Assembly (NCBI RefSeq): GCF_029690045.1 | Contig: NZ_CP121464.1 | Coordinates: 2,170,001-2,234,000, forward strand | Reading direction: 5' to 3' | Length of the DNA: 64,000 nucleotides | Source of the DNA: Janthinobacterium rivuli | GTDB taxonomy: Bacteria; Pseudomonadota; Gammaproteobacteria; Burkholderiales; Burkholderiaceae_D | Shown: positions 1-64,000 of the stretch, piece after piece | How positions within the stretch are numbered: the stretch's first letter is position 1 | Layout of the letters: every line of letters begins with the position of its first letter | The notes under the pieces: generated by a model | Databases searched by the model: none | Told to the model about the DNA's origin: nothing | Seen by the model: the letters and a program-made list of their open reading frames with translations, nothing else | Made by a program: the position numbers and the translations under genes

Positions 1-18
1 TATGAAGTAAATAGTCCC

Positions 19-21
19 TAG
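19..21 (+). other. In-frame amber codon upstream of the TerB-like gene
   Basis: TAG lies in the same frame as the gene ending at 393. The residues on both sides (YEVNSP before, AAGRILAL after) look like a continuous N-terminus. It is one substitution away from CAG or GAG. Confidence 0.5.
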
Positions 22-45
22 GCAGCGGGACGTATCCTGGCCCTG

Positions 46-393
46 ATGATGGTGGTCGATGGCAACCTGGCCAGCGCCGAGCTGCAAGCGATGCACCGCA
101 GCAAGATCCTCGAGCATATCGACCTGGAACCGGCCGCCTTCCAGCAACTGCTGCAAGACCTGTGCGACGACATGCTGACGTCGACCGTGCATGGCGCCGT
201 GCAGCTGGCCAATGGCGTGATCGACAGCCTGCTCGACGAAATCACCGATCCCGACTTGCGCCGCAAGCTGCTGCAAGCCATGTGGAAGATCGCCGACGCG
301 GACGACTGGCTGGCCGATGGCGAAGCCGTGTTGCTGGCCCGCGCCAGCGCGGCGTGGTCGGCGGAAACGAACTTCCGCGCGCACGCTGCCTGA
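46..393 (+). CDS. TerB-like protein, 5' end interrupted or truncated
   Basis: Acidic, all-helical protein of 115 residues that resembles the TerB / DjlA N-terminal helical family: an MVVDGN stretch, then a helix rich in Leu and Asp, and a C-terminal ADDWLADGEAVLLARA segment. Function is unknown beyond the family's link to tellurite and stress phenotypes. The first ATG in frame is at 46, but no convincing ribosome binding site precedes it. The same frame stays open back to a TAG at 19-21, and before that reads YEVNSP. My recollection is that TerB-like proteins of this family begin with a similar NSP-x-AA-R-I-x-AL stretch, so TAG may replace a Gln or Glu codon. The gene may therefore start left of the window and be a pseudogene, or start internally at 46. 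Family assignment is moderate; the start is uncertain. Confidence 0.55.
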   Translation: MMVVDGNLASAELQAMHRSKILEHIDLEPAAFQQLLQDLCDDMLTSTVHGAVQLANGVIDSLLDEITDPDLRRKLLQAMWKIADADDWLADGEAVLLARASAAWSAETNFRAHAA

Positions 394-399
394 GGCACA

Positions 400-753
400 T
401 CAAGCCGTCTTGTGCCCCATGGCAATGACGGCGGCGCCGGCCAGGGCCAGGCCCACGCCGGCGATGTCGGTCCAGGCGGGCGTGACGCCATCCACCAGCC
501 ACAGCCAGCCCAGCGCCGTGGCGATATAGATGGCGCCATACGTGGCATACACGCGGCCGCTGGCGGCTGGATGCAAGGTCAGCAGCCACACGAAGACCAG
601 CAAGCTGATGGCGGCCGGCAACAGCAGCCAGGCGCTGCCCTTGTTGCTCAGCCACAGCATGGGCAGGTAGCAGCCCAGCAGTTCGGCCACGGCCGTGACG
701 GTAAACAGCCCGAAGGTGCGGGCCAGTCCTGTCCATTCAATGGCGTCGTTCAT
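400..753 (-). CDS. YnfA/UPF0060 family membrane protein
   Basis: Protein of 117 residues with four predicted membrane helices. It carries the family hallmarks: a helix near the start with [13 protein letters not shown], a central helix, then [20 protein letters not shown] and a last helix with [15 protein letters not shown]. The length fits the YnfA family, which is about 108-112 residues. These are inner-membrane proteins of poorly known function, distantly like small multidrug-resistance transporters. The gene ends seven bases after the convergent TerB-like gene. Its ATG overlaps the 3' end of the cdaR-like gene upstream by 4 bases (750-753), which suggests the two are co-transcribed. Confidence 0.85.
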
Positions 754-1964
754 TGCATTCCTGTTTTTTCAGTCGAGCCGCCATTGTAGACGGGCGAGCC
801 TTCATTGAGCTGCAGGGCAACATACAGCAGCAAACGGTCATCCGTCTCATCCAGGTCCAGCCCCGTCAGTTCGGCGATCTTTTGCAGCCGGTAATCGAGC
901 GTGTTGCGGTGGATGTGCAGGGCCCTGGCCGTGGCCATCGGGTGGCTGTGGTGGCGGAACCAGGCGGCCAGGGTGCGCATCAGGGTGCCCGACTTGCGGT
1001 CGTGCGCCTGCAGGCGCGCCAGGGTCTGGTGCAATTGTTCCGCCTGCCAACCGGCTTGCAGGCCGGACAGCAGCACGGGCAGGCTCAGTTCCAGATAGGA
1101 AAAAGTAGCTTGCCCGGCATCGCGGGCGCGCCCCACGCGCGCCGTCTGCTTTGCCGATTCATACGAGGCCGTCGCGCCATCGAGACCCGGCAAGGCCACG
1201 CCCATGGACAGGGTGGCGCTCGGCGTGAGCGCCTGCTGCGCCACCTGGTGCAGTTCGAGCAGGCGCTGCCTGGCCTGCGCTGCGCGCGCCTGCTGCGGGC
1301 CGCTGGCGGGAAAGGCGTCGAGCAGCACCAGTTCGCCCGGCGAGACGACGGCCATCAGCAGTGACGGCCAGCGGGCCGACAGGTCGGACTGTACTTGCTG
1401 CAACTGCGTCAGCACCTGGTCGAGCCGCTCGCCCGGGCCGTCTCCCGCAGCGGGTATTTCCAGCACGAACATGGCGCGCGGCACGCGCAGATCGACGGCC
1501 AGGCGCGCCGCCCACGCCTGCATGCTGGCGTCCGAAATGCCCGTGCGGTAGACGAGCTGGAACACGAACTCCTCGCGGTAGCGTTTTTCGTGCTGCAACT
1601 CGTTGACCAGCCGCGCCTGCTCCAGCATCATTTCCGCCATGGCGCGCACCAGTTCGCCGAACTGGCGCACGGCGTCCGGTTCGCCCGTCAGGCCCAGCAC
1701 GCCGCAAATCTCGCCGCGCACCGTCAGGGGCAGGTTGATGCCGGCCCGGGTGCCGGGCAGCCGGGCCATGTCGGCCGCGTTGATTTCCACGCTGGCGCGC
1801 CGGGCCAGCGCCAGTTGCGCGCCCGGATGCAGGTCGCCCACGCGCTGCGGGTCGCCGCTGGCCAGGATCACGCCGCGCGCATCGATGACGTTCACGCTGA
1901 AGGGAATGATGTGCATGGTGCGCCGCACGATGTCTTGCGCTAGGGGAAGGTCGATGTTCGGCAT
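750..1964 (-). CDS. cdaR: CdaR-type sugar-diacid regulator
   Basis: Transcription regulator of 404 residues resembling E. coli CdaR along its whole length. An N-terminal sugar-diacid recognition domain contains MAQDIV-like [17 protein letters not shown] and AGINLPL, followed by [10 protein letters not shown] middle region leads to a C-terminal PucR-type helix-turn-helix ([17 protein letters not shown]). CdaR responds to D-glycerate, glucarate or galactarate and activates their uptake and breakdown. I chose the ATG at 1964 because it matches the family N-terminus. The frame stays open to 2102, with other ATGs at 1985, 1991 and 2024, and no start has a strong ribosome binding site. It diverges from a transporter and a glycerate kinase, so it very likely controls them. 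Confidence 0.85.
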
Positions 1965-2104
1965 GGGGTGGTCCGTTTTGTGCATTTGCATGGAATCATC
2001 GTATTCGGCACTGAGTTTCTTCATGCATCCGCACGATGACTGTTTCTGCCGTCGATTGTACGATGGGCTGGTCGCATCCCATAAAAAATAGTCAGGAGAC
2101 ACCC

Positions 2105-3436
2105 ATGACCACCCAACCAGGCGCCAGCCTGTCCGCCGGCGCGTCCGCGCAGGACCGCGTGCGCGAAGGCGCCTACCGCAAGGTCACCTTGCATTTGATC
2201 CCCTTCATCTTCATCTGCTACCTGTTCAATTACCTGGACCGGGTGAATGTCGGCTTTGCCAAGCTGCAAATGCTCGATGCGCTGCAATGGAGCGAGAGCG
2301 TGTACGGCCTGGGCGCGGGCATTTTCTTCATCGGCTACGTGGCCAGCGGCGTGCCCAGCAATTTGCTGCTGCACCGTCTGGGCGCGCGCAAGGTCATCGG
2401 CACCCTGATGATTGCCTGGGGCATCGCTTCGGCCTGCCTGATGTTCGTCACCACGCCGGCCGCGTTTTACTCGCTGCGCTTCATCACGGGCGTGTTCGAG
2501 GCGGGTTTCTTCCCCGGCATCGTGCTGTACTTTACGAACTGGTATCCCGCTTCGCGCCGGGGCCGCATCATGGGCCTGTTCATGTCGGCCATTCCCATTT
2601 CCGGCTTGCTGGGCAGCCCCTTGTCGGGCTGGATGATGCAATCGTTCGCGGGCCATGGCGGCCTGGCCGGCTGGCAATGGATGTTCCTGCTGCAAGGCAT
2701 ACCCACCGTGCTGCTGGGCTTTCTCGTGTATGTGCTGCTCAATGACGGCATCGCCCAGGCGAAGTGGCTGACTACGGAAGAAAAGCAGCTGCTGCGCGCC
2801 GACCTCGACGAGGACGAACGCCAGCGCCGCAACAGCGCGAATACGGCCGACACCTTTGCCAGCGTGCTGCGCAACAAGCACGTGTGGATGCTGGGCCTTG
2901 TATATTTCTGCATCCAGATGGGCGTGTACGCGATCAACTTCTGGCTGCCCACCATTGTCAAGTCGCTGGGTTTCGCCAGCCCCGTCGCCGTGGGCTGGGT
3001 CAGCGCCATTCCCTACCTGTGCGCCAGCATCTTCATGATCTGGGTGGGCCGTTCGGCCGACAAGCACAAGGAACGCCGCTGGCATTTGAGCGGCCCCCTG
3101 CTGATGGCGCTGTGCGGCTTGCTGCTGGCGACCCAGGCGCACGGCAACGTGGTCATCGCCCTGATCGGCCTGTCGCTGGCGACCATGGGCGCGTTGTCCG
3201 GCCTGCCCATGTTCTGGCCTTTGCCGACGGCGTTTCTCGGCAGCGCGGCGGCGGCCGGCGGCTTGGCGCTGATCAACTCGCTGGGCCAGGTGGCGGGCTT
3301 CGTCAGCCCCTTCCTCGTCGGCTGGATCAAGGATGCGACGGGCGGCACCGACGTGGCCCTGTATATTCTTTCCGCAGTCATGCTGCTGGGCGCCATACTG
3401 GTGCTGCGCGTTCCCGCGCGGATTGTGAATCGTTGA
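2105..3436 (+). CDS. MFS transporter, anion:cation symporter (ACS) type
   Basis: Inner-membrane permease of 443 residues with about 12 helices. It has the ACS-family signature YLDRVNVGFAKLQML in the first cytoplasmic/helix-1 region and GITGxFEAGFFPG-like ITGVFEAGFFPGIVLYF in helix 4, as in transporters of tartrate, glucarate, galactonate and phthalate. The start at 2105 is fixed by an AGGAG at 2094-2098. Given the neighbouring CdaR-type regulator and the glycerate 2-kinase 37 bases downstream, the substrate is probably glycerate, tartrate or another sugar acid. This substrate is inferred from context only. Confidence 0.85.
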   Translation: MTTQPGASLSAGASAQDRVREGAYRKVTLHLIPFIFICYLFNYLDRVNVGFAKLQMLDALQWSESVYGLGAGIFFIGYVASGVPSNLLLHRLGARKVIGTLMIAWGIASACLMFVTTPAAFYSLRFITGVFEAGFFPGIVLYFTNWYPASRRGRIMGLFMSAIPISGLLGSPLSGWMMQSFAGHGGLAGWQWMFLLQGIPTVLLGFLVYVLLNDGIAQAKWLTTEEKQLLRADLDEDERQRRNSANTADTFASVLRNKHVWMLGLVYFCIQMGVYAINFWLPTIVKSLGFASPVAVGWVSAIPYLCASIFMIWVGRSADKHKERRWHLSGPLLMALCGLLLATQAHGNVVIALIGLSLATMGALSGLPMFWPLPTAFLGSAAAAGGLALINSLGQVAGFVSPFLVGWIKDATGGTDVALYILSAVMLLGAILVLRVPARIVNR

Positions 3437-3473
3437 GTGAACCGCTGATGCCATCGAACCGGAGGAATTGACC

Positions 3474-4742
3474 ATGACGACGACCCCACCGCCGCGCGCC
3501 TTGCTGCAAGCCATGTTCCAGGCCGCCATCGCTGCGGCCCAGCCATCGCACTGCATCCCGCCCCATTTGCCGCCAGCGCCCAAGGGCCGGCTGATCGTCA
3601 TCGGCGCCGGCAAGGCGTCGGCCGCCATGGCGCAAGCCGTGGAGCAGCACTGGCCGGGGCCGCTGTCCGGCCTCGTCGTCACGCGCTACGGCTATGCCGT
3701 GCCGTGCGAGCGCATCGAGATCGTCGAAGCGTCGCACCCCGTTCCCGACCAGGCCGGCATGGACGCGGCGCGGCGCATGCTCGAGCTGGTCGGCAATTTG
3801 CAAGCCGACGATACGGTGCTGTGTCTGATTTCGGGCGGGGGCTCGTCCTTGCTGGCCTTGCCCCTGGACGGCATTACTTTGGCCGACAAGCAGGCATTGA
3901 ACCGCGCATTGCTGGCGTCGGGCGCCACCATCGGCGAAATGAATTGCGTGCGCCGCCATTTGTCCGCCATCAAGGGGGGCAGACTGGCGGCCGCCTGCCA
4001 TCCGGCGCAAGTCATCACTTTGGCCATTTCCGACGTGCCTGGCGACAAGCTGGGCGACATCGCATCCGGCCCCACGGTGGGCGACGCCACGACGTGCGAG
4101 GATGCGCTGGCCATCGTGCGCCGCTATGGCATGGATTTGCCGGACAGCATAAGAAAAACGCTGGAAAGCGGGCGCGGCGAATCCGTGAAACCCGATGACC
4201 CGCGCCTGGCCCGCACGCGCACGACCCTGATCGCCACGCCGCAGATGGCGCTGGAAGCGGCCGCAGCGGTGGCGCGCGCGGCCGGCGTCACGCCATATAT
4301 ATTGGGCGATAGCCTGGAAGGCGAGGCGCGCGACGTGGGGAAAGTCATGGCCGGCATCGCGCTGCAAACGGCCGTTAGGGGCCAGCCGTTTCCCGCTCCG
4401 TGCGTGCTGCTGTCGGGCGGCGAAACGACGGTCACCGTGCGCGGCAATGGCCGCGGCGGGCGCAACGTGGAATTCCTGCTGGCGCTGGGCATCGCGCTTG
4501 ATGGCCACGCGGGCATCCACGCGCTGGCCGGCGACACGGATGGCGTCGATGGCCAGGAAGACATCGCCGGCGCGGTGCTGGCGCCCGATACCCTGCAACG
4601 GGCCTGGGCGCTGGGCATCAAACCCCGCGACAGCCTCGACAACAACGATGGCCACGGCTTCTTCCAGGCGCTGGGAGACGCCGTGATCACGGGCCCGACA
4701 TTGACCAACGTCAATGATTTCCGGGCCATATTGGTTACCTGA
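3474..4742 (+). CDS. Glycerate 2-kinase / TtuD-type DUF4147-MOFRL protein
   Basis: Protein of 422 residues with an N-terminal DUF4147 domain (IVIGAGKASAAMAQ, then SGGGSSLLALPLDGI) and a C-terminal MOFRL domain (LSGGETTVTVRGNGRGGRN, then LAGDTDGVDG). Members phosphorylate D-glycerate to 2-phosphoglycerate. They are often labelled hydroxypyruvate reductase (TtuD) because of tartrate operons. The ATG at 3474 has GGAGG at 3461-3465; an upstream TTG at 3468 is less likely. It is the second gene of the operon with the MFS transporter. The stop codon abuts the stop codon of the convergent dehydrogenase with no base between them. Confidence 0.88.
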   Translation: MTTTPPPRALLQAMFQAAIAAAQPSHCIPPHLPPAPKGRLIVIGAGKASAAMAQAVEQHWPGPLSGLVVTRYGYAVPCERIEIVEASHPVPDQAGMDAARRMLELVGNLQADDTVLCLISGGGSSLLALPLDGITLADKQALNRALLASGATIGEMNCVRRHLSAIKGGRLAAACHPAQVITLAISDVPGDKLGDIASGPTVGDATTCEDALAIVRRYGMDLPDSIRKTLESGRGESVKPDDPRLARTRTTLIATPQMALEAAAAVARAAGVTPYILGDSLEGEARDVGKVMAGIALQTAVRGQPFPAPCVLLSGGETTVTVRGNGRGGRNVEFLLALGIALDGHAGIHALAGDTDGVDGQEDIAGAVLAPDTLQRAWALGIKPRDSLDNNDGHGFFQALGDAVITGPTLTNVNDFRAILVT

Positions 4743-5759
4743 TTACTGGAAATTTTCCAGCACGATCTTGCCTTTTGCCGCGTTGCTTTCCAACAGGGCA
4801 TGCGCGCGTTTCAGATTCGCCGCATTGATCGTGCCGAAGCGCTCGGCCAGGGTGGTCTTGATGACACCCGCATCCACCAGCTGCGCCAATTCATCGAGCA
4901 ATTCATGCTGCTTGACCATGTCGGCCGTCTGGAACAGCGAACGGGTAAACATCAGTTCCCAGTGCAGCGACACGCTCTTGCCCTTGAACTTGCGCACGTC
5001 GATGTGCTCGGGATCGTCGATCAGGGCGAACTTGCCCTGCGGCGCGATCAGTTCGACGATTTGCTCGAAATGCTTGTCGGTCTGGTTCAGGCTGATCACA
5101 TAATCGACGGGCGGCAAACCCAGGCGCGTGATTTCCTGTGCCAGCGGCAGGCTGTGGTCGATTACGTGGTGGGCGCCCAGTTCCTTCACCCAGTCGGCCG
5201 TTTCCGCGCGCGACGCCGTGCCGATGATGGTGACACCTGTCAATTGCCGGGCCAGTTGCACGAGCACGGAACCGACGCCGCCTGCCGCGCCGATCACCAG
5301 CAGCGACTTGCCCGTCAGGCTCTTGTCGCGGCTAATTTGCAGGCGGTCGAACAGCAATTCCCAGGCCGTGATGGCGGTTAAAGGCAGGGCGGCGGCCGGA
5401 GCAAAGTCCAGGCTGGCGGGCATGTGGCCGACGATGCGCTCGTCGACCAGCTGGAATTCGCTGTTGCTGCCGGGGCGGTTGATGGCGCCCGCGTACCAGA
5501 CCTTGTCGCCGACCTGGAACAGGGTCACATCGGCGCCGACGGCGGTGACGACGCCGGCCGCATCCCAGCCCAGCACTTCCGGCTGGCCCACTTTCGGCGC
5601 GCGGTTCTTGCGCACCTTGGTGTCGACGGGATTGACGGAAATGGCGTGCACGGCGACGAGCAGGTCGCGTCCCGTGGCGACGGGTACGGGCAGCTCGATG
5701 TCAAGCAGGGCGTTGGCATCCGTGATGGACAGGCTGTGATGGTAGGCGATGGCTTTCAT
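4743..5759 (-). CDS. Zinc-independent alcohol dehydrogenase / quinone oxidoreductase family
   Basis: Medium-chain dehydrogenase/reductase of 338 residues. The N-terminal GroES-like part has SVNPVDTKVR and LGWDAAGVV. The Rossmann fold has the NAD(P)-binding motif LLVIGAAGGVGSVLVQLAR, and a C-terminal segment completes the catalytic domain. The cysteine and histidine zinc ligands of classic alcohol dehydrogenases are absent, which places it with the quinone-oxidoreductase or enoyl-reductase-like branch (ZDH family 1). It probably reduces quinones or reactive carbonyls with NADPH. It is transcribed away from the LysR regulator at 5930, the usual arrangement for a redox-responsive pair. Confidence 0.85.
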   Translation of the reverse strand: MKAIAYHHSLSITDANALLDIELPVPVATGRDLLVAVHAISVNPVDTKVRKNRAPKVGQPEVLGWDAAGVVTAVGADVTLFQVGDKVWYAGAINRPGSNSEFQLVDERIVGHMPASLDFAPAAALPLTAITAWELLFDRLQISRDKSLTGKSLLVIGAAGGVGSVLVQLARQLTGVTIIGTASRAETADWVKELGAHHVIDHSLPLAQEITRLGLPPVDYVISLNQTDKHFEQIVELIAPQGKFALIDDPEHIDVRKFKGKSVSLHWELMFTRSLFQTADMVKQHELLDELAQLVDAGVIKTTLAERFGTINAANLKRAHALLESNAAKGKIVLENFQ

Positions 5760-5795
5760 GTTCTTCCTTGGGGAAACAGTGTGGGGTAGGCGTAG

Positions 5796-5827
5796 GTCGG
5801 AATAGGTCCGAAGGACCGTAATCCGAC
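5796..5827. repeat. REP-like palindromic element, copy A
   Basis: GTCGGA and TCCGAC arms enclose an inner GGTCC/GGACC hairpin and are preceded by TAG. It shares its ends, and the following ATTGTTGG stretch, with copy B at 14616. It lies between two divergent genes. Confidence 0.65.
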
Positions 5828-5840
5828 ACCATTGTTGGCG

Positions 5841-5870
5841 TGGCCATACGGGCTTGACGTATCATGGCCA
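5841..5870. promoter_or_regulatory. Dyad in the LysR/dehydrogenase divergent promoter
   Basis: Nested inverted repeat: outer arms TGGCCAT/ATGGCCA and inner arms ATACG/CGTAT separated by seven bases (5846-5862). It sits 60 bases before the LysR start and 82 bases before the dehydrogenase start. This is where LysR proteins usually bind. The sequence is seen; the binding is inferred. Confidence 0.4.
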
Positions 5871-5929
5871 TTTTCTCGCCAAGGTAAAAGTGGGCGCGTA
5901 CCGAAACACTTTCAAAGGAATGCTGAAAA

Positions 5930-6844
5930 TTGCTGCGACTCGATGACTTGCAGGTATTTGTGCGCACGGCCGACCGCGGCAGTTTGTCGGCGGCCGCGCG
6001 CGAGCTCGGCATTTCGCCCGCGCTGGCCAGCGCCGCCGTCAAGCGCCTGGAAGGGGAACTGGGCTTGCGCCTGCTGGCCCGCACGACCCGTTCGCTGAGC
6101 CTGACGCCGGAAGGCACGCAATACCTGGAGCACGCGCGCGAAGCCTTGCGCCTGCTGCGCGCAGGCCACGATGCGCTGCTGGCGGGCAAGGACAGTTTCG
6201 GCGGAACCTTGAAAATTGCCATGCCCTCGGACCTGGGCCGCAACCTGATGCTGGGCTGGCTCGACGAATTCCAGCTGCGCCATCCGAAACTGCACTACCA
6301 GCTCAGCGTCAGCGACCGGGTGGCCGACATGGTGCGCCAGCAAGTCGACGTGGCCATCCGCTATGGCCAGCAAGATGATTCGAGCCTGATCGCCATGCCG
6401 CTCGCGCCCGCCAACGACCGGGTGCTGGTGGCGTCACCCGCCTACCTGCGCGAGCATGGGCCGTTGCTCGCGCTGGAAGACTTGCCGCAGCGCAATTGCC
6501 TGCGCTTCGCGCTGGAAGACGGCTTGCATGACCGCTGGACCTTTTACCGCCTGCCCCAGCGCGAGCAAGTGACGGTGTCCGTCAGCGGCAACCGCAGCGC
6601 CGACGATGCTGACCTGGTGCGCCGCTGGGCCGTGGCCGGGCTGGGCATCGCTTACAAATCGCGGCTCGACGTGGCTGGCGACCTGGCCGCCGGCCGTTTG
6701 CAAGCGCTGTTGCCCGAGGTGGCGGGCGAGGCGACGCCCTTGCACCTGGTCTGCACGCACCGGGCGCAGGTGACGCCGCTGGTGCTGCAGCTGCGCGATT
6801 TCCTGCGCGATCAATGCGCGCAGCTATTGAAGCAGCATGATTGA
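5930..6844 (+). CDS. LysR family transcriptional regulator
   Basis: Protein of 304 residues. The N-terminal winged helix-turn-helix (residues about 1-60) has LQVFVRTADRGSLSAAARELG followed by SAAVKRLEGELG, which is the LysR recognition-helix pattern. Residues about 90-295 form the substrate-binding domain (LKIAMPSDLGRNLMLGWLDEF onward), like the CrgA / DsdC / aaeR-type group. The start is TTG at 5930 with AAAGGA at 5914-5919; the protein begins exactly at the domain. The divergent dehydrogenase at 4743-5759 is the most likely target. The effector is unknown. Confidence 0.88.
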   Translation: MLRLDDLQVFVRTADRGSLSAAARELGISPALASAAVKRLEGELGLRLLARTTRSLSLTPEGTQYLEHAREALRLLRAGHDALLAGKDSFGGTLKIAMPSDLGRNLMLGWLDEFQLRHPKLHYQLSVSDRVADMVRQQVDVAIRYGQQDDSSLIAMPLAPANDRVLVASPAYLREHGPLLALEDLPQRNCLRFALEDGLHDRWTFYRLPQREQVTVSVSGNRSADDADLVRRWAVAGLGIAYKSRLDVAGDLAAGRLQALLPEVAGEATPLHLVCTHRAQVTPLVLQLRDFLRDQCAQLLKQHD

Positions 6845-6879
6845 CCGGTTCTTCGCGGGGCGCCCGCCGCAGCTATCCA

Positions 6880-7257
6880 TCATCGATTTTTTAAAATCAC
6901 CTCACTCATGTATTGATTCAAATCGCGAAAATCCTTTACCCGCCAGGCATATGGCGCGATCTTGACGCCATTCTCTTTCAAGGTCTTTGGAATCAAATCG
7001 CCATTCGGACGCAGTATGACCGACGATACAATCACGCCAGGATAATCCTTCAGGCGTTTTTTGAATGCGGCGCTTGTCAGATCCGGTGTGGGAGGGTTGC
7101 TTTTATTCGCCAATGGCCCGGTGCCCTTGATCTCCGCGCCATGGCACACGGCACATCGCTGCACATACAGCGTTTTCCCATTCAGATTCTCCGCCAGGGC
7201 TGACGGCGTTTGAATCAGCGATAACATTCCTAATGCAGCGATAAATAATATTTTCAT
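6880..7257 (-). CDS. Secreted monoheme cytochrome c
   Basis: Small c-type cytochrome of 125 residues. It has a cleavable signal peptide (about residues 1-22, ending in ALA) and one CxxCH heme site, CAVCH, at residues 35-39. A probable distal ligand lies in the last third. It should be exported by Sec, given heme by the Ccm system, and work in periplasmic electron transfer; its partner is unknown. The gene and its upstream region are clearly AT-richer than the neighbours (a sample 60-base line, 7021-7080, is 50 percent GC). It is not in an operon. Confidence 0.85.
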   Translation of the reverse strand: MKILFIAALGMLSLIQTPSALAENLNGKTLYVQRCAVCHGAEIKGTGPLANKSNPPTPDLTSAAFKKRLKDYPGVIVSSVILRPNGDLIPKTLKENGVKIAPYAWRVKDFRDLNQYMSEVILKNR

Positions 7258-7506
7258 TTCTTTTAAATGTGGACGTATTGTATGGATAATGTCTGGGTCG
7301 AGAGAAAATACGCAACTGCCCTTGCAATACGCAATTCTCCCGATAACATTTTATCCGAGATTATTCATCATCATATGCCCGTAGCCGTGAGCGCTGGGCT
7401 GGCGAACAATCCTGCTTGATTACAACTCGTTGCAAATGGCAATCATGCGCGGGTCAACCTGGGCGTACCCTCAAGCATTCTGCATGAAACCGCTTGAAGG
7501 ACCGCC

Positions 7507-9066
7507 ATGACCTCGCACCGACTATTGCCGACGACCTTGATTTCCCTGCTCTTGCTGGCCGGCTGCGCCGCGACCGGACCTGCCGTGCAGGCCGATCATC
7601 GCGCGCAGACCAGTTCCGCACAAAGCAGTTCCGCACAAGACATCGCCATGCTGGAACGGGTCAGCTGGGGCGTGAACGGAGTCAGCGTGCGCCAGGTGCA
7701 GGACAAAGGCTGGAACGCGTGGCTGCGGGCGCAGTTGCACCCAGGCAAAGCCAGCTTGCCGCCCGCCGTCCAGGCGCAAATCGACGCCATGACCATCAGC
7801 CAGGTGCCGCTCGATCAATTGGTGGTTTCTATGGAGCAAAAGCGCAAGGATGCGGCCGGCGTGATGGATGACATGGCAAAGCAGCAGGCGCAAAAGGATT
7901 ACCAGCAGGAACTGAATCGCCTGGCACGCGAGGCGGCCACGCGCTCGCTGTTGCTGGACGTGTATTCGCCTAACCAGTTGCAGCAGCAACTGAGCTGGTT
8001 TTGGCTCAACCATTTCAGCGTGCATCAGGGCAAGCACAACTTGCGTGCCATGGTGGGCGATTACGAGGCGAACGCCATCGCGCCACATGCTCTGGGGAAA
8101 TTTCGGGACTTGCTGGGCGCCACGGTCCACCATCCGGCCATGCTGCGCTACCTGGACAATGAAGCCAACGCCGTCAAGCGCATCAATGAAAACTATGCGC
8201 GCGAGCTGATGGAGCTGCATACCCTGGGCGTGAACGGCGGCTATAGCCAGACGGATGTGCAGGAGCTGGCGCGCATCCTGACCGGGGTGGGCGTAAACCT
8301 GGGAGCGGACACGCCGAAAGTCAAGCCGGCGCTGCAGTCGCAATACGTGCGCCGGGGCTTGTTCGAGTTCAACCCGAACCGCCACGATTATGGCGATAAA
8401 CAATTCCTCGGGCAAACGGTGAAGGGCCGGGGGCTGGCCGAGCTTGATGAAGCGCTGGATCGCCTGAGCCGCAGTCCCGCCACCGCGCACTTTATCAGCG
8501 GCAAGCTGGCCCAGTATTTCGTCGGCGACAATCCGCCCGCGCCTTTGGTGGCGCGCATGGCGGCTACCTTCCAGCAGAGCGATGGCATGATCGCCGACGT
8601 GCTGCAAACCATGTTCAGCAGCCCGGAGTTCAAGCAATCGCTGGGCAAGAAATTCAAGGACCCCATGCATTACGTGGTGTCGGCCGTGCGCCTCAGCTAT
8701 GACGACAAGCCCATCCTGAACGCGGGCCCCATGCTGAGCTGGCTTTCGCGCATGGGCCAGCCCCTGTACGGACGCCAGACCCCCGATGGCTATCCGCTGA
8801 CGGACGCCTCCTGGGCCAGCCCAGGGCAGATGACGACGCGTTTCGATATCGCCCGCACCATCGGCTCGGGCAGCGCCGGCCTGTTCAAGACGGAAGGCCC
8901 GCAGCCGCAGGAAAAGGTCGCGTTCCCGCAACTGGCCAGCGCCCTGTATTACCAGTCGCTGCAGCCAGGCTTGAGCCCGGCCACGCGCCAGGCCCTGGAG
9001 CAGGCCGCCTCGCCGCAGGAGTGGAACACCTTCCTGCTCTCGTCACCAGAAATGATGCACCGCTAA
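7507..9066 (+). CDS. DUF1800 family lipoprotein
   Basis: Protein of 519 residues with a lipoprotein signal (lipobox LAGC, Cys at residue 20). The rest is the DUF1800 domain: LSWFWLNHFSVHQGKHNLRA-type motif, an ENYARELMELHTLGV signature and YTQxDVxELARxLTG (seen as YSQTDVQELARILTG). AAGGA lies upstream of the ATG. DUF1800 and DUF1501 proteins are regularly paired and exported; their biochemical role is not known. The DUF1501 gene follows 21 bases downstream, so the two form an operon. Confidence 0.88.
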   Translation: MTSHRLLPTTLISLLLLAGCAATGPAVQADHRAQTSSAQSSSAQDIAMLERVSWGVNGVSVRQVQDKGWNAWLRAQLHPGKASLPPAVQAQIDAMTISQVPLDQLVVSMEQKRKDAAGVMDDMAKQQAQKDYQQELNRLAREAATRSLLLDVYSPNQLQQQLSWFWLNHFSVHQGKHNLRAMVGDYEANAIAPHALGKFRDLLGATVHHPAMLRYLDNEANAVKRINENYARELMELHTLGVNGGYSQTDVQELARILTGVGVNLGADTPKVKPALQSQYVRRGLFEFNPNRHDYGDKQFLGQTVKGRGLAELDEALDRLSRSPATAHFISGKLAQYFVGDNPPAPLVARMAATFQQSDGMIADVLQTMFSSPEFKQSLGKKFKDPMHYVVSAVRLSYDDKPILNAGPMLSWLSRMGQPLYGRQTPDGYPLTDASWASPGQMTTRFDIARTIGSGSAGLFKTEGPQPQEKVAFPQLASALYYQSLQPGLSPATRQALEQAASPQEWNTFLLSSPEMMHR

Positions 9067-9087
9067 GTTGAAACTGAAGGAATTGCC

Positions 9088-10278
9088 ATGAATCGTCGTG
9101 ACTTGCTGAAAGCCCTGGCCGCCGCGCCCTTGTTCACTCACGCGGGCAGTCTGCTGGCCGCGCCCGCCACGGATGCGAAGCTGCTGTTCGTCTTCCTGCG
9201 CGGCGGCTATGACGCGAACAACCTGCTGGTGCCCGTCGGCAGTGATTTTTACTATGCGGCGCGGCCGAATATCGCCATCGCGAAACCGGGCGAGGACAAC
9301 GGCGCGCTGGCCTTGAATGCCGACTGGGCCCTGCATCCGGCCTTGCGCGAGACCATCTATCCCATGTTCACGGGCGGCGAGGCGGCATTCATTCCGTTCG
9401 CGGGCACGACGGATTTGACGCGCAGCCATTTCGAAACGCAGGACAGCATCGAACTGGGACAGGAGATCGGCGGGCGCCGCGATTTCCGCTCGGGCTTCCT
9501 GAACCGGCTGGCGCAAAGCCTCAATGCCAGTCAGGGCAAGCACGCCATTTCCTTCACCGACCAGCTGCCCCTGATCTTCCAGGGCGGCGTGCAAGTGCCG
9601 AACATGGCGCTGCGCTCGGTAGGCAAGTCCGGCATTGATGCGCGTCAAAGCCAGATCATCGCCGCCATGTACCGGGGTACGCCCCTGCAGCAACCGGTCA
9701 GCGCGGGCTTTGTCGTGCGTGACGATGTGACGAAGGAGTTGACGGGAGAGATGCAGGCGGCCAACCGCAACGCCATCAGTACCAAGGGTTTTGAACTGGA
9801 AGCGCAGCGCATCGCCCGCTTGATGAAGGATAAATACAACATTGGTTTCGTCGACGTGGGCGGCTGGGATACGCACGTGGGGCAGGGCGGCGCCAACGGC
9901 TACCTGGCGGGGCGCTTCGATGAGCTGGGGCGGGGCCTGGCCGCGTTTTCGCAGGAAATGGGCAGCGCCTGGCGCCATACCGTGGTGGTGGTGGTCAGCG
10001 AATTTGGCCGCACCTTCCGCGAAAACGGCAACCGCGGCACGGATCACGGCCACGGCAGCGTGTTCTGGGTGCTGGGCGGCGGGATCAAAGGCAAGCAGGT
10101 GGCGGGCGAGCAGGTGGCGATTTCGCAGGCGACGCTGTTCCAGAACCGCGACATGCCCGTGCTGAATGAATACCGCGCCGTGCTGGGCGGCTTGCTGCGC
10201 CGCACATTCGGCTTGACCCCGGCGCAGCTCGACCATGTGTTTGCCGGCGTGAAACCGGTAGAGCTGGGGCTGGTGTGA
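9088..10278 (+). CDS. DUF1501 family exported protein
   Basis: Protein of 396 residues with a short Tat-like N-terminus (MNRRDLLKALAAAPLF), then the DUF1501 domain: LFVFLRGGYDANNLLVP at the start, a DVGGWDTHVGQGG motif in the middle, and VVVVSEFGRTFREN with DHGHG further on. This is the sulfatase/alkaline-phosphatase-like core with conserved Asp and His residues. The family is exported in a folded state and pairs with DUF1800 proteins; its substrate is unknown. The start is ATG with GAAGGA upstream. Confidence 0.88.
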   Translation: MNRRDLLKALAAAPLFTHAGSLLAAPATDAKLLFVFLRGGYDANNLLVPVGSDFYYAARPNIAIAKPGEDNGALALNADWALHPALRETIYPMFTGGEAAFIPFAGTTDLTRSHFETQDSIELGQEIGGRRDFRSGFLNRLAQSLNASQGKHAISFTDQLPLIFQGGVQVPNMALRSVGKSGIDARQSQIIAAMYRGTPLQQPVSAGFVVRDDVTKELTGEMQAANRNAISTKGFELEAQRIARLMKDKYNIGFVDVGGWDTHVGQGGANGYLAGRFDELGRGLAAFSQEMGSAWRHTVVVVVSEFGRTFRENGNRGTDHGHGSVFWVLGGGIKGKQVAGEQVAISQATLFQNRDMPVLNEYRAVLGGLLRRTFGLTPAQLDHVFAGVKPVELGLV

Positions 10279-10328
10279 TGCAGCGAACCTCCGTGTTACG
10301 CTATGCCTGCGCAACTGGCGCGTAGCCC

Positions 10329-10475
10329 AGCACCTATCAAAACCTACTGCGCGTCGTAATGTGCGGCCTGCGATGCTCACTGGCTCGGCGCCCCCGTACC
10401 TTCGTACAGTTGCGCTTCTCAGGCCAACGGGGGCGCCGAGCCTTCCTTCCGCTCGCTACGGTTTTGTTAGGCGCT
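10329..10475 (+). repeat. MITE-like intergenic repeat, copy 1
   Basis: About 147 bases with imperfect terminal inverted repeats (AGCACCTATCAAAACC at the left; the right end read in reverse is AGCGCCTAACAAAACC, 14 of 16 identical). It also has a strong internal stem with GGCTCGGCGCCCCCGT and its complement around 10383-10442. Blocks shared with copy 2 on the other strand at 59518-59635 include AACCTACTGCGCG, GCGATGCTCAC, TTGCGCTTCTC and CGCTCGCTACGGTTTTGT. No coding capacity. It fills the gap between the DUF1501 and AI-2E genes. Confidence 0.75.
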
Positions 10476-10521
10476 ATAAGCCTGCACACCTTTACAGTGT
10501 GCGGGGCACGAATGGAGTGGC

Positions 10522-11658
10522 ATGAACGATACCCAGCGCGACATTGTCAGCGCAGGCTTTTCCCTGGCCTTGATCGCCGTGACGGCCTTCGTCATGCAGC
10601 GTTTCTTTTTGCCGCTCGTGTGGGCCGGCATCCTGTGCGTGGCCACCTGGCCACTGTACCTGCGCGTGCGCGCGTCGCTGGGGCAGCGCACCATCGTCGC
10701 GGCAGCCGCGCTGACCCTGGCGTTTGCCTGCATCTTCATCATACCCGTGCTGTCCGGCGTGGCGCAGGCGGCGCGCGAAGTGCCCGTGCTGGCCGATTTC
10801 ATCGTGCATGCGAATGCCGACGGCTTGCCTGTGCCGCACTGGGTGGCGCATATTCCGCTGGCCGGTAGCGCCATCGGCGACTGGTGGCTGGCCACCCTGA
10901 GCCAGCCTCACGGCCTCGGCCACTTCTTTGCGGGCAGCGCCGTGGGCGGCTTTCATTCCGCGCGCGACATGCTCAAGGTGCTGGGCGCGGACGTGTTCCA
11001 CCGCCTGGTCGACTTTGGTTTGGCCTTCTTGTGCCTGTTTTTCTTTTACAAGGATGGCGAAGCGCTGACGCGCCAGATCACGGCTGTCGGCAGCCATTTC
11101 CTGCGCCCCGAACGGTGGGGCCGCTATGCGCAAAAGATTCCGACCGCCATCCGCGCCACCGTCAACGGCCTGGTGCTGGTGGGCCTGGCCGAAGGCGTGC
11201 TGATCGGCATCGCCTACGCCATCGCCGGCTTGCCGTCGCCGGCCCTGTGGGCTTTTGCCACGGGCATCCTGGCCATCATCCCGTTCGGCGCGCCGCTCGC
11301 TTACCTGTGCGCGGCCGCCTTGCTGGTCTTCCAGGGCAATGTGGGCGCCGCCATCGGCGTGGCTGCGTGGGGCACCATCGTGCTGTTCGTCGCCGACCAC
11401 TTCGTGCGCCCCGGCATGATCGGCAACGCTACCCGCTTGCCCTTCCTGGCCGTGTTGTTCGGCATTCTGGGCGGCGTGGAAACCCTGGGCCTCGTGGGCC
11501 TGTTCATCGGCCCCGTCGTGATGGTGCTGTTCGTTACCTTGTGGTACGAAGCGAATGTGTCTGACCGCGTACCGCCTGCCAATGTAGCTGCCAACGCGCT
11601 TGCCGGCGCAGCTGCTGAAACACCTGCCAGCCCGGCCGCGCCGGAACGCACACAGTAG
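10522..11658 (+). CDS. AI-2E family transporter (PerM/YdiK type)
   Basis: Integral membrane protein of 378 residues with about eight helices. Two come at the N-terminus, then a long soluble middle part, then a cluster of helices with the family core LAEGVLIGIAYAIAGLPSPALWAFATGILAIIPF-like region (residues about 225-265) and the final helix pair near residues 310-350. The C-terminus is Ala-rich. AI-2E family members export small molecules or act as antiporters; the link to autoinducer-2 holds for few of them. A second member is at 38097-39293. The substrate cannot be read from the sequence. Confidence 0.85.
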   Translation: MNDTQRDIVSAGFSLALIAVTAFVMQRFFLPLVWAGILCVATWPLYLRVRASLGQRTIVAAAALTLAFACIFIIPVLSGVAQAAREVPVLADFIVHANADGLPVPHWVAHIPLAGSAIGDWWLATLSQPHGLGHFFAGSAVGGFHSARDMLKVLGADVFHRLVDFGLAFLCLFFFYKDGEALTRQITAVGSHFLRPERWGRYAQKIPTAIRATVNGLVLVGLAEGVLIGIAYAIAGLPSPALWAFATGILAIIPFGAPLAYLCAAALLVFQGNVGAAIGVAAWGTIVLFVADHFVRPGMIGNATRLPFLAVLFGILGGVETLGLVGLFIGPVVMVLFVTLWYEANVSDRVPPANVAANALAGAAAETPASPAAPERTQ

Positions 11659-11666
11659 TGAGGGGT

Positions 11667-11691
11667 CGGCCAGCGCTGTTGCCGCTGGCCG
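11667..11691. terminator. Hairpin after the AI-2E gene
   Basis: Perfect 9-bp stem (CGGCCAGCG with its complement) around a 7-base loop, 9 bases after the AI-2E stop codon. No T-tract follows, so an intrinsic terminator is only possible, not clear. Confidence 0.4.
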
Positions 11692-11754
11692 GTACTGAGG
11701 CGTTCCCGGCGTGGCCGGACGGAGCACCTGGACCGCTACGCGGTTAAGGTGAAC

Positions 11755-11979
11755 TTAATGCGCTTTAGATAAGATCAACAACCAACGGCGCATCAGCAGC
11801 ACTTCAACATAGCCCGGCTCGATGCCCGTACCGCACTCGATCAAGGGATTGACGGTGTAGTAGCGCTTGCGGAAGTCGCGGCAAACGAGGATTTCGCGCT
11901 TGCCCATGCGGACGAGGAAAGAGCTTGGGGCGTATTCCAGGCCGAACCGTGAGCCAAAACCGCTATTCAATGTTGCCAT
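11755..11979 (-). CDS. Hypothetical 74-residue protein behind LexA-type boxes
   Basis: Small basic protein with no signal peptide and no family I recognise. It contains SSFLVRMGKREILVCRDFRKR, a TVNPLIECG segment and a hydrophobic C-terminus (VEVLLMRRWLLIL). The ATG at 11979 is preceded by AAAGGAA at a good distance, which supports translation. Codon use fits the neighbourhood less clearly than in longer genes. Two tandem CTGT-N8-ACAG boxes lie 53-87 bases upstream of this start, so it is a candidate DNA-damage (SOS) gene. The boxes could instead serve the divergent PAP2 gene. Confidence 0.6.
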   Translation of the reverse strand: MATLNSGFGSRFGLEYAPSSFLVRMGKREILVCRDFRKRYYTVNPLIECGTGIEPGYVEVLLMRRWLLILSKAH

Positions 11980-12028
11980 GACAATTCCTTTGAGGGAGAT
12001 GTGTTGAACGAGTCATCAGAATAGCATA

Positions 12029-12066
12029 ACTACTGTATGAATACACAGCTACTGTATGAATAAACA
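12029..12066. promoter_or_regulatory. Tandem LexA-type boxes
   Basis: A 19-base unit is repeated twice with one mismatch. Each copy holds CTGT-N8-ACAG (12032-12047 and 12051-12066), the LexA consensus of beta- and gammaproteobacteria, with the favoured ATGAATA-like AT-rich centre. It lies between the 74-residue gene and the PAP2 gene. The match is seen; LexA binding is inferred. Confidence 0.65.
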
Positions 12067-12120
12067 GTATTTTTTTACTGGTGTGGTTTTTTTGATCATC
12101 ACCAGGGACATGAAAGAGAG

Positions 12121-12879
12121 ATGAGTTTGCAAGAGAAAAATGACATGGGCATGACCACGGGCTGGACCACGAAACTGCGCCGCTTCGTCGAGGCGCGCCT
12201 GTCGCCCGAGGGCGAGCTGGGCCTGCATATGACGGTGGGCGTGGCGCTGATGCTGGTGGCCATCGTCGTGTTCCACGAGATCGCCGAAGCCGTGATGGGC
12301 ATGGCCCAGATCACGGTGATCGACTTGCAGGTGGCGCACTGGTTCAACCAGCATGCCGTGCCGTGGATCACCAGTTGCCTGCTGGTCGTCACGCACATGC
12401 ATGGCGTGATCGGCGCCGTCACCCTGGCCCTCTTGCTGGGCTGGTATCTGCACCGCAAGGGCGCCGATTACTGGCTGTTTACCCTGGTCATCACCATGCC
12501 GGGCGTCATGTTTTTGAACCTGCTGCTAAAGTACATTTTTGTCCGCGCGCGGCCCAGCTTTGACGAGCCCATCCTGCAGACGGCCTTGAGCACCTACAGC
12601 TTTCCGAGTGGCCATACGGCCACCTCGACAGCCCTGTACGGCTTGCTGGCCGCCTACCTGATTTGCCAGACGGCGCCGGGCGCCTGGGGCAAGCGCATCG
12701 CCATCGCGCTGGGCGCTTTCCTGATGGCGTCACTCGTGGGTTTCAGCCGCATCTACCTGGGCGCGCATTACCTGAGCGATGTGCTGGCGGCCATGGCGGA
12801 AAGCTATGGCTGGCTGGCCATCTGCATCGCCGGCGTGTCGACCCTGCGCCGCCGCCGGCATATCCGGCAAACCAAATAA
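12121..12879 (+). CDS. PAP2-type lipid phosphatase
   Basis: Membrane phosphatase of 252 residues with about six helices and all three PAP2 motifs: K-x6-RP (Lys137 to Pro145), PSGH (162-165) and SR-x5-H-x3-D (in SRIYLGAHYLSDV). It should remove phosphate from a lipid or isoprenoid phosphate such as phosphatidic acid, PGP or undecaprenyl pyrophosphate. GAGAG precedes the ATG; an internal ATG at 12145 is an alternative. It heads an operon with a lipid kinase (5 bases downstream) and a metallophosphoesterase, which suggests lipid-phosphate turnover. Tandem LexA-type boxes lie 55-92 bases upstream. Confidence 0.88.
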   Translation: MSLQEKNDMGMTTGWTTKLRRFVEARLSPEGELGLHMTVGVALMLVAIVVFHEIAEAVMGMAQITVIDLQVAHWFNQHAVPWITSCLLVVTHMHGVIGAVTLALLLGWYLHRKGADYWLFTLVITMPGVMFLNLLLKYIFVRARPSFDEPILQTALSTYSFPSGHTATSTALYGLLAAYLICQTAPGAWGKRIAIALGAFLMASLVGFSRIYLGAHYLSDVLAAMAESYGWLAICIAGVSTLRRRRHIRQTK

Positions 12880-12884
12880 GGGGA

Positions 12885-13793
12885 ATGATCCTGAGCAAGA
12901 TTGCAGTCATCATCAACGGGGGCGCCGGTTGCGGCTATGCGCCGGACTGGGCGCAGCAGCTCGAAGCGAAATTCGCCGCCGTGGGACTCGACGCCGCCAT
13001 CACCCTGGCGCAAAGCGGCGCCGAGATGATCGCCACGGCCGAGCAAGCGCTGCGCGATGGCGCGCCCATCGTCGTGGCCGGCGGAGGCGACGGCACCATC
13101 AATGCCGTCGCCTCCGTCGTGGTCGGCAGCGGCACGCCGTTTGGCGTCTTGCCGCTGGGTACCTTGAACCATTTCGCCAAGGATTTGAATATTCCGCTCG
13201 AGCTCGATGCGGCGATCGCCAACGTGGCGCAGGGCGTGCCGCACCAGGTCGACGTGGGCGAAGTCAATGGCCGCATTTTCCTGAACAATTCCAGCCTGGG
13301 CCTGTATCCCGACATCGTGCGCGACCGCGAAAAGCAGCAGCGCCGGCTGGGGCGGGGCAAGTGGCTGGCCTTCAGCTGGGCGTTGGTGGCGGCCTTGCGC
13401 CGCTACCCGTTTCTCAGCGTGCAATTGACACTCAACGACGCCGTGCATGCGCGGCGCACGCCTTTCGTCTTCATCGGTAATAATGAATACCTGATGGAAG
13501 GCTTGAATATCGGCGAGCGCGAGCGGCTCGATGGCGGCCAGCTGAGCTTGTACGTGGCGCAGCGTCCGGGCCGATTGGGCTTGCTGAAGCTGGCCCTGCA
13601 CGCGCTGTTCGGCAAGTTGTCGCAGGCCAAGGATTTTGATGTGCTGACGGCCACCGACCTGGAAATCGCCACCAGGCACCGGCGCCTGCGCGTGGCCACC
13701 GATGGCGAAGTGACGGTCATGAATACGCCGCTGCAGTACCGCATCCGTCCGGCCGCGCTGGACGTGATCGTGCCGGCACCAGTCAAGGAGTAG
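12885..13793 (+). CDS. Diacylglycerol/sphingosine kinase-type lipid kinase
   Basis: Protein of 302 residues of the DagK (YegS/DgkB-like) family. It has an N-terminal nucleotide-binding domain with GGGDGTINAVAS (from residue 66) and LPLGTLNHFAKDL, followed by a beta-sandwich domain with LNNSSLGLYPD and a late ATDGEV segment. It should phosphorylate diacylglycerol or a related lipid with ATP. The ATG at 12885 follows AAGGGG closely and only five bases after the PAP2 stop codon. The pairing of a phosphatase with a kinase acting on similar lipids suggests a cycle. Confidence 0.88.
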   Translation: MILSKIAVIINGGAGCGYAPDWAQQLEAKFAAVGLDAAITLAQSGAEMIATAEQALRDGAPIVVAGGGDGTINAVASVVVGSGTPFGVLPLGTLNHFAKDLNIPLELDAAIANVAQGVPHQVDVGEVNGRIFLNNSSLGLYPDIVRDREKQQRRLGRGKWLAFSWALVAALRRYPFLSVQLTLNDAVHARRTPFVFIGNNEYLMEGLNIGERERLDGGQLSLYVAQRPGRLGLLKLALHALFGKLSQAKDFDVLTATDLEIATRHRRLRVATDGEVTVMNTPLQYRIRPAALDVIVPAPVKE

Positions 13794-13796
13794 GCC

Positions 13797-14615
13797 ATGC
13801 GTACCATCGTGCATTTGTCCGACTTGCATTTTGGCCGGGTCGATGCGGCCCTGCTGGCGCCCTTGCGCGCGCTGGTCGAGCGGCTGGAACCGGACGTGGT
13901 CGTGGTCTCGGGCGACCTCACGCAGCGCGCCCGCAGCGCCCAGTTCCAGGAAGCGCGGCATTTTCTCGACAGCTTGCCGGGGCCGCAGATCGTGGTGCCG
14001 GGCAACCATGACGTGCCCCTGTACAACGTCTTTTCCCGCTTTTTGACACCGCTGGTGAAGTACCGGCGCCATGTGACGGACGATCTGTCGCCCGAATATG
14101 TGGACGAGGAAATCGCCGTGCTGGGCATCAATACGGCCCGCTCTCTGACCTTCAAGGATGGCCGCATCAGCCACGAGCAGATTGATTTCCTGCGTCAACG
14201 CCTGGGTAGTTTGCCGCCCGGCTTGACGCGCATCATCGTCACGCATCATCCGTTTGACTTGCCGGAAAACTTCGACAAGGATGACCTGGTCGACCGCGCC
14301 CCGCAGGCGCTGCAAATGTTTTCCGAATGCGGCGTCGATCTGCTGCTGGCAGGACATTTGCATGCCAGCGTGGCGGGCAACACGGCCGAACGCTACAAGA
14401 TCGCTGGCTACGCGGCCCTGATGGTGCAAGCGGGCACGGCCACGTCCACGCGGGGCAGGGGCGAGTCGAACTCGTTCAATGTGCTGCGCGTGGAAAACAG
14501 TTGCATCCGGGTCGAGCGCTACAGCTGGAATGAAGACAGCGCCGACTTTGAAAAGGTCAGCACGGAAGCGTTCGAGCGTCAGGGCGGTGTGTGGGCCAGC
14601 TTGCGGCCGTTGTAG
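13797..14615 (+). CDS. Calcineurin-type metallophosphoesterase
   Basis: Protein of 272 residues with the ordered metal-binding motifs of the family: HLSDLHFG (near residue 6), VVSGDLTQR, PGNHDVPLYN, TGxHHP-like VTHHPFD, and GHLHASV. It belongs to the CpdA/Icc-like group and acts on phosphodiesters or pyrophosphates. Possible roles are cyclic nucleotides or a lipid pyrophosphate such as UDP-diacylglucosamine (LpxH-like). The operon context of PAP2 and a lipid kinase favours lipids but does not prove it. It starts three bases after the kinase stop codon. Its own stop codon TAG forms the first bases of a REP-like element. Confidence 0.87.
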   Translation: MRTIVHLSDLHFGRVDAALLAPLRALVERLEPDVVVVSGDLTQRARSAQFQEARHFLDSLPGPQIVVPGNHDVPLYNVFSRFLTPLVKYRRHVTDDLSPEYVDEEIAVLGINTARSLTFKDGRISHEQIDFLRQRLGSLPPGLTRIIVTHHPFDLPENFDKDDLVDRAPQALQMFSECGVDLLLAGHLHASVAGNTAERYKIAGYAALMVQAGTATSTRGRGESNSFNVLRVENSCIRVERYSWNEDSADFEKVSTEAFERQGGVWASLRPL

Positions 14616-14651
14616 GTCGGATTAGCGCGGCAAAGCCGCGCGTAATCCGAC
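14616..14651. repeat. REP-like palindrome, copy B
   Basis: Near-perfect palindrome: GTCGGATTA and TAATCCGAC arms around an inner GCGCGGC/GCCGCGC stem with an AAA loop. It begins right at the metallophosphoesterase stop codon. It is followed by ATTGTTGGC, as in copy A. Confidence 0.75.
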
Positions 14652-14696
14652 AATATTGTTGGCTTTGGTAATGGCTTTGGTAATGGCTGTGGTGAT

Positions 14697-14722
14697 GTCG
14701 GCTTACGCTGCGCTAAGCCGAC
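14697..14722. repeat. REP-like palindrome, copy C (inverted)
   Basis: GTCGGCTTA and TAAGCCGAC arms with a short CGCTGCGC centre, in the opposite orientation to copy B 45 bases away, followed by CTAC. Between B and C lies a 12-base direct repeat GGCTTTGGTAAT. The pair looks like a BIME (two REPs head to head). Confidence 0.7.
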
Positions 14723-14755
14723 CTACGCCGACCTGCCGGGGCACACTTCTGTGGC

Positions 14756-16147
14756 TTATAGCCAGTAGTTCATGAAGCGCGCCGCCCACTCCTTCATGCG
14801 GTCCGAGATGGGCCGCGTTTCCCATTTCGCTTTGGTGATTTCTTCCGAGTCGCGCAAGTCTTCCTGGAAGGCGTTTTCCATTTCGCGCCCGAAACTGTCC
14901 CCCAGCACGATCACATTCAGTTCGCTGTTGTGCAGGAAGCTGCGCATGTCGATATTCGTCGAGCCGACGGTCGACCAGGCGCCGTCGATGACGGCCGTCT
15001 TGGCGTGCAGCACGGCCAGTTTCAAATGAAAGATGCGGATGCCGCCGGCCAGCAACTGGTCGTACAGCGCGTGTCCCGCATGGAACACGAGGCCGCTGTC
15101 GGACACGCCGGGCAGCACCACGGTCACGTCCACGCCCCGTTTGGCGGCCGCGACCAGCGCGTCGACCGTCTGCTGGTCGGGCACGAAATAGGCGGATGTG
15201 ATGTGGATCGATTTCTTGGCTTCCTGGATGGCCAGGATATAGGCCTTGTAGATTTCAAAGCCACCGTCCGGTTCGCTGGCCACGACGCGCACCAGCTTGT
15301 CGCCCACTTCGGAAAGTACAGGGAAATAATTGGCGTCCGGCAAGTCGGCCTGGTCTTGCTGGGCCCAGGTGCGGATGAACAGCCACTGGAAAGCGGCCAC
15401 GGCCGGGCCTTCCACTTTCACGTGGGTATCGCGCCAGCCCACGTCCTTCTTGTCGGTCGCTTTCGATTTTGAGCGGAACAGCGAGCTTTTCGCATAGGTA
15501 TCGCTGATATTGATGCCGCCCGTAAACGCCATCTTGCCGTCGACGATCAGCACCTTGCGGTGGTCGCGGTTGTTGATCTTCCAGTCGTCGCCCTTGAGCT
15601 TGGCCGGATTGACGGGATTGAACGCCACCAGGTGCACGCCGGCCGCGCGCATGCGGTCAAAGAACGCTTGCGGCACGCCGATGGTGCCCACGCTGTCGTA
15701 GATGACGTTGACCGTCACGCCCGCTTGCTGCTTTTCGATGAGCATGTCGGCAAATTTGAGGCCCAGCGGATCCTGGTCGAAGATATACGTTTCCAGGTTG
15801 ATGCTGTTCTTCGCTTCGCTGATGGCCTGGAACATGGCGGCCATGGTTTGCGGGCCGTCAAACAGCAGGGTCACTTTGTTGCCCTTGATCAAAGGCACGC
15901 CCGTGGCTGCCTCTTCCAGCGCGGCCTGGGCCTTCAGATCCATGCCGGACTTGGCCCAGCGCTTGTTGAGCAGGGCGGCGCGGCTGTTGACGTTCAGCAA
16001 GGCGCCCTTGCCCGTGATCACCTGGGGCTTGGCCACCGGCTCCAGGGTGGTATTGAGGTTCTTGACATCGGGCAGCGAGGCGCATGCAGCCAGGGTCCAG
16101 CACAGCAGTAGGGCGGTGAGGCAGGGTTGCATGCGCCTGATGGTCAT
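14756..16147 (-). CDS. Phospholipase D-type lipoprotein (cardiolipin-synthase-like)
   Basis: Protein of 463 residues with a lipoprotein signal (LAACAS, Cys at about residue 22) and two HKD motifs: HRKVLIVDGKMAFTGGINI and HAKTAVIDGAWSTVGSTNID. This is the ClsC/YmdC-like branch of the phospholipase D superfamily, which makes cardiolipin or cleaves phosphodiesters. The lipobox suggests it is tethered to a membrane facing the periplasm. The ATG overlaps the upstream gene's stop as ATGA (16144-16147), so both are translated from one message. The frame is open further upstream, but that part lies inside the other gene. Confidence 0.85.
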   Translation of the reverse strand: MTIRRMQPCLTALLLCWTLAACASLPDVKNLNTTLEPVAKPQVITGKGALLNVNSRAALLNKRWAKSGMDLKAQAALEEAATGVPLIKGNKVTLLFDGPQTMAAMFQAISEAKNSINLETYIFDQDPLGLKFADMLIEKQQAGVTVNVIYDSVGTIGVPQAFFDRMRAAGVHLVAFNPVNPAKLKGDDWKINNRDHRKVLIVDGKMAFTGGINISDTYAKSSLFRSKSKATDKKDVGWRDTHVKVEGPAVAAFQWLFIRTWAQQDQADLPDANYFPVLSEVGDKLVRVVASEPDGGFEIYKAYILAIQEAKKSIHITSAYFVPDQQTVDALVAAAKRGVDVTVVLPGVSDSGLVFHAGHALYDQLLAGGIRIFHLKLAVLHAKTAVIDGAWSTVGSTNIDMRSFLHNSELNVIVLGDSFGREMENAFQEDLRDSEEITKAKWETRPISDRMKEWAARFMNYWL

Positions 16148-18255
16148 TTTTGAGCCTTGTTCGTCAGTGACAGGTTTGCCGACTCGTCGACCAGCGCCAG
16201 CGGTGGCGGGTTTTTCGAGCCGAAGAAGAAGACGATGGGCGAGCGCAGGAAACGCTTGCCCAGAATCTTCAATAATTGCATGCCGTGCTTGAAGCGCACC
16301 TGGCGCGAGCGCAGTGCCACCCACAGGGCCAGGCCGAAACTGACCAGCAGATTGGCCGTGCCGATGGCGAAGATGCCCGACAGCGACTTGACGGCCAGTT
16401 GCCAGCTCATGTTGTGATCGAGGCCCACCAGGGCCGTGGCGAAGTTGGCGGCCGAGAAGGTGATGTGGCGGATATCGATGGGCAAACCGATCAGGAAACC
16501 TAGGGTGCCGATGGAGCCGAGCAGGATACCGAAGTAGAAGTTACCCATCAGGCCACCGAGGTTGTTTTCCAGATACATGCCCAGCCGCTGCAAGCGCTCC
16601 TGGCCGATGACCCGGCCCAGGCCGCGCAATTGCGCGATGCGCTGGGCCCAGCGCGTGTACAGGGCCTGGTTGTCATAGTAGCCGGAAATCAGGCCCGCCA
16701 CGAACAGGCACACGCCGGCGATCATGGCGTAGAAGATGGCGGGGCTGCCGATGGGGTCGATATCGTGCAGCAGATGCATGGCTTTTTCCGGCGTCACCAG
16801 GTTGTGGCCCGTGATCGCCTTGTAGCCGAGCGCGATCAGCCAGGCCGTGGGGATGGCGGTCGCCAGGTTGCCCAGCACGGCCATGTTTTGCGTGCGGAAG
16901 ACCTTGTTGATCAGTTCGGCCATGCTGTCGAGGTCGATGTTCCGGCCATCCTTGCTGTGCAGGCCGGCGGCGATGCGCGAGGCCGTCATGGCCGGTTGCT
17001 TGGTGGCCACCGTGAAATGCAGCAAGTGGATGAACATGAAACCGATCGAGTAATTCATGCTGAACATGAACGCTTCGACCAGCGGCGCCGAGCGCAAATA
17101 CGACATCAATATCTTGAACAGGGCCATGAAGCCGATGATCACGCCCGCGCCCGCGGACGAGAGGAACATGGCGCCCATTTCGCGGCGGTTTTCCGCGATG
17201 TAATGCTCGCCCGTGCGGCTGGCGTTTTCCGTCACATTGCGCGCCAACAAGTTGATATTGTCGGAAAACAGGTCGCTGACCTTGTACTTGTGGTTATGCG
17301 CGCGTATCAGTTCCAGCGCCAATCCGACGGCGCCCGCGCGGCGGCGGCTGACCGGTTGCGGGTGCAGCAAATCCTGCGTGGCGTCGACCGTGATGGCGGC
17401 GATGTCCACGTTGTTCGATGCCGGCAGCTCGCCGCTCGTGTCGACGAGGAACAGCAGCTTGCGCAGGCGCTCGATGCTTTGCGCCAGCGCCACCAATAAA
17501 TACGTGAGGGGAATGCTGGTGCCCTGGTACAGCGCTTTCTTGCGGATCTTGGCGATGACGGCGTCGCACTGGTCCAGCATCACCAGCAGATGGCGCGCAT
17601 CCTCGATGTGCTCGATGTCGCCTTGCAGCAGATTCGTGTAGGCATCCAGGTAGGCGTTCACTTCCGTGTTCTGCACCATGAACGGTGACTGGAATACTTC
17701 GATTTCATTGTGGAAACGCGTCAATTCCGGTTCCAGACCCATGGCGCAGACGCGGTAGGACAGGGTGCGGATGGCGTCGAGCATGCCAGGCAGCATGATG
17801 TTGCCATCGCCGACGGCCAGTTCGATGTCGTCGCTGGTGAGCACGTCGAACAGTTCCAGCCAGTCCGTGGCGGGCACGTTGCTGATCCACAAATAATCGG
17901 TTTTCAGGTACAGCACCTGGTCGAGCGCGTCGTTCAGGTATTCGTCGCCGAGGGCGGGCGGCAGCATGCGGTAGGCGATGCGGCGTTTCAATTCCGTGAA
18001 GAAACCGCTGTTCGACAGCACGCCGATGTCGGTGTACAGGCTGGCATGGCGGCGCGCGGCCAGCACGCGCAGCACGTATTCGTGCAGGGCGCGCGCCTGG
18101 GCGGGGTTACCTTTGAGAAGCTGGCGCAGGGTGCGCACGTTGGCAATCGCGGTAGCGCTGTCGTGGGAGCGCTTGGGACGCAGTGAGTTGAATAATTCCA
18201 CCAGCAAGTCGATATTGCTGGAGTTGGGGTCAATGCGTTCGAGGATAGCTAGCAT
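16144..18255 (-). CDS. Gcr-family membrane protein ('site-specific recombinase')
   Basis: Protein of 703 residues. It has a long soluble helical N-terminal half (residues about 1-330) and a C-terminal half with about seven membrane helices (from VIIGFMALFKILMSY onward). It matches the family annotated 'site-specific recombinase' after the Neisseria gcr gene, but it shows no integrase or resolvase catalytic motif. The recombinase name should be doubted; a membrane role is more likely. The start at 18255 (MLAILERID) is chosen over 18321 because the family begins there. Neither start has a clear ribosome binding site. It is translationally coupled to the PLD-type lipoprotein. Confidence 0.75.
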   Translation of the reverse strand: MLAILERIDPNSSNIDLLVELFNSLRPKRSHDSATAIANVRTLRQLLKGNPAQARALHEYVLRVLAARRHASLYTDIGVLSNSGFFTELKRRIAYRMLPPALGDEYLNDALDQVLYLKTDYLWISNVPATDWLELFDVLTSDDIELAVGDGNIMLPGMLDAIRTLSYRVCAMGLEPELTRFHNEIEVFQSPFMVQNTEVNAYLDAYTNLLQGDIEHIEDARHLLVMLDQCDAVIAKIRKKALYQGTSIPLTYLLVALAQSIERLRKLLFLVDTSGELPASNNVDIAAITVDATQDLLHPQPVSRRRAGAVGLALELIRAHNHKYKVSDLFSDNINLLARNVTENASRTGEHYIAENRREMGAMFLSSAGAGVIIGFMALFKILMSYLRSAPLVEAFMFSMNYSIGFMFIHLLHFTVATKQPAMTASRIAAGLHSKDGRNIDLDSMAELINKVFRTQNMAVLGNLATAIPTAWLIALGYKAITGHNLVTPEKAMHLLHDIDPIGSPAIFYAMIAGVCLFVAGLISGYYDNQALYTRWAQRIAQLRGLGRVIGQERLQRLGMYLENNLGGLMGNFYFGILLGSIGTLGFLIGLPIDIRHITFSAANFATALVGLDHNMSWQLAVKSLSGIFAIGTANLLVSFGLALWVALRSRQVRFKHGMQLLKILGKRFLRSPIVFFFGSKNPPPLALVDESANLSLTNKAQK

Positions 18256-18572
18256 GCAGAAAAAACGGGCGAGCCGCTGTCGGTAAAACCAGTAGTGTAC
18301 CGCCTGCGTCAAATCGCGCAACGTTCGCCACCGAACATTGCTTTACGGCAGGGCCTGCATTTCACGCCATTTTGCCGCAAATTAGCTGAATCATGGTCAA
18401 TATTGCGTGTTGTCAGTGCGCGACGTGTTTCCTGGGGCTAAGCTGAAGTTTCTGTTGTACAACGCACGGACGCTGGACAAAAAGCGGGGATAAGGTAACA
18501 CTGAGATCAGACACACAGCGCATGTCCTGATCAATACCGGGAAGTTTCATTCACGTTGCCGAGATATTTATC
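18256..18572. other. Intergenic region upstream of the porin
   Basis: 317 bases without a gene, between divergent genes. It contains a perfect palindrome GTTGTACAAC at 18454-18463, and otherwise nothing I can assign. Confidence 0.5.
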
Positions 18573-19682
18573 ATGAAGACCTCGTATTTTGCGCTTGCTG
18601 TGATAGGGATGGGGCCTTTCGCGCTGGGCGCGACGGCCCAGGCTGCCGATGGCGCAGGCAGTGCCGCCTCCAGTAACGTTGCCGTGTACGGCGTGCTCGA
18701 CGCGGGCATCGTGGCCGAGCGGGGCTGCGCCGCCAATTGCGCCGGCGCCAAGGTGTCCGGCGGCGTCGCCTCCGGTTCGCGCCTGGGGGTGCAGGGCCGC
18801 GAGGCGCTGGGCAATGACGTCACGGCCGTGTTTACCCTGGAAGCAGGCATCCAGAACGATACGGGCCAGTCGGAAGAGGGCCGGCTGTTCGGCCGCCAGG
18901 CCTATGTGGGCCTCGACAGCCGCCTCGGTGCGCTGACCCTGGGGCGCCAGTACAACCTGCAATACCTGACCCTGACCGACGTGGCCGACCCGTTCAAGGG
19001 CGGCATGGCCGGCAGCGCCGGCAACCTGGCCGGCTACAGCGTGAAACGCTATGACAATACCGTCAAATATGTGACGCCGGCCTTGCGCGGCGTGACCGCC
19101 AGCGCCATCTACAGCTTTGGCGAGTCGCCGTACAGCAACGCCAACAACCGCGCGTATGGCGCCACCCTCGGCTATTCGGCCGGCGCCGTGAATGTCAGCG
19201 TGTCGCACCAGCGCAAGAACAACTTCATCCTCGCCTCCGGCACCTTGCCCGCCATCGACATGTCGGCCCGCAACACCCTGATCGCGGCAAATATCGACCT
19301 CAAAGTGGCCACCGCCTTTGCCGCCGTGGGCGTGAACAAGGGCTATGGCAGCTCGCCGTGGGATCCGAACAATGCCTATAGCTCGCTGGCCCTGTCGATG
19401 TCGTCGTCGGACAGCCGCGACACCTTGCTGGGCGTGTCCGTGCCCGTGGGCGGCTTCAAACTGCTGGCGTCGTGGGTGCGCAAGGATGACCGCGACCTGG
19501 CCAACCGCGACGCCAGCCAGGTGGCAGTCGGCCTCACGTATTCGCTGTCAAAGCGCAGCGATTTCTACGCGTCCTACGCGAAGATCCACAACAAGAACGG
19601 CGCCCGCTACACGGTGGGCAACGCCAGCGATGCGGGCCGCGGCGACGCCGCCTTCAACATGGGCTTTCGTCACGGTTTCTGA
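18573..19682 (+). CDS. Outer-membrane porin (Neisseria/Burkholderia type)
   Basis: Protein of 369 residues with a signal peptide (cleavage near ATAQA-AD, about residue 24). The porin pattern follows: SSNVAVYGVLDAGI at the mature start, SGSRLGVQGREALGNDVTAVF and LFGRQAYVGL strands, and alternating hydrophobic beta strands to the C-terminal phenylalanine (FNMGFRHGF). It forms a trimeric general diffusion pore in this family. One pair of cysteines near residues 51 and 55 is unusual for porins. The 3' end overlaps the convergent DUF3617 gene by 13 bases. Confidence 0.88.
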   Translation: MKTSYFALAVIGMGPFALGATAQAADGAGSAASSNVAVYGVLDAGIVAERGCAANCAGAKVSGGVASGSRLGVQGREALGNDVTAVFTLEAGIQNDTGQSEEGRLFGRQAYVGLDSRLGALTLGRQYNLQYLTLTDVADPFKGGMAGSAGNLAGYSVKRYDNTVKYVTPALRGVTASAIYSFGESPYSNANNRAYGATLGYSAGAVNVSVSHQRKNNFILASGTLPAIDMSARNTLIAANIDLKVATAFAAVGVNKGYGSSPWDPNNAYSSLALSMSSSDSRDTLLGVSVPVGGFKLLASWVRKDDRDLANRDASQVAVGLTYSLSKRSDFYASYAKIHNKNGARYTVGNASDAGRGDAAFNMGFRHGF

Positions 19683-20248
19683 CCAGCAGCGGTTGATGGC
19701 GCAGGGCACGTTGCTCCCAGCCACTTGCCGTTGCTCGTCACATTCACCTGTTCCGGCGCACCGCGCGCGCTGGTGGTCACCGCCAGCTGCATGCTGAACG
19801 CCTGCTCGCCCGTGAACATCACCTTGCCTTCGCCGCTCGATTTCGGATTCGCGCACGTGAACGACACGTGCATGCCGCCCGCGATGTCCGTGTTTTTCGA
19901 TTTGCAATCGCCGGGCTGGCCCGTGGGAATCTGCCTGCGCGCCGCCATGTCCGGCGTCACGCAGGCCGTCACGCGCACGGCGCCATCGGCGCCCACGGTG
20001 GGCATGGCCATGCCGCGGCTGGCGGCCATGCTTTCCAGCTGCTTGCGTTGATCGGGAGGAAGGTTGCCCAGCTGCTGCAGCACCATGGACATGGCGTTGT
20101 CGGTGGCGGCGTCGGGCGAGGCCATCTTGCTGTCGACTTGCCACAGGCCCGGCTTGATGGTGGCGGCTGGCGAGGCGGCCTGGGCGCCGGCGTGGCTGCC
20201 CAAGGCGGCGCAAGCCAGCAGAGTCAGGCGTAGCAAAGAATGTTTCAT
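19670..20248 (-). CDS. DUF3617 family exported protein
   Basis: Protein of 192 residues with a signal peptide (cleavage after HAGAQA, about residue 24). The DUF3617 pattern follows: IKPGLWQVDSKM near the mature start, VTACVTPDMAARRQIP with CKSKNTDIAGG in the middle, and VTSNGKWLGATCPA at the end with conserved cysteines. It is periplasmic and of unknown function. The 3' end overlaps the porin gene by 13 bases on the opposite strand, which leaves no room for a separate terminator. Confidence 0.8.
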   Translation of the reverse strand: MKHSLLRLTLLACAALGSHAGAQAASPAATIKPGLWQVDSKMASPDAATDNAMSMVLQQLGNLPPDQRKQLESMAASRGMAMPTVGADGAVRVTACVTPDMAARRQIPTGQPGDCKSKNTDIAGGMHVSFTCANPKSSGEGKVMFTGEQAFSMQLAVTTSARGAPEQVNVTSNGKWLGATCPAPSTAAGQKP

Positions 20249-20315
20249 GTTGGCGTCTCCAGAAAAGGCAGACCCCAGCATACGGCATGGCAAGCGGGGC
20301 ACGCTTGCCATTGTG

Positions 20316-21863
20316 TTACAAACTGTGATCGGGTTCGATGCGGCGCACGTCCACGCTGGCGATGCGGCGCTCGTCCGCTTCGAGGATTTCATAGCGCAAA
20401 TCATCGAGTTCCAGTACTTCGCCCACGGCCGGCATGTTTTCGAAGTGCGCCAGCAGGAAGCCGGCCAGCGAGTTGTACTCGCCGTCTTCGCTGACCAGGG
20501 TTTCCGTCTCGAACACTTGCTCCAGGTAATGCAAGTCCGTCGCGCCATCGATGCGCCAGTGGCCGGGGCCCAGCACTTCCACGTCGGGCTGTTCGTCCTC
20601 GTCGGGGAATTCGCCGGCGATGGCTTCCAGGATATCGATCGGCGTGAGCACGCCTTGCACGGTGCCGAACTCGTCGACCACCAGCACCAGCTGGCCGCGC
20701 GAGCGCTTTAATGTTTCCATGGCTTTCAACACGCCGGCCGCTTCCGGCACGACGACGGCTTCGCGCATGCTGGCCGGGTCGATCTTGCCGCGCGAGACGA
20801 GGTCTTCGATGAGGTCCTTGCTGCGCGCGATGCCGACCACGTTATCCAGATCATCATTGCAGACAGGAATCATGCTGTGCGGCGTCTCGCGCAGCAATTG
20901 CAGCATCTTGTCGCTGCTGTCGTTCAGGTTGACCCACGACACGTCGCCGCGCGGCGTCATGACGGAGCGGATCGAGCGCTCGGCCAGGGTCAGCACGCCG
21001 CTGACCATGTTGCGCTCTTCCACGCCGAAGGCGGAGACGTCGGGCGTTTCCTTGACTTCGTGCTCTTCCACGGCTTCGCGGCCCTTGCGTCCGCCCAACA
21101 GGCTCAGCACGGCTTGCGCCGTGCGGTCGCGCAGCGGGGCGTTCGACTGCAGCTTGAGGAAGTTGCGGCGCGCCAGCTGGTTGAAGAACTCGATGACGAT
21201 GGAAAAGCCGATGGCGGCGTACAGATAGCCTTTCGGAATGTGGAAGCCCAGGCCTTCGGCCACCAGCGACAGGCCGATCATCAGCAGGAAGCTCAGGCAC
21301 AGCACGACGACGGTGGGGTGGGCGTTGACGAAGCGCGTCAGCACCTTCGAGGCCAGCATCATGACGACGATGGAAATGACGACGGCCGCCATCATCACGT
21401 ACAGGTTTTCCACCATGCCGACGGCCGTGATGACGGCGTCGAGCGAAAAGACGGCGTCGAGCACGACGATCTGCGCCACCACGAGGCCGAAGCCGGCGTA
21501 GACTTTCGGGCCCGTCTGGGCGTGCGTGACGCCTTCGAGGCGCTCGTGCAGTTCGCTGGTGGCCTTGAACAGCAGGAACAGGCCGCCGACGAGCAGGATC
21601 AGGTCGCGCCCCGAAAACGAGAATGTCAATATGGAAAACAATGGCGTGGTCAGGGTGACCAGCCAGGAAATCAGCGAGAGCAGGCCCAGGCGCATGACGA
21701 GGGCCAGGGTCAGGCCCAGCACTCTGGCCTTGTCGCGCTGGTGCGGCGGCAGTTTCTCGGCCAGGATGGCGATGAAAATCAGGTTGTCGATACCCAGTAC
21801 GATTTCCAGTACGACCAGCGTCAGCAGGCCGACCCAGATTGTCGGGTCAAATAACCATTCCAT
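20316..21863 (-). CDS. TerC-CBS-CorC membrane protein (YegH/YoaE type)
   Basis: Protein of 515 residues in three parts. An N-terminal TerC domain has seven helices and the acidic motifs [11 protein letters not shown] and [12 protein letters not shown] (metal-handling Asp residues). A CBS-domain pair follows at residues about 305-420 ([13 protein letters not shown], then [14 protein letters not shown]). A CorC_HlyC domain closes it (residues about 435-515). E. coli YegH and YoaE share this order. TerC proteins are tied to metal (Mn) export and metalation of secreted enzymes, and CorC to divalent cation efflux. The likely role is therefore cation transport in the inner membrane. Confidence 0.87.
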
Positions 21864-21945
21864 GTGTGTAACCTTGTAAAGTCGATCAGTGTAAAGCGTG
21901 CCCGGCGGCTAAAGCCCCGGACGCGTGGGTGCTGCATGCATGTCT

Positions 21946-22287
21946 TCAGAGGCGGACGCGCGGCGGCCGGGTGGCCAGCCGCACGTCCGCTTCGGCAAGT
22001 GCGCCCGGTCCCGCTTGCCAAATGATGGCGTAAAACGGCACGGCCTGGCGCGAGCTCGGGTACAGCGTGATGGGGTCGTTGTCGCATTCTTCAGTATCGC
22101 AGCTGTCGCCAGGCAGGCCTGCATGGAGGCTGGCGTCGGCACAGTCGATGCTGAAGGCGGGCGTGGCGGTAGCGCCGGCCGCGATTGCATGCTGGAATGG
22201 GGAAGGGCTGGCGTAAGCCATGCTGGCAAACGCCTGGGGTAAAGCGATGAAAACAAAAAGGCAGAGCAGGACGAGAGCTCGTCTCAT
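21946..22287 (-). CDS. Hypothetical small exported protein
   Basis: Candidate gene of 113 residues. The N-terminus MRRALVLLCLFVFIALPQAFA is a good signal peptide. The mature part has three or four cysteines in an acidic stretch (DCADAS, then GDSCDTEECDND) and an amphipathic, Arg-rich end. I do not recognise a family. It sits alone between the TerC gene and the M16 peptidase, which diverges. The ribosome binding site is weak. The signal peptide is the main support; the cysteine/acid patch could bind metal, but that is a guess. Confidence 0.5.
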   Translation of the reverse strand: MRRALVLLCLFVFIALPQAFASMAYASPSPFQHAIAAGATATPAFSIDCADASLHAGLPGDSCDTEECDNDPITLYPSSRQAVPFYAIIWQAGPGALAEADVRLATRPPRVRL

Positions 22288-22513
22288 ATACAGGCAGATA
22301 GTTCTGGAACCGTGGAGTATAACACGGGCAGATAACAGCTTGATGACAGGGACTTGCGCAAGTGACAAGCATGCCGTAAATTACGAGAGCAATAATTTCA
22401 CGTGGCGGCGAAGACGCAGCGCGGGCCCCGTGATCATTCTTGCACTCAGTATGTAGTCCATGGCGCTTGCTGTTGCGCCTTGCCCGATCATGTAGTGTTA
22501 CCAGGAATTTGCC

Positions 22514-25357
22514 TTGAAACCCATTACCGCCCTCCTGCTTGCCGCCGGCATTCTCTCGCCTTCGTTCATCCTTGCCGCCACCCCCGTGGAAGCGGCGCCG
22601 ACCCAGAAAACCGGCAAGGCTGCTCCCAGCCGCGCCGCCGTCAAAGTCACATCCGTCGAAGGCATCACCGAATACCGCCTGGCCAACGGCTTGCGCGTGC
22701 TGCTGTTCCCCGATGCCAGCAAGCCGACCCTGACCACCAACATCGTCTACCTGGTCGGCTCGCGCCATGAAAACTATGGCGAAACGGGCATGGCCCACTT
22801 GCTGGAACACTTGCTGTTCAAGCCCAGCGCCAACTTCGGCGTCAAGAAGGGCACGAAAACCCCGGTCGAGATCCTGAACTCGACGGGCGCCCAGTTCAAC
22901 GGCACCACCTGGTACGACCGCACCAATTACTACGCCACCTTCCCGGCCAACGACGACAACCTGCGCCAGATGCTGGCCATGGAAGCGGACCGCATGGTCA
23001 ACGCGGCCATCGACCAGAACGACCTGTGGAATCCGAAGACGCAGAAGGGCGAAATGACCGTCGTGCGCAACGAGTTCGAGATGGGCGAGAGCGACCCGAT
23101 CGGCGTGACGAGCGAACGCATCCAGGCCATCGCCTACGACTGGCACAACTATGGCAAGTCGACCATCGGCGCCCGTTCCGACATCGAGCAGGTGAACATT
23201 CCCCGCTTGCGCGCGTTTTATCATAAATATTATCAGCCAGATAATGCCGTGCTGATGGTGGCGGGCCGCTTCGACGAAGCCAAGGTCTTGAAGCAGATCA
23301 ATGAGCTGTTCGGCAAGATCCCGAAACCGACGCGCGTGATCGAGCCGACCTACACGGCCGAACCGGTGCAGGATGGCGAGCGCGCCGTGACGGTGCGCCG
23401 CAGCGGCGGCACGCAGTTCGTCGGCGCCGGCTACCACGTGGCGCCGTCCGGCAACCCGGACGCCGTCGCCATCGAAGTGCTGGGCCACGTGCTGACGGAT
23501 GCACCGGCCGGCCGCTTGCACAAGGCGCTGGTGGAAACCAAGCTGGCCAGCAAGATTGAATACAACTCGGTGAGCAACCTGGAGCCGGGCTACAACCTGT
23601 TCGGCGCGCTGGTGCCGCTCGATGGCAACCTCGATGCGGCGCAGACGGCCATGCTGAAGGTGCTGGAAGAGCTGAAATCGCAGCCCATCACGGACGCGGA
23701 AGTGGCGCGCGTGAAACAGCAATTGAACAAACAGATCGAACTGGCCACTTCGAACACGGCCAGCCTGACGATCGCCCTGACGGAGTCCCTGGCGGCTGGC
23801 GACTGGCGCCTGTTCTTCCTGCAGCGCGACCAGCTCGACAAGCTGACGACGGCGCAGGTGCAGGCGGCGGCCGAGAAATACCTGAAGAGCTCGAACCGCA
23901 CCCTGGGCCGTTTCATCCCCACCGATGCGCCGGACCGCACGGTCGTGCCGGCCTACGCCGACGTGGCGCCGCAACTGGCCGGCTACACGGGCCGCGCGGT
24001 CGTGGCGCAGGGCGAAGCGTTCGATCCGAGCCCCGACAATATCGAGGCGCGCACCACGCGCTTCACCTTGCCGAACGGCTTGAAAGGCGCCTTGCTGCCG
24101 AAGAAAACCAAGGGCAGCACCGTCAGCGTCGTGTTGAAACTGCAGATTGGCAGCGAAGAGAACTTGCGCGGCAAGGCGCAAGTAGGCGTCTACACGGCCA
24201 ATCTGTTGTCGCGCGGCACGGATAAACTGTCGCGCCAGGAAGTGAAGGACAAGTTTGACCAGCTGGGCATGCAAGTGGCGATTTCGGGCGGCGCCGAAGG
24301 CGTGACCGCCATGCTGACAGGCAAGCGCGAGAACTTGCCGGCCGCCATGGACTTGCTGGCGCAAGTGCTGCAAAAGCCGGCCCTGAACGAAACGGAATTC
24401 CTGGAATTGCAGCGCGAGCGCGTCGGCCGCGCGGAGCAGGAATTGCCTGAGCCGCAGCCGCTGGCCGTGAACGCCTTCCGCCGCCTGCTCGACGCCACGC
24501 CGGAAGGCCATGTGCGCCATGTCAGCACCTTGCCGGACGAACTGGCGGGCTGGAAGGGCGTCAAAGTGGCGGATGTGAAAGCTTTCCATGGCGCCTACTA
24601 TGGCGCGGCGAACGCGACTTTTGCCGCCGTGGGCGACTTCGACCCGGCCGCGCTGAAGGCGCAAGTGGCGAGCCTGTACGGCAACTGGAAGGCGCAGCAG
24701 CCGTACGTGCGCATTCCCGACGCCGTCAAGCCCGTCAGCGGCGAGAAAGTCACCCTGGAAACACCGGACAAGGCCAACAGCGTGCTGTTCGCCATCCAGC
24801 CGATTCCCCTCAAGGATGACGCCGCCGGCTATCCGGCCTTGCTGATCGCCAATCACATGCTCGGTGGCGGCGCCTTGCGCAGCCGCCTGGCCGACCGCAT
24901 CCGCCAGAAGGAAGGCCTGTCGTACGGCGTCGGTTCGCAAGTGAGCGTACCGTCGCGCGAACCGGCCGGCTACTGGATGGCGTACGCCATCAGCGCGCCG
25001 CAAAACACCGTCAAGGTGGAAGCGGCCCTGCGCGAGGAAATCGCCAAGGTGCTGGCCGACGGCTTCACGCAAGAGGAACTGGCCGAAGCGAAGAAAGGCT
25101 GGCTGCAATCGGAAGAAGTGGGCCGCACGCAGGACAGCGGCCTGGCGCGCGGCCTGGCCGATTACCTGGCGCAAGACCGCACCATGGCTTACGACAAGGA
25201 CCTGGAAGCGAAAGTGGCCGCCTTGACCCTGGCGCAAGTGAACCAGGGCCTGCGCGAATACCTGAAGCCAGCGGCCGTCTCGGTGGTGGTGGCGGGCGAC
25301 TTCGCCAAGGTGGCGAAAGAGGGTGAAAGCGGCGCCAAGGCAACGACGTCGAAATAA
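22514..25357 (+). CDS. M16 family zinc metallopeptidase (two-domain)
   Basis: Protein of 947 residues with a signal peptide (residues about 1-21). It carries two full M16 units: the first has the inverted zinc motif HLLEH with downstream Glu (about residues 95-175). The second unit, from about residue 510, starts at TRFTLPNGLKGALLPKKTKG and lacks the motif, as is normal for the inactive partner. It should degrade short peptides in the periplasm (pitrilysin/PqqL-like). The start is TTG with AGGAA nearby; this is the only start that gives the whole signal peptide. A strong terminator follows. Confidence 0.9.
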   Translation: MKPITALLLAAGILSPSFILAATPVEAAPTQKTGKAAPSRAAVKVTSVEGITEYRLANGLRVLLFPDASKPTLTTNIVYLVGSRHENYGETGMAHLLEHLLFKPSANFGVKKGTKTPVEILNSTGAQFNGTTWYDRTNYYATFPANDDNLRQMLAMEADRMVNAAIDQNDLWNPKTQKGEMTVVRNEFEMGESDPIGVTSERIQAIAYDWHNYGKSTIGARSDIEQVNIPRLRAFYHKYYQPDNAVLMVAGRFDEAKVLKQINELFGKIPKPTRVIEPTYTAEPVQDGERAVTVRRSGGTQFVGAGYHVAPSGNPDAVAIEVLGHVLTDAPAGRLHKALVETKLASKIEYNSVSNLEPGYNLFGALVPLDGNLDAAQTAMLKVLEELKSQPITDAEVARVKQQLNKQIELATSNTASLTIALTESLAAGDWRLFFLQRDQLDKLTTAQVQAAAEKYLKSSNRTLGRFIPTDAPDRTVVPAYADVAPQLAGYTGRAVVAQGEAFDPSPDNIEARTTRFTLPNGLKGALLPKKTKGSTVSVVLKLQIGSEENLRGKAQVGVYTANLLSRGTDKLSRQEVKDKFDQLGMQVAISGGAEGVTAMLTGKRENLPAAMDLLAQVLQKPALNETEFLELQRERVGRAEQELPEPQPLAVNAFRRLLDATPEGHVRHVSTLPDELAGWKGVKVADVKAFHGAYYGAANATFAAVGDFDPAALKAQVASLYGNWKAQQPYVRIPDAVKPVSGEKVTLETPDKANSVLFAIQPIPLKDDAAGYPALLIANHMLGGGALRSRLADRIRQKEGLSYGVGSQVSVPSREPAGYWMAYAISAPQNTVKVEAALREEIAKVLADGFTQEELAEAKKGWLQSEEVGRTQDSGLARGLADYLAQDRTMAYDKDLEAKVAALTLAQVNQGLREYLKPAAVSVVVAGDFAKVAKEGESGAKATTSK

Positions 25358-25371
25358 GCTGTTTTACATGG

Positions 25372-25412
25372 AAAAAACCCGCCGGCAAGTTACCTTGCCG
25401 GCGGGTTTTTTA
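25372..25412. terminator. Bidirectional terminator between M16 and OmpA genes
   Basis: Thirteen-base-pair stem (ACCCGCCGGCAAG with its complement) with a TTAC loop, flanked by A6 on the left and T6 on the right. It serves both the M16 gene (+) and the OmpA gene (-). Confidence 0.92.
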
Positions 25413-25427
25413 TTGAAACATGTCAAC

Positions 25428-26111
25428 TTAGCGCGGCGCCATTTCGGCTACGTAGATTTCCACGCGGCGGTTGCGTGCGCGTCCCGATGCATCCGCATTC
25501 GAGGCGATCGGCTCGCGGGCGCCGCGGCCTTCCGTGACGACGCGGGTCGGCGAGACGCCGCGCATGGACAGGTAGTCGCGCGTATGGGCGGCGCGTTCCA
25601 CCGACAGCGGTTCGTTGATGGAAGCGCTGCCCGTGCTGTCCGTATGGCCGATGATGCTGACCGTGGTGTTCGGGTTTTCGTTCAGGGTGGCGGCAAAGCG
25701 GTCGAGGATGGGGCGGAAGTTGCCCTTGATGTCGGCGCGGTTGGTGTCGAAGGAAATGTCGCTTGGAATTTCCATTTTCAGGCGGTTATCGGCCGTTTGC
25801 GACACTTGCACACCAGTACCCTGTGTCGCTTGTTCCATCGCGCGCTTCTGGTTTTCCATGCGGTTCGACCAGATATTGCCGACCACGGCGCCAGCTGCCG
25901 CACCCAGCAGGGCGCCGCCGGCCGTGCGGCCGCTGCTGCCGCCACCGGTGGTGCCGCCGATCAAGGCGCCCAGGCCCGCGCCGATGCCGGCGCCCGTGGC
26001 CGTGCCACGTTGCGTCGAGGACATATCCGCACAGCCGCTGGCGGCCAGTGCGATCACCAGCATGCCGATCAGGGATTTGGCGCCAGGGCCTTTTTTGAAT
26101 GTTTCTTTCAT
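25428..26111 (-). CDS. OmpA-family lipoprotein with glycine zipper (YiaD-like)
   Basis: Lipoprotein of 227 residues (lipobox AASGC, Cys at about residue 27). A glycine-zipper region follows (residues about 40-80: GAGIGAGLGALIGGTTGGG and GGALLGAAAGAVVGNIW). An OmpA peptidoglycan-binding domain closes it (residues about 110-225: FDTNRADIKGNF, GHTDSTGS, LSVERAAHTRDYL and NRRVEIYV). It anchors the outer membrane to peptidoglycan, like E. coli YiaD. An upstream AAGGAG supports the ATG. It is the first member of the envelope-stress district. Confidence 0.9.
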   Translation of the reverse strand: MKETFKKGPGAKSLIGMLVIALAASGCADMSSTQRGTATGAGIGAGLGALIGGTTGGGSSGRTAGGALLGAAAGAVVGNIWSNRMENQKRAMEQATQGTGVQVSQTADNRLKMEIPSDISFDTNRADIKGNFRPILDRFAATLNENPNTTVSIIGHTDSTGSASINEPLSVERAAHTRDYLSMRGVSPTRVVTEGRGAREPIASNADASGRARNRRVEIYVAEMAPR

Positions 26112-26252
26112 GGATTTTCTCCTTGTTTTGTTATTGGGACATACCCAGGACTACCCGTACACGTTACTGCAAAATGGGCCTGCTTGCCAGCGCACGCAAA
26201 AGGGCGGCGCCCGTTCGCACGCGCACCGCCCCTCTGGCCAGTCAATTGGCCT

Positions 26253-26399
26253 CTATAAACCGCGCCCGCTGATCAGGCGCAGCAGCACCATGATCACGGC
26301 GACCACCAGCAGGATGTGGATGAAGCCGCCAATGGTATAGGAAGTTACCAGGCCCAGCAGCCAAAGAATAATGAGTACGACGGCGATTGTATACAGCAT
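26253..26399 (-). CDS. Lmo0937-family two-helix membrane peptide
   Basis: Peptide of 48 residues, almost wholly hydrophobic. Two helices are separated by a GLVTSYTIGGFIH turn and followed by LLRLISGRGL, the pattern of the Lmo0937 family of small membrane proteins found among stress genes. The start at 26399 is fixed by GGAGGA seven bases upstream. A perfect TGTACG-N4-CGTACA palindrome lies 158 bases upstream. Function unknown. Confidence 0.8.
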   Translation of the reverse strand: MLYTIAVVLIILWLLGLVTSYTIGGFIHILLVVAVIMVLLRLISGRGL

Positions 26400-26556
26400 G
26401 ATGTGTCCTCCGAGAGTAATGTGTGGATGACGGCGACTGCCTTGGCCTTGCAGGCGCTGGCGCGTGGCGCCGTCATCGGTTCTTGTCATTGCGCGGCGAC
26501 CGGGTCGCTGAACGCTGATGCCATGACTAAGTGTCTACTTTGTTTCCCTTGCCTTC

Positions 26557-26572
26557 TGTACGCTGTCGTACA
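26557..26572. promoter_or_regulatory. Palindrome TGTACG-N4-CGTACA, site 1
   Basis: Perfect 6-base arms around CTGT. It lies upstream of the Lmo0937-type gene and belongs to the recurring motif described in the findings. Confidence 0.6.
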
Positions 26573-26582
26573 CAAGGCTCAA

Positions 26583-26825
26583 CTAGCGCGAGCGGTCGGC
26601 GTGTTCATCGGCCATGCCCGGCACCCATGCCAGCATGCCGGCCATGCCGACGGCGCCCGCCAGGCAGCTGACCATGCCGCCCGTCAACAGCAGCATGACG
26701 CCGAACACGGGGCCGCCCGCTTGCGGCGCCAGGTCCAGCGCGCAGAAGCCCAGCGCGGTGGCCAGCAAGCCGCCGCCAATAAAGCCCAGCCAGATCCTGT
26801 TGCTGCCTGCCTTGTCGTCTTGCAT
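26583..26825 (-). CDS. Hypothetical small membrane protein
   Basis: Protein of 80 residues with two membrane helices (residues about 11-28 and 38-62) and a charged C-terminal tail with Asp, Glu and Arg. AAGGAG stands at a good distance from the ATG at 26825, which argues that it is real. No family recognised. It belongs with the small membrane proteins around it. A variant of the recurring palindrome lies 69 bases upstream. Confidence 0.65.
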   Translation of the reverse strand: MQDDKAGSNRIWLGFIGGGLLATALGFCALDLAPQAGGPVFGVMLLLTGGMVSCLAGAVGMAGMLAWVPGMADEHADRSR

Positions 26826-26893
26826 GGCTACTCCTTGATGACGTTTCGTTGAACTTTCCTGAATGCATCATCTCGCGCGACGGCAAGCTCATC

Positions 26894-26909
26894 TGTACGC
26901 CAACGAACA
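26894..26909. promoter_or_regulatory. Palindrome TGTACG-N4-CGAACA, site 2
   Basis: One mismatch in the second arm. It lies between the terminator of the 26991 gene and the small membrane protein starting at 26825. Confidence 0.5.
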
Positions 26910-26910
26910 T

Positions 26911-26944
26911 TGTTAAAAAGAAAACGCCCGGACAGGCCGGGCGT
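26911..26944 (-). terminator. Terminator of the glycine-zipper gene at 26991
   Basis: Eight-base-pair stem ACGCCCGG / CCGGGCGT, five-base loop. On the minus strand it is followed by a T-rich run. Confidence 0.8.
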
Positions 26945-26990
26945 GTATTCAGTTTGCAACGCATCGCGGCGCTGCGCTGCCTTGGGCAAC

Positions 26991-27644
26991 TTAGCCGATG
27001 GCGCGCAAGCCGCCGTTGACGACGCGCACGCGGTCGCCCTGGCGCCAGTTCGGCGCAGCGCTCTGATGTAGCGTGCGCGTCTTGCCGTTATCCAGGCGCA
27101 CGACGATGTTGTAGCTGCGCGTGGCGCGCACGCTGCCTTCGATCTGGTTGCCGGCCACTGCGCCGCCGACGGCACCCAGCACGGTAGCCAGCTGCTTGCC
27201 GTGGCCGCCGCCGACCTGGTTGCCGAGCAAGCCGCCGACGACGGCGCCGCCGGCCGCGCCCACGCCGCTGCCTTCGGCGCGCGTATTGACTTCATGGATG
27301 GCTTCGATCACGCCACAATTGCTGCATACCTGCGGCGCCGGGGCGGCCGCATATTGTGGCTGTGGCTGCGGCTGGCGCACCGGCTGCTGCTGTGGTTGCT
27401 GTTGCTGCTGTGGCGGCAGGGCGGCCAGCGGCTGCGCGCCGGACGCTTGCAAGTTCGCTTGCGGCTGGTTCGCCTGCAGGTTGGCCATTTGCTCGGCCGA
27501 GGTGCTGGCCGCCAGCGGCTGGCTATCGCCCTGGGAGGAAGGCAGCCAGCCCATCAGGGCAGCCGTGCCGACGCCGCAAAACAGCAGGACGGCGACGGCG
27601 GCGGCAAGCACCAGCGGATGGAGGGATTTGGTGGTGGTGGTCAT
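26991..27644 (-). CDS. Glycine-zipper 2TM-domain protein with Gln/Pro linker
   Basis: Protein of 217 residues. One N-terminal membrane anchor (residues about 9-32) leads to a long Gln/Pro-rich linker (residues about 75-105) and then the glycine zipper (GAAGGAVVGGLLGNQVGGGHGK and VLGAVGGAVAGNQIEG). A small beta domain ends in GDRVRVVNGGLRAIG. This is the SlyB/RcpA-like 2TM family. It resembles the lipoprotein at 36360 in its last 90 residues. The start at 27644 has AAGGAG. It is divergent from the Crp/Fnr gene, with a shared palindrome between them. It probably sits in the inner membrane and spans the periplasm. Confidence 0.85.
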   Translation of the reverse strand: MTTTTKSLHPLVLAAAVAVLLFCGVGTAALMGWLPSSQGDSQPLAASTSAEQMANLQANQPQANLQASGAQPLAALPPQQQQQPQQQPVRQPQPQPQYAAAPAPQVCSNCGVIEAIHEVNTRAEGSGVGAAGGAVVGGLLGNQVGGGHGKQLATVLGAVGGAVAGNQIEGSVRATRSYNIVVRLDNGKTRTLHQSAAPNWRQGDRVRVVNGGLRAIG

Positions 27645-27744
27645 GGAAGGCTCCTTGGTTTTTTTAAAATAATAAAAAGGGTGATGCGTGTTCTGCGTGT
27701 TATTTGCGTCTGTTGCCAGTGTGCTGTGCCGCTTGCTCCGCTTC

Positions 27745-27760
27745 CGTGCGTCACCGTACA
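27745..27760. promoter_or_regulatory. Palindrome CGTGCG-N4-CGTACA, site 3
   Basis: Between the divergent glycine-zipper and Crp/Fnr genes, 71 bases before the Crp/Fnr start. This position would allow autoregulation. Confidence 0.5.
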
Positions 27761-27830
27761 TACAGGGCCGGTACTGCACCGTAGGCTAAGTAAAAATTAT
27801 GTCGAGTTGTAACGACACCAAGGAAAAGCA

Positions 27831-28607
27831 ATGCCACTAACGAACGCCAGCACGACCCTGTCCCGCGATACAGGCCGATCCGGCCTGGGGTCGCCTGCGG
27901 GCGCGCCTGACGCCGGCAACCGCTTGCTGGCCAGCCTGCCCGAGCACGACTTGCGGCACCTGACCGCGCTGTTCGATAGCGTCACGGTCGAGGTAGGCGA
28001 GGTGCTGTACGAACCGGGCCAGCCTATCGGCCACATCTATTTCCCCGGCGATTGCCTGATTTCGCTGCTGGCCGTGGCGGAAGGCCGCATGACCCTGGAA
28101 GTGGGCTCCGTCGGCCGCGAAGGCGTGCTGGGCGCGTCCGTCGCGCTGGGTCATGACCTGGCGCAAGTGCGTGCCGTGGTGCAACGTTCCGGTACGGCCA
28201 GCCGTATCGCGCGGGCCGACTTCTGCGCCGAGTTCGCCCAGCTCGAGTCCCTGCAGCGTTTGCTGTACCGCTACACGGACACCCTGCTGGCGCAAGCCAT
28301 CCAGATTGCCGTGTGCAGCCGCTTCCACGTGCTCGAAGCGCGCCTGGCCCGTTCGCTGCTGATCACGCGCGACCGCCTGCAGTCCGAAAAATTTCACCTC
28401 ACGCATGAATTTCTCGCCCACACCCTGGGCGTGCGGCGGGTCGGCGTGACCAAGGCGGCCAGCGCGCTGCAACAGCAAAAACTCATCACCTACAGCCGCG
28501 GCAATATCGAGATCCTCGATTCTGCCGGCCTCGAAGCCGTTTCCTGCCGCTGTTACGAGCTGGTCAAGGATAGCGGCGCCATCGGCATGGCCAACGTCTT
28601 CGTCTGA
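27831..28607 (+). CDS. Crp/Fnr family transcriptional regulator
   Basis: Protein of 258 residues. The N-terminal cyclic-nucleotide-binding-like beta roll (residues about 35-150: GEVLYEPGQPIGHIYFPGDCLISLL) lacks the Arg-Ser pair of cAMP binders, and the FNR iron-sulfur cysteine cluster is also absent. The C-terminal winged helix (residues about 180-235) has THEFLAHTLGVRRVGVTKAAS as its helix-turn-helix. The effector is therefore unknown. AAGGAAAAGC precedes the ATG. It sits in the middle of the envelope-stress genes and is the best candidate to bind the recurring TGTRCG-N4-CGYACA palindromes. Confidence 0.88.
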   Translation: MPLTNASTTLSRDTGRSGLGSPAGAPDAGNRLLASLPEHDLRHLTALFDSVTVEVGEVLYEPGQPIGHIYFPGDCLISLLAVAEGRMTLEVGSVGREGVLGASVALGHDLAQVRAVVQRSGTASRIARADFCAEFAQLESLQRLLYRYTDTLLAQAIQIAVCSRFHVLEARLARSLLITRDRLQSEKFHLTHEFLAHTLGVRRVGVTKAASALQQQKLITYSRGNIEILDSAGLEAVSCRCYELVKDSGAIGMANVFV

Positions 28608-28673
28608 TTCTTCCCGCTTGCCTGCCTCAGGCTGGCCTTCATCCTTCCTGCTTTGATCCTTGTGCAGCAGACG

Positions 28674-28714
28674 CAAAAAAGCGGGGCGGGCGCCTGCGCA
28701 CCCACCCCGCTTTC
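28674..28714. terminator. Terminator between Crp/Fnr and OsmB-like genes
   Basis: GC-rich stem (GCGGGG-x-GGG paired with CCC-x-CCCCGC) next to an A6 run on the left. It is strongest for the minus-strand gene at 28726 and may also end the Crp/Fnr message. Confidence 0.75.
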
Positions 28715-28725
28715 TCGATCAACAA

Positions 28726-28944
28726 TTACTTCGGCTTGACCTGGTTACCGATCACGCCGCCGACGGCGGCGCCGCCGACTGCGCCGATGGCGCTGCCGCC
28801 CGTCAGCACGGAGCCGGCAACGGCGCCGACGCCAGCGCCGATGGCGGTGTTTTTATCCTGACCGGACATGTTGGCGCAAGCCGTCAAGCTCAGCAGCAGG
28901 GCGGCAACGGAAGTGGTAGCGGCGATTTTTTTAATGATTTGCAT
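28726..28944 (-). CDS. OsmB-like glycine-zipper lipoprotein
   Basis: Lipoprotein of 72 residues. The lipobox is LTAC (Cys at about residue 23). Two glycine-zipper helices follow (GAGVGAVAGSVLTGG and GAVGGAAVGGVIGNQ) and a short KPK tail. This is the size and layout of the osmotically inducible lipoprotein OsmB. GGAG stands upstream. A variant palindrome (TGTTCG-N4-CGCACA) lies 125 bases upstream. Confidence 0.85.
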   Translation of the reverse strand: MQIIKKIAATTSVAALLLSLTACANMSGQDKNTAIGAGVGAVAGSVLTGGSAIGAVGGAAVGGVIGNQVKPK

Positions 28945-29068
28945 GATAGTTCTCCTATGAATTCGGACCTCGTGGCGCCGGCATGGTATGGGCCGGTAAG
29001 ACTTCGTATCGCCACGTCTTGGGTGTTTCAGGCACGATTACAGAATAGGATTGTGGCAAGGCAGGGTC

Positions 29069-29084
29069 TGTTCGGCAACGCACA
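29069..29084. promoter_or_regulatory. Palindrome TGTTCG-N4-CGCACA, site 4
   Basis: Upstream of the OsmB-like gene; one position departs from the consensus. Confidence 0.4.
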
Positions 29085-29125
29085 TAGGGGTGTAACAATT
29101 GTAATCGTGCACGGCTGCGTATTTC

Positions 29126-31165
29126 TCAACGGCTTTTGCGCGGCGCCTTGCCCGGTTTCGGCGCCACCGGTTTCACGCGCGCCTGGGCCAGCAGTGCCGC
29201 GCATTCGCTATCTTCGACGGGGCCGGCATTGACCAGCGGCAGCAGCGCCGCCACGGGCGCCACCACGGCCAGCGCCAGTGCGCCACCGGCGCGCAGGGCC
29301 AGCACGCCCTTGTCCACGCTCACGTCGGGCTTGCTGAACGTGCCATGAACATACAGGGGCGAGCGCAGCGAAAAGACGCGCAAGCCCTTGCTGTCCGGCC
29401 GCAGGGTCAGGTCCAGCCGTTCATCGGCCAGGTTCACCGTGCCATCGATATTCAGGACGGCGTCATCCGTGTCGACGATGAACTGGCGTGTGCGCATCAA
29501 GCCCTTGGTGACGGCGAAGTCGGCGGCCATGCAGTTCAGCCTGACCTGCTTGTCGCCAGACAGTTTGGCCAGCACGACACTGCCGATATTCAAGCCCATT
29601 TCTTCCAGCAACAGTTTGCTGATGCTGCCCCGGTTGATCAGCGCGCGCACTTCGCCGTTCGAGCTGCCCAGCAGGGTGGCGACGGAATTGCCCGTGGCCG
29701 ACAGCGATGCATCGCCATTGATCTCGCCCACGCTCGCTTGCAGGGCGGGCAGGCGGGGAAACAGTTGCTGGATGTGCAGATGGCGGGCGCTGGCCTTGAG
29801 TTCGGCCGCGATGCCGTTGGCGATAACTTTGCCGCTGCCGTCGAGCTTGATTTGCGACGTCAGGGTGCCGCCCGCCACGTTGAAATTCAGGGGCGTGAGC
29901 GAGAGCACGCCGTCCGTCAGCACCACATGCGTGTCGAGCTTGCTGATCGGCAAATCAGCGTCGCGCGTGATCTTGTCGGCCGTGTAGCGCACGTCGGCGT
30001 CCAGGCTGGTCCAGCGCTCCGTCTTGAAGGTTTCCACCGGCAGCACGCGGCCGGCCGGCTGCGTCGACGGCACGCCCCGTTCCTTCTTGCTGGCGCTGGA
30101 ATCGGCACCCACCAGCGGACCGAGGTCGGAAAATTGCAGCAGGCGCGAATGGACTTCACCCGTCAGGCGCTTGCGCGGCGTGCTGGCGGAAAAGGCCAGC
30201 TTGCCGCTGATGTCGCTGGAGCCCACATTGCCGCTGAACTTGTCGTACACCCACTCGCCGCCGCGCGGCGCCAGGGTGCCCGTCAAATGGCCTTCCGTGC
30301 TGAAATGCGGCGTCTCCGGCAGCAGCACGCCCGTCAAGGGATACAGGCGGGCCATGCTGGGTCCGGATAGCTTCAGGCGCACGTCGAGCGCGGCCAGGTC
30401 TGTCGGGCGCGTCAGGGTGCCTTCGATGGCCACGCTGCTGCCGCTCGCGCGCATGTCGGCCTGGATGGGGAAGGGCGTGCCTTGCCGCTGCAGCGACAGC
30501 ACGCCGCCCGCCTTGCCGCCGCCCTTGACGGTTTCGCCGCGGTAGGTGCCCGACAGCGTCCACGCGATGCCATAGCGCGCATCGTCCGCGATGGTGTCGA
30601 CATCGGCGCGCATCGCCGTTTTGCTGACGCCATCGTCCAGATAGACGGTGCCCTTGCTGAAGACTACGCTTTGCAATTCCAGCTGCCACGGCGATGGCTG
30701 CTCCTGCTTGTCGAAGGTCCAGTTGTTTTTGCCATCCTTGCTGCGCAGCAAGCGCACCTGCGGCGTGTCGAAGCGCAATTGCGGGATGATGATTTTCTTG
30801 TCCAGCAGGGCCAGCGGGTTGAGCGAGAACGCCAGCTGGCTGACGGTGGCCAGCTGCGCCTGGCCATCCGTGTCCGTCATCGCGCTCGGGTTGCCCAGGC
30901 GCACGTCCTTGGCCTGCAGGTGCGGCCAGGGCAGATAGTCGCGCCAGGTTTTTTGCCCCGCGGTACCGGCTGGCTGATGCCACGTCAGCGCCAGGTCGCC
31001 GTCGATGGCGAATGGACGTCCCAGCGCGTCGCTGGCGCGCGCATTGAGCCAGGGCTTGGCGCGGTTCCAATCCATGTTCGACAGGACGATGGCGGCGGTG
31101 ACGGGCAGGGCGATGAGCACGGCGGTGCTGGCGAGGGCGATTTTCTGACGGCGGGAGAGCGGCAT
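29126..31165 (-). CDS. AsmA family protein
   Basis: Protein of 679 residues with an N-terminal membrane anchor (residues about 8-30). The AsmA N-terminal domain has WLNARASDALGRPFAIDGDL and the HLQAKDVRLGNP pattern. The C-terminal AsmA_2-type half has GDASLSATGNSVATLLGSSNGEV and a late Arg/Lys-rich tail. AsmA-like proteins bridge the inner and outer membrane and move or control phospholipids. The start is ATG at 31165 with AGAAAGAA; a TTG further upstream at 31186 is possible. It diverges from the DUF4398 lipoprotein gene. Confidence 0.85.
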   Translation of the reverse strand: MPLSRRQKIALASTAVLIALPVTAAIVLSNMDWNRAKPWLNARASDALGRPFAIDGDLALTWHQPAGTAGQKTWRDYLPWPHLQAKDVRLGNPSAMTDTDGQAQLATVSQLAFSLNPLALLDKKIIIPQLRFDTPQVRLLRSKDGKNNWTFDKQEQPSPWQLELQSVVFSKGTVYLDDGVSKTAMRADVDTIADDARYGIAWTLSGTYRGETVKGGGKAGGVLSLQRQGTPFPIQADMRASGSSVAIEGTLTRPTDLAALDVRLKLSGPSMARLYPLTGVLLPETPHFSTEGHLTGTLAPRGGEWVYDKFSGNVGSSDISGKLAFSASTPRKRLTGEVHSRLLQFSDLGPLVGADSSASKKERGVPSTQPAGRVLPVETFKTERWTSLDADVRYTADKITRDADLPISKLDTHVVLTDGVLSLTPLNFNVAGGTLTSQIKLDGSGKVIANGIAAELKASARHLHIQQLFPRLPALQASVGEINGDASLSATGNSVATLLGSSNGEVRALINRGSISKLLLEEMGLNIGSVVLAKLSGDKQVRLNCMAADFAVTKGLMRTRQFIVDTDDAVLNIDGTVNLADERLDLTLRPDSKGLRVFSLRSPLYVHGTFSKPDVSVDKGVLALRAGGALALAVVAPVAALLPLVNAGPVEDSECAALLAQARVKPVAPKPGKAPRKSR

Positions 31166-31249
31166 AAGCTGATTCTTTCTGTACAAGTAGTTGCGATGCT
31201 ACAGGAATCGCTCCAAGGCCGGGCCTGTTTCAGCTTTTGCTGGCGGACA

Positions 31250-31265
31250 CGTGCGCTGGCGCACG
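31250..31265. promoter_or_regulatory. Palindrome CGTGCG-N4-CGCACG, site 5a
   Basis: Perfect arms around CTGG, 157 bases before the DUF4398 lipoprotein start. Paired with site 5b, fifty bases away. Confidence 0.5.
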
Positions 31266-31299
31266 TTGCCAATGCAAGTATTGTCGATTTCTTACCCTA

Positions 31300-31315
31300 T
31301 GTGCGGCACCGAACG
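31300..31315. promoter_or_regulatory. Palindrome TGTGCG-N4-CGAACG, site 5b
   Basis: Weaker copy 50 bases (about five helix turns) from site 5a and 107 bases before the DUF4398 gene. Confidence 0.4.
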
Positions 31316-31421
31316 GATATGCGGGGAGCCGGAGCCTATAACGTCATACATCAAACGCAGTTCCTGATTCCAGATGCACAGCATCTAACCCTCACGCTTA
31401 ACATTCTCCAGGAGAAGAAAA

Positions 31422-31826
31422 ATGACAAACCGAGATTTCAAGATGTCCCCATTGGCCGCCTTGGCCGCCTGCGCCACCGCCGTTGTCCTGATGACGGGCT
31501 GCTCCAGCCTGAAAACGCCTGCCACGGCCGACGTCGCCGTCTCGCGCGCCGCCGTCGATAACGCCGCCAGCGCCGGTGCCGCCGACCTGGCACCCGATGA
31601 AATGCGTTCGGCCCGCGAAAAAATGCGCATGGCTAACCAGGCCCTGAAAGACCGCGACTACAAGATGGCGCGCGACCTGGCCGACCAGGCGCAAGCCGAT
31701 GCCAAGCTGGCGCAAAGCAAGGCCAACTCGGCCAAGGCCACCAGTGCCGCCGATGAAATCAACGAGAACATCCGCGTCATGCGCGAAGAGCTCGACCGTG
31801 CCAATCAGCAAGCCCCAAAACAATAA
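31422..31826 (+). CDS. DUF4398 lipoprotein
   Basis: Protein of 134 residues with a lipoprotein signal (MTGCSS, Cys at about residue 27). An alpha-helical, Ala-rich DUF4398 domain follows with the family's APDEMRSAREKMRMANQALKD and ARDLADQAQADAKLAQSKA. It is periplasmic and likely coiled. AGGAGAAG precedes the ATG. The OmpA gene 32 bases downstream carries the same kind of domain, so the two probably work together. Confidence 0.82.
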   Translation: MTNRDFKMSPLAALAACATAVVLMTGCSSLKTPATADVAVSRAAVDNAASAGAADLAPDEMRSAREKMRMANQALKDRDYKMARDLADQAQADAKLAQSKANSAKATSAADEINENIRVMREELDRANQQAPKQ

Positions 31827-31858
31827 GCCACAACAATAACTAATAACAGGATTCCATC

Positions 31859-32758
31859 ATGAAAAAAGCTACCTACACCACCATTCCCGGCCTGCTGGCC
31901 ATGGCCGCCTTTGTTGCCGCCTGCAGCTCCGCACCGACCACCACCAGCCTGCTCGACCAGACGCGCGGCGACTACATGGCGGCGCAATCGAACCCGATCG
32001 TGTCGACCTATGCGCCACGCGAATTCCGCGAAGCGAGCGCTGCGCTGGAAGCGGCGAACGCGGCCGCCACGCGCCAGGAAGATAGCGAAAAAGTCGACAA
32101 GCTGGCCTACCTGGCCAAGCAAAAGATAGCCACGGCGCAGGAAGTCGCCAAGCAGAAGGCGGCGGAAGCCGATATCGCCAACGCCGGCAAGCAGCGCGAT
32201 CAGTTGCGCCTCGATGCGCGCACGCAGCAGGCTGACCAGGCCACGGCCCGCGCCCAGTCGGCGCAAGCGGATGCGGAAGCGGCCAAGGCCCAGGCGCAAG
32301 CGGCCGAAGCGTCGGCCCGCGATGCGCAAGCCCGCGCCGCCGGACTCGAAGCGCAGCTGGCCGATCTGGCCGCCAAGAAAACCGAACGCGGCATGGTGAT
32401 CACCCTGGGCGACGTGCTGTTTGGCACGGACAAGGCGAACCTGACGGCCGATGGCGCGAATACGGCGCGCAAGCTGGCCGATGTGCTGAAAAACAATCCG
32501 CAGCGCACCGTGCTGATCGAAGGCTTTACGGATAGCACGGGCGGCTCCGCGCACAACCTGGAATTGTCGCAACGCCGCGCCGAATCCGTGCGCAACGCGC
32601 TGCTGGAGCAAGGCATCAGCCGCGACCGCATCGCCACCAAAGGCTATGGCGCCGCCTATCCGGCCGCCGGCAACGACACGGCGGCAAACCGCCAGCTGAA
32701 TCGCCGTGTGGAAATCGTCTTGTCCGAGGACAACACGGCCATTCCCGCCCGCCGCTAA
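31859..32758 (+). CDS. OmpA-family lipoprotein with DUF4398 coiled coil
   Basis: Protein of 299 residues with a lipobox (VAAC, Cys at about residue 22). A DUF4398-like helical region is followed by a long Ala/Gln coiled coil (residues about 95-170) and an OmpA domain (residues about 180-290: GDVLFGTDKANLTADG, EGFTDSTGG, LSQRRAESVRNALL, and NRRVEIVLS). It should bind peptidoglycan from the outer membrane. It is co-transcribed with the DUF4398 lipoprotein just upstream. Confidence 0.88.
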   Translation: MKKATYTTIPGLLAMAAFVAACSSAPTTTSLLDQTRGDYMAAQSNPIVSTYAPREFREASAALEAANAAATRQEDSEKVDKLAYLAKQKIATAQEVAKQKAAEADIANAGKQRDQLRLDARTQQADQATARAQSAQADAEAAKAQAQAAEASARDAQARAAGLEAQLADLAAKKTERGMVITLGDVLFGTDKANLTADGANTARKLADVLKNNPQRTVLIEGFTDSTGGSAHNLELSQRRAESVRNALLEQGISRDRIATKGYGAAYPAAGNDTAANRQLNRRVEIVLSEDNTAIPARR

Positions 32759-32845
32759 GCCGCGTCCGTTGACGCGGGAGTAGAAAGGCAGCACCGGCCG
32801 AAGCTTGGCCGGTGGATACCCATGCAAGACTTGAAAGGAAACATC

Positions 32846-33382
32846 ATGACCCAAACATCTGTTGAGATTCCAGCTGGCATCGATACGGCAGCCATCCGCG
32901 CTGCCGCCAAAAACCTGGACGACGGCGCCGTGACGGCCGGCTACCAGGCCGACCGCCAGGAGTTGATCACCCTGTTGAATGGGGCGCTGGCCACCGAACT
33001 GGTGTGTATTGCGCGCTATAAACGTCATTACTACACCGTGAGCGGGCGCGACAACGGCAGCATCAAGGCCGAGTTCCTGGAACATGCGCAGCAGGAGCAG
33101 GAGCACGCCGACTGGCTGGCCGAACGCATCGTGCAATTGAATGGCAAGCCAGATTTTAATCCTGCAACATTGCTTGCGCGTAGCCATGCCGAGTATGATG
33201 ACTCTGAAGACGTGCAAAGTATGGTGCGTGCCAATCTGATCGCGGAACGGGTAGCGATCGAGTCGTATCGCCAGATGATCGTGAAAATCGGCGACAAAGA
33301 CCCGACCACACGCCATTTGTTGATCAAGATCATGGCTGTCGAGGAAGAGCACGCCGATGATATGCGCGATCTGATGGAATAG
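32846..33382 (+). CDS. Ferritin-like (bacterioferritin/Dps-type) protein
   Basis: Four-helix-bundle protein of 178 residues. Carboxylate and His ligands appear in the right order for a di-iron or bacterioferritin fold: ATELVCIARYKRHYY in helix A, EHAQQEQEHADWLAERI in helix B, ANLIAERVAIESYRQMI in helix C and IMAVEEEHADDMRDLM in helix D. It probably stores or oxidises iron during stress. The start at 32846 has AAAGGAA; an ATG at 32822 would add eight residues. Confidence 0.82.
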   Translation: MTQTSVEIPAGIDTAAIRAAAKNLDDGAVTAGYQADRQELITLLNGALATELVCIARYKRHYYTVSGRDNGSIKAEFLEHAQQEQEHADWLAERIVQLNGKPDFNPATLLARSHAEYDDSEDVQSMVRANLIAERVAIESYRQMIVKIGDKDPTTRHLLIKIMAVEEEHADDMRDLME

Positions 33383-33440
33383 TGTTTTTGAGTAAAGTAG
33401 GTATAGTAACTACATTCATCCACAGCTAAGGAGCTAAACC

Positions 33441-33743
33441 ATGTTGGAAAACAATATCACCACCGTCAATAACGATGTCAAAACCCTGGTCAAGGATGCG
33501 CAAGCCCTGTTCAGCGCCGCTGCCGCCCTGACGGGCGAAAAAGCCGACGAAGTGCGCGTCAAGGGCATGAAAACCCTGGACGCCGCCCTGGCCAAGGCGC
33601 ATGAAGCGCAGGCGTCGGCCATCGTTGCCACCAAGCAGATGGCTGCCCAGGCTGACGGCTATGTCAAGGAAAACCCATGGCGCACCGTGGCTGTCGCCGC
33701 TGGCGTCGGCGTGCTGGTCGGCTTCATCCTGGGCCGCAAGTAA
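33441..33743 (+). CDS. DUF883 family protein (ElaB/YqjD type)
   Basis: Protein of 100 residues. It is helical with one C-terminal membrane anchor (residues about 75-98, ending GVLVGFILGRK) and the DUF883 pattern ENPWRTVAVAAGVGVLVG. E. coli ElaB and YqjD bind ribosomes and tie them to the membrane in stationary phase. AAGGAG precedes the ATG. It is the first gene of the classical three-gene ElaB/YqjE/YqjK-type operon. Confidence 0.88.
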   Translation: MLENNITTVNNDVKTLVKDAQALFSAAAALTGEKADEVRVKGMKTLDAALAKAHEAQASAIVATKQMAAQADGYVKENPWRTVAVAAGVGVLVGFILGRK

Positions 33744-33761
33744 TCCACTGTCAGGAGCGAT

Positions 33762-34148
33762 ATGGACAAGTCTGCTTCGTCTCACCAGGGGCCGGGATTG
33801 ATCGGCTCGGTTGCCGGCCTGGCCAAAAACGCCGTCGGACTGATGTTGTCGCGGCTGGAACTGGCCACCATCGAACTGTCGGAAGTGCGCAATCACATGC
33901 TGCAGCTGATTGTCATTTTCGCGCTGGCGACCGTGGCGGGCTTGTTTGCCATCGCTTACGGCAGCGTGCTGATCGTCTTCCTGGCCTGGGATAGCCTGGG
34001 CTGGAAGATCCTGGCGATCATGACGGTCGTGTTCGTACTGCTGGCCATCGCGCTGGTGATGTATGCGCGCGCCATGCTGCGTCAAGGAAAGCTGTCCATG
34101 CCGGCCACCATGGCGGAATTGAAGGCTGACCGCGACATGCTGATGTAA
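33762..34148 (+). CDS. YqjE / phage-holin-3_6-family membrane protein
   Basis: Protein of 128 residues with two or three membrane helices (residues about 45-70 and 75-100) and the family N-terminus GLIGSVAGLAKNAVGLMLSRLELA. Database names call this 'phage holin family', but no phage genes are nearby, and YqjE is a chromosomal stress-operon protein. It starts 18 bases after the DUF883 gene. Confidence 0.85.
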   Translation: MDKSASSHQGPGLIGSVAGLAKNAVGLMLSRLELATIELSEVRNHMLQLIVIFALATVAGLFAIAYGSVLIVFLAWDSLGWKILAIMTVVFVLLAIALVMYARAMLRQGKLSMPATMAELKADRDMLM

Positions 34149-34169
34149 GCGGCCTCACGAGGAGAATTC

Positions 34170-34508
34170 ATGTCGGAAAACGACAAACTGGCGGCGCAAG
34201 CCGCCCGCAAGCGCCTGCTGATCGCCCAGGGCGAAATGTACCGCGTGGGCATCGTGCATGCGCGCGCCAACGTGGGCTACGCATTGCGTCCCGAGTCGAT
34301 GCTGCAGGGCGTGGTCGAGACGGCGGTCGGCTTTGCCGGCCACCGCGTCGAATCCCTGCTGGCGCCGGGCGGCATGCGTTTGCAAGGCGCCATGCCTTAC
34401 GTGCTGACGGCGCTGTCCTTTATCGGACGCAAGAAACTGGTCAAGCCGGCCCTGGTCCTTGTGGCCGTGGCCGCCGTTGCCGCCAGCTGGCTGCGCCGCA
34501 AGCGCTGA
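34170..34508 (+). CDS. YqjK-like operon protein
   Basis: Protein of 112 residues with a charged N-terminal helix, a middle amphipathic part (RPESMLQGVVETAVGFAGHRVESLL) and one C-terminal membrane helix (KPALVLVAVAAVAASWLRRKR). The position after DUF883 and YqjE genes fits YqjK. Sequence similarity to E. coli YqjK is weak by eye. GAGGAG precedes the ATG. A terminator follows at 34530. Confidence 0.7.
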   Translation: MSENDKLAAQAARKRLLIAQGEMYRVGIVHARANVGYALRPESMLQGVVETAVGFAGHRVESLLAPGGMRLQGAMPYVLTALSFIGRKKLVKPALVLVAVAAVAASWLRRKR

Positions 34509-34529
34509 ACGCCAGCCGTGTTGCACAGG

Positions 34530-34556
34530 AACGCCGTCATTGACGGCGTTTTTTTT
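34530..34556 (+). terminator. Terminator of the DUF883-YqjE-YqjK operon
   Basis: Stem ACGCCGTCA / TGACGGCGT followed by T8, about 20 bases after the YqjK-like stop. Confidence 0.92.
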
Positions 34557-34642
34557 GCCCGTACCCAAGGTCCGGCGCAGACAGGCGCAATCCCTTACAA
34601 TGATTTACGCTGCACCCGCGCGGCGGATAGAGGGCCATCTTG

Positions 34643-35797
34643 ATGACGAATTCGAAGACACCGATCAATCAGTTAAATCCCTCGCGCCTGCGCATCGTGC
34701 TGGTGCTGCAGGGCGGCGGCGCACTGGGCGCCTACCAGGCCGGCGTCTACCACGCGCTGCACGAGCATGGCCTGGCGCCCGACTGGGTGGTGGGCACCTC
34801 GATCGGCGCCATCAATGCGGCCATTCTGGCCGGTAACAAGCACGAAGACAGGCTCGTGCGTCTGAAAGAGTTCTGGCAGCGCGTGGCGCACCGCGACAGC
34901 ATCGACATGAACCTGGTCTCCGACCAGCAGCGCCGCTCGAACATCTGGCTGGCCACGCTCGATACCGTGCTGCGCGGCGTGCCCGGCTTTTTCAAGCCGC
35001 GCACCTTCAGCCTGTTTCCCGCTGGAATCGCCGTCAAGCCGGAAGAGGCCAGTTTTTATGACACCAGCGAGCTGGCCGGCACCCTCGAGGAACTGGTCGA
35101 TTTCGATTACCTGAACCAGCCCGGCGGCATGCGCCTGACGGTCAACGCCCTGCGCGTCAAATGCGGCAGCCTCACCAGTTTCGACAGCCAGCAGCAGCCG
35201 CTGACGGCCGATCACATCCGCGCCAGCGGCGCCTTGCCGCCCGGTTTTGCCGGCGTGCGCGTCGATGGCGATTTATACTGGGATGGCGGCCTGTACTCGA
35301 ATACGCCGCTGGAAACCGTGCTTGACGACACGCCCCACGTCGACACCCTGGTCTTCATGGTCGACTTGTGGAGCTCGGAAGGGCCGGAACCGACCACCCT
35401 CGACGAAGTGCAGACGCGGCAAAAGGACGTCACCTTCGCGTCGCGCTCGAAGCGGCATATCGCCGATTACGTCAATACGCACACCTTGCAGCGCAAATTG
35501 CGCGAACTGTACGCCGGCCTGCCCGACACCAAGCACAACCGCCAGCAGACGCAAGAGCTGGTGGCGTTGGGTTGCGACAGCACCATGCACATCGTGCGCC
35601 TGCCGTACGCGGGGCGCGACTGGCACATGGCCGCCAAGGACATCAATTTCTCCAAGGGCTCCATCGAGTGGCGCTGGGAGCAGGGCTACCAGGATGGCTT
35701 GCGCGCAATCAAGGCGGCCGGCTGGCTGGCTTTTGTCACGGAAGACACGCCGCTGGTGGTACACGAGTTGCCGCCATACGAACGCGACGCTGCCTGA
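34643..35797 (+). CDS. Patatin-like phospholipase (DUF3734 type)
   Basis: Protein of 384 residues with the patatin catalytic dyad. The oxyanion loop is LQGGGALGAYQAG, the nucleophile elbow is GTSIG with Ser53, and the DGG motif has Asp214. The DUF3734 C-terminal extension (residues about 270-380) follows. It should hydrolyse acyl chains from phospholipids in the cytoplasm or at the inner membrane. GAGGG precedes the ATG at 34643; a TTG one codon earlier is less likely. It adjoins the envelope genes. Confidence 0.88.
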   Translation: MTNSKTPINQLNPSRLRIVLVLQGGGALGAYQAGVYHALHEHGLAPDWVVGTSIGAINAAILAGNKHEDRLVRLKEFWQRVAHRDSIDMNLVSDQQRRSNIWLATLDTVLRGVPGFFKPRTFSLFPAGIAVKPEEASFYDTSELAGTLEELVDFDYLNQPGGMRLTVNALRVKCGSLTSFDSQQQPLTADHIRASGALPPGFAGVRVDGDLYWDGGLYSNTPLETVLDDTPHVDTLVFMVDLWSSEGPEPTTLDEVQTRQKDVTFASRSKRHIADYVNTHTLQRKLRELYAGLPDTKHNRQQTQELVALGCDSTMHIVRLPYAGRDWHMAAKDINFSKGSIEWRWEQGYQDGLRAIKAAGWLAFVTEDTPLVVHELPPYERDAA

Positions 35798-35800
35798 TCA

Positions 35801-36103
35801 TCACTGCGGATGCGCCGCCTCGCGCAGCTTCTCCGCGTTTGCCATGTCTTGCCGATACGTGTCTTGCGCATCCTTCAGGCAGGTGGCGCGCGCGGCCGAT
35901 GGTTCCGAACGGCAAGCTTTCTTGGCCTCGGCCAGGGCGGCGGCGATTTCCTTGCGCAGGGTGCGCAGCTGGGCTTGCGCCGTGCTGTCTTCCTGGTACC
36001 AGCGTTGCGGGTCGCCCGGCTGCGGCGCGGCAGTCTGCGCCAGCACGAATGGCGCCAGGCTGCAGGCGAGCAGGGTGGCCAAGAGTGTGTTGTGGATAGT
36101 CAT
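35801..36103 (-). CDS. Hypothetical periplasmic protein
   Basis: Protein of 100 residues with a signal peptide (cleavage after VLAQTA, about residue 22) and a helical mature part with two cysteines (KKACRSEPSAARATCLKDAQ) that may form a disulfide. AAGGAGG precedes the ATG, so translation is likely. It is convergent with the patatin gene, with three bases between the stops. It is common in this bacterial family as far as I recall, without known function. Confidence 0.72.
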   Translation of the reverse strand: MTIHNTLLATLLACSLAPFVLAQTAAPQPGDPQRWYQEDSTAQAQLRTLRKEIAAALAEAKKACRSEPSAARATCLKDAQDTYRQDMANAEKLREAAHPQ

Positions 36104-36122
36104 GATATTTCCTCCTTGAAAT

Positions 36123-36149
36123 AAAAAAGGCGCCGTAGCGCCTTTTTTT
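36123..36149 (-). terminator. Terminator of the DUF3309 gene
   Basis: Stem GGCGC / GCGCC with a CGTA loop, flanked by A6 and T7. It overlaps the last stop-codon bases of the minus-strand DUF3309 gene. Confidence 0.88.
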
Positions 36150-36300
36150 ACAACCTGCCCGTCAGTAATAGCAGGATCAGTATCACTACGACCAGGCCGG
36201 CGATGCCGCTGGGACCGTAACCCCAGTTGCGGCTATGCGGCCAGGTGGGCAGGACGCCGACCAGGGCCAGGATCAAGATGATCAGAATGATGGTGCCCAT
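36148..36300 (-). CDS. DUF3309 small membrane peptide
   Basis: Peptide of 50 residues. Two hydrophobic helices flank the DUF3309 signature LPTWPHSRNWGYGPSG. AAGGAG supports the ATG at 36300. It lies 59 bases after the glycine-zipper lipoprotein on the same strand and may share its message. Function unknown; found with stress genes. Confidence 0.88.
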   Translation of the reverse strand: MGTIILIILILALVGVLPTWPHSRNWGYGPSGIAGLVVVILILLLLTGRL

Positions 36301-36359
36301 GGTATCTCCTTGTTGGTGCATGGTCCGGCGCAGGCTTGCGGACAAGCCCGGCCAGCGGA

Positions 36360-36806
36360 TTAATAGCGGTAGACGCGGCCGTCAACGACGCGCACGCGGT
36401 TGCCCGGGCGCAAATCATTCGCATTGTCCTGCACCACGGTGCGGTATTCGCCGTTGTCGAGGCGTACGCTGATCTGGTAGGCCTGCGCTTGCTGCCTGCG
36501 GCCTTCGACCTGGTTGCCCACGACGCCGCCGGCAACGGCGCCCGCCACGGTGGCGGCCGTGCGTCCGCCGCCCGAGCCGATGGTATTGCCCAGCAGGGCG
36601 CCGGCGATGCCGCCGACCACGGCGCCGGCGCCGCTGGTTTGTCCGCCGCCTTGCACGATCTGGATGGAGTCGACGGTGCCGTACATGGCAGATTCAGGCT
36701 GGTTGGCCGGGTAATATTGTTGTGACTGGGAAGGACCGGTGGCGCAACCGCTCAGTGCGGCGGTGGCGGCGAGCATCAGTGCAGCCAAGGTGGCGTTGGT
36801 TTTCAT
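36360..36806 (-). CDS. Glycine-zipper 2TM lipoprotein (SlyB/Pcp-like)
   Basis: Lipoprotein of 148 residues (lipobox LSGC, Cys at about residue 21). A short linker, YGTVDSIQIVQ and a glycine zipper follow (GAVVGGIAGALLGNTIGSGGGR and GAVAGGVVGNQVEG). A beta tail ends in GNRVRVVDGRVYRY. It matches the SlyB/Pcp outer-membrane family of envelope-stress lipoproteins. It resembles the protein at 26991 in the last two thirds. A palindrome TGTACG-N4-CGCACG lies 61 bases upstream of the start. Confidence 0.88.
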   Translation of the reverse strand: MKTNATLAALMLAATAALSGCATGPSQSQQYYPANQPESAMYGTVDSIQIVQGGGQTSGAGAVVGGIAGALLGNTIGSGGGRTAATVAGAVAGGVVGNQVEGRRQQAQAYQISVRLDNGEYRTVVQDNANDLRPGNRVRVVDGRVYRY

Positions 36807-36866
36807 TTTATTCTCCTGACGAGGTGAGGGTGTAGTGCCATCTTAGTCATGCCCCTGTTTCCGGTC

Positions 36867-36882
36867 TGTACGCTGCCGCACG
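36867..36882. promoter_or_regulatory. Palindrome TGTACG-N4-CGCACG, site 6
   Basis: It lies 61 bases before the SlyB-like gene. The bases around it match site 1 (CTGTACGCTG). Confidence 0.6.
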
Positions 36883-36982
36883 TAGTTATTTGCTGCCAAA
36901 AATGGTATTTTTTACCGTGGCGATCCACCAAAACGTTGTTATTTATCCCTGTATCCCTTCCGCTTTCAAAATAAATTACTTG

Positions 36983-36998
36983 TGTACGGCAGCGTACA
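36983..36998. promoter_or_regulatory. Palindrome TGTACG-N4-CGTACA, site 7
   Basis: Perfect arms around GCAG, 78 bases before the exported repeat protein at 37076. Read on the other strand it is almost identical to sites 1 and 6, including flanking CTTCTG and CAAG. Confidence 0.65.
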
Positions 36999-37075
36999 GA
37001 AGAGAGGCGGCGATCCACGTAAAACGGTAGTCATGCCAAGCAGACATGCTTGCTACCACCAGGGAGAAACACAAT

Positions 37076-37630
37076 ATGAACAAGAATAAGCTTTTCACCG
37101 CCATCGTCGTCAGCCTGGCATGCGCCGCCTGGGGCGGTCAGGCCGTGGCGGCCACGCCGGAAGCGAAAGCAGCCTACAAGGCGGCCAATGAGCAGGCTGG
37201 CCTGAACTACAAGCTGGCACATGCCGAGTGCGAAAAAATCACGGGCAACCCGAAAGATGTCTGCGTTGCCGAAGCGAAAGCCGTGCGTGCCTACGATGAA
37301 GCGGTGGCCCAGGCGCAATACACGAATACCCTGCGTGCCTACACCAAGGCGCGCATCAAGATTGCCGATGCGAACTACGACGTCGACCTGACGCGCTGCG
37401 ATGCGCTGACGGGCAACGACAAGGATGTCTGCGTCAAGCTGGCCAAGTCCACCAAGGTGGCGGCCCTGGCCGATGCCAAGGCGGACAAGAAAGTCATCGA
37501 AGCGCGCAGCGATGCGCGTGAAGCAAAAAGAAAAGCCGAGTACAAGGTCGCGACAGAAAAATGCGATGCATTAGCCGGCGCAGCCAAGGATGACTGTATC
37601 AAGGCTGCAAAAACCCAGTTTGGCTACTGA
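37076..37630 (+). CDS. Exported triple-repeat cysteine-pair protein
   Basis: Protein of 184 residues with a signal peptide (cleavage after QAVAA, about residue 26). The mature part has three repeats with a period of about 55 residues, each centred on C-x10-C with the core C-D/E-x-L/I-x-G-x-x-KD-x-C (Cys52/63, 108/119, 163/174). Long Lys/Ala-rich helices separate them. Each pair probably forms a disulfide. The start at 37076 has AGGGAGAAA. No named family recalled with certainty. It is divergent from the SlyB-like gene behind a pair of palindromes. Confidence 0.8.
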   Translation: MNKNKLFTAIVVSLACAAWGGQAVAATPEAKAAYKAANEQAGLNYKLAHAECEKITGNPKDVCVAEAKAVRAYDEAVAQAQYTNTLRAYTKARIKIADANYDVDLTRCDALTGNDKDVCVKLAKSTKVAALADAKADKKVIEARSDAREAKRKAEYKVATEKCDALAGAAKDDCIKAAKTQFGY

Positions 37631-37712
37631 GCTCCCTCCGGCGCGCAGTCACCACACTGGTATAAGAAGCTCATTGTGAGCACATTGATTGACCACTCCT
37701 AAGGAAAAAACC

Positions 37713-38024
37713 ATGAAATTCACTAAATCTATCGCTACTGGCCTTTTCATCGCTTCCCTGTTCGCCGTTGCAGGTTGCGCTTCGACCCCAACCAAAGAAG
37801 GCACGGGCGAGTACATCGACGACGCGGCCATCACCACCAAAGTGAAAGCCAGCATCTTCAATGAGCCTACCCTGAAATCGACGGAAATCAACGTTGAAAC
37901 CTTCAAGGGCGTGGTTCAGCTGAGCGGCTTCGTGGCCCAGCCGTCGGATGCCTCCAAGGCAGGCGAAGTCGCCCGTGGCGTCAAGGGCGTGAAGTCGGTC
38001 AAAAACGACATCCGCGTCAAGTAA
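37713..38024 (+). CDS. BON-domain lipoprotein (OsmY-like)
   Basis: Lipoprotein of 103 residues (lipobox VAGC, Cys at about residue 22) with a single BON domain (residues about 36-102: YIDDAAITTKVKASIFNEP, VETFKGVVQLSGFV, KGVKSVKNDIRVK). BON proteins such as OsmY bind phospholipids and protect the envelope under osmotic stress. AAGGAAAAAA precedes the ATG at 37713. Confidence 0.88.
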   Translation: MKFTKSIATGLFIASLFAVAGCASTPTKEGTGEYIDDAAITTKVKASIFNEPTLKSTEINVETFKGVVQLSGFVAQPSDASKAGEVARGVKGVKSVKNDIRVK

Positions 38025-38043
38025 TGGCATGACCTGCCGCAGC

Positions 38044-38063
38044 GGCCAGCCCCACGGCTGGCC
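38044..38063. terminator. Hairpin between BON and AI-2E genes
   Basis: Eight-base-pair stem GGCCAGCC / GGCTGGCC with a four-base loop 20 bases after the BON stop. There is no T-tract, so it may only slow transcription. Confidence 0.4.
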
Positions 38064-38096
38064 CTGTGGTCCACCACCGACCGTCGCGGGAATCGC

Positions 38097-39293
38097 ATGC
38101 ATATCCAGCCTAAAGATACCCCGCCCGAGCCGGTGGCGGCTGCCTCCACCGAGCCTGCCGGGCCACCTCCCGGCACGCCTGTGGAGCACCCCGATTCATC
38201 CTTGCGTTTGCCGCTGCACGTCAATGCGCGCGGCTTGGCGCTGGGCATCATCGCCACCGTCAGCTTCATTTATGCGCTGCAGTGGGCACAGAAATTCCTC
38301 ATTCCCGTCATTTTCGGCATTTTCATTGCCTATACCCTCAATCCCGTCGTCGCCTGGCTGGAAAAGCTGCGCCTGCCGCGCGCAATCGGCGCCACGGCCG
38401 TCACGGCCCTGATCCTGTTCGGCTCCCTCGTCGTGGTCGAGCGCGTGCAGGGCGAATTCGAATCCATCGTTGAAGAATTGCCGGCCGCCACGCATAAGCT
38501 GTCGCGCCTGATCGCCGCCAATACGGGCGGCAAGAACAGCACCTTCCAGAAGATGCAGGCCGTGGCCAATGAAATCGAGCAAGTGGCCGCCGGCGCCGAA
38601 GCGCGCCGCAACAACCGCCGCGCCGCCGCGGCCGAGGCGCCCAATTTCAAGATCATGGACTGGGTCTGGGCTGGTTCGCTGGGCCTGGTGGGCTTCCTCA
38701 GCCAGGCCACCATGGTCATCTTCCTCGTGTTTTTCCTGCTGCTGTCGGGCGACACCTTCAAGCGCAAGCTCGTCAAGCTGACGGGGCCGTCGCTGAGCCG
38801 CAAGAAGGTTACCGTGCACATCCTGGAAGACATCAATACCTCGATCCAGAACTATATGTTCATGCTGCTCGTCACGAATGGCTTGCTGGCCGTCCTGATG
38901 TGGATCGCCCTGCGCGTGATCGGCCTGGAAAATGCGGGCGCCTGGGCCATCGTGGCCGGCTTGCTGCACATCATGCCGTATTTCGGCCCCTTGCTCATCA
39001 CCATCGCCACGGGCCTGGTGGCCTTTTTGCAGTTCGAATCGCTGGAAATGGTCTTGCTGGTGACGGGCACGTCGATGGCCATCGCCACCCTGGTGGGCAC
39101 CTTTGTCACCACCTGGATGACGGGGCGCATCGCCCGCATGAATCCCACGGCCGTGTTCATCAGCCTGCTGTTCTGGGGCTGGCTGTGGGGCGTCTGGGGC
39201 TTGCTGCTGGGCGTGCCCATCATCGTCATCGTGAAAGTGGTGGCCGAGCGCGTGCAGGGCATGGAAGTGGTGGCGGAACTGCTGGGCGAATAG
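38097..39293 (+). CDS. AI-2E family transporter, second copy
   Basis: Membrane protein of 398 residues. A Pro-rich cytoplasmic N-terminus (residues about 1-45) leads to helices, a soluble middle, and the C-terminal core with LLVTNGLLAVLMWIALRVIG and LLHIMPYFGPLLITI. The family's MTGRIARMNPTAVFISLLFWGWLWG sequence block is present. It differs strongly from the first AI-2E protein (10522), so this is not a recent duplication. It is the last plus-strand gene of the envelope district. Substrate unknown. Confidence 0.86.
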   Translation: MHIQPKDTPPEPVAAASTEPAGPPPGTPVEHPDSSLRLPLHVNARGLALGIIATVSFIYALQWAQKFLIPVIFGIFIAYTLNPVVAWLEKLRLPRAIGATAVTALILFGSLVVVERVQGEFESIVEELPAATHKLSRLIAANTGGKNSTFQKMQAVANEIEQVAAGAEARRNNRRAAAAEAPNFKIMDWVWAGSLGLVGFLSQATMVIFLVFFLLLSGDTFKRKLVKLTGPSLSRKKVTVHILEDINTSIQNYMFMLLVTNGLLAVLMWIALRVIGLENAGAWAIVAGLLHIMPYFGPLLITIATGLVAFLQFESLEMVLLVTGTSMAIATLVGTFVTTWMTGRIARMNPTAVFISLLFWGWLWGVWGLLLGVPIIVIVKVVAERVQGMEVVAELLGE

Positions 39294-39312
39294 CCTGCGG
39301 TACAGCAAAGAA

Positions 39313-39334
39313 AACGGCGCCCGCGGGCGCCGTT
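39313..39334. terminator. Palindromic terminator between AI-2E and YihY genes
   Basis: Perfect 10-bp arms (AACGGCGCCC and its complement) with a GC centre, between two convergent genes. The flanks are A-rich on the left and GTTG on the right, so termination is stronger for the minus-strand gene. Confidence 0.6.
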
Positions 39335-39354
39335 GTTGCATGCAGACTGATGAC

Positions 39355-40302
39355 TTACGACTGGTGGCGTTTCAATATCTTGACTTGCACATCGCCGTCG
39401 TCCGTCTTCGGCATATCCTTCATGCTGCCCAGTTGCAGGGCGAACTGGCGCGTGAATTCAGCGCCCAGGAAGAAGATTTGTGCCGAGTAATACACCCACA
39501 GCAGCAGGGCCACCAGCGAACCGGCCGCGCCATAGCTGCTGGCCACGCCGCTATTGCCGATATACACGCCAATTGCATACTTCCCCAATGAAAACATGAA
39601 GGCCGTGCCCACGGCGCCGATCACCACGTCGCGCCAGGACAGGCGCACGCGCGGCAGCATTTTGTAGATGACGGCAAACAGGCTGGCGATGACGGCAAAT
39701 CCGATCAGGTTCGACAGGATGGTAAACAGCACGGCCGTGTCCTTCCACACGCCTTCCCAGAAGTTGGCGAGGATGGCCATGGCCGCATTGACCACCAGCG
39801 ACACCATCAGCAGGAAGGCCAGCACCAGCACCAGGCCGAAGGACAGCAAGCGCGTGCGCAGCATGTCCCAGGCGCCCGCTTCCTTCAGCGGCGGCACTTG
39901 CCAGATTTCATCGAGACTGGCTTTCAGCTCGGCAAACACGCTGGTGGCGCCAAACAGCAGCAGGGCGCTGGCGATGAGGGTGGCGATGCGGCCCTGTTCA
40001 TGGTTCTTCGCGCCGGCCAGCACCAGCTGGATGGCTTCGGCGCCCTGCGTGCCCAGCAAGCCCTGCAGTTGTCCCATCAGCTCGCCGCGCGCGGCGGCCG
40101 GGCCATAGAAAAAGCCGGCGATGGCAATCACCAGCACGAGGATGGGGGCGATGGAAAACAGGGTGTAGTAGGCGAGGGCGGCGCCCTTGCTTGAGGCGCG
40201 GTGTTCCAGCCATTCGGTGACGGAACAGACGATGACGCTGCGCATCTGCTTGCTGAGCGGCGCCAGGCCGGCCAGCTTGGGATAGCGGGTAGAAATATTC
40301 AT
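39355..40302 (-). CDS. YihY/BrkB family membrane protein
   Basis: Protein of 315 residues with six membrane helices. It has the family markers KGAALAYYTLFSIAPILVLVIAIAG near the start, FGATSVFAELKASLDEIW in the middle, LPRVRLSWRDVVIGAVGTAFMF, and SLVALLLWVYYSAQIFFLGAEFTR near the end. Older names are 'ribonuclease BN' or virulence factor BrkB; neither activity is supported for this family today. The start at 40302 is chosen as the family N-terminus. Confidence 0.86.
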   Translation of the reverse strand: MNISTRYPKLAGLAPLSKQMRSVIVCSVTEWLEHRASSKGAALAYYTLFSIAPILVLVIAIAGFFYGPAAARGELMGQLQGLLGTQGAEAIQLVLAGAKNHEQGRIATLIASALLLFGATSVFAELKASLDEIWQVPPLKEAGAWDMLRTRLLSFGLVLVLAFLLMVSLVVNAAMAILANFWEGVWKDTAVLFTILSNLIGFAVIASLFAVIYKMLPRVRLSWRDVVIGAVGTAFMFSLGKYAIGVYIGNSGVASSYGAAGSLVALLLWVYYSAQIFFLGAEFTRQFALQLGSMKDMPKTDDGDVQVKILKRHQS

Positions 40303-40317
40303 GATGGCTTTCAATGC

Positions 40318-40344
40318 AAAAAAGGGGCGCGAGCCCCTTTTTTT
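40318..40344 (-). terminator. Terminator of the OmpA gene at 40373
   Basis: Stem GGGGC / GCCCC with a GCGA-type loop, A6 on one side and T7 on the other. On the minus strand it follows the OmpA stop by about 30 bases. Confidence 0.9.
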
Positions 40345-40372
40345 ATTCACAAGTGGCGTACCACTGTTGAGC

Positions 40373-41398
40373 TTACTGCACGCGGCGTTCGATGGTGATT
40401 TGTTCCACTTCAACGCGGCGGTTTGGTTCCAGGCACTTGATCAGGTCGGCACGTTTCTTGTTGTCGCAGGTGACGACAGGATTGGTGGAGCCCTTGCCTT
40501 CGGCCGTCAGACGGTTGGCGGCGACACCATGACCGACCAGGTATTCCTTGACTGCATCAGCGCGCTGCTGCGACAGTTTCAGGTTGTACTTGGGCGAACC
40601 GATGCGGTCGGCATAACCACTGATGACGACGTTGTTGACGTCTGGTGCGGCGTTCAGCACGCGGGCGATTTCGTCGAGCTTGGTCTGTGTCGGGCCCAGC
40701 TTGGCGCTGTCGAACGCGAACAGTTCCGTTGCCGCCATCGTCACTTTTTCAAAGCGTGCTGGCGGTGGCGGCGGTGGTGGCGGCACGACCACGACGACTT
40801 CTTCACGCGCTGGCGGCGGTGGCGGTGGTGGCGGCGGTGCAGCTGGTTTGTCGAACGCGAAGTTCAGGCCCACGGTGACATAGTAGTTGTTGGACTTGCT
40901 GCTTGGGTCGAACGTATTGCCGCGCAGGAAACCGTGCACATTGCGGATGTCAGCCTGGAACGACAATTGATCGTTGATCGTGGACTGGAAGCCCAGACCG
41001 ACACTGGCGTAAGGCGAGCTCTTGCTGCGTTCGCCGAAAGCGAAGCTGGTGTCCTTGTCGCGCTGCATGCCGGCACCAACGAGCAGGAAGGGGCGGAAGG
41101 CTTTGCGCGAGAACATGTACAGACCGTCTACGCCCAGCGTATTTTGCTGGTAGCGCTGACCGCCATCCTTGGAGCGGGCATACGTGGTGCCCAGCTGGAT
41201 ATCCCAGTCCGGCGAAACGGGTTTACCGAAACGCAAGCCTGCGCCATAGCCGGTTTTATCCGTGGCGAAGTCGGAATCTGGCTTGAGTGCGTTGAGGCTG
41301 GGTTGAATGTACCAGGAGGGATTGATTTCCTGGGCCTGTGCGCCGAGGGCGGAGCACAGTACTGCGGCGGCAACGGCGATTTTTTTTAGATTATTCAC
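40373..41398 (-). CDS. OmpA-type outer-membrane protein with two polyproline tracts
   Basis: Protein of 341 residues with a signal peptide (residues about 1-22, ending GAQA). An eight-stranded OmpA-like beta barrel spans residues about 25-200, ending VTVGLNFAF. A linker with nine then eight consecutive prolines around AREEVVVVV follows, and then an OmpA peptidoglycan-binding domain (residues about 240-335: FAFDSAKLGPTQ, SGYADRIGSPKYN, LSQQRADAVKEYL, NRRVEVEQI). One cysteine pair near the end (CDNKK and KCLEP) fits the family. The start is GTG at 41398 with GGGAG seven bases away. A palindrome lies 160 bases upstream. Confidence 0.88.
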   Translation of the reverse strand: MNNLKKIAVAAAVLCSALGAQAQEINPSWYIQPSLNALKPDSDFATDKTGYGAGLRFGKPVSPDWDIQLGTTYARSKDGGQRYQQNTLGVDGLYMFSRKAFRPFLLVGAGMQRDKDTSFAFGERSKSSPYASVGLGFQSTINDQLSFQADIRNVHGFLRGNTFDPSSKSNNYYVTVGLNFAFDKPAAPPPPPPPPPAREEVVVVVPPPPPPPPARFEKVTMAATELFAFDSAKLGPTQTKLDEIARVLNAAPDVNNVVISGYADRIGSPKYNLKLSQQRADAVKEYLVGHGVAANRLTAEGKGSTNPVVTCDNKKRADLIKCLEPNRRVEVEQITIERRVQ

Positions 41399-41869
41399 AA
41401 GTAACTCCCAACGTTGATAAGAGATTTTCTCTACTGCATCAATGCGACAACTGCCAGACATGCTATTGCTAGAGATAGACAGCAATTCCAGGTGCGCTTT
41501 CTTGCGATAAATGCACTGCTGTTGGAGTAGAGAATACGGTTGCAGGTTCAAGTGGTCGGTGCGATAGCGCACAAAGCATTGCGGTATATCAATGGTGTTG
41601 CAGATTCACGACAAATACTTTGGTGTTGAAAAAAACTAATTCGCCTCGGCAAACTTTTGCAATCACGGCCACATCCTGGCGCCGCGACTGGAGGCAATCG
41701 TACGACTTGTTACCAGCGTGCCACTGTATATTAGCAACAATGATGAGCTTGATAACTAATATTACATTGATGTTGTATTCCTGCCGCGTTCGCTTGCTTT
41801 GCCGGGCTTCTCTCGGGCAACTTTTGCGCGCAGCAGCCAGCTCCGCCACTTTTCATCAAGGAGTCACCT
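41399..41869. other. Intergenic region between OmpA and alpha-2-macroglobulin genes
   Basis: 471 bases between divergent genes, visibly AT-richer than coding DNA. Apart from palindrome site 8 and the ribosome binding site AAGGAG at 41858-41863, I find no gene, repeat or hairpin that I would call. It must hold both promoters. A minus-strand reading frame at 41589-41849 has no ribosome binding site and no protein-like composition. Confidence 0.6.
41558..41573. promoter_or_regulatory. Palindrome GGTGCG-N4-CGCACA, site 8
   Basis: GTGCG / CGCAC arms around ATAG, in the long AT-richer region upstream of the OmpA gene. Confidence 0.45.
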
Positions 41870-44800
41870 GTGCCTGACCACCCCCGTGCTGTTTCTTCCC
41901 CGCCATTTGGCAAAATGGGCCCGCTATGTCTGTTGCTGTCGCTGGGCATGGCTCTGCCGGCCTGGGCCGATAGCGGCGTGTCCCTGTTTTCACCGAGCGG
42001 CACGGTCAAGGCCGTGCGCCAGGTGCGGGCCCAGTTCGCCACGCCGATGGTGCCGTTCGGCGACATGGGCTTGCCCGCGCCATTCGCCATCGATTGCGGC
42101 AAGGCTGAACCCGCCGTCGTGGCGGGCGCGGGGCGCTGGGCTGACGAGCGCAACTGGAACTACGATTTCGAGCGCGATTTGCCGGCTGGCGTGGCGTGCA
42201 GCTTCACCTTGAAGCCTGGCCTGAAGGACCAGGCCGGCAAGCCCTTGCAGGGCACGGCATCGTACCGTTTTACCACGGGCGGCCCGGCCATCGTCGAAGC
42301 CGTACCGTATGACGGCCAGCCGTATATCGATGAGGACCAGATCTTCGTGCTGGGCCTGGACGCCGCGCCGAACGAGGCCAGCGTGGCCACGAACGCGTAT
42401 TGCCGCGCCGACGGCATCAATGAAAAAATTCCCGTGCGCCTGCTTAAAGGCAAGGAGCTGGAGCAGGTATTGACCCTGCGCAAGAGCTTTCTCGACCGCT
42501 ACCTGACCGTGTATTTCAAGAAGCGCGGCACGGTCTGGAAAGTGGGCATGCCCGTCGCCAGCAAGGGCGCGCCGCCGCTGCCCGTTACCGTGCTGCAATG
42601 CAAGCGCAGCTTCCCCGCCAACGCCAAGGTGTCGCTCGTGTGGGGCGAGGGCATCGCCAGCGCCAGCGGCATCGCCACGGACAAGGCGCAAACGCTGCAG
42701 TTCAAGACGCGCCCCGATTTCACGGCCAAATTCAGCTGCGAGCGCAGCAATCCGAAGGAGCAGTGCATCCCCTTCCTGCCCATACGCGTGCAGTTTTCCG
42801 CGCCCGTGAGCGCGGCGCAGGTGCGCGCCATGAGCCTGAAGGGCGGCGGCAAGACGTATGCGCCGACGATTTCAAAAGAGGAAGAAAAGGCCGAGTTCCT
42901 GTACAGCGCCGCCTTCAACGGCCCCTTTCCCGTGCAAGCCAGTTTTGTCTTGAGCCTGCCGCCGAAACTGACGGATGACGCGGGCCGCGCCTTGCTCAAC
43001 CGCGCGCGCTTTCCCATGACGGTGCGCACGGGCGAACAGCCGCCGCTGCTCAAATTCCCGGCCCCGTTCGGCATCATCGAAGCCAAGGGCGACGGCTTGC
43101 TGCCCGTCACCGTGCGCAATATCGAACCCGTGCTGTCGGGCAAGGAAGTCGCCCAGCCATCGGCTGCCGCCACGGGCGCCACCTTGCGCGTGCCCGACAA
43201 TGACGACAAGTTCATCATCGAGTGGATGCAGCGCCTGGCCGGCAATGGCGACGGCGGCGAATACTGGCAGCCGTATGCGCAATATGCGGGCAATATGAGC
43301 AAATCCGTGCTGGCCGGGGCTTCCGGCACGCGTCCCATCAGCCTGCCGCGTCCCGATGGCAAGAAAACCTTTGAAGTGATCGGCATTCCGTTGCAAAAAC
43401 CGGGCTTTTACGTGGTCGAGCTGGCCAGCCCCATCCTCGGCACGGCGTTGCTGGGCAAACCGACGACGGCCTACATCCGCACGGCCGCGCTGGTGACGAA
43501 TCTGGCGGCCCACTTCAAGCATGGCGCGCAATCGTCGCTCGTGTGGGTGACGTCGCTCGACAAGGGCGCGCCTGTTGCGAAAGCGCAAGTGGCCGTGCGC
43601 GACTGCGCCGGCAAGCTGCTGTGGCAAGGCGCCACGGGGGCGGACGGCGTGGCGCACATTCCCGGCGAGCTGGCCAATTCCAGCTGCAAGAACAATGGCC
43701 GCTACTTTATCAGTGCGCGCAGCGGCGGCGACATGACGTTCACCCTGTCGGACTGGGTGGGCGGCATCGAAGCCTGGCGTTTCAATTTGCCGACCGACGA
43801 TACGCGCGCCGACAACACCCTGCTGGCGACGGTATTCGACCGCACCTTGCTGCGCGCCGGCGAAACCGTGCACATGAAGCATTTCATCCGCAAGCACACG
43901 GGCGAGGGCATGAGCCTGGTCGACAAGAACAACGGTCCCGGCAGCGCCACCTCTGTTGTCATCACGCACCAGGGCAGCGACCAGAACTATCAATTGCCCC
44001 TGCGCTGGTCCGCCAGCGGCACGGCGGAAAGCGACTGGGTCATTCCCGCCGACGCCAAGCAGGGAGAATACAGCGTCACCATGGCGGGACGCCCTTCCGG
44101 CAGTTTCCGCGTCGAAGCGTTCCGCGTGCCGACCATGAAAGCCGTGCTGCAAGGGCCGAAAGCGCCCGCCGTGCAGGCGAAGCAGCTGGCCCTCGATGCA
44201 CAAATCACCTACCTGGCCGGCGGCGCCGCCACGAATGCGCCCGTCAAGCTGCGCACGGTGCTGCAAGACAAGAGCGTGACGTTTGCCGACTATCCCGACT
44301 ATAGCTTCAGCAATGGCGACGTGAAGGAAGGTCTTGTGAAACAAGGCACGGGCTATGACGACGATGAGGGCGAATGGCAGGATGAAGGCCATGGCGCGGG
44401 TGGCCCCGGCGCCACGGCCGCGCGCACGCAAAGCTTGAGCCTGGACAAGGCGGGCGGCGCGCGCATCGTCATCGACCAGCTGCCGCAGCTGTCCACGCCG
44501 CGCGACCTGGTGGCGGAAATGGCTTTCCAGGATGCGAATGGCGAGACGGCATCGGTCGCCACGCGCGTACCGCTGTGGCCGTCAAACTATGTGATCGGCA
44601 TCAAGCCCGATGCATGGGCCTTGAGCAAGGATGCCTTCAAGTTCACGGTGGCCGTGCTCGGCACCAATGGCAAGCCCGTGGCGAATGCCCCGGTCGCCGT
44701 CGACTTCTTCCAGCGCAACAGCTATTCGCACCGCCGGCGCCTGATCGGCGGCTTCTATGCGTATGAAAACAGCAGCGAAGTGGTCAAGCTGGGCCCTGCA

Positions 44801-47623
44801 TGCTCGGGCAAGACGGATGGCAAGGGCTTGTTGATCTGCGACGTGAAGGCGCCCGCCAGCGGCAATCTGATCTTGCGCGCCAGCACGCAGGATGCATCCG
44901 GCAACGCGGCCGTCGCCAACCGCGAAACGTGGGTGGCCGGCAGCGGCGACTGGTGGTTCAACGCCAGCGACAATGACCGTATCGATGTGCTGCCGGAAAA
45001 GAAACGCTATGAACCGGGCCAGGAAGCGAGCTTGCAAGTACGCATGCCGTTCCGCGCGGGCACGGCCTTGATCACGGTCGAGCGCGAAGGCATTCTCGAC
45101 ACCTATGTGCGCCAGCTCAATGGCCGGGAACCAGTGGTGAATATCCCGGTCAAACCGAACTACGCACCGAATGTGTATGTGTCCGTGTTTGTCGTGCGGG
45201 GCAGGGTCGATGGCGTGCAGCCGACGGCGCTGGTCGACCTGGGCAAGCCGGCCTACAAGATGGGCATCGCACCGCTGAACGTGGGTTGGCAGGCGCATGA
45301 GCTGAACGTGATGGTGGTGTCCGACAAGGAAGTGTATAAAACGCGGGACAAGGCGGAAGTGTCCGTGCGCGTGCGCCGCGCCGATGGCAAGCCGTTGCCG
45401 GCCGGCGCAGAAGTGGCGCTGGCGGCCGTCGACACGGGGCTGCTGGAACTGATGCCCAACGATAGCTGGAAATTGCTCGACACCATGATGGCACAGCGCA
45501 GCCTGCAGGTGGAAACGGCGACGGCGCAGATGCAGGTGATCGGCAAGCGTCACTTTGGCCGCAAGGCCTTCCCGGCCGGCGGTGGCGGCGGCAAGGGCGC
45601 CAGCCGCGAATTGTTCGACACCTTGCTGTTCTGGAAGGGCACCGTCAAGCTCGACGCGAAGGGCGAAGCGGCGGTGCAAGTGCCGCTCAACGATTCCTTG
45701 ACAGCGTTCCGCATCGTCGCCATCGCCAGCGCCGGCAAGGAATTGTTTGGCACGGGCAGCACGGACATCCGCAGCTCGCAAGACTTGATTTTGATGTCGG
45801 GCTTGCCGACGCTCGTGCGTGAAGGCGACCAGTTGCGTGCCGGATTCACGGTGCGCAACACCTCGGCCGCGTCCTTGAGCGTGGACCTCAACGCCAGCGC
45901 GGCCGGCAAGGCCTTGCCGCGCCAGAGCTTGAGCCTGGCGGCGGGCGAAGCGCGCGAGGTGGGGTGGGATTATCAGGTGCCGCTGGGCGCGCAAACGGTC
46001 GTGTGGGATATCAGCGCGAAAGCGGGCAGCGGGCTTGGCAACACCTCCGATAAACTGAAAATCACGCAAAAGGTGGGCCAGGCCACGCCCGTACGCACGT
46101 ACCAGGCCACCTTGCAGCAGATCGACAAGCCCATCAATATGTCCGTGCAAATGCCGGCCGGCGCCTTGCCGGGCCGGGGTGGTATCCAGACCAGCTTTGT
46201 CGCCAAGCTCGGTGGCGAACTGCCTGGCGTGCGCGAGTACATGGCCGCGTATCCGTACACGTGCTTCGAGCAAAACACGTCGAAAGCCATCGCCCTGCAA
46301 GACCAGGACGCGTGGAACAAGCTGGCCGCCAGCCTGCCCGCCTACCTGGACAGCGATGGCATGCTGAAATACTTCCCCATCATGGAACAGGGCAGCGACA
46401 GCCTGACGGCGTATGTGTTGTCGGCAACCCGGGAAGCCGGCTATGCGATTCCCGAGCAGACGAAAAACCGCATGGAGGCAGCCTTGACGGCCTTCGTGCA
46501 GGGCCGCATCGTGCGCCGCTCCGCGCTGGACACGACCGACCTGGCCGTGCGTAAACTTGCTGCGCTGGAAGCACTGTCGCGTTCGAACAAGGTGCCGCCC
46601 GATGCGCTGGAGAGCATCAGCATCAACCCGAACCTGTGGCCTACCTCGGCCGTCATCGACTGGAGCTTGTTGCTGCAACGCACGCCAAGCCTGGCGCGCC
46701 GCGATGCGCTGCTGGCCGAAGCGCAGCAGATATTGCGTTCGCGCCTGAATTTCCAGGGCACGACCATGGGCTTTTCCACCGAGCGCAAGGATAACTGGTG
46801 GTGGCTGATGGTCTCGGGCGACGTCAACGCCAACCGTCTGCTGCTGGCCGTGATGGACAATCCGGCGTGGAAAGACGACATCGGCCGCCTCGTGCGCGGC
46901 AGCATGGGCCGCCAGAAGAAGGGCCGCTGGGATACGACGGTAGCCAACGCCTGGGGCACCCTGGCCATCAACAAGTTTTCGGCCAAATTCGAATCCACGC
47001 CCGTGACGGGCGCCAGCGCCGTCAAGCTGGGCGGCGATACGCAAGCGCTCGTGTGGAATGGCGCGGCGAAAGTGGGACCCGTGCTGCAGGCGTGGCCGAA
47101 GGGCACGGATACCCTGGGCCTGGCGCACAGCGGCACCGGCAAGCCTTGGGCTACCGTGCAAAGCCTGGCGGCCATCCCGCTCAAGGCGCCCGTGTCCAGC
47201 GGTTACACGATCAAGAAAACCATTACGCCGGTGGAACAGAAGACGGCGGGTGCCTGGTCGCGCGGCGACGTCTACCGCGTGCGCCTGGATTTGTCGGCGC
47301 AGGCGGACATGAGCTGGGTGGTGGTCGACGACCCGATTCCCGCCAGCGCCACGGTGCTGGGCAATGGACTGGGCCGCGATTCGCAGCTGCTGACGGCCGG
47401 CGAAAAATCCACGGGCTGGGTCTGGCCGACGTTCGAGGAACGGGCCTTCGACGCCTTCCGCGCGTATTACGCCTTTGTGCCGAAGGGTAACTGGAGCGTG
47501 GAATACACGGTGCGCCTGAACAATGCAGGTGACTTCAGCCTGCCGGCCACGCGCATCGAGGCCATGTATTCGCCCGAGATGTTTGGCGAGTCGCCGAACG
47601 CGAATGTGAAGGTGGGGCAGTGA
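41870..47623 (+). CDS. Bacterial alpha-2-macroglobulin with thioester
   Basis: Very large exported protein of 1917 residues with a signal peptide (cleavage after AWADS, about residue 34). MG-type beta domains fill the first 1000 residues. The thioester motif CFEQ is at residues 1465-1468 (Cys1465, Gln1468) in TCFEQN, and the helical thioester domain and a C-terminal receptor-like domain follow. It should trap foreign proteases in the periplasm and link them by the thioester. There is no lipobox, so unlike E. coli YfhM it looks soluble, not anchored. The start is GTG with AAGGAG six bases upstream. It overlaps pbpC as GTGA, which matches the known alpha-2-macroglobulin/PBP1C partnership. Confidence 0.92.
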   Translation: MPDHPRAVSSPPFGKMGPLCLLLSLGMALPAWADSGVSLFSPSGTVKAVRQVRAQFATPMVPFGDMGLPAPFAIDCGKAEPAVVAGAGRWADERNWNYDFERDLPAGVACSFTLKPGLKDQAGKPLQGTASYRFTTGGPAIVEAVPYDGQPYIDEDQIFVLGLDAAPNEASVATNAYCRADGINEKIPVRLLKGKELEQVLTLRKSFLDRYLTVYFKKRGTVWKVGMPVASKGAPPLPVTVLQCKRSFPANAKVSLVWGEGIASASGIATDKAQTLQFKTRPDFTAKFSCERSNPKEQCIPFLPIRVQFSAPVSAAQVRAMSLKGGGKTYAPTISKEEEKAEFLYSAAFNGPFPVQASFVLSLPPKLTDDAGRALLNRARFPMTVRTGEQPPLLKFPAPFGIIEAKGDGLLPVTVRNIEPVLSGKEVAQPSAAATGATLRVPDNDDKFIIEWMQRLAGNGDGGEYWQPYAQYAGNMSKSVLAGASGTRPISLPRPDGKKTFEVIGIPLQKPGFYVVELASPILGTALLGKPTTAYIRTAALVTNLAAHFKHGAQSSLVWVTSLDKGAPVAKAQVAVRDCAGKLLWQGATGADGVAHIPGELANSSCKNNGRYFISARSGGDMTFTLSDWVGGIEAWRFNLPTDDTRADNTLLATVFDRTLLRAGETVHMKHFIRKHTGEGMSLVDKNNGPGSATSVVITHQGSDQNYQLPLRWSASGTAESDWVIPADAKQGEYSVTMAGRPSGSFRVEAFRVPTMKAVLQGPKAPAVQAKQLALDAQITYLAGGAATNAPVKLRTVLQDKSVTFADYPDYSFSNGDVKEGLVKQGTGYDDDEGEWQDEGHGAGGPGATAARTQSLSLDKAGGARIVIDQLPQLSTPRDLVAEMAFQDANGETASVATRVPLWPSNYVIGIKPDAWALSKDAFKFTVAVLGTNGKPVANAPVAVDFFQRNSYSHRRRLIGGFYAYENSSEVVKLGPACSGKTDGKGLLICDVKAPASGNLILRASTQDASGNAAVANRETWVAGSGDWWFNASDNDRIDVLPEKKRYEPGQEASLQVRMPFRAGTALITVEREGILDTYVRQLNGREPVVNIPVKPNYAPNVYVSVFVVRGRVDGVQPTALVDLGKPAYKMGIAPLNVGWQAHELNVMVVSDKEVYKTRDKAEVSVRVRRADGKPLPAGAEVALAAVDTGLLELMPNDSWKLLDTMMAQRSLQVETATAQMQVIGKRHFGRKAFPAGGGGGKGASRELFDTLLFWKGTVKLDAKGEAAVQVPLNDSLTAFRIVAIASAGKELFGTGSTDIRSSQDLILMSGLPTLVREGDQLRAGFTVRNTSAASLSVDLNASAAGKALPRQSLSLAAGEAREVGWDYQVPLGAQTVVWDISAKAGSGLGNTSDKLKITQKVGQATPVRTYQATLQQIDKPINMSVQMPAGALPGRGGIQTSFVAKLGGELPGVREYMAAYPYTCFEQNTSKAIALQDQDAWNKLAASLPAYLDSDGMLKYFPIMEQGSDSLTAYVLSATREAGYAIPEQTKNRMEAALTAFVQGRIVRRSALDTTDLAVRKLAALEALSRSNKVPPDALESISINPNLWPTSAVIDWSLLLQRTPSLARRDALLAEAQQILRSRLNFQGTTMGFSTERKDNWWWLMVSGDVNANRLLLAVMDNPAWKDDIGRLVRGSMGRQKKGRWDTTVANAWGTLAINKFSAKFESTPVTGASAVKLGGDTQALVWNGAAKVGPVLQAWPKGTDTLGLAHSGTGKPWATVQSLAAIPLKAPVSSGYTIKKTITPVEQKTAGAWSRGDVYRVRLDLSAQADMSWVVVDDPIPASATVLGNGLGRDSQLLTAGEKSTGWVWPTFEERAFDAFRAYYAFVPKGNWSVEYTVRLNNAGDFSLPATRIEAMYSPEMFGESPNANVKVGQ

Positions 47624-49731
47624 GGAGTGTCATCGTTGTCATGGGCTGCCTGCTGGCCGGCCCCGTCTTCGCCGAGGCGGTCTTGACGCCGGCCCAGGTG
47701 CAAGCCGCCTACCGCAGTTCGGAAGCACAATTGCTGGACCGCAGCGGCACACCGCTGCAATCCCTGCGCGTGGACATGAAGGTGCGGCGCTTGCCGTGGG
47801 TGCCGCTGGTCGATATTTCACCGGCCGTGCAGCAGGCCGTGCTGCTGGCGGAAGACCAGCGCTTCATGCGCCATGGCGGCGTGGATGTGTCCGCGCTGGC
47901 CACGGCCGCCTGGGACAATCTGTTTTCAAAAAAGCCCCGGGGCGCTTCTACCATCACCATGCAGCTGGCGGGCCAGCTCGATGCGGATTTGCAGGCGTCC
48001 TCGGGCGGACGCAGCCTGCGCCAGAAATGGGACCAGATGCGCGCCGCCCAGGCCATCGAAGACAGCTGGAGCAAGGCGCAGATTTTTGAAGCGTATTTGA
48101 ACCTCGTGTCGTTCCGCGGCGAGCTGCAGGGCATCGCGTCCGCCTCGTACAGCCTGTTTGGCAAGGCGCCGTCCGGACTGAACCAGACGGACGCCATCAT
48201 CCTGGCCAGCCTCGTGCGGGCGCCGAACGCGCCGCCTGCCACCGTCACGCGGCGTGCCTGCGCGCTGGCGCAAGAGTGGCGCATGGACAGCAGTTGCCAG
48301 CTGATCGGCCAGCGCGTGCAGACGGCCCTGCAGCGCAACGCGTTGTATGCGGAGCTGGCGCCGGCGCCGCAAGTGGCGCAGCAGCTGCTGAAGCAGCCGG
48401 GCGCGCAAGTCGCCAGCACGCTCGATGGTCCCTTGCAGCGCTTTGCACAGGAAAATCTGCGCCAGCAACTGGCGTCCTTGCGCGAGCGCAATGTCAACGA
48501 TGGCGCCATCATCGTGTTAGACAACCGCAGCGGAGAAATCCTCGCTTATGTGGGCAATGCGGGCGGCAGCCACGTCGATGGCGTGACGGCTCTGCGCCAG
48601 GCCGGTTCCACATTAAAACCGTTCTTGTATGAACTGGCCATCGAGCGCCGCTTGATGACGGCCGCGTCCGTCATGGACGACTCGCCGCTCGACGTCGCTA
48701 CGGCGTCCGGCATGTATGCGCCGCAAAACTACGACCGCAATTTCAAGGGTTACGTCAGCGCCCGCACCAGCCTGGCCAGCTCGCTGAACATTCCCGCCGT
48801 GCGCACGGTGCTGCTGACGGGGCAGGACGGCTTTTATAACCGCCTGAAGGACGTGGGCCTGTCGAGCCTGACGGAAGCGGCCGAATACTATGGCCCTTCG
48901 CTGGCGCTGGGCTCGTCGGAAGTCACCTTGCTGGAACTGGCCAACGCCTACCGCGCGCTGGCCAATGGCGGACTGTACAGCACCGCCAGCCTGCAGCCGG
49001 GGCAGGCTGGCAAGGATAAACGCCGGGTGATGGAGCCGGGCGCCGCCTTCATCGTCGGCGACATCCTGGCCGACCGCGCCGCGCGCAGCATGACGTTTGG
49101 CCTGCGCAACGAGCTGGGGACGAATTTCTGGAGCGCCGTCAAGACGGGCACCAGCAAGGACATGCGCGACAACTGGTGCATGGGCTACTCGGCGCGCTAC
49201 ACGGTGGGCGTCTGGGTGGGCAATTTCGATGGCAAGCCCATGTGGGACGTGTCGGGCGTGACTGGCGCCGCGCCCGTGTGGCGCGACGTGATGGATTACC
49301 TGCACAAGAACGTGCCCAGCCATGCCCCGAAAGCGCCGCCCGGCGTGCTGCAGCAGATGGTGGCGTACCAGCCCGCGCTGGAAGCGCCGCGCCGCGAATG
49401 GTTTATCACCGGCACGGAAAGCCCCGTCATCGCCGTCTTGGGCGACACCTTGAAGCCGCCCGCCATCGTGTATCCGGCCGAGGACAGCATCCTCGCCATC
49501 GACCCCGACATCCCGCCCGCCCTGCAGCGCGTATTCTTCCAGGCCCAGGGCAGCCGCGACTTGCGCTGGGTGCTCGATGGCAAGGACATGGGCGCGGCGC
49601 TTGACAGCATCAGCTGGCGCCCCGTGCCGGGCAAGCACGCGCTGGCCCTCGTCGATGATGCTGGCAAGACGGTGGCGAAGGTGGCGTTCCAGGTGCGGGG
49701 GAACGCCTTGGCGCCGCTTGCTGCGCACTGA
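47620..49731 (+). CDS. pbpC: Penicillin-binding protein 1C
   Basis: Bifunctional peptidoglycan synthase of 703 residues. The transglycosylase domain has LAEDQRFMRHGGVD (catalytic Glu78) and GASTITMQLA. The transpeptidase domain has SxxK as STLK (Ser330, Lys333), SSLN, and KTGTS (Lys508). The PBP1C-specific BiPBP_C domain follows at the C-terminus (residues about 615-700). The N-terminus is short and looks like a cleavable signal rather than the usual long anchor, which is unusual. The start GTG overlaps the alpha-2-macroglobulin stop codon. The pair is thought to repair wall damage after attack. Confidence 0.92.
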   Translation: MRSVIVVMGCLLAGPVFAEAVLTPAQVQAAYRSSEAQLLDRSGTPLQSLRVDMKVRRLPWVPLVDISPAVQQAVLLAEDQRFMRHGGVDVSALATAAWDNLFSKKPRGASTITMQLAGQLDADLQASSGGRSLRQKWDQMRAAQAIEDSWSKAQIFEAYLNLVSFRGELQGIASASYSLFGKAPSGLNQTDAIILASLVRAPNAPPATVTRRACALAQEWRMDSSCQLIGQRVQTALQRNALYAELAPAPQVAQQLLKQPGAQVASTLDGPLQRFAQENLRQQLASLRERNVNDGAIIVLDNRSGEILAYVGNAGGSHVDGVTALRQAGSTLKPFLYELAIERRLMTAASVMDDSPLDVATASGMYAPQNYDRNFKGYVSARTSLASSLNIPAVRTVLLTGQDGFYNRLKDVGLSSLTEAAEYYGPSLALGSSEVTLLELANAYRALANGGLYSTASLQPGQAGKDKRRVMEPGAAFIVGDILADRAARSMTFGLRNELGTNFWSAVKTGTSKDMRDNWCMGYSARYTVGVWVGNFDGKPMWDVSGVTGAAPVWRDVMDYLHKNVPSHAPKAPPGVLQQMVAYQPALEAPRREWFITGTESPVIAVLGDTLKPPAIVYPAEDSILAIDPDIPPALQRVFFQAQGSRDLRWVLDGKDMGAALDSISWRPVPGKHALALVDDAGKTVAKVAFQVRGNALAPLAAH

Positions 49732-49733
49732 GA

Positions 49734-51473
49734 TCAGTTCGCCGGATAATTCGCCGGGTCGATGGCCGGCGTGACGTGGTGCCGCAGCACATCGCCGCCG
49801 TGCGGGTGTTTTTGCGTGCGGCATTTTTCGTCCGACGGCGGGCTGACCAGCACGATGGTCGCTTCGTCCGGGTTGCGCAGGTTCACCACGGCGCTGACGC
49901 CGCCATCGCGGTAGCTGCCCATCACGGCGATGGCCATCTGCACGAACAGGGTGGCCGCGCCCGTGTTGCCCAGGCGCTGGTCCGTGTCGATCCACTGCGC
50001 CGTATTGCCGCTGTCGAGTTCCGTGCCGCCATCTTCCGCATGGCTCAGCAAGGTCTTGTGCAGCGCCACCAGCTGCGCCTGATTGCCACCGGTGGCGGCG
50101 ACCAGACGCGCCGGGGCAGCGGGGCGCTCGGCTTCCGGCAAGCTGCGCAAGGCTTGTTGCCAGCCCGCCTGCAAGGCTTGCTCGCGCTGATCGCGCCGCG
50201 TCAGGGGCTTGCCGTGCTCATCCGTTATCCTGACAAACGTGGGCCGGTGGATGAAACCGAAGGTCGGCAGGCGGTCCAGCTGCGCCAGTTGTTCCTTGTT
50301 GAAGGGCAAGGGAAACCAGGGCGTGGGTTGCCAGTCTTTGGGCGGTTGGTAGGTCTTGTGCTGGAGCCTGTCGAGCATGCTGAAGCTGCCCGTGCCGCGG
50401 ATATCGGAGCGCTGCGCGAATTGCGCGGCGACGGGGAGCCATTCGGCGATTGAGGGCTGACGCTGGGTGAATGCACTCGGGTCTTCTTTTTTGTCTGGAT
50501 GGGGCACTGCTCGCATCAATTTGTCATAGGCCAGATACAGGCGCCGCGCCACGCCGTAGGTGTTGAGGTCATCGACGCTGTCCTCGGGCGGCGCATCGTC
50601 ATATGCAAACTTCCGCACGGCGTCGATGCGCTCACGCCGGGCCAGCACGAACAGAGCGGAGGCGTCGGGCATTTCGGGGATGTAGTAGCCATCTTTGAGC
50701 AATTCGGGAGTGTTGGGACTGCGATTGATATCGCGCGATTCCATGCCATCATGCGAATTCAAGATGATGTATGGCACGTCAGGATGGGCGTCAAAAAATG
50801 CGAAAACATCTTCTAGAATATGCTCGGGATGTTCCTCGAAGCGTCGTGGTCCGGCCACAAATAGATGCCAGTGCATGCCGGAAGAGGCGGTGCTGCCTGC
50901 CAGACCCATAATGGGCGAGTGTGGTGTATCTTGCAGCGCAGGATCTGCAATGGGGCCTTCGGCGTTAAATATGGGTACGGCAAAATACATTGGCGTATTC
51001 AGCGCGCCATTTTCGAGTGAGTCGCCTGCACGCCCCCCACTGGTGCCTGCTTTGTCCAGGCTGCTCCATGGATATTTCTTCTTATCTTGTTCGCGGATGC
51101 TGGCATAGGCATTTCCCTTTTGCAGGGCTTCCCACAATTTCCCTTGTCGGTATTTGTCCAGGGTGACGCCGAGACCGATAACCTCCAGCACATATTCCCG
51201 CTTTTCCTGTTCGCTGGGTACCATCTGCTGCACTTGCGGCTTTGCGACGACCATAGGCTTGGACGAGTGCAGCCAGCGTGAGCCTAGCAATGTGGCTGCC
51301 ACGAGAGGCGGGATCAGCAACAGCCCATGCAGGTACTTCAAGACTTTGCTGCTCATCGTGGACTCCAGCAAGAAAGGTGATGGGCTGATCAGTAATGACC
51401 AAAGCAATAGCAGTGCCAGTACGCTGGCGACTGCATACAGCGGATATTGCAAGCGGAGGAATAAGCTTTTCAT
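49734..51473 (-). CDS. tla3: Tla3-type type VI lipase adaptor (DUF2875)
   Basis: Protein of 579 residues with two N-terminal membrane helices (residues about 8-30 and 45-62). A long soluble domain with the DUF2875 pattern follows: REYVLEVIGLGVTLDKYRQGKLW, LVAGPRRFEEHPEHILEDVFAFFDAHPDVPYIILNSHDG-like block and a late ATLFVQMAIAVMGSYRDGG. In Pseudomonas aeruginosa Tla3 (PA0259) brings the phospholipase Tle3 to VgrG2b. The start overlaps the tle3-like stop by four bases. The first 300 codons are less GC-rich than the last 280 (49734-50500 looks native). No VgrG, Hcp or PAAR gene is in the window. Confidence 0.85.
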   Translation of the reverse strand: MKSLFLRLQYPLYAVASVLALLLLWSLLISPSPFLLESTMSSKVLKYLHGLLLIPPLVAATLLGSRWLHSSKPMVVAKPQVQQMVPSEQEKREYVLEVIGLGVTLDKYRQGKLWEALQKGNAYASIREQDKKKYPWSSLDKAGTSGGRAGDSLENGALNTPMYFAVPIFNAEGPIADPALQDTPHSPIMGLAGSTASSGMHWHLFVAGPRRFEEHPEHILEDVFAFFDAHPDVPYIILNSHDGMESRDINRSPNTPELLKDGYYIPEMPDASALFVLARRERIDAVRKFAYDDAPPEDSVDDLNTYGVARRLYLAYDKLMRAVPHPDKKEDPSAFTQRQPSIAEWLPVAAQFAQRSDIRGTGSFSMLDRLQHKTYQPPKDWQPTPWFPLPFNKEQLAQLDRLPTFGFIHRPTFVRITDEHGKPLTRRDQREQALQAGWQQALRSLPEAERPAAPARLVAATGGNQAQLVALHKTLLSHAEDGGTELDSGNTAQWIDTDQRLGNTGAATLFVQMAIAVMGSYRDGGVSAVVNLRNPDEATIVLVSPPSDEKCRTQKHPHGGDVLRHHVTPAIDPANYPAN

Positions 51474-53785
51474 CTTGGTATTTCGTCGCTGGCTTTATGG
51501 ACGACCGGCGTGACGACTGAATCAGTACGCCTGCCGTTGACTATTTCACATACAACGGTGGAAGGCAGGCCCTCATGTAGGGCGGGAATACAAGCGGGAA
51601 GTTCTCCCGAACTGTAATAGCGCGCATTACCTACGATGATCGCTTTACGCGCCGCAGGCTCGGCAGACAAGTAGACTGCGAAATTTTTTGCAAAGGTATC
51701 CCATTTCAATATGGATGGACGTGGTATTTTGTCATCTGTTTTCAGCCGCCAATCCGCCACCGCACACAAATACCGATAAAAACTCGGATCGCTGCTCGCC
51801 TTGCCCCCGCCGATGGCCACGTCATACGCCGTCACGTTGCGATGGTTTTCCGCGTTGCCGATGATGGCCCCGTGGAAGGATTTTGGGCTGACCTCGTTTT
51901 GCCAGCGCTTGCGTGCCTCGTTCGGGGTTTCTTCGCGATTCACAAGCAGATTGTCGCCACCACCCGGATGGCGCGAAACGCGGTCTATCCTGCATTGGTC
52001 GCCCGCTTCCTTGCCTAGGTTCAAGGCTTTTTCCACTTGATCGCGCTCGCCCGCGCCGAACATGCCGACGCCGTACTCGGGAATGCGATGCTTGAGCGGC
52101 CGCGGATCGGCAATGATTTCCTGCTTGCGCATGCGCAAACCTTTCTTGCTGGTCACCGCGATGGCTGCATCGATTGGGTCGACTTCCTCGCACGGTCCTT
52201 GCTGGTCGCGCGGCAGCCTTGCCTGGTCGGAATCCTTCGGGAATTGCCCAGGGCGGATCTCGCCGCCGTCGAGCACGGCTTTCCCGGGTACGCGCAAGGC
52301 TTCGCCATTGATCGTGCGCAAGCCTTCGCGCCGACCCGCTTCCGTGGAAAAGATATTCCATTTGCTGGGTTTGACGGGCGGCCATGGCGCCTCGTCGTGG
52401 TTGCCGCGGTGGCCCCGGTTGGCGCCGGCCACGTGGGCATGGTCGTCCTCGCCTTCCAGCCGCAGGGCGAAGTCGTGCGGCGGCAGGCCTACCAGCACCG
52501 GCCCATTGTTTTTGCCAGCCGCATCGGGGCGCTGTTTGTTGGTAAAGACACGCTGGTAAAATCCTTTACCCAGTTCCGCTAGCGGTTGCCGGCGCTGGAA
52601 ATCCTTTTGCCAGTAGGTGGGGCCATCACCCCAGATGCTTTTGTCCGTCTTGCCCTTGGTTTTGGACAGGCCATGGCCATCGATGTGGTCGGGTATGCCT
52701 TGCCAGCCGATGCCCTGCATATTATCCAGCGCTACAGTCATGTCTTCGGGGCAAAAGTACAGGTAGACCTTGCCCCGGTTGTCGCGGTCCGCTTCCGCGC
52801 GCCATGCCGCGCCCGCCATCCCATGGCAGACGGTGTGATCCTTGATTTGTGTAAAGGCGGGCGTGGCATGCCTTTTTGCCACCACGCCTTGTACGATCTG
52901 CGCCAGGGTTTGCAGGCGCGCATGCAGCGTCTGGCGGTTGTTGATGGCGTCGTACTGGCTTTCCATTACCGCATCCCGGCCGCCGCCAAAGATGCGGCTC
53001 GATTCCGCCGCGCCGAAGAACATGGTCGTGTCTTCCACCAGGCTGTAGGGCGGATGCGTGAGGATCAGCGTGTCGGCGGGTCGCTTGCCTTCGTCGAGCA
53101 GGAAGGCTTGCGCCAGCAGCGAGATCAAGCAGCCCTGGCTGTGCGCGACGATGGAAACCACGTCGTCGCTGTCGTAATCGCGGATCATGGCGATGAGCGC
53201 GGCCAGGCGCTTGGCCGCCAGCACCATGTACATGCGGCCCGGCGCCGTCGTCAAAGGGCGTACGGGGTCGCCGCCCACGTCGTACGGAGAGAATAATCCC
53301 TTGTTCCACATGTCGGGCAGGGTATTGGTGGCATTGCCGAACGGGCCGCCGTTCTTCGACATATCCTTGTCCAGGCGGTTGCCATAGCGGTCCGTGTTCT
53401 GGCCGTTGATCACTTTGCTGGCGTTGCTGCGTTCGCGAAAGCCCCAGTAAAACGGGATGACGGGACTGTACGTCGTGTCATCATGCTTGCGCTTGAAGTA
53501 GACCGCGTCCGGATCGGCGATTACTTCACGCTTGTCGGCCTCCTGCGGCAAGCGGTAGGTGGCCGGGGTGAACACGTGCCCGCCGCCATACATGCGCGCA
53601 TCGAGTCCCTGGCAGAGTCCTTTTTCCACGGCGCCAAAACTGGTGCCGACGTCGTTCACGCCATGGATGACGATGATGTTGCCTGGCAACTCAGGGCGGA
53701 TGCGCACGATGGCGTCGTTGAGGCGGCCGCAATGGAGCAGGGCGCTACTCTTGCCGCTGGTGTAGGGAAGTTTGGGATACGCCAT
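51470..53785 (-). CDS. tle3: Type VI effector phospholipase, Tle3 family
   Basis: Alpha/beta hydrolase of 771 residues. The oxyanion part is NIIVIHGVNDVG (near residue 36). The nucleophile elbow is VAHSQG with Ser216. The His/Asp partners lie in the C-terminal DUF3274-like part. No signal peptide, membrane helix, PAAR or MIX domain is visible, which fits a cargo effector that needs an adaptor. The neighbour overlapping by 4 bases is a Tla3-type adaptor. The gene should hydrolyse phospholipids in the periplasm of a rival cell. The first 500 residues look well conserved with the family; the last part is AT-richer (51500-51780). Confidence 0.85.
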   Translation of the reverse strand: MAYPKLPYTSGKSSALLHCGRLNDAIVRIRPELPGNIIVIHGVNDVGTSFGAVEKGLCQGLDARMYGGGHVFTPATYRLPQEADKREVIADPDAVYFKRKHDDTTYSPVIPFYWGFRERSNASKVINGQNTDRYGNRLDKDMSKNGGPFGNATNTLPDMWNKGLFSPYDVGGDPVRPLTTAPGRMYMVLAAKRLAALIAMIRDYDSDDVVSIVAHSQGCLISLLAQAFLLDEGKRPADTLILTHPPYSLVEDTTMFFGAAESSRIFGGGRDAVMESQYDAINNRQTLHARLQTLAQIVQGVVAKRHATPAFTQIKDHTVCHGMAGAAWRAEADRDNRGKVYLYFCPEDMTVALDNMQGIGWQGIPDHIDGHGLSKTKGKTDKSIWGDGPTYWQKDFQRRQPLAELGKGFYQRVFTNKQRPDAAGKNNGPVLVGLPPHDFALRLEGEDDHAHVAGANRGHRGNHDEAPWPPVKPSKWNIFSTEAGRREGLRTINGEALRVPGKAVLDGGEIRPGQFPKDSDQARLPRDQQGPCEEVDPIDAAIAVTSKKGLRMRKQEIIADPRPLKHRIPEYGVGMFGAGERDQVEKALNLGKEAGDQCRIDRVSRHPGGGDNLLVNREETPNEARKRWQNEVSPKSFHGAIIGNAENHRNVTAYDVAIGGGKASSDPSFYRYLCAVADWRLKTDDKIPRPSILKWDTFAKNFAVYLSAEPAARKAIIVGNARYYSSGELPACIPALHEGLPSTVVCEIVNGRRTDSVVTPVVHKASDEIPR

Positions 53786-53876
53786 CGCCGCTCCATGCTG
53801 ACCAGACAGGACAGTGTAGAGGGGCGGGACGGCGGCTTAATTGCGTTTACGCAAGCATTACGGAGAGAGAACCGCC

Positions 53877-54557
53877 TTATGGCGCGCTGAGGATCTTCGT
53901 CAGCGCAATCCGATACGCGGGCTGCACGTCGCCATCCTTGTCCAGCTTGTCCGTCATGATCACGCCGAAACCCTGCGCGTACCACACGTATTCGCCGCTT
54001 TTGCCTTTGCTTTTGCCGCCCACGTCATGCAGTTCGAACTTGCAGGCGTCGGGGAAGCGGCGGCCGCCCAGTTCCAGGCGTTCCCAGCCGAGGAAGGTGA
54101 TGGAGAAATTGCGCTCGTCCGTGCGCGTCGAGGTCGTGATCTTGTCTGACAGGCCCGCCAGCGGGTAGTGGGTGCTCGTTTGCGTGTCCGAGAATTGCAC
54201 GCGCACTTCCTGGCCGGGGCGCATGTTGGCGGGGATGGCGGACTGCGGCGTGTAAACGTTCTTGCTGCGCACGGTGCCGTCTTCATTGTAGTGGACGTTG
54301 CCCGTGAGGAATACCTGGCTATCGCGGATGTCCTGGTAGGACGTGGCCAGCAGCACGCCGCCGTTGAGGATCAGCTGCGTGCCCTTTTGTTTCTTGCCTT
54401 CGAACAGTTCCTCGACGTTGACTTGCGCGTCGCCATTGTTCTTGCTGAACTTGATACCCGTCGTCAGTTCCATGCACTCGCCCACCGTGGGCGCCGCCTG
54501 TACGCTCGCGGCCGTCAATACCCCTGCCGCCATCATTCCACACCATGCTGCTTTCAT
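53877..54557 (-). CDS. Exported protein upstream of tle3 (candidate Tli3-like immunity)
   Basis: Protein of 226 residues with a signal peptide (residues about 1-22, cleavage after SVQAA). The mature part is beta-rich: GECMELTTGIKFSKNNGD, a GxLLATSYQDI strand, FLGWERLELGGRRFPDACKF, and YVWYAQGFGVIMTDK. The Y-x-x-G-x-G-V-type strand near the end resembles DUF3108-like or lipoprotein-carrier folds. I do not recognise the family with certainty. It lies 91 bases before tle3 on the same strand, where Pseudomonas has the periplasmic immunity gene tli3. That role is inferred from position and signal peptide only. The start at 54557 has AGGAAG. Confidence 0.65.
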   Translation of the reverse strand: MKAAWCGMMAAGVLTAASVQAAPTVGECMELTTGIKFSKNNGDAQVNVEELFEGKKQKGTQLILNGGVLLATSYQDIRDSQVFLTGNVHYNEDGTVRSKNVYTPQSAIPANMRPGQEVRVQFSDTQTSTHYPLAGLSDKITTSTRTDERNFSITFLGWERLELGGRRFPDACKFELHDVGGKSKGKSGEYVWYAQGFGVIMTDKLDKDGDVQPAYRIALTKILSAP

Positions 54558-54626
54558 TGTCTTCCTGGCTATCTTGTAAAGGCGCGATGATAGCGTGCCT
54601 GAAAGCAACGTGGCGCAGCGCTGGAC

Positions 54627-54956
54627 TTATTTCGTGGGGGCGACGGGGATGCTGGGCACCGCTGGCGTCGACGCTGGCGGCTCGGTTGGCGCGCCGGAGT
54701 GGGCCTTGTTTTCCGGGTTGGCTGTCGGCTTCCCGCGCCGCGTGCGCTTGTCCGTGCGAGTTTTGCTGGTCTTGCCGTCGTGGATCAGCTTGCCTTTGTT
54801 GTCGAGCTTGTCGGAGGCATCCGATTGCTGGCCCGGATCCCTGGCATTGTTGGTGTGGTTGCCCGTCTGGTTCAGATTCGTCGTCGACTGGGCTTGCACC
54901 CAGGCGCCGCCAACGGTCATCAGGGTGGCGGCCAGCAAGAGAGCGGGAGTTTTCAT
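54627..54956 (-). CDS. Small secreted Thr/Pro/Lys-rich protein
   Basis: Protein of 109 residues with a signal peptide (cleavage after WVQAQ, about residue 23). The mature part is disordered and hydrophilic, with Asn/Thr at the start, a basic centre (KTSKTRTDKRTRRGK) and a Pro-rich end (PASTPAVPSIPVAP). The ribosome binding site is weak. The upstream region carries the same motif as the gene at 55612. No family known to me. Confidence 0.65.
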   Translation of the reverse strand: MKTPALLLAATLMTVGGAWVQAQSTTNLNQTGNHTNNARDPGQQSDASDKLDNKGKLIHDGKTSKTRTDKRTRRGKPTANPENKAHSGAPTEPPASTPAVPSIPVAPTK

Positions 54957-55008
54957 GGTGCGTGTCCTGTGTAGAAAGTTGGAAGTTGCTGTCGAGACTC
55001 GATTGTCA

Positions 55009-55044
55009 CATGCGTGCCGCCGTTTCCAAGTAGGAATATGCCGC
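55009..55044 (-). promoter_or_regulatory. Shared upstream motif, copy 1
   Basis: On the plus strand CATGCG-N12-CAAGTAGGA-N5-CCGC (55009-55044), beginning 53 bases upstream of the ATG of the 54627 gene. The same spacing recurs at 56089-56124. On the coding strand this reads GCGG-N5-TCCTACTTG-N12-CGCATG. Confidence 0.55.
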
Positions 55045-55071
55045 ATGCGTGTGTGAGCATATTGCCAGTGT

Positions 55072-55584
55072 TCACGCATGCTGGATCGCACGCAAGCGCA
55101 GGCGCCGCGCGCTCAGGCCGTCGCGCACGCACCACGCCAGCGAGATGGTGCCCATGGCGGCCAGCCACTGGCCGGGGCCGCCGGGCGGCAGGACTTGCAT
55201 GGCCGTCGGCAGGGCCAGCCAGCCGGGCAGCGCCTGCAGCAGCAAGGTGGCGATCACGCCCAGGTTAATGAATAGCAGGACGTGCAGGATGCGTTCGGGT
55301 ACGGGCAAGCGGCGCGTGTCGCCTTCGACCACGGTGTCGCGCAGCGAGACGAGTATTTCCGCCAGCAGCAAAGCCACAGGCCAGCAAGCGAGCCAGCCAT
55401 GCCAGCTGAACAGGCCCAGCGAGGGGAACAGCAGGCCGAAGATGGCTTCGCGGGCGCTGTGCAGGCGCTGCTCGGCGGCCGCACCCGGGCGCGACGGCAA
55501 CCGCACGAGCAACTCGTGGTTGAGGATGACGTCGGCCCCGCCCAGCAGGCCGTGCAGCAGCAGCGCGGCCTGCAGCGCCTTCAT
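55072..55584 (-). CDS. Hypothetical four-helix membrane protein
   Basis: Protein of 170 residues with about four membrane helices (residues about 1-20, 48-65, 72-92, 100-130 and a last one near 140-155). The first helix has LLLHGLLGGADVILNHEL, and a conserved-looking SAREAIFGLLFP segment follows. The pattern of His and Glu in helix 1 (HGLLGGADVILNHE) suggests a metal or heme site, but this is a guess. The gene ends 28 bases from the one before it. No family recognised. Confidence 0.7.
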   Translation of the reverse strand: MKALQAALLLHGLLGGADVILNHELLVRLPSRPGAAAEQRLHSAREAIFGLLFPSLGLFSWHGWLACWPVALLLAEILVSLRDTVVEGDTRRLPVPERILHVLLFINLGVIATLLLQALPGWLALPTAMQVLPPGGPGQWLAAMGTISLAWCVRDGLSARRLRLRAIQHA

Positions 55585-55611
55585 GGCTATCCCGTGCCGC
55601 GTTGCCGGCGT

Positions 55612-56046
55612 TTAGCGGCCAGGCTGGCGCGGCGGTACCACGCCCGTGTTGCCCGACGTGCCAGAGGTGCCGGTATTGCCGGAAGTTCCCGATGTCCCCG
55701 ATGTCCCCGACGTGCCTGTACCGCCCGTATTGCCGTTCATGTTTTGCGTGCCGCTGCGCGCGGCGTTGCCTGCGGACTGGCCAGCGCTGCCCGGGGCGCC
55801 GCCGCCCGAGTTGGTGCCGCTGGTGGGTTGTCCCGCGCTGGTCGATTGTCCCGTATCGTGGCTGCGCGATTTGCCGGATTTCTTGTGCTGTTTCTTGCCA
55901 TTCTTGCGCGTCGTCGTCGCGTCGTCTTGCGATGTGTTTTGCTGCGCGGACGTACCGGTGTTGCCAGTGCCCGTCGATTGGGCCTGTGCCAGGGCGCTTG
56001 CACTAGCGAACAGCAGGATGGCCAGCATCAATGCGGATGGTTTCAT
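55612..56046 (-). CDS. Small secreted low-complexity protein with GTS repeats
   Basis: Protein of 144 residues with a signal peptide (cleavage after ALAQA, about residue 22). The middle is basic (RKNGKKQHKKSGKSRSH) and the end is a simple Gly/Thr/Ser array with GTSGTSGTSG and GNTGTSG units, closing in PPRQPGR. The DNA carries a 9-base tandem repeat near 55690-55715, so copy number may vary between strains. AAGGAG supports the ATG. The upstream motif is shared with the gene at 54627. No known fold. Confidence 0.7.
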   Translation of the reverse strand: MKPSALMLAILLFASASALAQAQSTGTGNTGTSAQQNTSQDDATTTRKNGKKQHKKSGKSRSHDTGQSTSAGQPTSGTNSGGGAPGSAGQSAGNAARSGTQNMNGNTGGTGTSGTSGTSGTSGNTGTSGTSGNTGVVPPRQPGR

Positions 56047-56088
56047 GGGAACTCCTTCTCTTGGCAGGAAGTGGAGTCACGATTCTGG

Positions 56089-56124
56089 CATGCGCGGGCA
56101 GGCCGGCAAGTAGGAGCGCGCCGC
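56089..56124 (-). promoter_or_regulatory. Shared upstream motif, copy 2
   Basis: CATGCG-N12-CAAGTAGGA-N5-CCGC on the plus strand, beginning 43 bases upstream of the ATG of the 55612 gene. All three blocks and both spacers have the same lengths as copy 1. Confidence 0.55.
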
Positions 56125-56162
56125 CCGCGGCTGTGGGTGCATGGCTGGCCGCGGCGCAGGCC

Positions 56163-57509
56163 TCAGCGGAACTGCTCGGTGGAAATATCGAAGCGCTTGA
56201 GCTTGTCGTACAGGGTTTTCTTCGGGATATTCAGGCTGGCCGCCGCGTCGATGACGTTGCCGTTGTGGCGGCGCAAGGCTTCCTCGATGATGGAAATCTC
56301 GAAGGTGTCGACTTGCTCGGCCAGCGACGCTTCGCGGCAGCCGGCCGGGCTGAGGGTGTCGTCAAGCAAGCCCAGCACGAAGCGGTCGGCCACATTGTGC
56401 AGCTCGCGCACATTGCCGGCCCAGCGCTGCGCCATCAGCGAGGCGATCAGTTCGCCGCTGACGAGGGCGGCCGGCTGGCCATAGCGCAGCGCCGCCTGCA
56501 GCACGAAAAATTCGAACAGCAGGGGGATATCTTCGCGCCGGTTGCGCAGGGCAGGCAGGGTCAGGCTGGCCACGTTCAGGCGGTAATACAGGTCGGGCCG
56601 GAATTTGCCCTGTTCCGCCAGCACATTCAAGTCTTCCTTGGCGGCGGCGATGACGCGGAAATTGACGGAAATCAGTTTATTGGAACCGAGCCGCTCCACC
56701 TGCCGCTCCTGCAGCACGCGCAGCAGCTTGACTTGCAGGGCCAGCGGCATGCTTTCGATTTCGTCGAGAAACAGGGTGCCGCCGTTCGCGTACTCGATCT
56801 TGCCGATGCGCTGGCGCTGCGCGCCCGTAAATGCCCCTTCCTCGTGGCCGAACAGTTCCGACTCGAAGATCGATTCGGGCAGGGCGCCGCAGTTGATCGC
56901 CACGAAAGGGTGGTCGCGCCGTTCGCTGAAGTCGTGCAGGCAGCGGGCGATGAGTTCTTTTCCTGTCCCCGTTTCGCCCAGGATGATGATGTCGGCAGAC
57001 TTGGGCGCCAGGTTCAGCACCAGCTGGCGCACCTTGGCCATGGCCGCGCTGCGGCCCACGATGCGCGCTTCGATGCCGACCCGCTGCTCGAGCTGGCGGC
57101 GCAAGTTCATGTTTTCCAGCACCAGGTGGCGTTTATCGAGGGCGCGGCGGCACACTTCCACCAGCAAGTCGGCGGAAAATGGTTTTTCGATGAAATCGTA
57201 GGCGCCACGGCGCATGGCGCCCACGGCCATCGACACGTCGCCGTGGCCCGTGACGAGGATGACGGGCAGACTGGCATCCTGCGCCACGGCGATATCGAGC
57301 AGTTTCAAGCCATCCATGCCGGGCAGCTTGATATCGCTCAATAAAATGCCGGCAAATTCGGGCACCAGGTAGGGCAGCGCTTCTTCGGCCGTGGCCACGG
57401 CCGTCACTTGCAGGCCTGCCAGTTCCAGCGATTGCCGGGCGCCCTTGCGCACGACGGCATCGTCTTCCACCAGCAGCACTTGCATGCCTTCAAAATTATT
57501 CTCGTGCAT
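56163..57509 (-). CDS. dctD: Sigma-54 response regulator, DctD type
   Basis: Protein of 448 residues in three domains. The receiver (residues 9-125) has acidic pocket VEDD and phospho-acceptor Asp59 in LLSDIKLPG. The AAA+ sigma-54 activator domain (about 145-375) has GETGTGKE Walker A, GAFTGA and FLDEI Walker B. The C-terminal Fis-type helix-turn-helix is NVIDAAASLNIPKKTLYDKLKR. It should activate sigma-54 promoters for C4-dicarboxylate uptake, as DctD does. It starts three bases after the sensor gene. No dctA or dctPQM gene is in the window, so the target lies elsewhere. Confidence 0.9.
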   Translation of the reverse strand: MHENNFEGMQVLLVEDDAVVRKGARQSLELAGLQVTAVATAEEALPYLVPEFAGILLSDIKLPGMDGLKLLDIAVAQDASLPVILVTGHGDVSMAVGAMRRGAYDFIEKPFSADLLVEVCRRALDKRHLVLENMNLRRQLEQRVGIEARIVGRSAAMAKVRQLVLNLAPKSADIIILGETGTGKELIARCLHDFSERRDHPFVAINCGALPESIFESELFGHEEGAFTGAQRQRIGKIEYANGGTLFLDEIESMPLALQVKLLRVLQERQVERLGSNKLISVNFRVIAAAKEDLNVLAEQGKFRPDLYYRLNVASLTLPALRNRREDIPLLFEFFVLQAALRYGQPAALVSGELIASLMAQRWAGNVRELHNVADRFVLGLLDDTLSPAGCREASLAEQVDTFEISIIEEALRRHNGNVIDAAASLNIPKKTLYDKLKRFDISTEQFR

Positions 57510-57512
57510 TCC

Positions 57513-59402
57513 CTATTCCTTCGTCTCTATCTTATTCTCCCCCGGGGCGCAGCTCAGGGTGATGGTAAATTGTGCGCCGCCCCCTTCCTGCGCGCTGCGG
57601 TTGCGCACGGCCAAGGCGCTGCCGGCCGCGCGCAGTATGCCAGCGCTGATCGACAATCCCAAGCCCAGCCCGTGTTCCTTGGTGGTATAGAAGGGGTCGA
57701 AAATCTTGTCGAGCGAGGCCAGCGGGATGCCGGGGCCATTATCGGTGATATGCAGCACGGCGAGGTCGCCTTCGCGGCGCACCTGGAACCAGATTTGCAC
57801 GGGCTCGCTTTCCGGCACGGCATCCATGGCATTCGTGATCAGGTTGGTAAACACCTGTTCCAGGCCGATGGCGTTGCACAGCACGATGATGTCGTCCTCA
57901 AGCCAGCTTTCATGCAGGGTCAGGCGCTGCGAATGCTTGCGCGTGCGGATTTGCAGCATGGTTTGCGCAAATGCCTGGCGCACGCTGACGGGCTTGCGCG
58001 CATCGTCGCTGCGCCGCGCAAAGCCCTTCAATTGCGACGTCACATAGCCGAGCCGCTTGACGAGGTCGGAAATGGTCGACAGATTATCGAGCGCATCGTC
58101 GATGCGCCCGCGTGCCAGAAACACCTTGGCATTGTCGGAAAACGTTTGCAGGGCGGCCAGCGGCTGGTTCAGTTCGTGCGTCACGCCGGCCGCCATCTGG
58201 CCGATGGCGGCCAGCTTGCCGCTTTGCACCAGTTCCGCCTGGGCATAGCGCAGGGTCTGTTCGGCCCGCTCGCGCTCGGCCACCTCGGCTTGCAGGCGGC
58301 CATTCGCGTGCACCAGGTCGGCCGTGCGCTGTTCGACCTTGATTTCCAGCTGTTCATAGGCGCGCGCCAGGGTTTGCTGCGCATTGAGCTTGTCGGCGAT
58401 GCGGCGCCGGCGCTGGCGCGCATACATCAGGGCCAGCAGCAGCAAGGCCCAGCCCAGCGCGGCGGCGATGGCCGCGTTGCGCGCCGCCTCGTCGACCTGG
58501 TCGAGTTCGGCCAGCACGGTGATTTGCCATTGCAGCGGGCCCAGGGCGCGGTTCACGGCCAGATAGTCTGCGCTGCCGGACAGGGCGGGCGTATCGCCCG
58601 TCTGCGGACGTTCCAGGGTCATCACGCTGGCGCCATCGGCGAACTGGCGCCGCAGCCGGTGCGGCAAGATGGGCAGGTTTTCTTGCAGGAACTGGCGCTG
58701 TTCGCTGATGTTGTTCTTGGCATCCGCCGACAGCGGGGCCAGTGTCTTGAACTTGAAGGCGGGTGTGGTGGCCAGGATCAGCACGCCATTCGCGTCCTTG
58801 ACCCAGATCTGTTCGCCCGCGCCCGGTGTGCGCCACGATTGCTCGATCCAGTCCAGGTTGACCTTGGCGGCGACGATGCCGATGATGCGCCCGTTGCGCT
58901 GCACGGGTTGCGAAATGAAATAGCCGGCCTCGAAGGTCGAGGCGCCGATGCCGTAGAAGCGGCCGATGCCGCCCGCGAACGCATCCTTGAAATAGGGCCG
59001 GAAACCGTAGTTGACGCCGACATACGAGCTGCGGTCTTGCCAGTTGCTCGACGCCAGGGTCGTGCCCTTGTCATCGAGCACGTAGACGGCAAAGGCGCCC
59101 GCGCGGCGGTTCATGTCGACCAGGTAGGCGTTGATCTGCGTGACCTTGTCGGCGCTGGGCTGTTCCAGTAATTGCGCCACGGCATCGCTCTGGGCCACGG
59201 CCAGGGGCAGGAATTCGTACTTGTTGAGGGCGCCGCCGATGGATGCCGCATACAGTTCCGCGCGCGAATCGAGCGTGCGGTGCAATTCATCGAGCTGGCG
59301 CTGCTTGACCCAGGCATACGACGCCCACGTCAGCACGACCAGCGATCCCACGGCCAGCAGGGGGCCGAGCGCGGGTCTCAGGGTCCGTTTGCCGAATGCC
59401 AT
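57513..59402 (-). CDS. dctB: Sensor histidine kinase, DctB type
   Basis: Protein of 629 residues. One N-terminal membrane helix (residues about 12-32), a periplasmic double-Cache sensor (about 35-300: RPYFKDAFAGGIGRFYGIG, AGYFISQPV), a second helix (305-330) and a coiled coil to about residue 395. The H-box GVTHELNQP has the phospho-acceptor His409. The HATPase domain follows with N-box NLITNAMDA, GNGPGI-like NGPGIP, and LGLGLSIS. This is the DctB layout for sensing C4-dicarboxylates outside the cell. Confidence 0.9.
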   Translation of the reverse strand: MAFGKRTLRPALGPLLAVGSLVVLTWASYAWVKQRQLDELHRTLDSRAELYAASIGGALNKYEFLPLAVAQSDAVAQLLEQPSADKVTQINAYLVDMNRRAGAFAVYVLDDKGTTLASSNWQDRSSYVGVNYGFRPYFKDAFAGGIGRFYGIGASTFEAGYFISQPVQRNGRIIGIVAAKVNLDWIEQSWRTPGAGEQIWVKDANGVLILATTPAFKFKTLAPLSADAKNNISEQRQFLQENLPILPHRLRRQFADGASVMTLERPQTGDTPALSGSADYLAVNRALGPLQWQITVLAELDQVDEAARNAAIAAALGWALLLLALMYARQRRRRIADKLNAQQTLARAYEQLEIKVEQRTADLVHANGRLQAEVAERERAEQTLRYAQAELVQSGKLAAIGQMAAGVTHELNQPLAALQTFSDNAKVFLARGRIDDALDNLSTISDLVKRLGYVTSQLKGFARRSDDARKPVSVRQAFAQTMLQIRTRKHSQRLTLHESWLEDDIIVLCNAIGLEQVFTNLITNAMDAVPESEPVQIWFQVRREGDLAVLHITDNGPGIPLASLDKIFDPFYTTKEHGLGLGLSISAGILRAAGSALAVRNRSAQEGGGAQFTITLSCAPGENKIETKE

Positions 59403-59464
59403 GGTGCTCCGTGTGTCGGGTTAAGCGCGCGAGGGCCGCCAAGGCGGTATTGTAGTGTACGGTG

Positions 59465-59489
59465 GGATTCGCCTTGAATCGGCGAATCC
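59465..59489. promoter_or_regulatory. Perfect hairpin upstream of dctB
   Basis: GGATTCGCC / GGCGAATCC, nine-base arms with a seven-base loop, 63 bases before the dctB start. It may be an operator or a transcript structure; there is no T-tract. Confidence 0.4.
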
Positions 59490-59517
59490 TGATCTATATA
59501 TGACATGCAAATATTCG

Positions 59518-59635
59518 GCGTCTGACAAAACCGTAGCGAGCGGCGATGATTTGTGGCCGAGAAGCGCAACCGTACTCTAGTACGGTGAGCATCGCCGGCC
59601 GCAAAGCGCGCCGCGCAGTAGGTTTGGTCAGACGC
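59518..59635 (-). repeat. MITE-like intergenic repeat, copy 2
   Basis: 118 bases with 15-base terminal inverted repeats (GCGTCTGACAAAACC and, at the other end, GGTTTGGTCAGACGC; 14 of 15 pair). It also has an inner palindrome ACCGTACT/AGTACGGT near 59569-59586 and GGCGATG/CATCGCC arms. Inverted relative to copy 1 at 10329-10475 and shares its blocks. It ends nine bases from the ABC ATPase stop codon. Confidence 0.75.
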
Positions 59636-59644
59636 TACCAGCCA

Positions 59645-60436
59645 CTAATCGGCGGTACTTGCCATGGTTTCCGCATTGTGATGACGCTGCTGCTCTTCCA
59701 TCACCATCTCGCCCAGCATGCGTTTCAAGCGGTTGAACTCGGGGTCGCTCGGATCGCGCGGGCGGGGCAGGTCGATGGCCACGTCGCGCTTGATGGTGCC
59801 GGGACGGTAGGTCATGACGATGGTGCGGTCGGCCAGGTAGATCGATTCCTCGATCGAGTGCGTCACAAAAACGATGGTGGTGCCGAAGACTTTCCAGATT
59901 TTCAGCAATTCATCTTGCAGGTTGCGCCGCGTCAAGGCGTCCAGCGCGCCGAACGGCTCATCCATCAGCATGATCGGCGAATCGAGGGCCAGCACGCGGG
60001 CAATCGCCACGCGCTGGCGCATGCCGCCCGACAAGTCTTTCGGGTAGCGGGCGCGGAATTCCGTCAAGCCCAGCATGCTCAGCAGCATGTCGACTCGTTC
60101 CTTGATCTCGGCCGGCGTCTTGCCGGCGATTTCCAGGCCGAATGCGATATTGCTCTCGATGGTCATCCAGGGGAACAGCGCGTATTCCTGGAACACCATG
60201 CCGCGGTCGGGACCTGGCTCGGTGATCAGCTTGCCGCCGGCCAGGATCTGGCCCGACGTCGGCTGCGAAAAGCCGGCGATGGCGTTGAGCAGGGTCGACT
60301 TGCCGCAGCCGGATGGTCCCAGCAGGCAGATGAACTCGCCGCTGGCGATTTCCAGGTTGATATCCTTCAGGGCGATGACGTCCGCGCCGCCCGTGGTGAA
60401 GATTTTATTGACTGCATTGATATTGATCGTGGTCAT
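59645..60436 (-). CDS. ABC transporter ATPase (nitrate/sulfonate/taurine type)
   Basis: Protein of 263 residues with complete nucleotide-binding motifs: Walker A GPSGCGKST, Q-loop FQEYALFPWMT, signature LSGGMRQR, Walker B ILLMDEPFGALD-like IMLMDEPFGALD, and switch His in FVTHSIEE. This is the SsuB/TauB/NtrD group. The start at 60436 has GAGAGGAA; an upstream in-frame part to 60472 belongs to the permease gene. Last gene of the importer operon. Confidence 0.88.
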   Translation of the reverse strand: MTTININAVNKIFTTGGADVIALKDINLEIASGEFICLLGPSGCGKSTLLNAIAGFSQPTSGQILAGGKLITEPGPDRGMVFQEYALFPWMTIESNIAFGLEIAGKTPAEIKERVDMLLSMLGLTEFRARYPKDLSGGMRQRVAIARVLALDSPIMLMDEPFGALDALTRRNLQDELLKIWKVFGTTIVFVTHSIEESIYLADRTIVMTYRPGTIKRDVAIDLPRPRDPSDPEFNRLKRMLGEMVMEEQQRHHNAETMASTAD

Positions 60437-60447
60437 GGCCGTTCCTC

Positions 60448-61269
60448 TCAGTGTTCCAGGCCGCGGTGCCACTGCAGCAAATGATTATTCAGGGCATTCA
60501 TGGCCATATCGATGGCCAGGCCGAACAGACCGATGGTAAACATGCCAGCGATAATCTTGTCGGACCAGAAGTACTCGCGCGCTTCCAGGATGCGGAAGCC
60601 GAGGCCGCTATTCACGGCGATCATTTCCGCCACGATCACGACGATGAAGGCCGTGCCCATGCCGATGCGTGCGCCGGCCAGGATATACGGCGTGGCTGCA
60701 GGCAGGATGACGCGGCGGAACATGGTCATCTGGCTGGCGCCCAGGTTGCGCGCGGCGCGGATGTAGATGCCGTCGACCTGGCGTACGCCGGCGATGGTAT
60801 TCATCAGCACGGGGAAGAAGGAACCGATGCTGATCAGGAAGAAGGCGGGCGGGTTGCCCAGGCCGAACCACAAAATTGCCAGCGGAATGTAAGCGATCGG
60901 CGGAATCGGGCGCAGCACCTGCACCAGCGGATCGAACAGTTTATAGATGGTCTTGTTGGTGCCCATCAGCAGGCCCAGCGGCAAGGCCAGGCCGGCGCCG
61001 ATGGCAAAGCCGCCCAGCACGCGCGACAGGCTGGCCCAGGCGTCATGCGGCAGTTCGCCGGAGAACATCCACACCAGGTAATTGCCCGCTTCGGGCGTGT
61101 ACGCTTCCATGGGGATCAGGTATTCATACCATTTCACGACCACGGCGACGGGCGAGGGCAGGATTTGCGGGTTGATCCAGCCGAACGTCGACATGGCTTG
61201 CCACAGCAGCAGCACGGCGACGGGCACGGCGGCGCCGTGCGCGAAGCGTTTCATCATTTGAATATTCAT
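60448..61269 (-). CDS. ABC transporter permease (SsuC/TauC type)
   Basis: Inner-membrane protein of 273 residues with about six helices and the EAA-like loop AARNLGASQMTMFRRVILPAA. LGLLMGTNKTIYKLFDPLVQVLRPIPPIAYIPLAILWFG is typical for this family of alkane sulfonate, taurine and nitrate permeases. It lies 11 bases before the ATPase gene and 15 bases after the binding-protein gene. Confidence 0.88.
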   Translation of the reverse strand: MNIQMMKRFAHGAAVPVAVLLLWQAMSTFGWINPQILPSPVAVVVKWYEYLIPMEAYTPEAGNYLVWMFSGELPHDAWASLSRVLGGFAIGAGLALPLGLLMGTNKTIYKLFDPLVQVLRPIPPIAYIPLAILWFGLGNPPAFFLISIGSFFPVLMNTIAGVRQVDGIYIRAARNLGASQMTMFRRVILPAATPYILAGARIGMGTAFIVVIVAEMIAVNSGLGFRILEAREYFWSDKIIAGMFTIGLFGLAIDMAMNALNNHLLQWHRGLEH

Positions 61270-61284
61270 CGTGATACTTTCAGA

Positions 61285-62286
61285 TTAGCGAGGTGCGTAG
61301 GATTTCTTGGCTTTTTCCAGCAGATCCAGCTTGACCCAATCCTTGGCGGCAGGCGCTTTGGCCATGCGGCCCACGCCGAATTTCACCATGTAGTCGGTGG
61401 TCAGCTGCACGTGGCTTTGCGTGATGTCTTCCGTGAAGATGGCGTTGTCGATGGCGTCGCGGTAATCGTCGGAGGTGATCTGGTTCTTGAACATCGATTC
61501 GCGCACGTATTTTTCCGCCAGTTTCGGGTCGGCCAGGAAGGCGCGCGTGGCGGCGACGAAGCAATCCATGAAGCGCTGGGCCACGGCCGGCTTTTCCTTG
61601 TACATTTTTTCCGTCATCACGAGCGCGCGCACGGGCTCGCCCAGCGGCGTGTCGTAAGGCTTGAGGATGGCCGCGCCGTATTTCTTGTGGATCGCCTGGG
61701 TGGAATATGGCTCGGACTGGCTCATGACGTCGATGTCCTTGGTCAGCAAGGCCTGGTTCAAGTCAGGGTAGCCCATGTACAGGATCTGCACGTCCTTGCC
61801 CGGCTTGTCGGACCAGGTCAGCTTGGCCTTGGTCAGTTCGGCAAACAGCAGGATTTCCTGCGGGCCGCCACGCGTGACGCCGACTTTCTTGCCTTTCAGG
61901 TCGGCGATGCCCTTGATGTTCAGGTCGGGACGGCCGACGATCTGCACGCCGCCCTTGGCGAAGCCGCCCACCAGGTACACGGGCAAGCCCGTGGCGCGGC
62001 CCGTGATGGCCGCTTCCAGCGCGCTGGCGGACACGTCGATTTCGCCGGCGATCATGGCTGGCACGATGTCGAGGCCCTTGGCGAAGATGCGCTCTTCAAT
62101 TTTCAAATCGTATTTCGGCGCGATTTCCTTCATGTAGGCGACGGCGCCGTAATGGGCGAATTTCAGGTTGCCCAGGCGAACCAGGTCGGCCGCATGGACG
62201 GCCAGCGGGAATTGCGCGGCCAGGGCGACGGCCACGGCCAGTGCCTTGGTGTTCAGGAAGGACGAGATGCGGAAGGTGCGTGCCAT
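61285..62286 (-). CDS. ABC transporter substrate-binding protein (SsuA/TauA type)
   Basis: Periplasmic binding protein of 333 residues with a signal peptide (cleavage after AVHAA, about residue 32). The family pattern follows: VRLGNLKFAHYGAVAYMKE, VPAMIAGEIDVSASALEAAI, LKGKKVGVTRGG and a YMGYPDLNQALLTKDIDVMSQSEPY block. It captures a nitrogen- or sulfur-bearing anion. The exact substrate (sulfonate, taurine, nitrate or a thiamine precursor) cannot be read from the sequence. First gene of the operon. AGACAAC upstream is a weak ribosome binding site. Confidence 0.87.
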   Translation of the reverse strand: MARTFRISSFLNTKALAVAVALAAQFPLAVHAADLVRLGNLKFAHYGAVAYMKEIAPKYDLKIEERIFAKGLDIVPAMIAGEIDVSASALEAAITGRATGLPVYLVGGFAKGGVQIVGRPDLNIKGIADLKGKKVGVTRGGPQEILLFAELTKAKLTWSDKPGKDVQILYMGYPDLNQALLTKDIDVMSQSEPYSTQAIHKKYGAAILKPYDTPLGEPVRALVMTEKMYKEKPAVAQRFMDCFVAATRAFLADPKLAEKYVRESMFKNQITSDDYRDAIDNAIFTEDITQSHVQLTTDYMVKFGVGRMAKAPAAKDWVKLDLLEKAKKSYAPR

Positions 62287-62683
62287 GCTGTTGTCTCCAA
62301 AAGGTAGATGGTTTTATATAGTGGGTCAGGCTGCCGCTCTGATGGCGGTTATGAAAATATAAAAGCATCTTCCGTGCCAGTGGAGCGTATTTTGGCGTTT
62401 ATTGCAAGTGATTGTTTATAAAGGTTTAATTTGAATCCATTGAAAATGGGAAATGGCGGGATTCCGCTTTTCCGCACGGCGAGGGGAAAGGCTGTGCGGA
62501 TAGCCGCATTTCCGGTGGCCGCTTCGAGGTTGGCTGGCGGGGCCGCATGCCGGTGAACCTTCAGGGCGCGGCCGACTCCAATCGTAAAAAAACGCGTTGC
62601 AAACAGGCTGGCAACGCGTAACTCCCCCGTGGAGTAGGGGCGGCGCCGCGCGGGCGCCTGATGGATAGCTCCGTCTGCCGGGC
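62287..62683. other. Intergenic region upstream of the ABC operon
   Basis: 397 bases. The left half (62320-62440) is AT-rich and must hold the operon promoter. An inverted pair CCGCAC/GTGCGG at about 62474-62501 and the terminator at 62586-62619 are the only structures. No gene. Confidence 0.55.
62586..62619 (-). terminator. Terminator of the proline-rich lipoprotein gene
   Basis: Stem ACGCGTTGC / GCAACGCGT with a ten-base loop. The A7 next to it gives a T-tract on the minus strand, 65 bases after the lipoprotein stop. Confidence 0.82.
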
Positions 62684-62920
62684 TTACTTTGGCGCCGTGG
62701 CCGGTGGCAGGGCGGGCGCCGTGGCGGGATCGGTCAGCGGCGCAGGCGGCGTCGTGCTGCCAGGGTCTGTGTCTGGCGTGGCTGGCGTGACGGGGGCCGG
62801 CATTACTTGTGGCGCGGAACTGGGATTGGGCGCCGTTTCGGGCAGGGGCGCCTCGGCCGGTTTTTTACAGGCGGACAGGCTGACGAGCAAGGCGGCGGCC
62901 AACAGGGCAGGTATTTTCAT
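62684..62920 (-). CDS. Proline-rich small lipoprotein
   Basis: Lipoprotein of 78 residues with lipobox LSAC (Cys at about residue 18). A disordered tail of Pro, Ala, Thr and Ser follows (PAEAPLPETAPNPSSAPQ and further), about one third proline. AGGAAAC upstream supports the start. Such peptides are tethered to a membrane; function unknown. It stands alone with its own terminator. Confidence 0.75.
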   Translation of the reverse strand: MKIPALLAAALLVSLSACKKPAEAPLPETAPNPSSAPQVMPAPVTPATPDTDPGSTTPPAPLTDPATAPALPPATAPK

Positions 62921-63280
62921 GATGTTTCCTTTGCAAGAGTCGAAGGATCGCGATGCGGGCGGCAGGCGCTGCGCGCGAAGCTTGAATTTATTGCAATGGC
63001 GCTTGCGCTTCTGTTCGCTATTTCACTTTGCGCCATGAATGGGAGCACACGGTAGTCATACAGGGATTTTAGATGTCATTTTTAGATGCCATGCGAGAAA
63101 TGATTCGGTAGGGCAATATTTTTCACTTTCTTGCTTCTAATGTTCGTTAACGCACAGACCGTAGCCGCCGACACAGGCATTCTGTGCCCAGACGCTCAGG
63201 ATTCGTGGTGTTCTGGTATAAAAATTGCCAAGAACTTAACAATTCGGGCTACCGGCAATCTGTTTAAAAGGAGTATTCAA
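62921..63280. other. Intergenic region with a probable promoter
   Basis: 360 bases between divergent genes. An extended -10-like TGGTATAAA (63214-63222) lies 60 bases before the next gene. The reading frame of that gene stays open from 63131, but the sequence upstream of 63281 is AT-rich and not protein-like. Nothing else seen. Confidence 0.5.
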
Positions 63281-63901
63281 ATGCATGCAATGACTCAGTC
63301 TCACGTGAAGAGCGAATTAAAGGCAGCGCACCAGGAACTTCGTAGCCCCGAAAAAGGCTCGCAAATGGTAGAACGCGCAGCACCCATCCCCCCGGAACGC
63401 ATGAACCCCATTTCCATGGCACCGATCGAGCGCGTGCGTTCGACGTCGGCAACCCTGCGCCGCATCGAAAACATGCAAAAGCTGATCGGCGAATTGTCGC
63501 TGCACGAGATGCTGGCCGATGAAATCGCCTGGTTCCTCAAGTTTTCGCCATCGGGCGCCCGCAAATACATCCGCGACCTGCGCGAAGCGGGCGTGATCGA
63601 ACTGGCCCGCTACATCGAAGGCACCGCCACCTACCTGGGCAAGGCAGTGTACCAGCTGACGCCAGACCCTGAGCGCGTGCGCGCCTTCCTGGCCGCCATC
63701 GTCCAGCCAAAACGCGAAGGCGCGCCACCGCGCAAAGACCGTCCAGGCCTGCGCGAGCAAAGCATGGCAGGCAGCGGCCGTCACTTCCACATCCTGGCCG
63801 ATGACACGCATTACGCCATCCGCGTCAACCGCGGTCCCGTGACGCGCGATCCGCTCGTCGCCGCCTTGTTCGGTGCGCCACAGCAAAAGTCGGCCGAGTA
63901 A
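63281..63901 (+). CDS. Winged-helix-like hypothetical protein
   Basis: Protein of 206 residues without signal peptide. The middle (residues about 65-125: MLADEIAWFLKFSPSGARKYIRDLREAGVIEL, then ATYLGKAVYQLTPDPERV) looks like a winged-helix DNA-binding or replication-type module with a marR/ArsR-like wing. The N-terminus (1-50) and C-terminus (140-206) are basic and probably flexible, with HFHILADDTHYAIRVNR near the end. AAAAGGAG fixes the ATG at 63281. It may be a transcription factor. No close family name recalled. Confidence 0.75.
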   Translation: MHAMTQSHVKSELKAAHQELRSPEKGSQMVERAAPIPPERMNPISMAPIERVRSTSATLRRIENMQKLIGELSLHEMLADEIAWFLKFSPSGARKYIRDLREAGVIELARYIEGTATYLGKAVYQLTPDPERVRAFLAAIVQPKREGAPPRKDRPGLREQSMAGSGRHFHILADDTHYAIRVNRGPVTRDPLVAALFGAPQQKSAE

Positions 63902-63903
63902 CA

Positions 63904-63964
63904 CCTGACGGTTTAGTCAGGCGTTGTGAGCTTGTAATGAAAGCCGGGTTACGCCCCGGCTTTT
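63904..63964 (+). terminator. Two hairpins after the winged-helix-like gene
   Basis: CCTGAC/GTCAGG (63904-63921) right after the stop, then AAGCCGGG / CCCGGCTT with T4 (63941-63964). The second is the better terminator. Confidence 0.75.
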
Positions 63965-64000
63965 GGCGTTGGCGCAGGCCGTTTCACGTAGTCTGATTGA

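Follow-up and report, generated by a model that had tools for sequence, protein, structure and literature searches.

Which protein reads the 16-bp palindrome TGTRCG-N4-CGYACA, repeated before cell-envelope genes in a 15-kb district of Janthinobacterium rivuli, and what does it do to the genes behind it? A preliminary description of this sequence had listed nine copies and connected them with the Crp/Fnr-family protein encoded among them. We analyzed the whole 64-kb stretch of DNA (64,000 nucleotides, hereafter the window), together with the complete genome and related genomes. Our findings suggest that the palindrome is probably the operator of this protein, which would act as a dimeric class II activator of mostly envelope operons and of its own gene. 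The sites, their promoter elements and the genes of the district are collected in Table 1.

Table 1. Palindrome sites, -10-like hexamers, genes and presumed operons in the window.
Feature	Positions	Strand	Remarks
Perfect site	26557..26572	-	Towards DUF5670 gene; -10-like GACACT at 26530-26535
Site, 1 mismatch	26894..26909	-	Before 80-aa membrane-like protein; -10-like GATGAT at 26867-26872
Site, 1 mismatch	27745..27760		Single site for two divergent genes, Crp/Fnr (+) and glycine-zipper (-)
-10-like TAGGCT	27782-27787	+	Crp/Fnr gene side of site 27745
-10-like CACACT	27718-27723	-	Glycine-zipper gene side of site 27745
Site, 1 mismatch	29069..29084	-	Before osmB-like gene; -10-like TATTCT at 29042-29047
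Weak site, 2 mismatches	31250..31265	-	Towards AsmA gene; no -10 at offset 21
Weak site, 2 mismatches	31300..31315	+	Before DUF4398 operon; -10-like TATAAC at 31337-31342
Site, 1 mismatch	36867..36882	-	Before SlyB-like gene; -10-like TAAGAT at 36840-36845
Perfect site	36983..36998	+	Before triple-repeat exported protein; -10-like TAAAAC at 37020-37025
Site, 1 mismatch	41558..41573	-	Before OmpA barrel gene; -10-like TATTCT at 41531-41536
Eighth one-mismatch site	63141..63156		Outside district; CATTCT at offset 21 on + strand; absent from preliminary description
DUF5670 small membrane protein	26253..26399	-	48 aa counted from inner ATG
80-aa small membrane-like protein	26583..26825	-	No Pfam match
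Glycine-zipper (Rick_17kDa_Anti) membrane protein	26991..27644	-	Pfam match
Crp/Fnr-family regulator, 258 aa	27831..28607	+	HTH_Crp_2; AF2 CRP fold; own-promoter site
OsmB-like glycine-zipper lipoprotein	28726..28944	-	NCBIfam OsmB 84.2 bits, under cut-off of 98
AsmA-family protein	29126..31186	-	Pfam match
Presumed DUF4398 operon	31422..35797	+	Seven genes
Presumed SlyB-like operon	35801..36806	-	Pfam match for first gene only; rest named from sequence
Presumed operon: triple-repeat exported protein, BON (OsmY-like), AI-2E/PerM family transporter	37046..39293	+	
OmpA beta-barrel protein, then BrkB/YihY-family membrane protein	39355..41389	-	OmpA start uncertain

Palindrome sites and their local clustering

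All nine copies are present, and the arms at 26557 and 36983 are indeed perfect TGTACG/CGTACA. Seven of the nine stand with at most one mismatch; the other two, at 31250 and 31300, belong to the two-mismatch class, which occurs at chance level in the window (13 found, 15.3 expected), and relatives carry better sites in the same gap between AsmA and DUF4398. Sites with at most one mismatch number 8 in the window against 1.05 expected (maximum among 200 shuffles, 5) and 7 between 25 and 42 kb against 0.27 expected (shuffle maximum, 3). The agreement noted between the flanks of the first and seventh sites is confirmed once each site is oriented towards its gene; it forms part of a longer palindrome, T-N-TGTRCG-NYRN-CGYACA-N-A.

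The genome-wide scan that had been proposed gave a divided answer. Across the 6.3-Mb genome there are 42 sites with at most one mismatch, fewer than the 67 for the reversed pattern, so the total is not enriched and cannot serve as proof. The enrichment is local: 8 of the 42 fall in the window, which makes up 1% of the genome (binomial 1e-8), and a 15.1-kb segment accounts for 7 (binomial 1e-11). Outside the window, 25 of 33 classified sites lie inside coding sequence. Chance or a dispersed repeat as the source of the sites was ruled out by this clustering together with same-gene conservation and fixed spacing.

Spacing to the -10 and promoter class

A -10-like hexamer lies 21 bp past the site in nine of the ten window promoters. 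The exception is AsmA, where the hexamer at that offset, ACAGGC, ranks 34 of 44. Scored with a hand-set matrix, the ten promoters average 3.36 at offset 21 and -4.80 (sd 1.30) elsewhere, the former value being reached in none of 20000 shuffles. Similarly, a family set of 341 sequences has a -10 peak at offset 21 only, with exact base-pair spacing in 152 of them. This gap places the site centre at -41.5, the position of the activator in class II CRP/FNR promoters, and the full class II pattern (site at -41.5, a -10 and no good -35) is found at nine of the ten window promoters, as judged at predicted starts. Composite sites, defined as the palindrome, 21 bp and TANNNT with at most one mismatch, number 7 across J. 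rivuli, with 6 inside the district, and 121 in 12 other genomes, against 11 for the reversed pattern.

A Crp/Fnr dimer would thus bind the palindrome, with the site centre some 41.5 bp ahead of the transcription start, and activate mostly cell-envelope operons together with its own gene; we infer activation rather than repression because the site sits over the -35 region. Site 27745 would serve both of its divergent genes, Crp/Fnr and glycine-zipper, and positive autoregulation would yield a self-amplifying switch. That the bound protein instead represses by masking the -35 region seems improbable: where the -10 stands at offset 21, the overlap could accommodate a repressor too, but a repressor has no need of spacing fixed to the base pair, and the district contains 2 consensus -35/-10 promoters against 3.5 expected by chance, which would leave little basal promoter to repress.

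The regulator and its recognition helix

The protein encoded at 27831-28607 has a CRP-type HTH domain (PF13545, 51 bits against a cut-off of 27). Its AF2 model (pLDDT 81) comprises an N-terminal beta-roll, a long dimer helix and a C-terminal HTH, and Foldseek matches it to CAP, GlxR, MtbCRP and FNR. The site ahead of its gene lies 70 bases from the start (71 in the preliminary description), and its sequence, CGTGCGTCACCGTACA, is identical in all 20 loci of the genus and in most of those from other genera.

The palindrome is likely the docking site of the neighbouring, little-studied Crp/Fnr-type protein, and the proposed link gained support beyond the -41.5 spacing. All 40 family loci have the own-promoter site, as do 24 of 26 Oxalobacteraceae-like homologues and 22 of 51 more distant ones (reversed control for these two groups, 0 of 77); it accompanies the subfamily into other Betaproteobacteria and Gammaproteobacteria. 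Its presence also varies with the recognition helix, which is GVRRVGVTKA in J. rivuli: 59 of 64 homologues with RRVG carry the site, as do 12 of 31 with RREG, none of 19 RRES paralogues and 1 of 5 others. No clear shift from TGTACG to TGTGCG was visible by eye between the RRVG and RREG lineages.

The RREG figure bears on the idea that the sites serve mainly a Crp/Fnr paralogue with an RREG helix, encoded at 1133 kb, with the district protein a minor user or non-binding. The two helices differ mainly at the V/E and K/E positions, and an RREG homologue (40-44% identity) lies beside sites and BON and osmB genes at four motif-first loci. Against this, the J. rivuli paralogue stretch holds no site up to two mismatches and adjoins genes for a GGDEF/EAL protein and a sensor kinase, away from the district, whereas in 20 of 20 genus loci the RRVG gene remains together with the district and its sites. 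We therefore regard the paralogue as an unlikely main user and retain the district protein as the probable one, although the paralogue could share the sites.

Conservation in related loci and genomes

The expectation that the sites would be conserved in related species held: 40 related loci contain 250 sites, most of them ahead of the first gene of a presumed operon, against 3 of the reversed pattern, and the sites are conserved while the surrounding sequence varies. At the weakly marked gap, a site with at most one mismatch precedes AsmA in 9 of 20 genus loci and 10 of 16 other loci, and DUF4398 in 8 of 19 and 13 of 18, respectively. Other-genus loci have a site before osmB in 2 of 19 cases, before the 80-aa membrane-like protein in 3 of 13 and before DUF5670 in 5 of 18, low counts that arise partly because tblastn starts are misplaced.

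Perfect sites average 4.10 per genome (reversed, 0.92) in the 39 family genomes with a close orthologue of the regulator and 1.85 (reversed, 1.22) in the 106 without one, of which 26 hold at least three. All 13 motif-rich genomes that lack a close orthologue contain a homologue at E<=1e-15; among motif-free genomes, 9 of 18 have none and 9 of 18 have one. Eleven of 16 motif-first loci have no Crp/Fnr homologue nearby. A dispersed repeat or some other, unlinked transcription factor could be invoked for the g57 genomes, where DUF5670 and BON genes have sites in front of them and the stretch examined contains no Crp/Fnr homologue, and for the 69 of 106 genomes that hold at least one perfect site without a close orthologue, but the CRP-like half-site spacing, the -41.5 position, own-promoter sites that track the subfamily and sites kept while neighbouring sequence changes, unlike a mobile repeat, make this very improbable.

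Target genes of the proposed regulon

Of the linked targets that match a Pfam family, most are envelope proteins, as had been described. The DUF4398 operon, presumed because of close gene spacing and the near-absence of sites before inner genes, runs DUF4398, DUF4398/OmpA, ferritin-like, DUF883 (ElaB-like), holin-like membrane protein, 112-aa protein and patatin. The SlyB-like operon holds a SlyB-like glycine-zipper lipoprotein, a second DUF5670-like protein (named from sequence, with no Pfam match) and a 100-aa exported protein. Distances from site to gene start range from about 47 to 160 bases, slightly wider than the 60-160 first given, with the DUF5670, triple-repeat (37046 or 37076) and OmpA-barrel starts uncertain; the OmpA barrel site is 217 bases from the assumed start.

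The OsmB, OsmY and ElaB NCBIfam models all match district genes under their cut-offs, and these members suggest an envelope or osmotic stress role for the targets. The regulon would provide a predicted functional context for envelope proteins of obscure role, such as DUF5670, DUF4398, DUF883 and glycine zippers.

Comparison with known systems

In enterobacteria, the RpoS general stress regulon includes osmB, osmY, elaB and yqjD-type genes. The district is similar in gene content, but its shared element is the palindromic operator. Replacement of a lost RpoS was ruled out, since 132 of 145 family genomes, including J. rivuli, have an RpoS match that exceeds the curated cut-off.

Thermus thermophilus SdrP (TTHA1359) is a CRP/FNR activator without a required effector. 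It has the CRP/FNR fold in common with the district regulator (weak match to structure 2zcw, E-value 0.044). An excerpt of PMC8465061 gives its palindrome as AWTGTRA-N6-TYACAWT, in a 5-6-5 layout, and proposes a class II, stress-linked activator. Layout and proposed class II role are alike, but the half-site (TGTRA against TGTRCG) and the target genes differ. E. coli CRP, with TGTGA-N6-TCACA, has the same layout (PMC8465061, same excerpt). The -41.5 centre of E. coli CRP/FNR class II promoters and the dimer-type 5-6-5 palindrome are common to the district sites, whose half-site is different. For the related betaproteobacterium Herbaspirillum seropedicae, with Fnr regulons under oxygen-responsive Crp/Fnr-type regulators, the opening of one abstract shows no link to the TGTRCG palindrome (PMC5934665).

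Among the matches listed in our literature searches, some of whose queries may miss the spelling 'Crp/Fnr', no title concerned the palindrome or the regulator. Our best reading is an autoregulated class II envelope regulon whose motif, regulator and targets are new as far as these searches reach.

Possible input of the regulator

The preliminary description held that the protein lacks cAMP and iron-sulfur ligands. The first part agrees with 119 homologues, in which the phosphate-binding cassette is degenerate: position 99 is hydrophobic and 115 mostly Ala, with R114 kept in 102 (positions that we take to correspond to CRP residues E72, R82 and S83). The second part holds for the FNR-type N-terminal 4Fe-4S cluster, there being no cysteine in residues 1-74, but a near-invariant Cys/His set, C162, H166, C239 and C241, is present.

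Because of this set, a metal or thiol input is possible, and the four residues are a candidate for it. More tentatively, this Beta-/Gammaproteobacterial subfamily might sense envelope or redox stress through them and drive a self-amplifying class II envelope regulon from its own operator, a rather doubtful extension in which the thiol/metal site would bridge the dimer helix and the DNA-binding domain, and the targets would be glycine-zipper lipoproteins, OmpA-like proteins and membrane stress proteins. Relatives of the regulator comprise 4332 proteins at E<=1e-40 among 7999 candidates scored, and the analysis supplies an operator, a proposed activation mode and a target list for this common Crp/Fnr group, for which the literature searches found no described regulon.

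Palindromic sites in the window and the genome

The preliminary description reported a recurring palindrome, TGTRCG-N4-CGYACA, in the 25-42 kb district. This finding holds, with stronger support than that description could give, and the motif is very likely, as a prediction, the operator of the Crp/Fnr subfamily whose member is encoded inside the district. All nine palindromes are present; seven match the pattern with at most one mismatch, while those at 31250 and 31300 carry two. At the one-mismatch level, the window contains 8 sites against 1.05 expected and the district 7 against 0.27 (200 dinucleotide shuffles each), with no excess in the window at two mismatches (13 sites versus 15.3 expected).

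Across the 6,325,785-base genome, in which the window occupies 2170001-2234000, 42 one-mismatch sites were found, fewer than for the reversed control pattern (67). A simple codon-usage gene finder placed 33 of the 34 sites outside the window (25 coding, 6 in the 400 bases before a gene, 2 otherwise intergenic) and 15 of the 67 control sites (14 coding, 1 upstream). The genome-wide total is no proof; the enrichment is proved by local density, with 7 of the 42 sites lying in 15.1 kb (binomial 1e-11). The eighth one-mismatch site of the window is flanked by genes for a 206-aa protein that has no Pfam match (+) and a 78-aa lipoprotein-like protein (-).

Conservation in related loci

In named records, close orthologues of the regulator belong to Janthinobacterium (88-95% in three rows, 96% in one named protein). 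We compared a subset of the loci found around the Crp/Fnr orthologue, 20 from the genus and 20 from other genera of the family, which together hold 250 one-mismatch sites versus 3 of the reversed pattern. A locus was counted for a gene when a one-mismatch site lay within 400 bases upstream, with gene starts taken from tblastn matches; misplaced starts depress some counts (e.g. DUF5670 in other genera). The reversed pattern scored 0 in each test.

Features and loci with an upstream one-mismatch site (window coordinates)
Feature	Coordinates	Genus	Other genera
Crp/Fnr	27831-28607 (+)	20/20	20/20
slyB		19/19	15/19
Glycine-zipper gene		19/19	16/19
Triple-repeat gene		16/17	10/13
DUF5670		19/19	5/18
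mem80 (80-aa small membrane-like protein)		16/17	3/13
osmB		18/19	2/19
OmpA barrel		15/17	2/7
Alpha-2-macroglobulin (gap common to OmpA barrel gene)	41870-47623	13/15	
AsmA		9/20	10/16
DUF4398		8/19	13/18
BON		3/19	6/20
First OmpA gene		2/20	13/20
OmpA2		1/20	1/19
Ferritin		1/20	2/18
Second DUF5670		1/19	1/13
Site in Crp/Fnr / glycine-zipper gap	27745-27760		
Eighth one-mismatch site	63141-63156		

No upstream site occurred in any locus tested for the DUF883, holin-like, 112-aa, patatin, PerM, BrkB and 100-aa genes. By these counts, the motif marks mainly the heads of presumed operons. The site in the Crp/Fnr / glycine-zipper gap is unchanged, spacer included (CGTGCGTCACCGTACA), in 20/20 genus loci and is kept in most other-genus loci; other sites vary. 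The bacterial alpha-2-macroglobulin gene is divergent from the OmpA barrel gene, with the 41558 site in between.

Promoter geometry

In the direction of the gene, the sites are followed at 21 bp by a recurring sigma-70 -10-like hexamer. Among 341 unique downstream sequences, many of them related and some, from divergent genes, entered once per direction, the mean -10 score reaches +1.2 at offset 21, against -3.2 to -6.4 at all remaining offsets from 5 to 48; the best hexamer lies at offset 21 in 152, the runner-up being offset 31 with 22. For the ten window promoters alone, offset 21 gives a mean of 3.36, a value matched by 0 of 20000 random shifts, versus -4.80 (sd 1.30) elsewhere. Nine score above 0 at this offset, which also holds the best hexamer of six; the AsmA promoter fails this spacing test. 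The palindrome itself extends to T-N-TGTRCG-NYRN-CGYACA-N-A (T 82%, A 88%), longer than first described.

If the hexamer spans -12 to -7, the middle of the site falls at -41.5, where CRP and FNR bind in class II promoters. Class II activation by the regulator is predicted from this spacing. The district has no excess of consensus -35/-10 promoters (2 versus 3.5 by chance), which would be expected of promoters that depend on an activator. In this mode the regulator would resemble SdrP, for which class II activation is proposed (PMC8465061).

Probable regulator of the sites

The regulator has a CRP fold in its AF2 model (pLDDT 81). Its own promoter carries a site in all 40 loci and, in 77 of 80 named records surveyed, in 24/26 Oxalobacteraceae-like and 22/51 other homologues (reversed control 0/77), many with the hexamer at offset 21. 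By recognition helix, own-promoter sites accompany RRVG, the regulator's type, in 59/64 rows (many being close relatives), RREG in 12/31, RRES in 0/19 and others in 1/5; in a 98-row tree, the 43 RRVG rows form one side of a 100/99 branch.

Homologues at E<=1e-15 occur in 13/13 motif-rich genomes and are lacking in 9/18 motif-free genomes of a hand-picked set. Perfect sites average 4.10 per genome (reversed 0.92) where a close orthologue is present (39 genomes) and 1.85 (reversed 1.22) where it is absent (106 genomes, 26 of which still have at least three). Starting from the motif, 16 site-bearing loci from genomes that lack a close orthologue gave four with a 40-44% homologue beside the sites plus BON and osmB genes, one with a 49% homologue that has no site in its upstream 450 bases, and 11 with no homologue nearby; in four g57 loci without one, sites still lie between DUF5670 and BON genes.

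The genome also encodes one RREG and two RRES paralogues. The RREG paralogue is the main possible rival or partner of the window's protein at the sites. Its own stretch (1130200-1136900 of the genome) has no site at two or fewer mismatches. A GGDEF/EAL protein flanks it on one side and a hybrid-type sensor kinase on the other. In another genome, G062, a second homologue (35% identical) has its own perfect site, TGTGCGATGGCGTACA.

Possible signal input

The regulator belongs to the CRP/FNR superfamily and is neither a cAMP-CRP nor an FNR: its family's cAMP cassette positions, as mapped onto CRP, are degenerate and FNR-type N-terminal cysteines are absent from it. C162, H166, C239 and C241 occur together in 111/119 homologues; in the other eight, all RRES from one tree clade, the first three changed jointly and C241 is kept. 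Such a change, confined to one clade, amounts to one evolutionary event and is a mere hint that the four may form a joint thiol or metal site. RRES paralogues from outside that clade also retain the set, so it does not set the motif-linked lineage apart. The AF2 model places C162 at the end of the long dimer helix, and C239 and C241 after helix 231-237.

SdrP, HB099 and DdrI are listed as active without ligand (PMC12937710), and a large 'CRP-like' class is described for which no structure has been solved (PMC12531629). The 'stress' label comes from the presence of OsmB-, OsmY- and ElaB-like genes, all scoring below NCBIfam cut-offs.

Candidate regulon members beyond the district

Composite sites (motif, 21 bp, TANNNT) with at most one mismatch number seven in the genome, six in the district and one at 686600; at up to two mismatches there are 34 versus 20 reversed. 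With at most one mismatch, twelve other family genomes hold 121 versus 11. The sites at 686600, 5471370, 5066455 and 5844786 each have a counterpart, followed by similar sequence, in one to three of the six genus members searched; downstream genes encode a large protein without Pfam/NCBIfam match, a lipoprotein-like protein, CheR and an exported alanine-rich protein. A LiaF-type membrane protein is encoded near 2506098 (two mismatches). The genes by these five sites are candidates only.

Elsewhere, a perfect and a one-mismatch site 10 kb apart (1442367, 1432298) precede long reading frames by 297 and 464 bases and are absent from the composite-site matches. Another, at 4358264, lies between a small-protein gene and a divergent HisKA_3-type histidine kinase gene.
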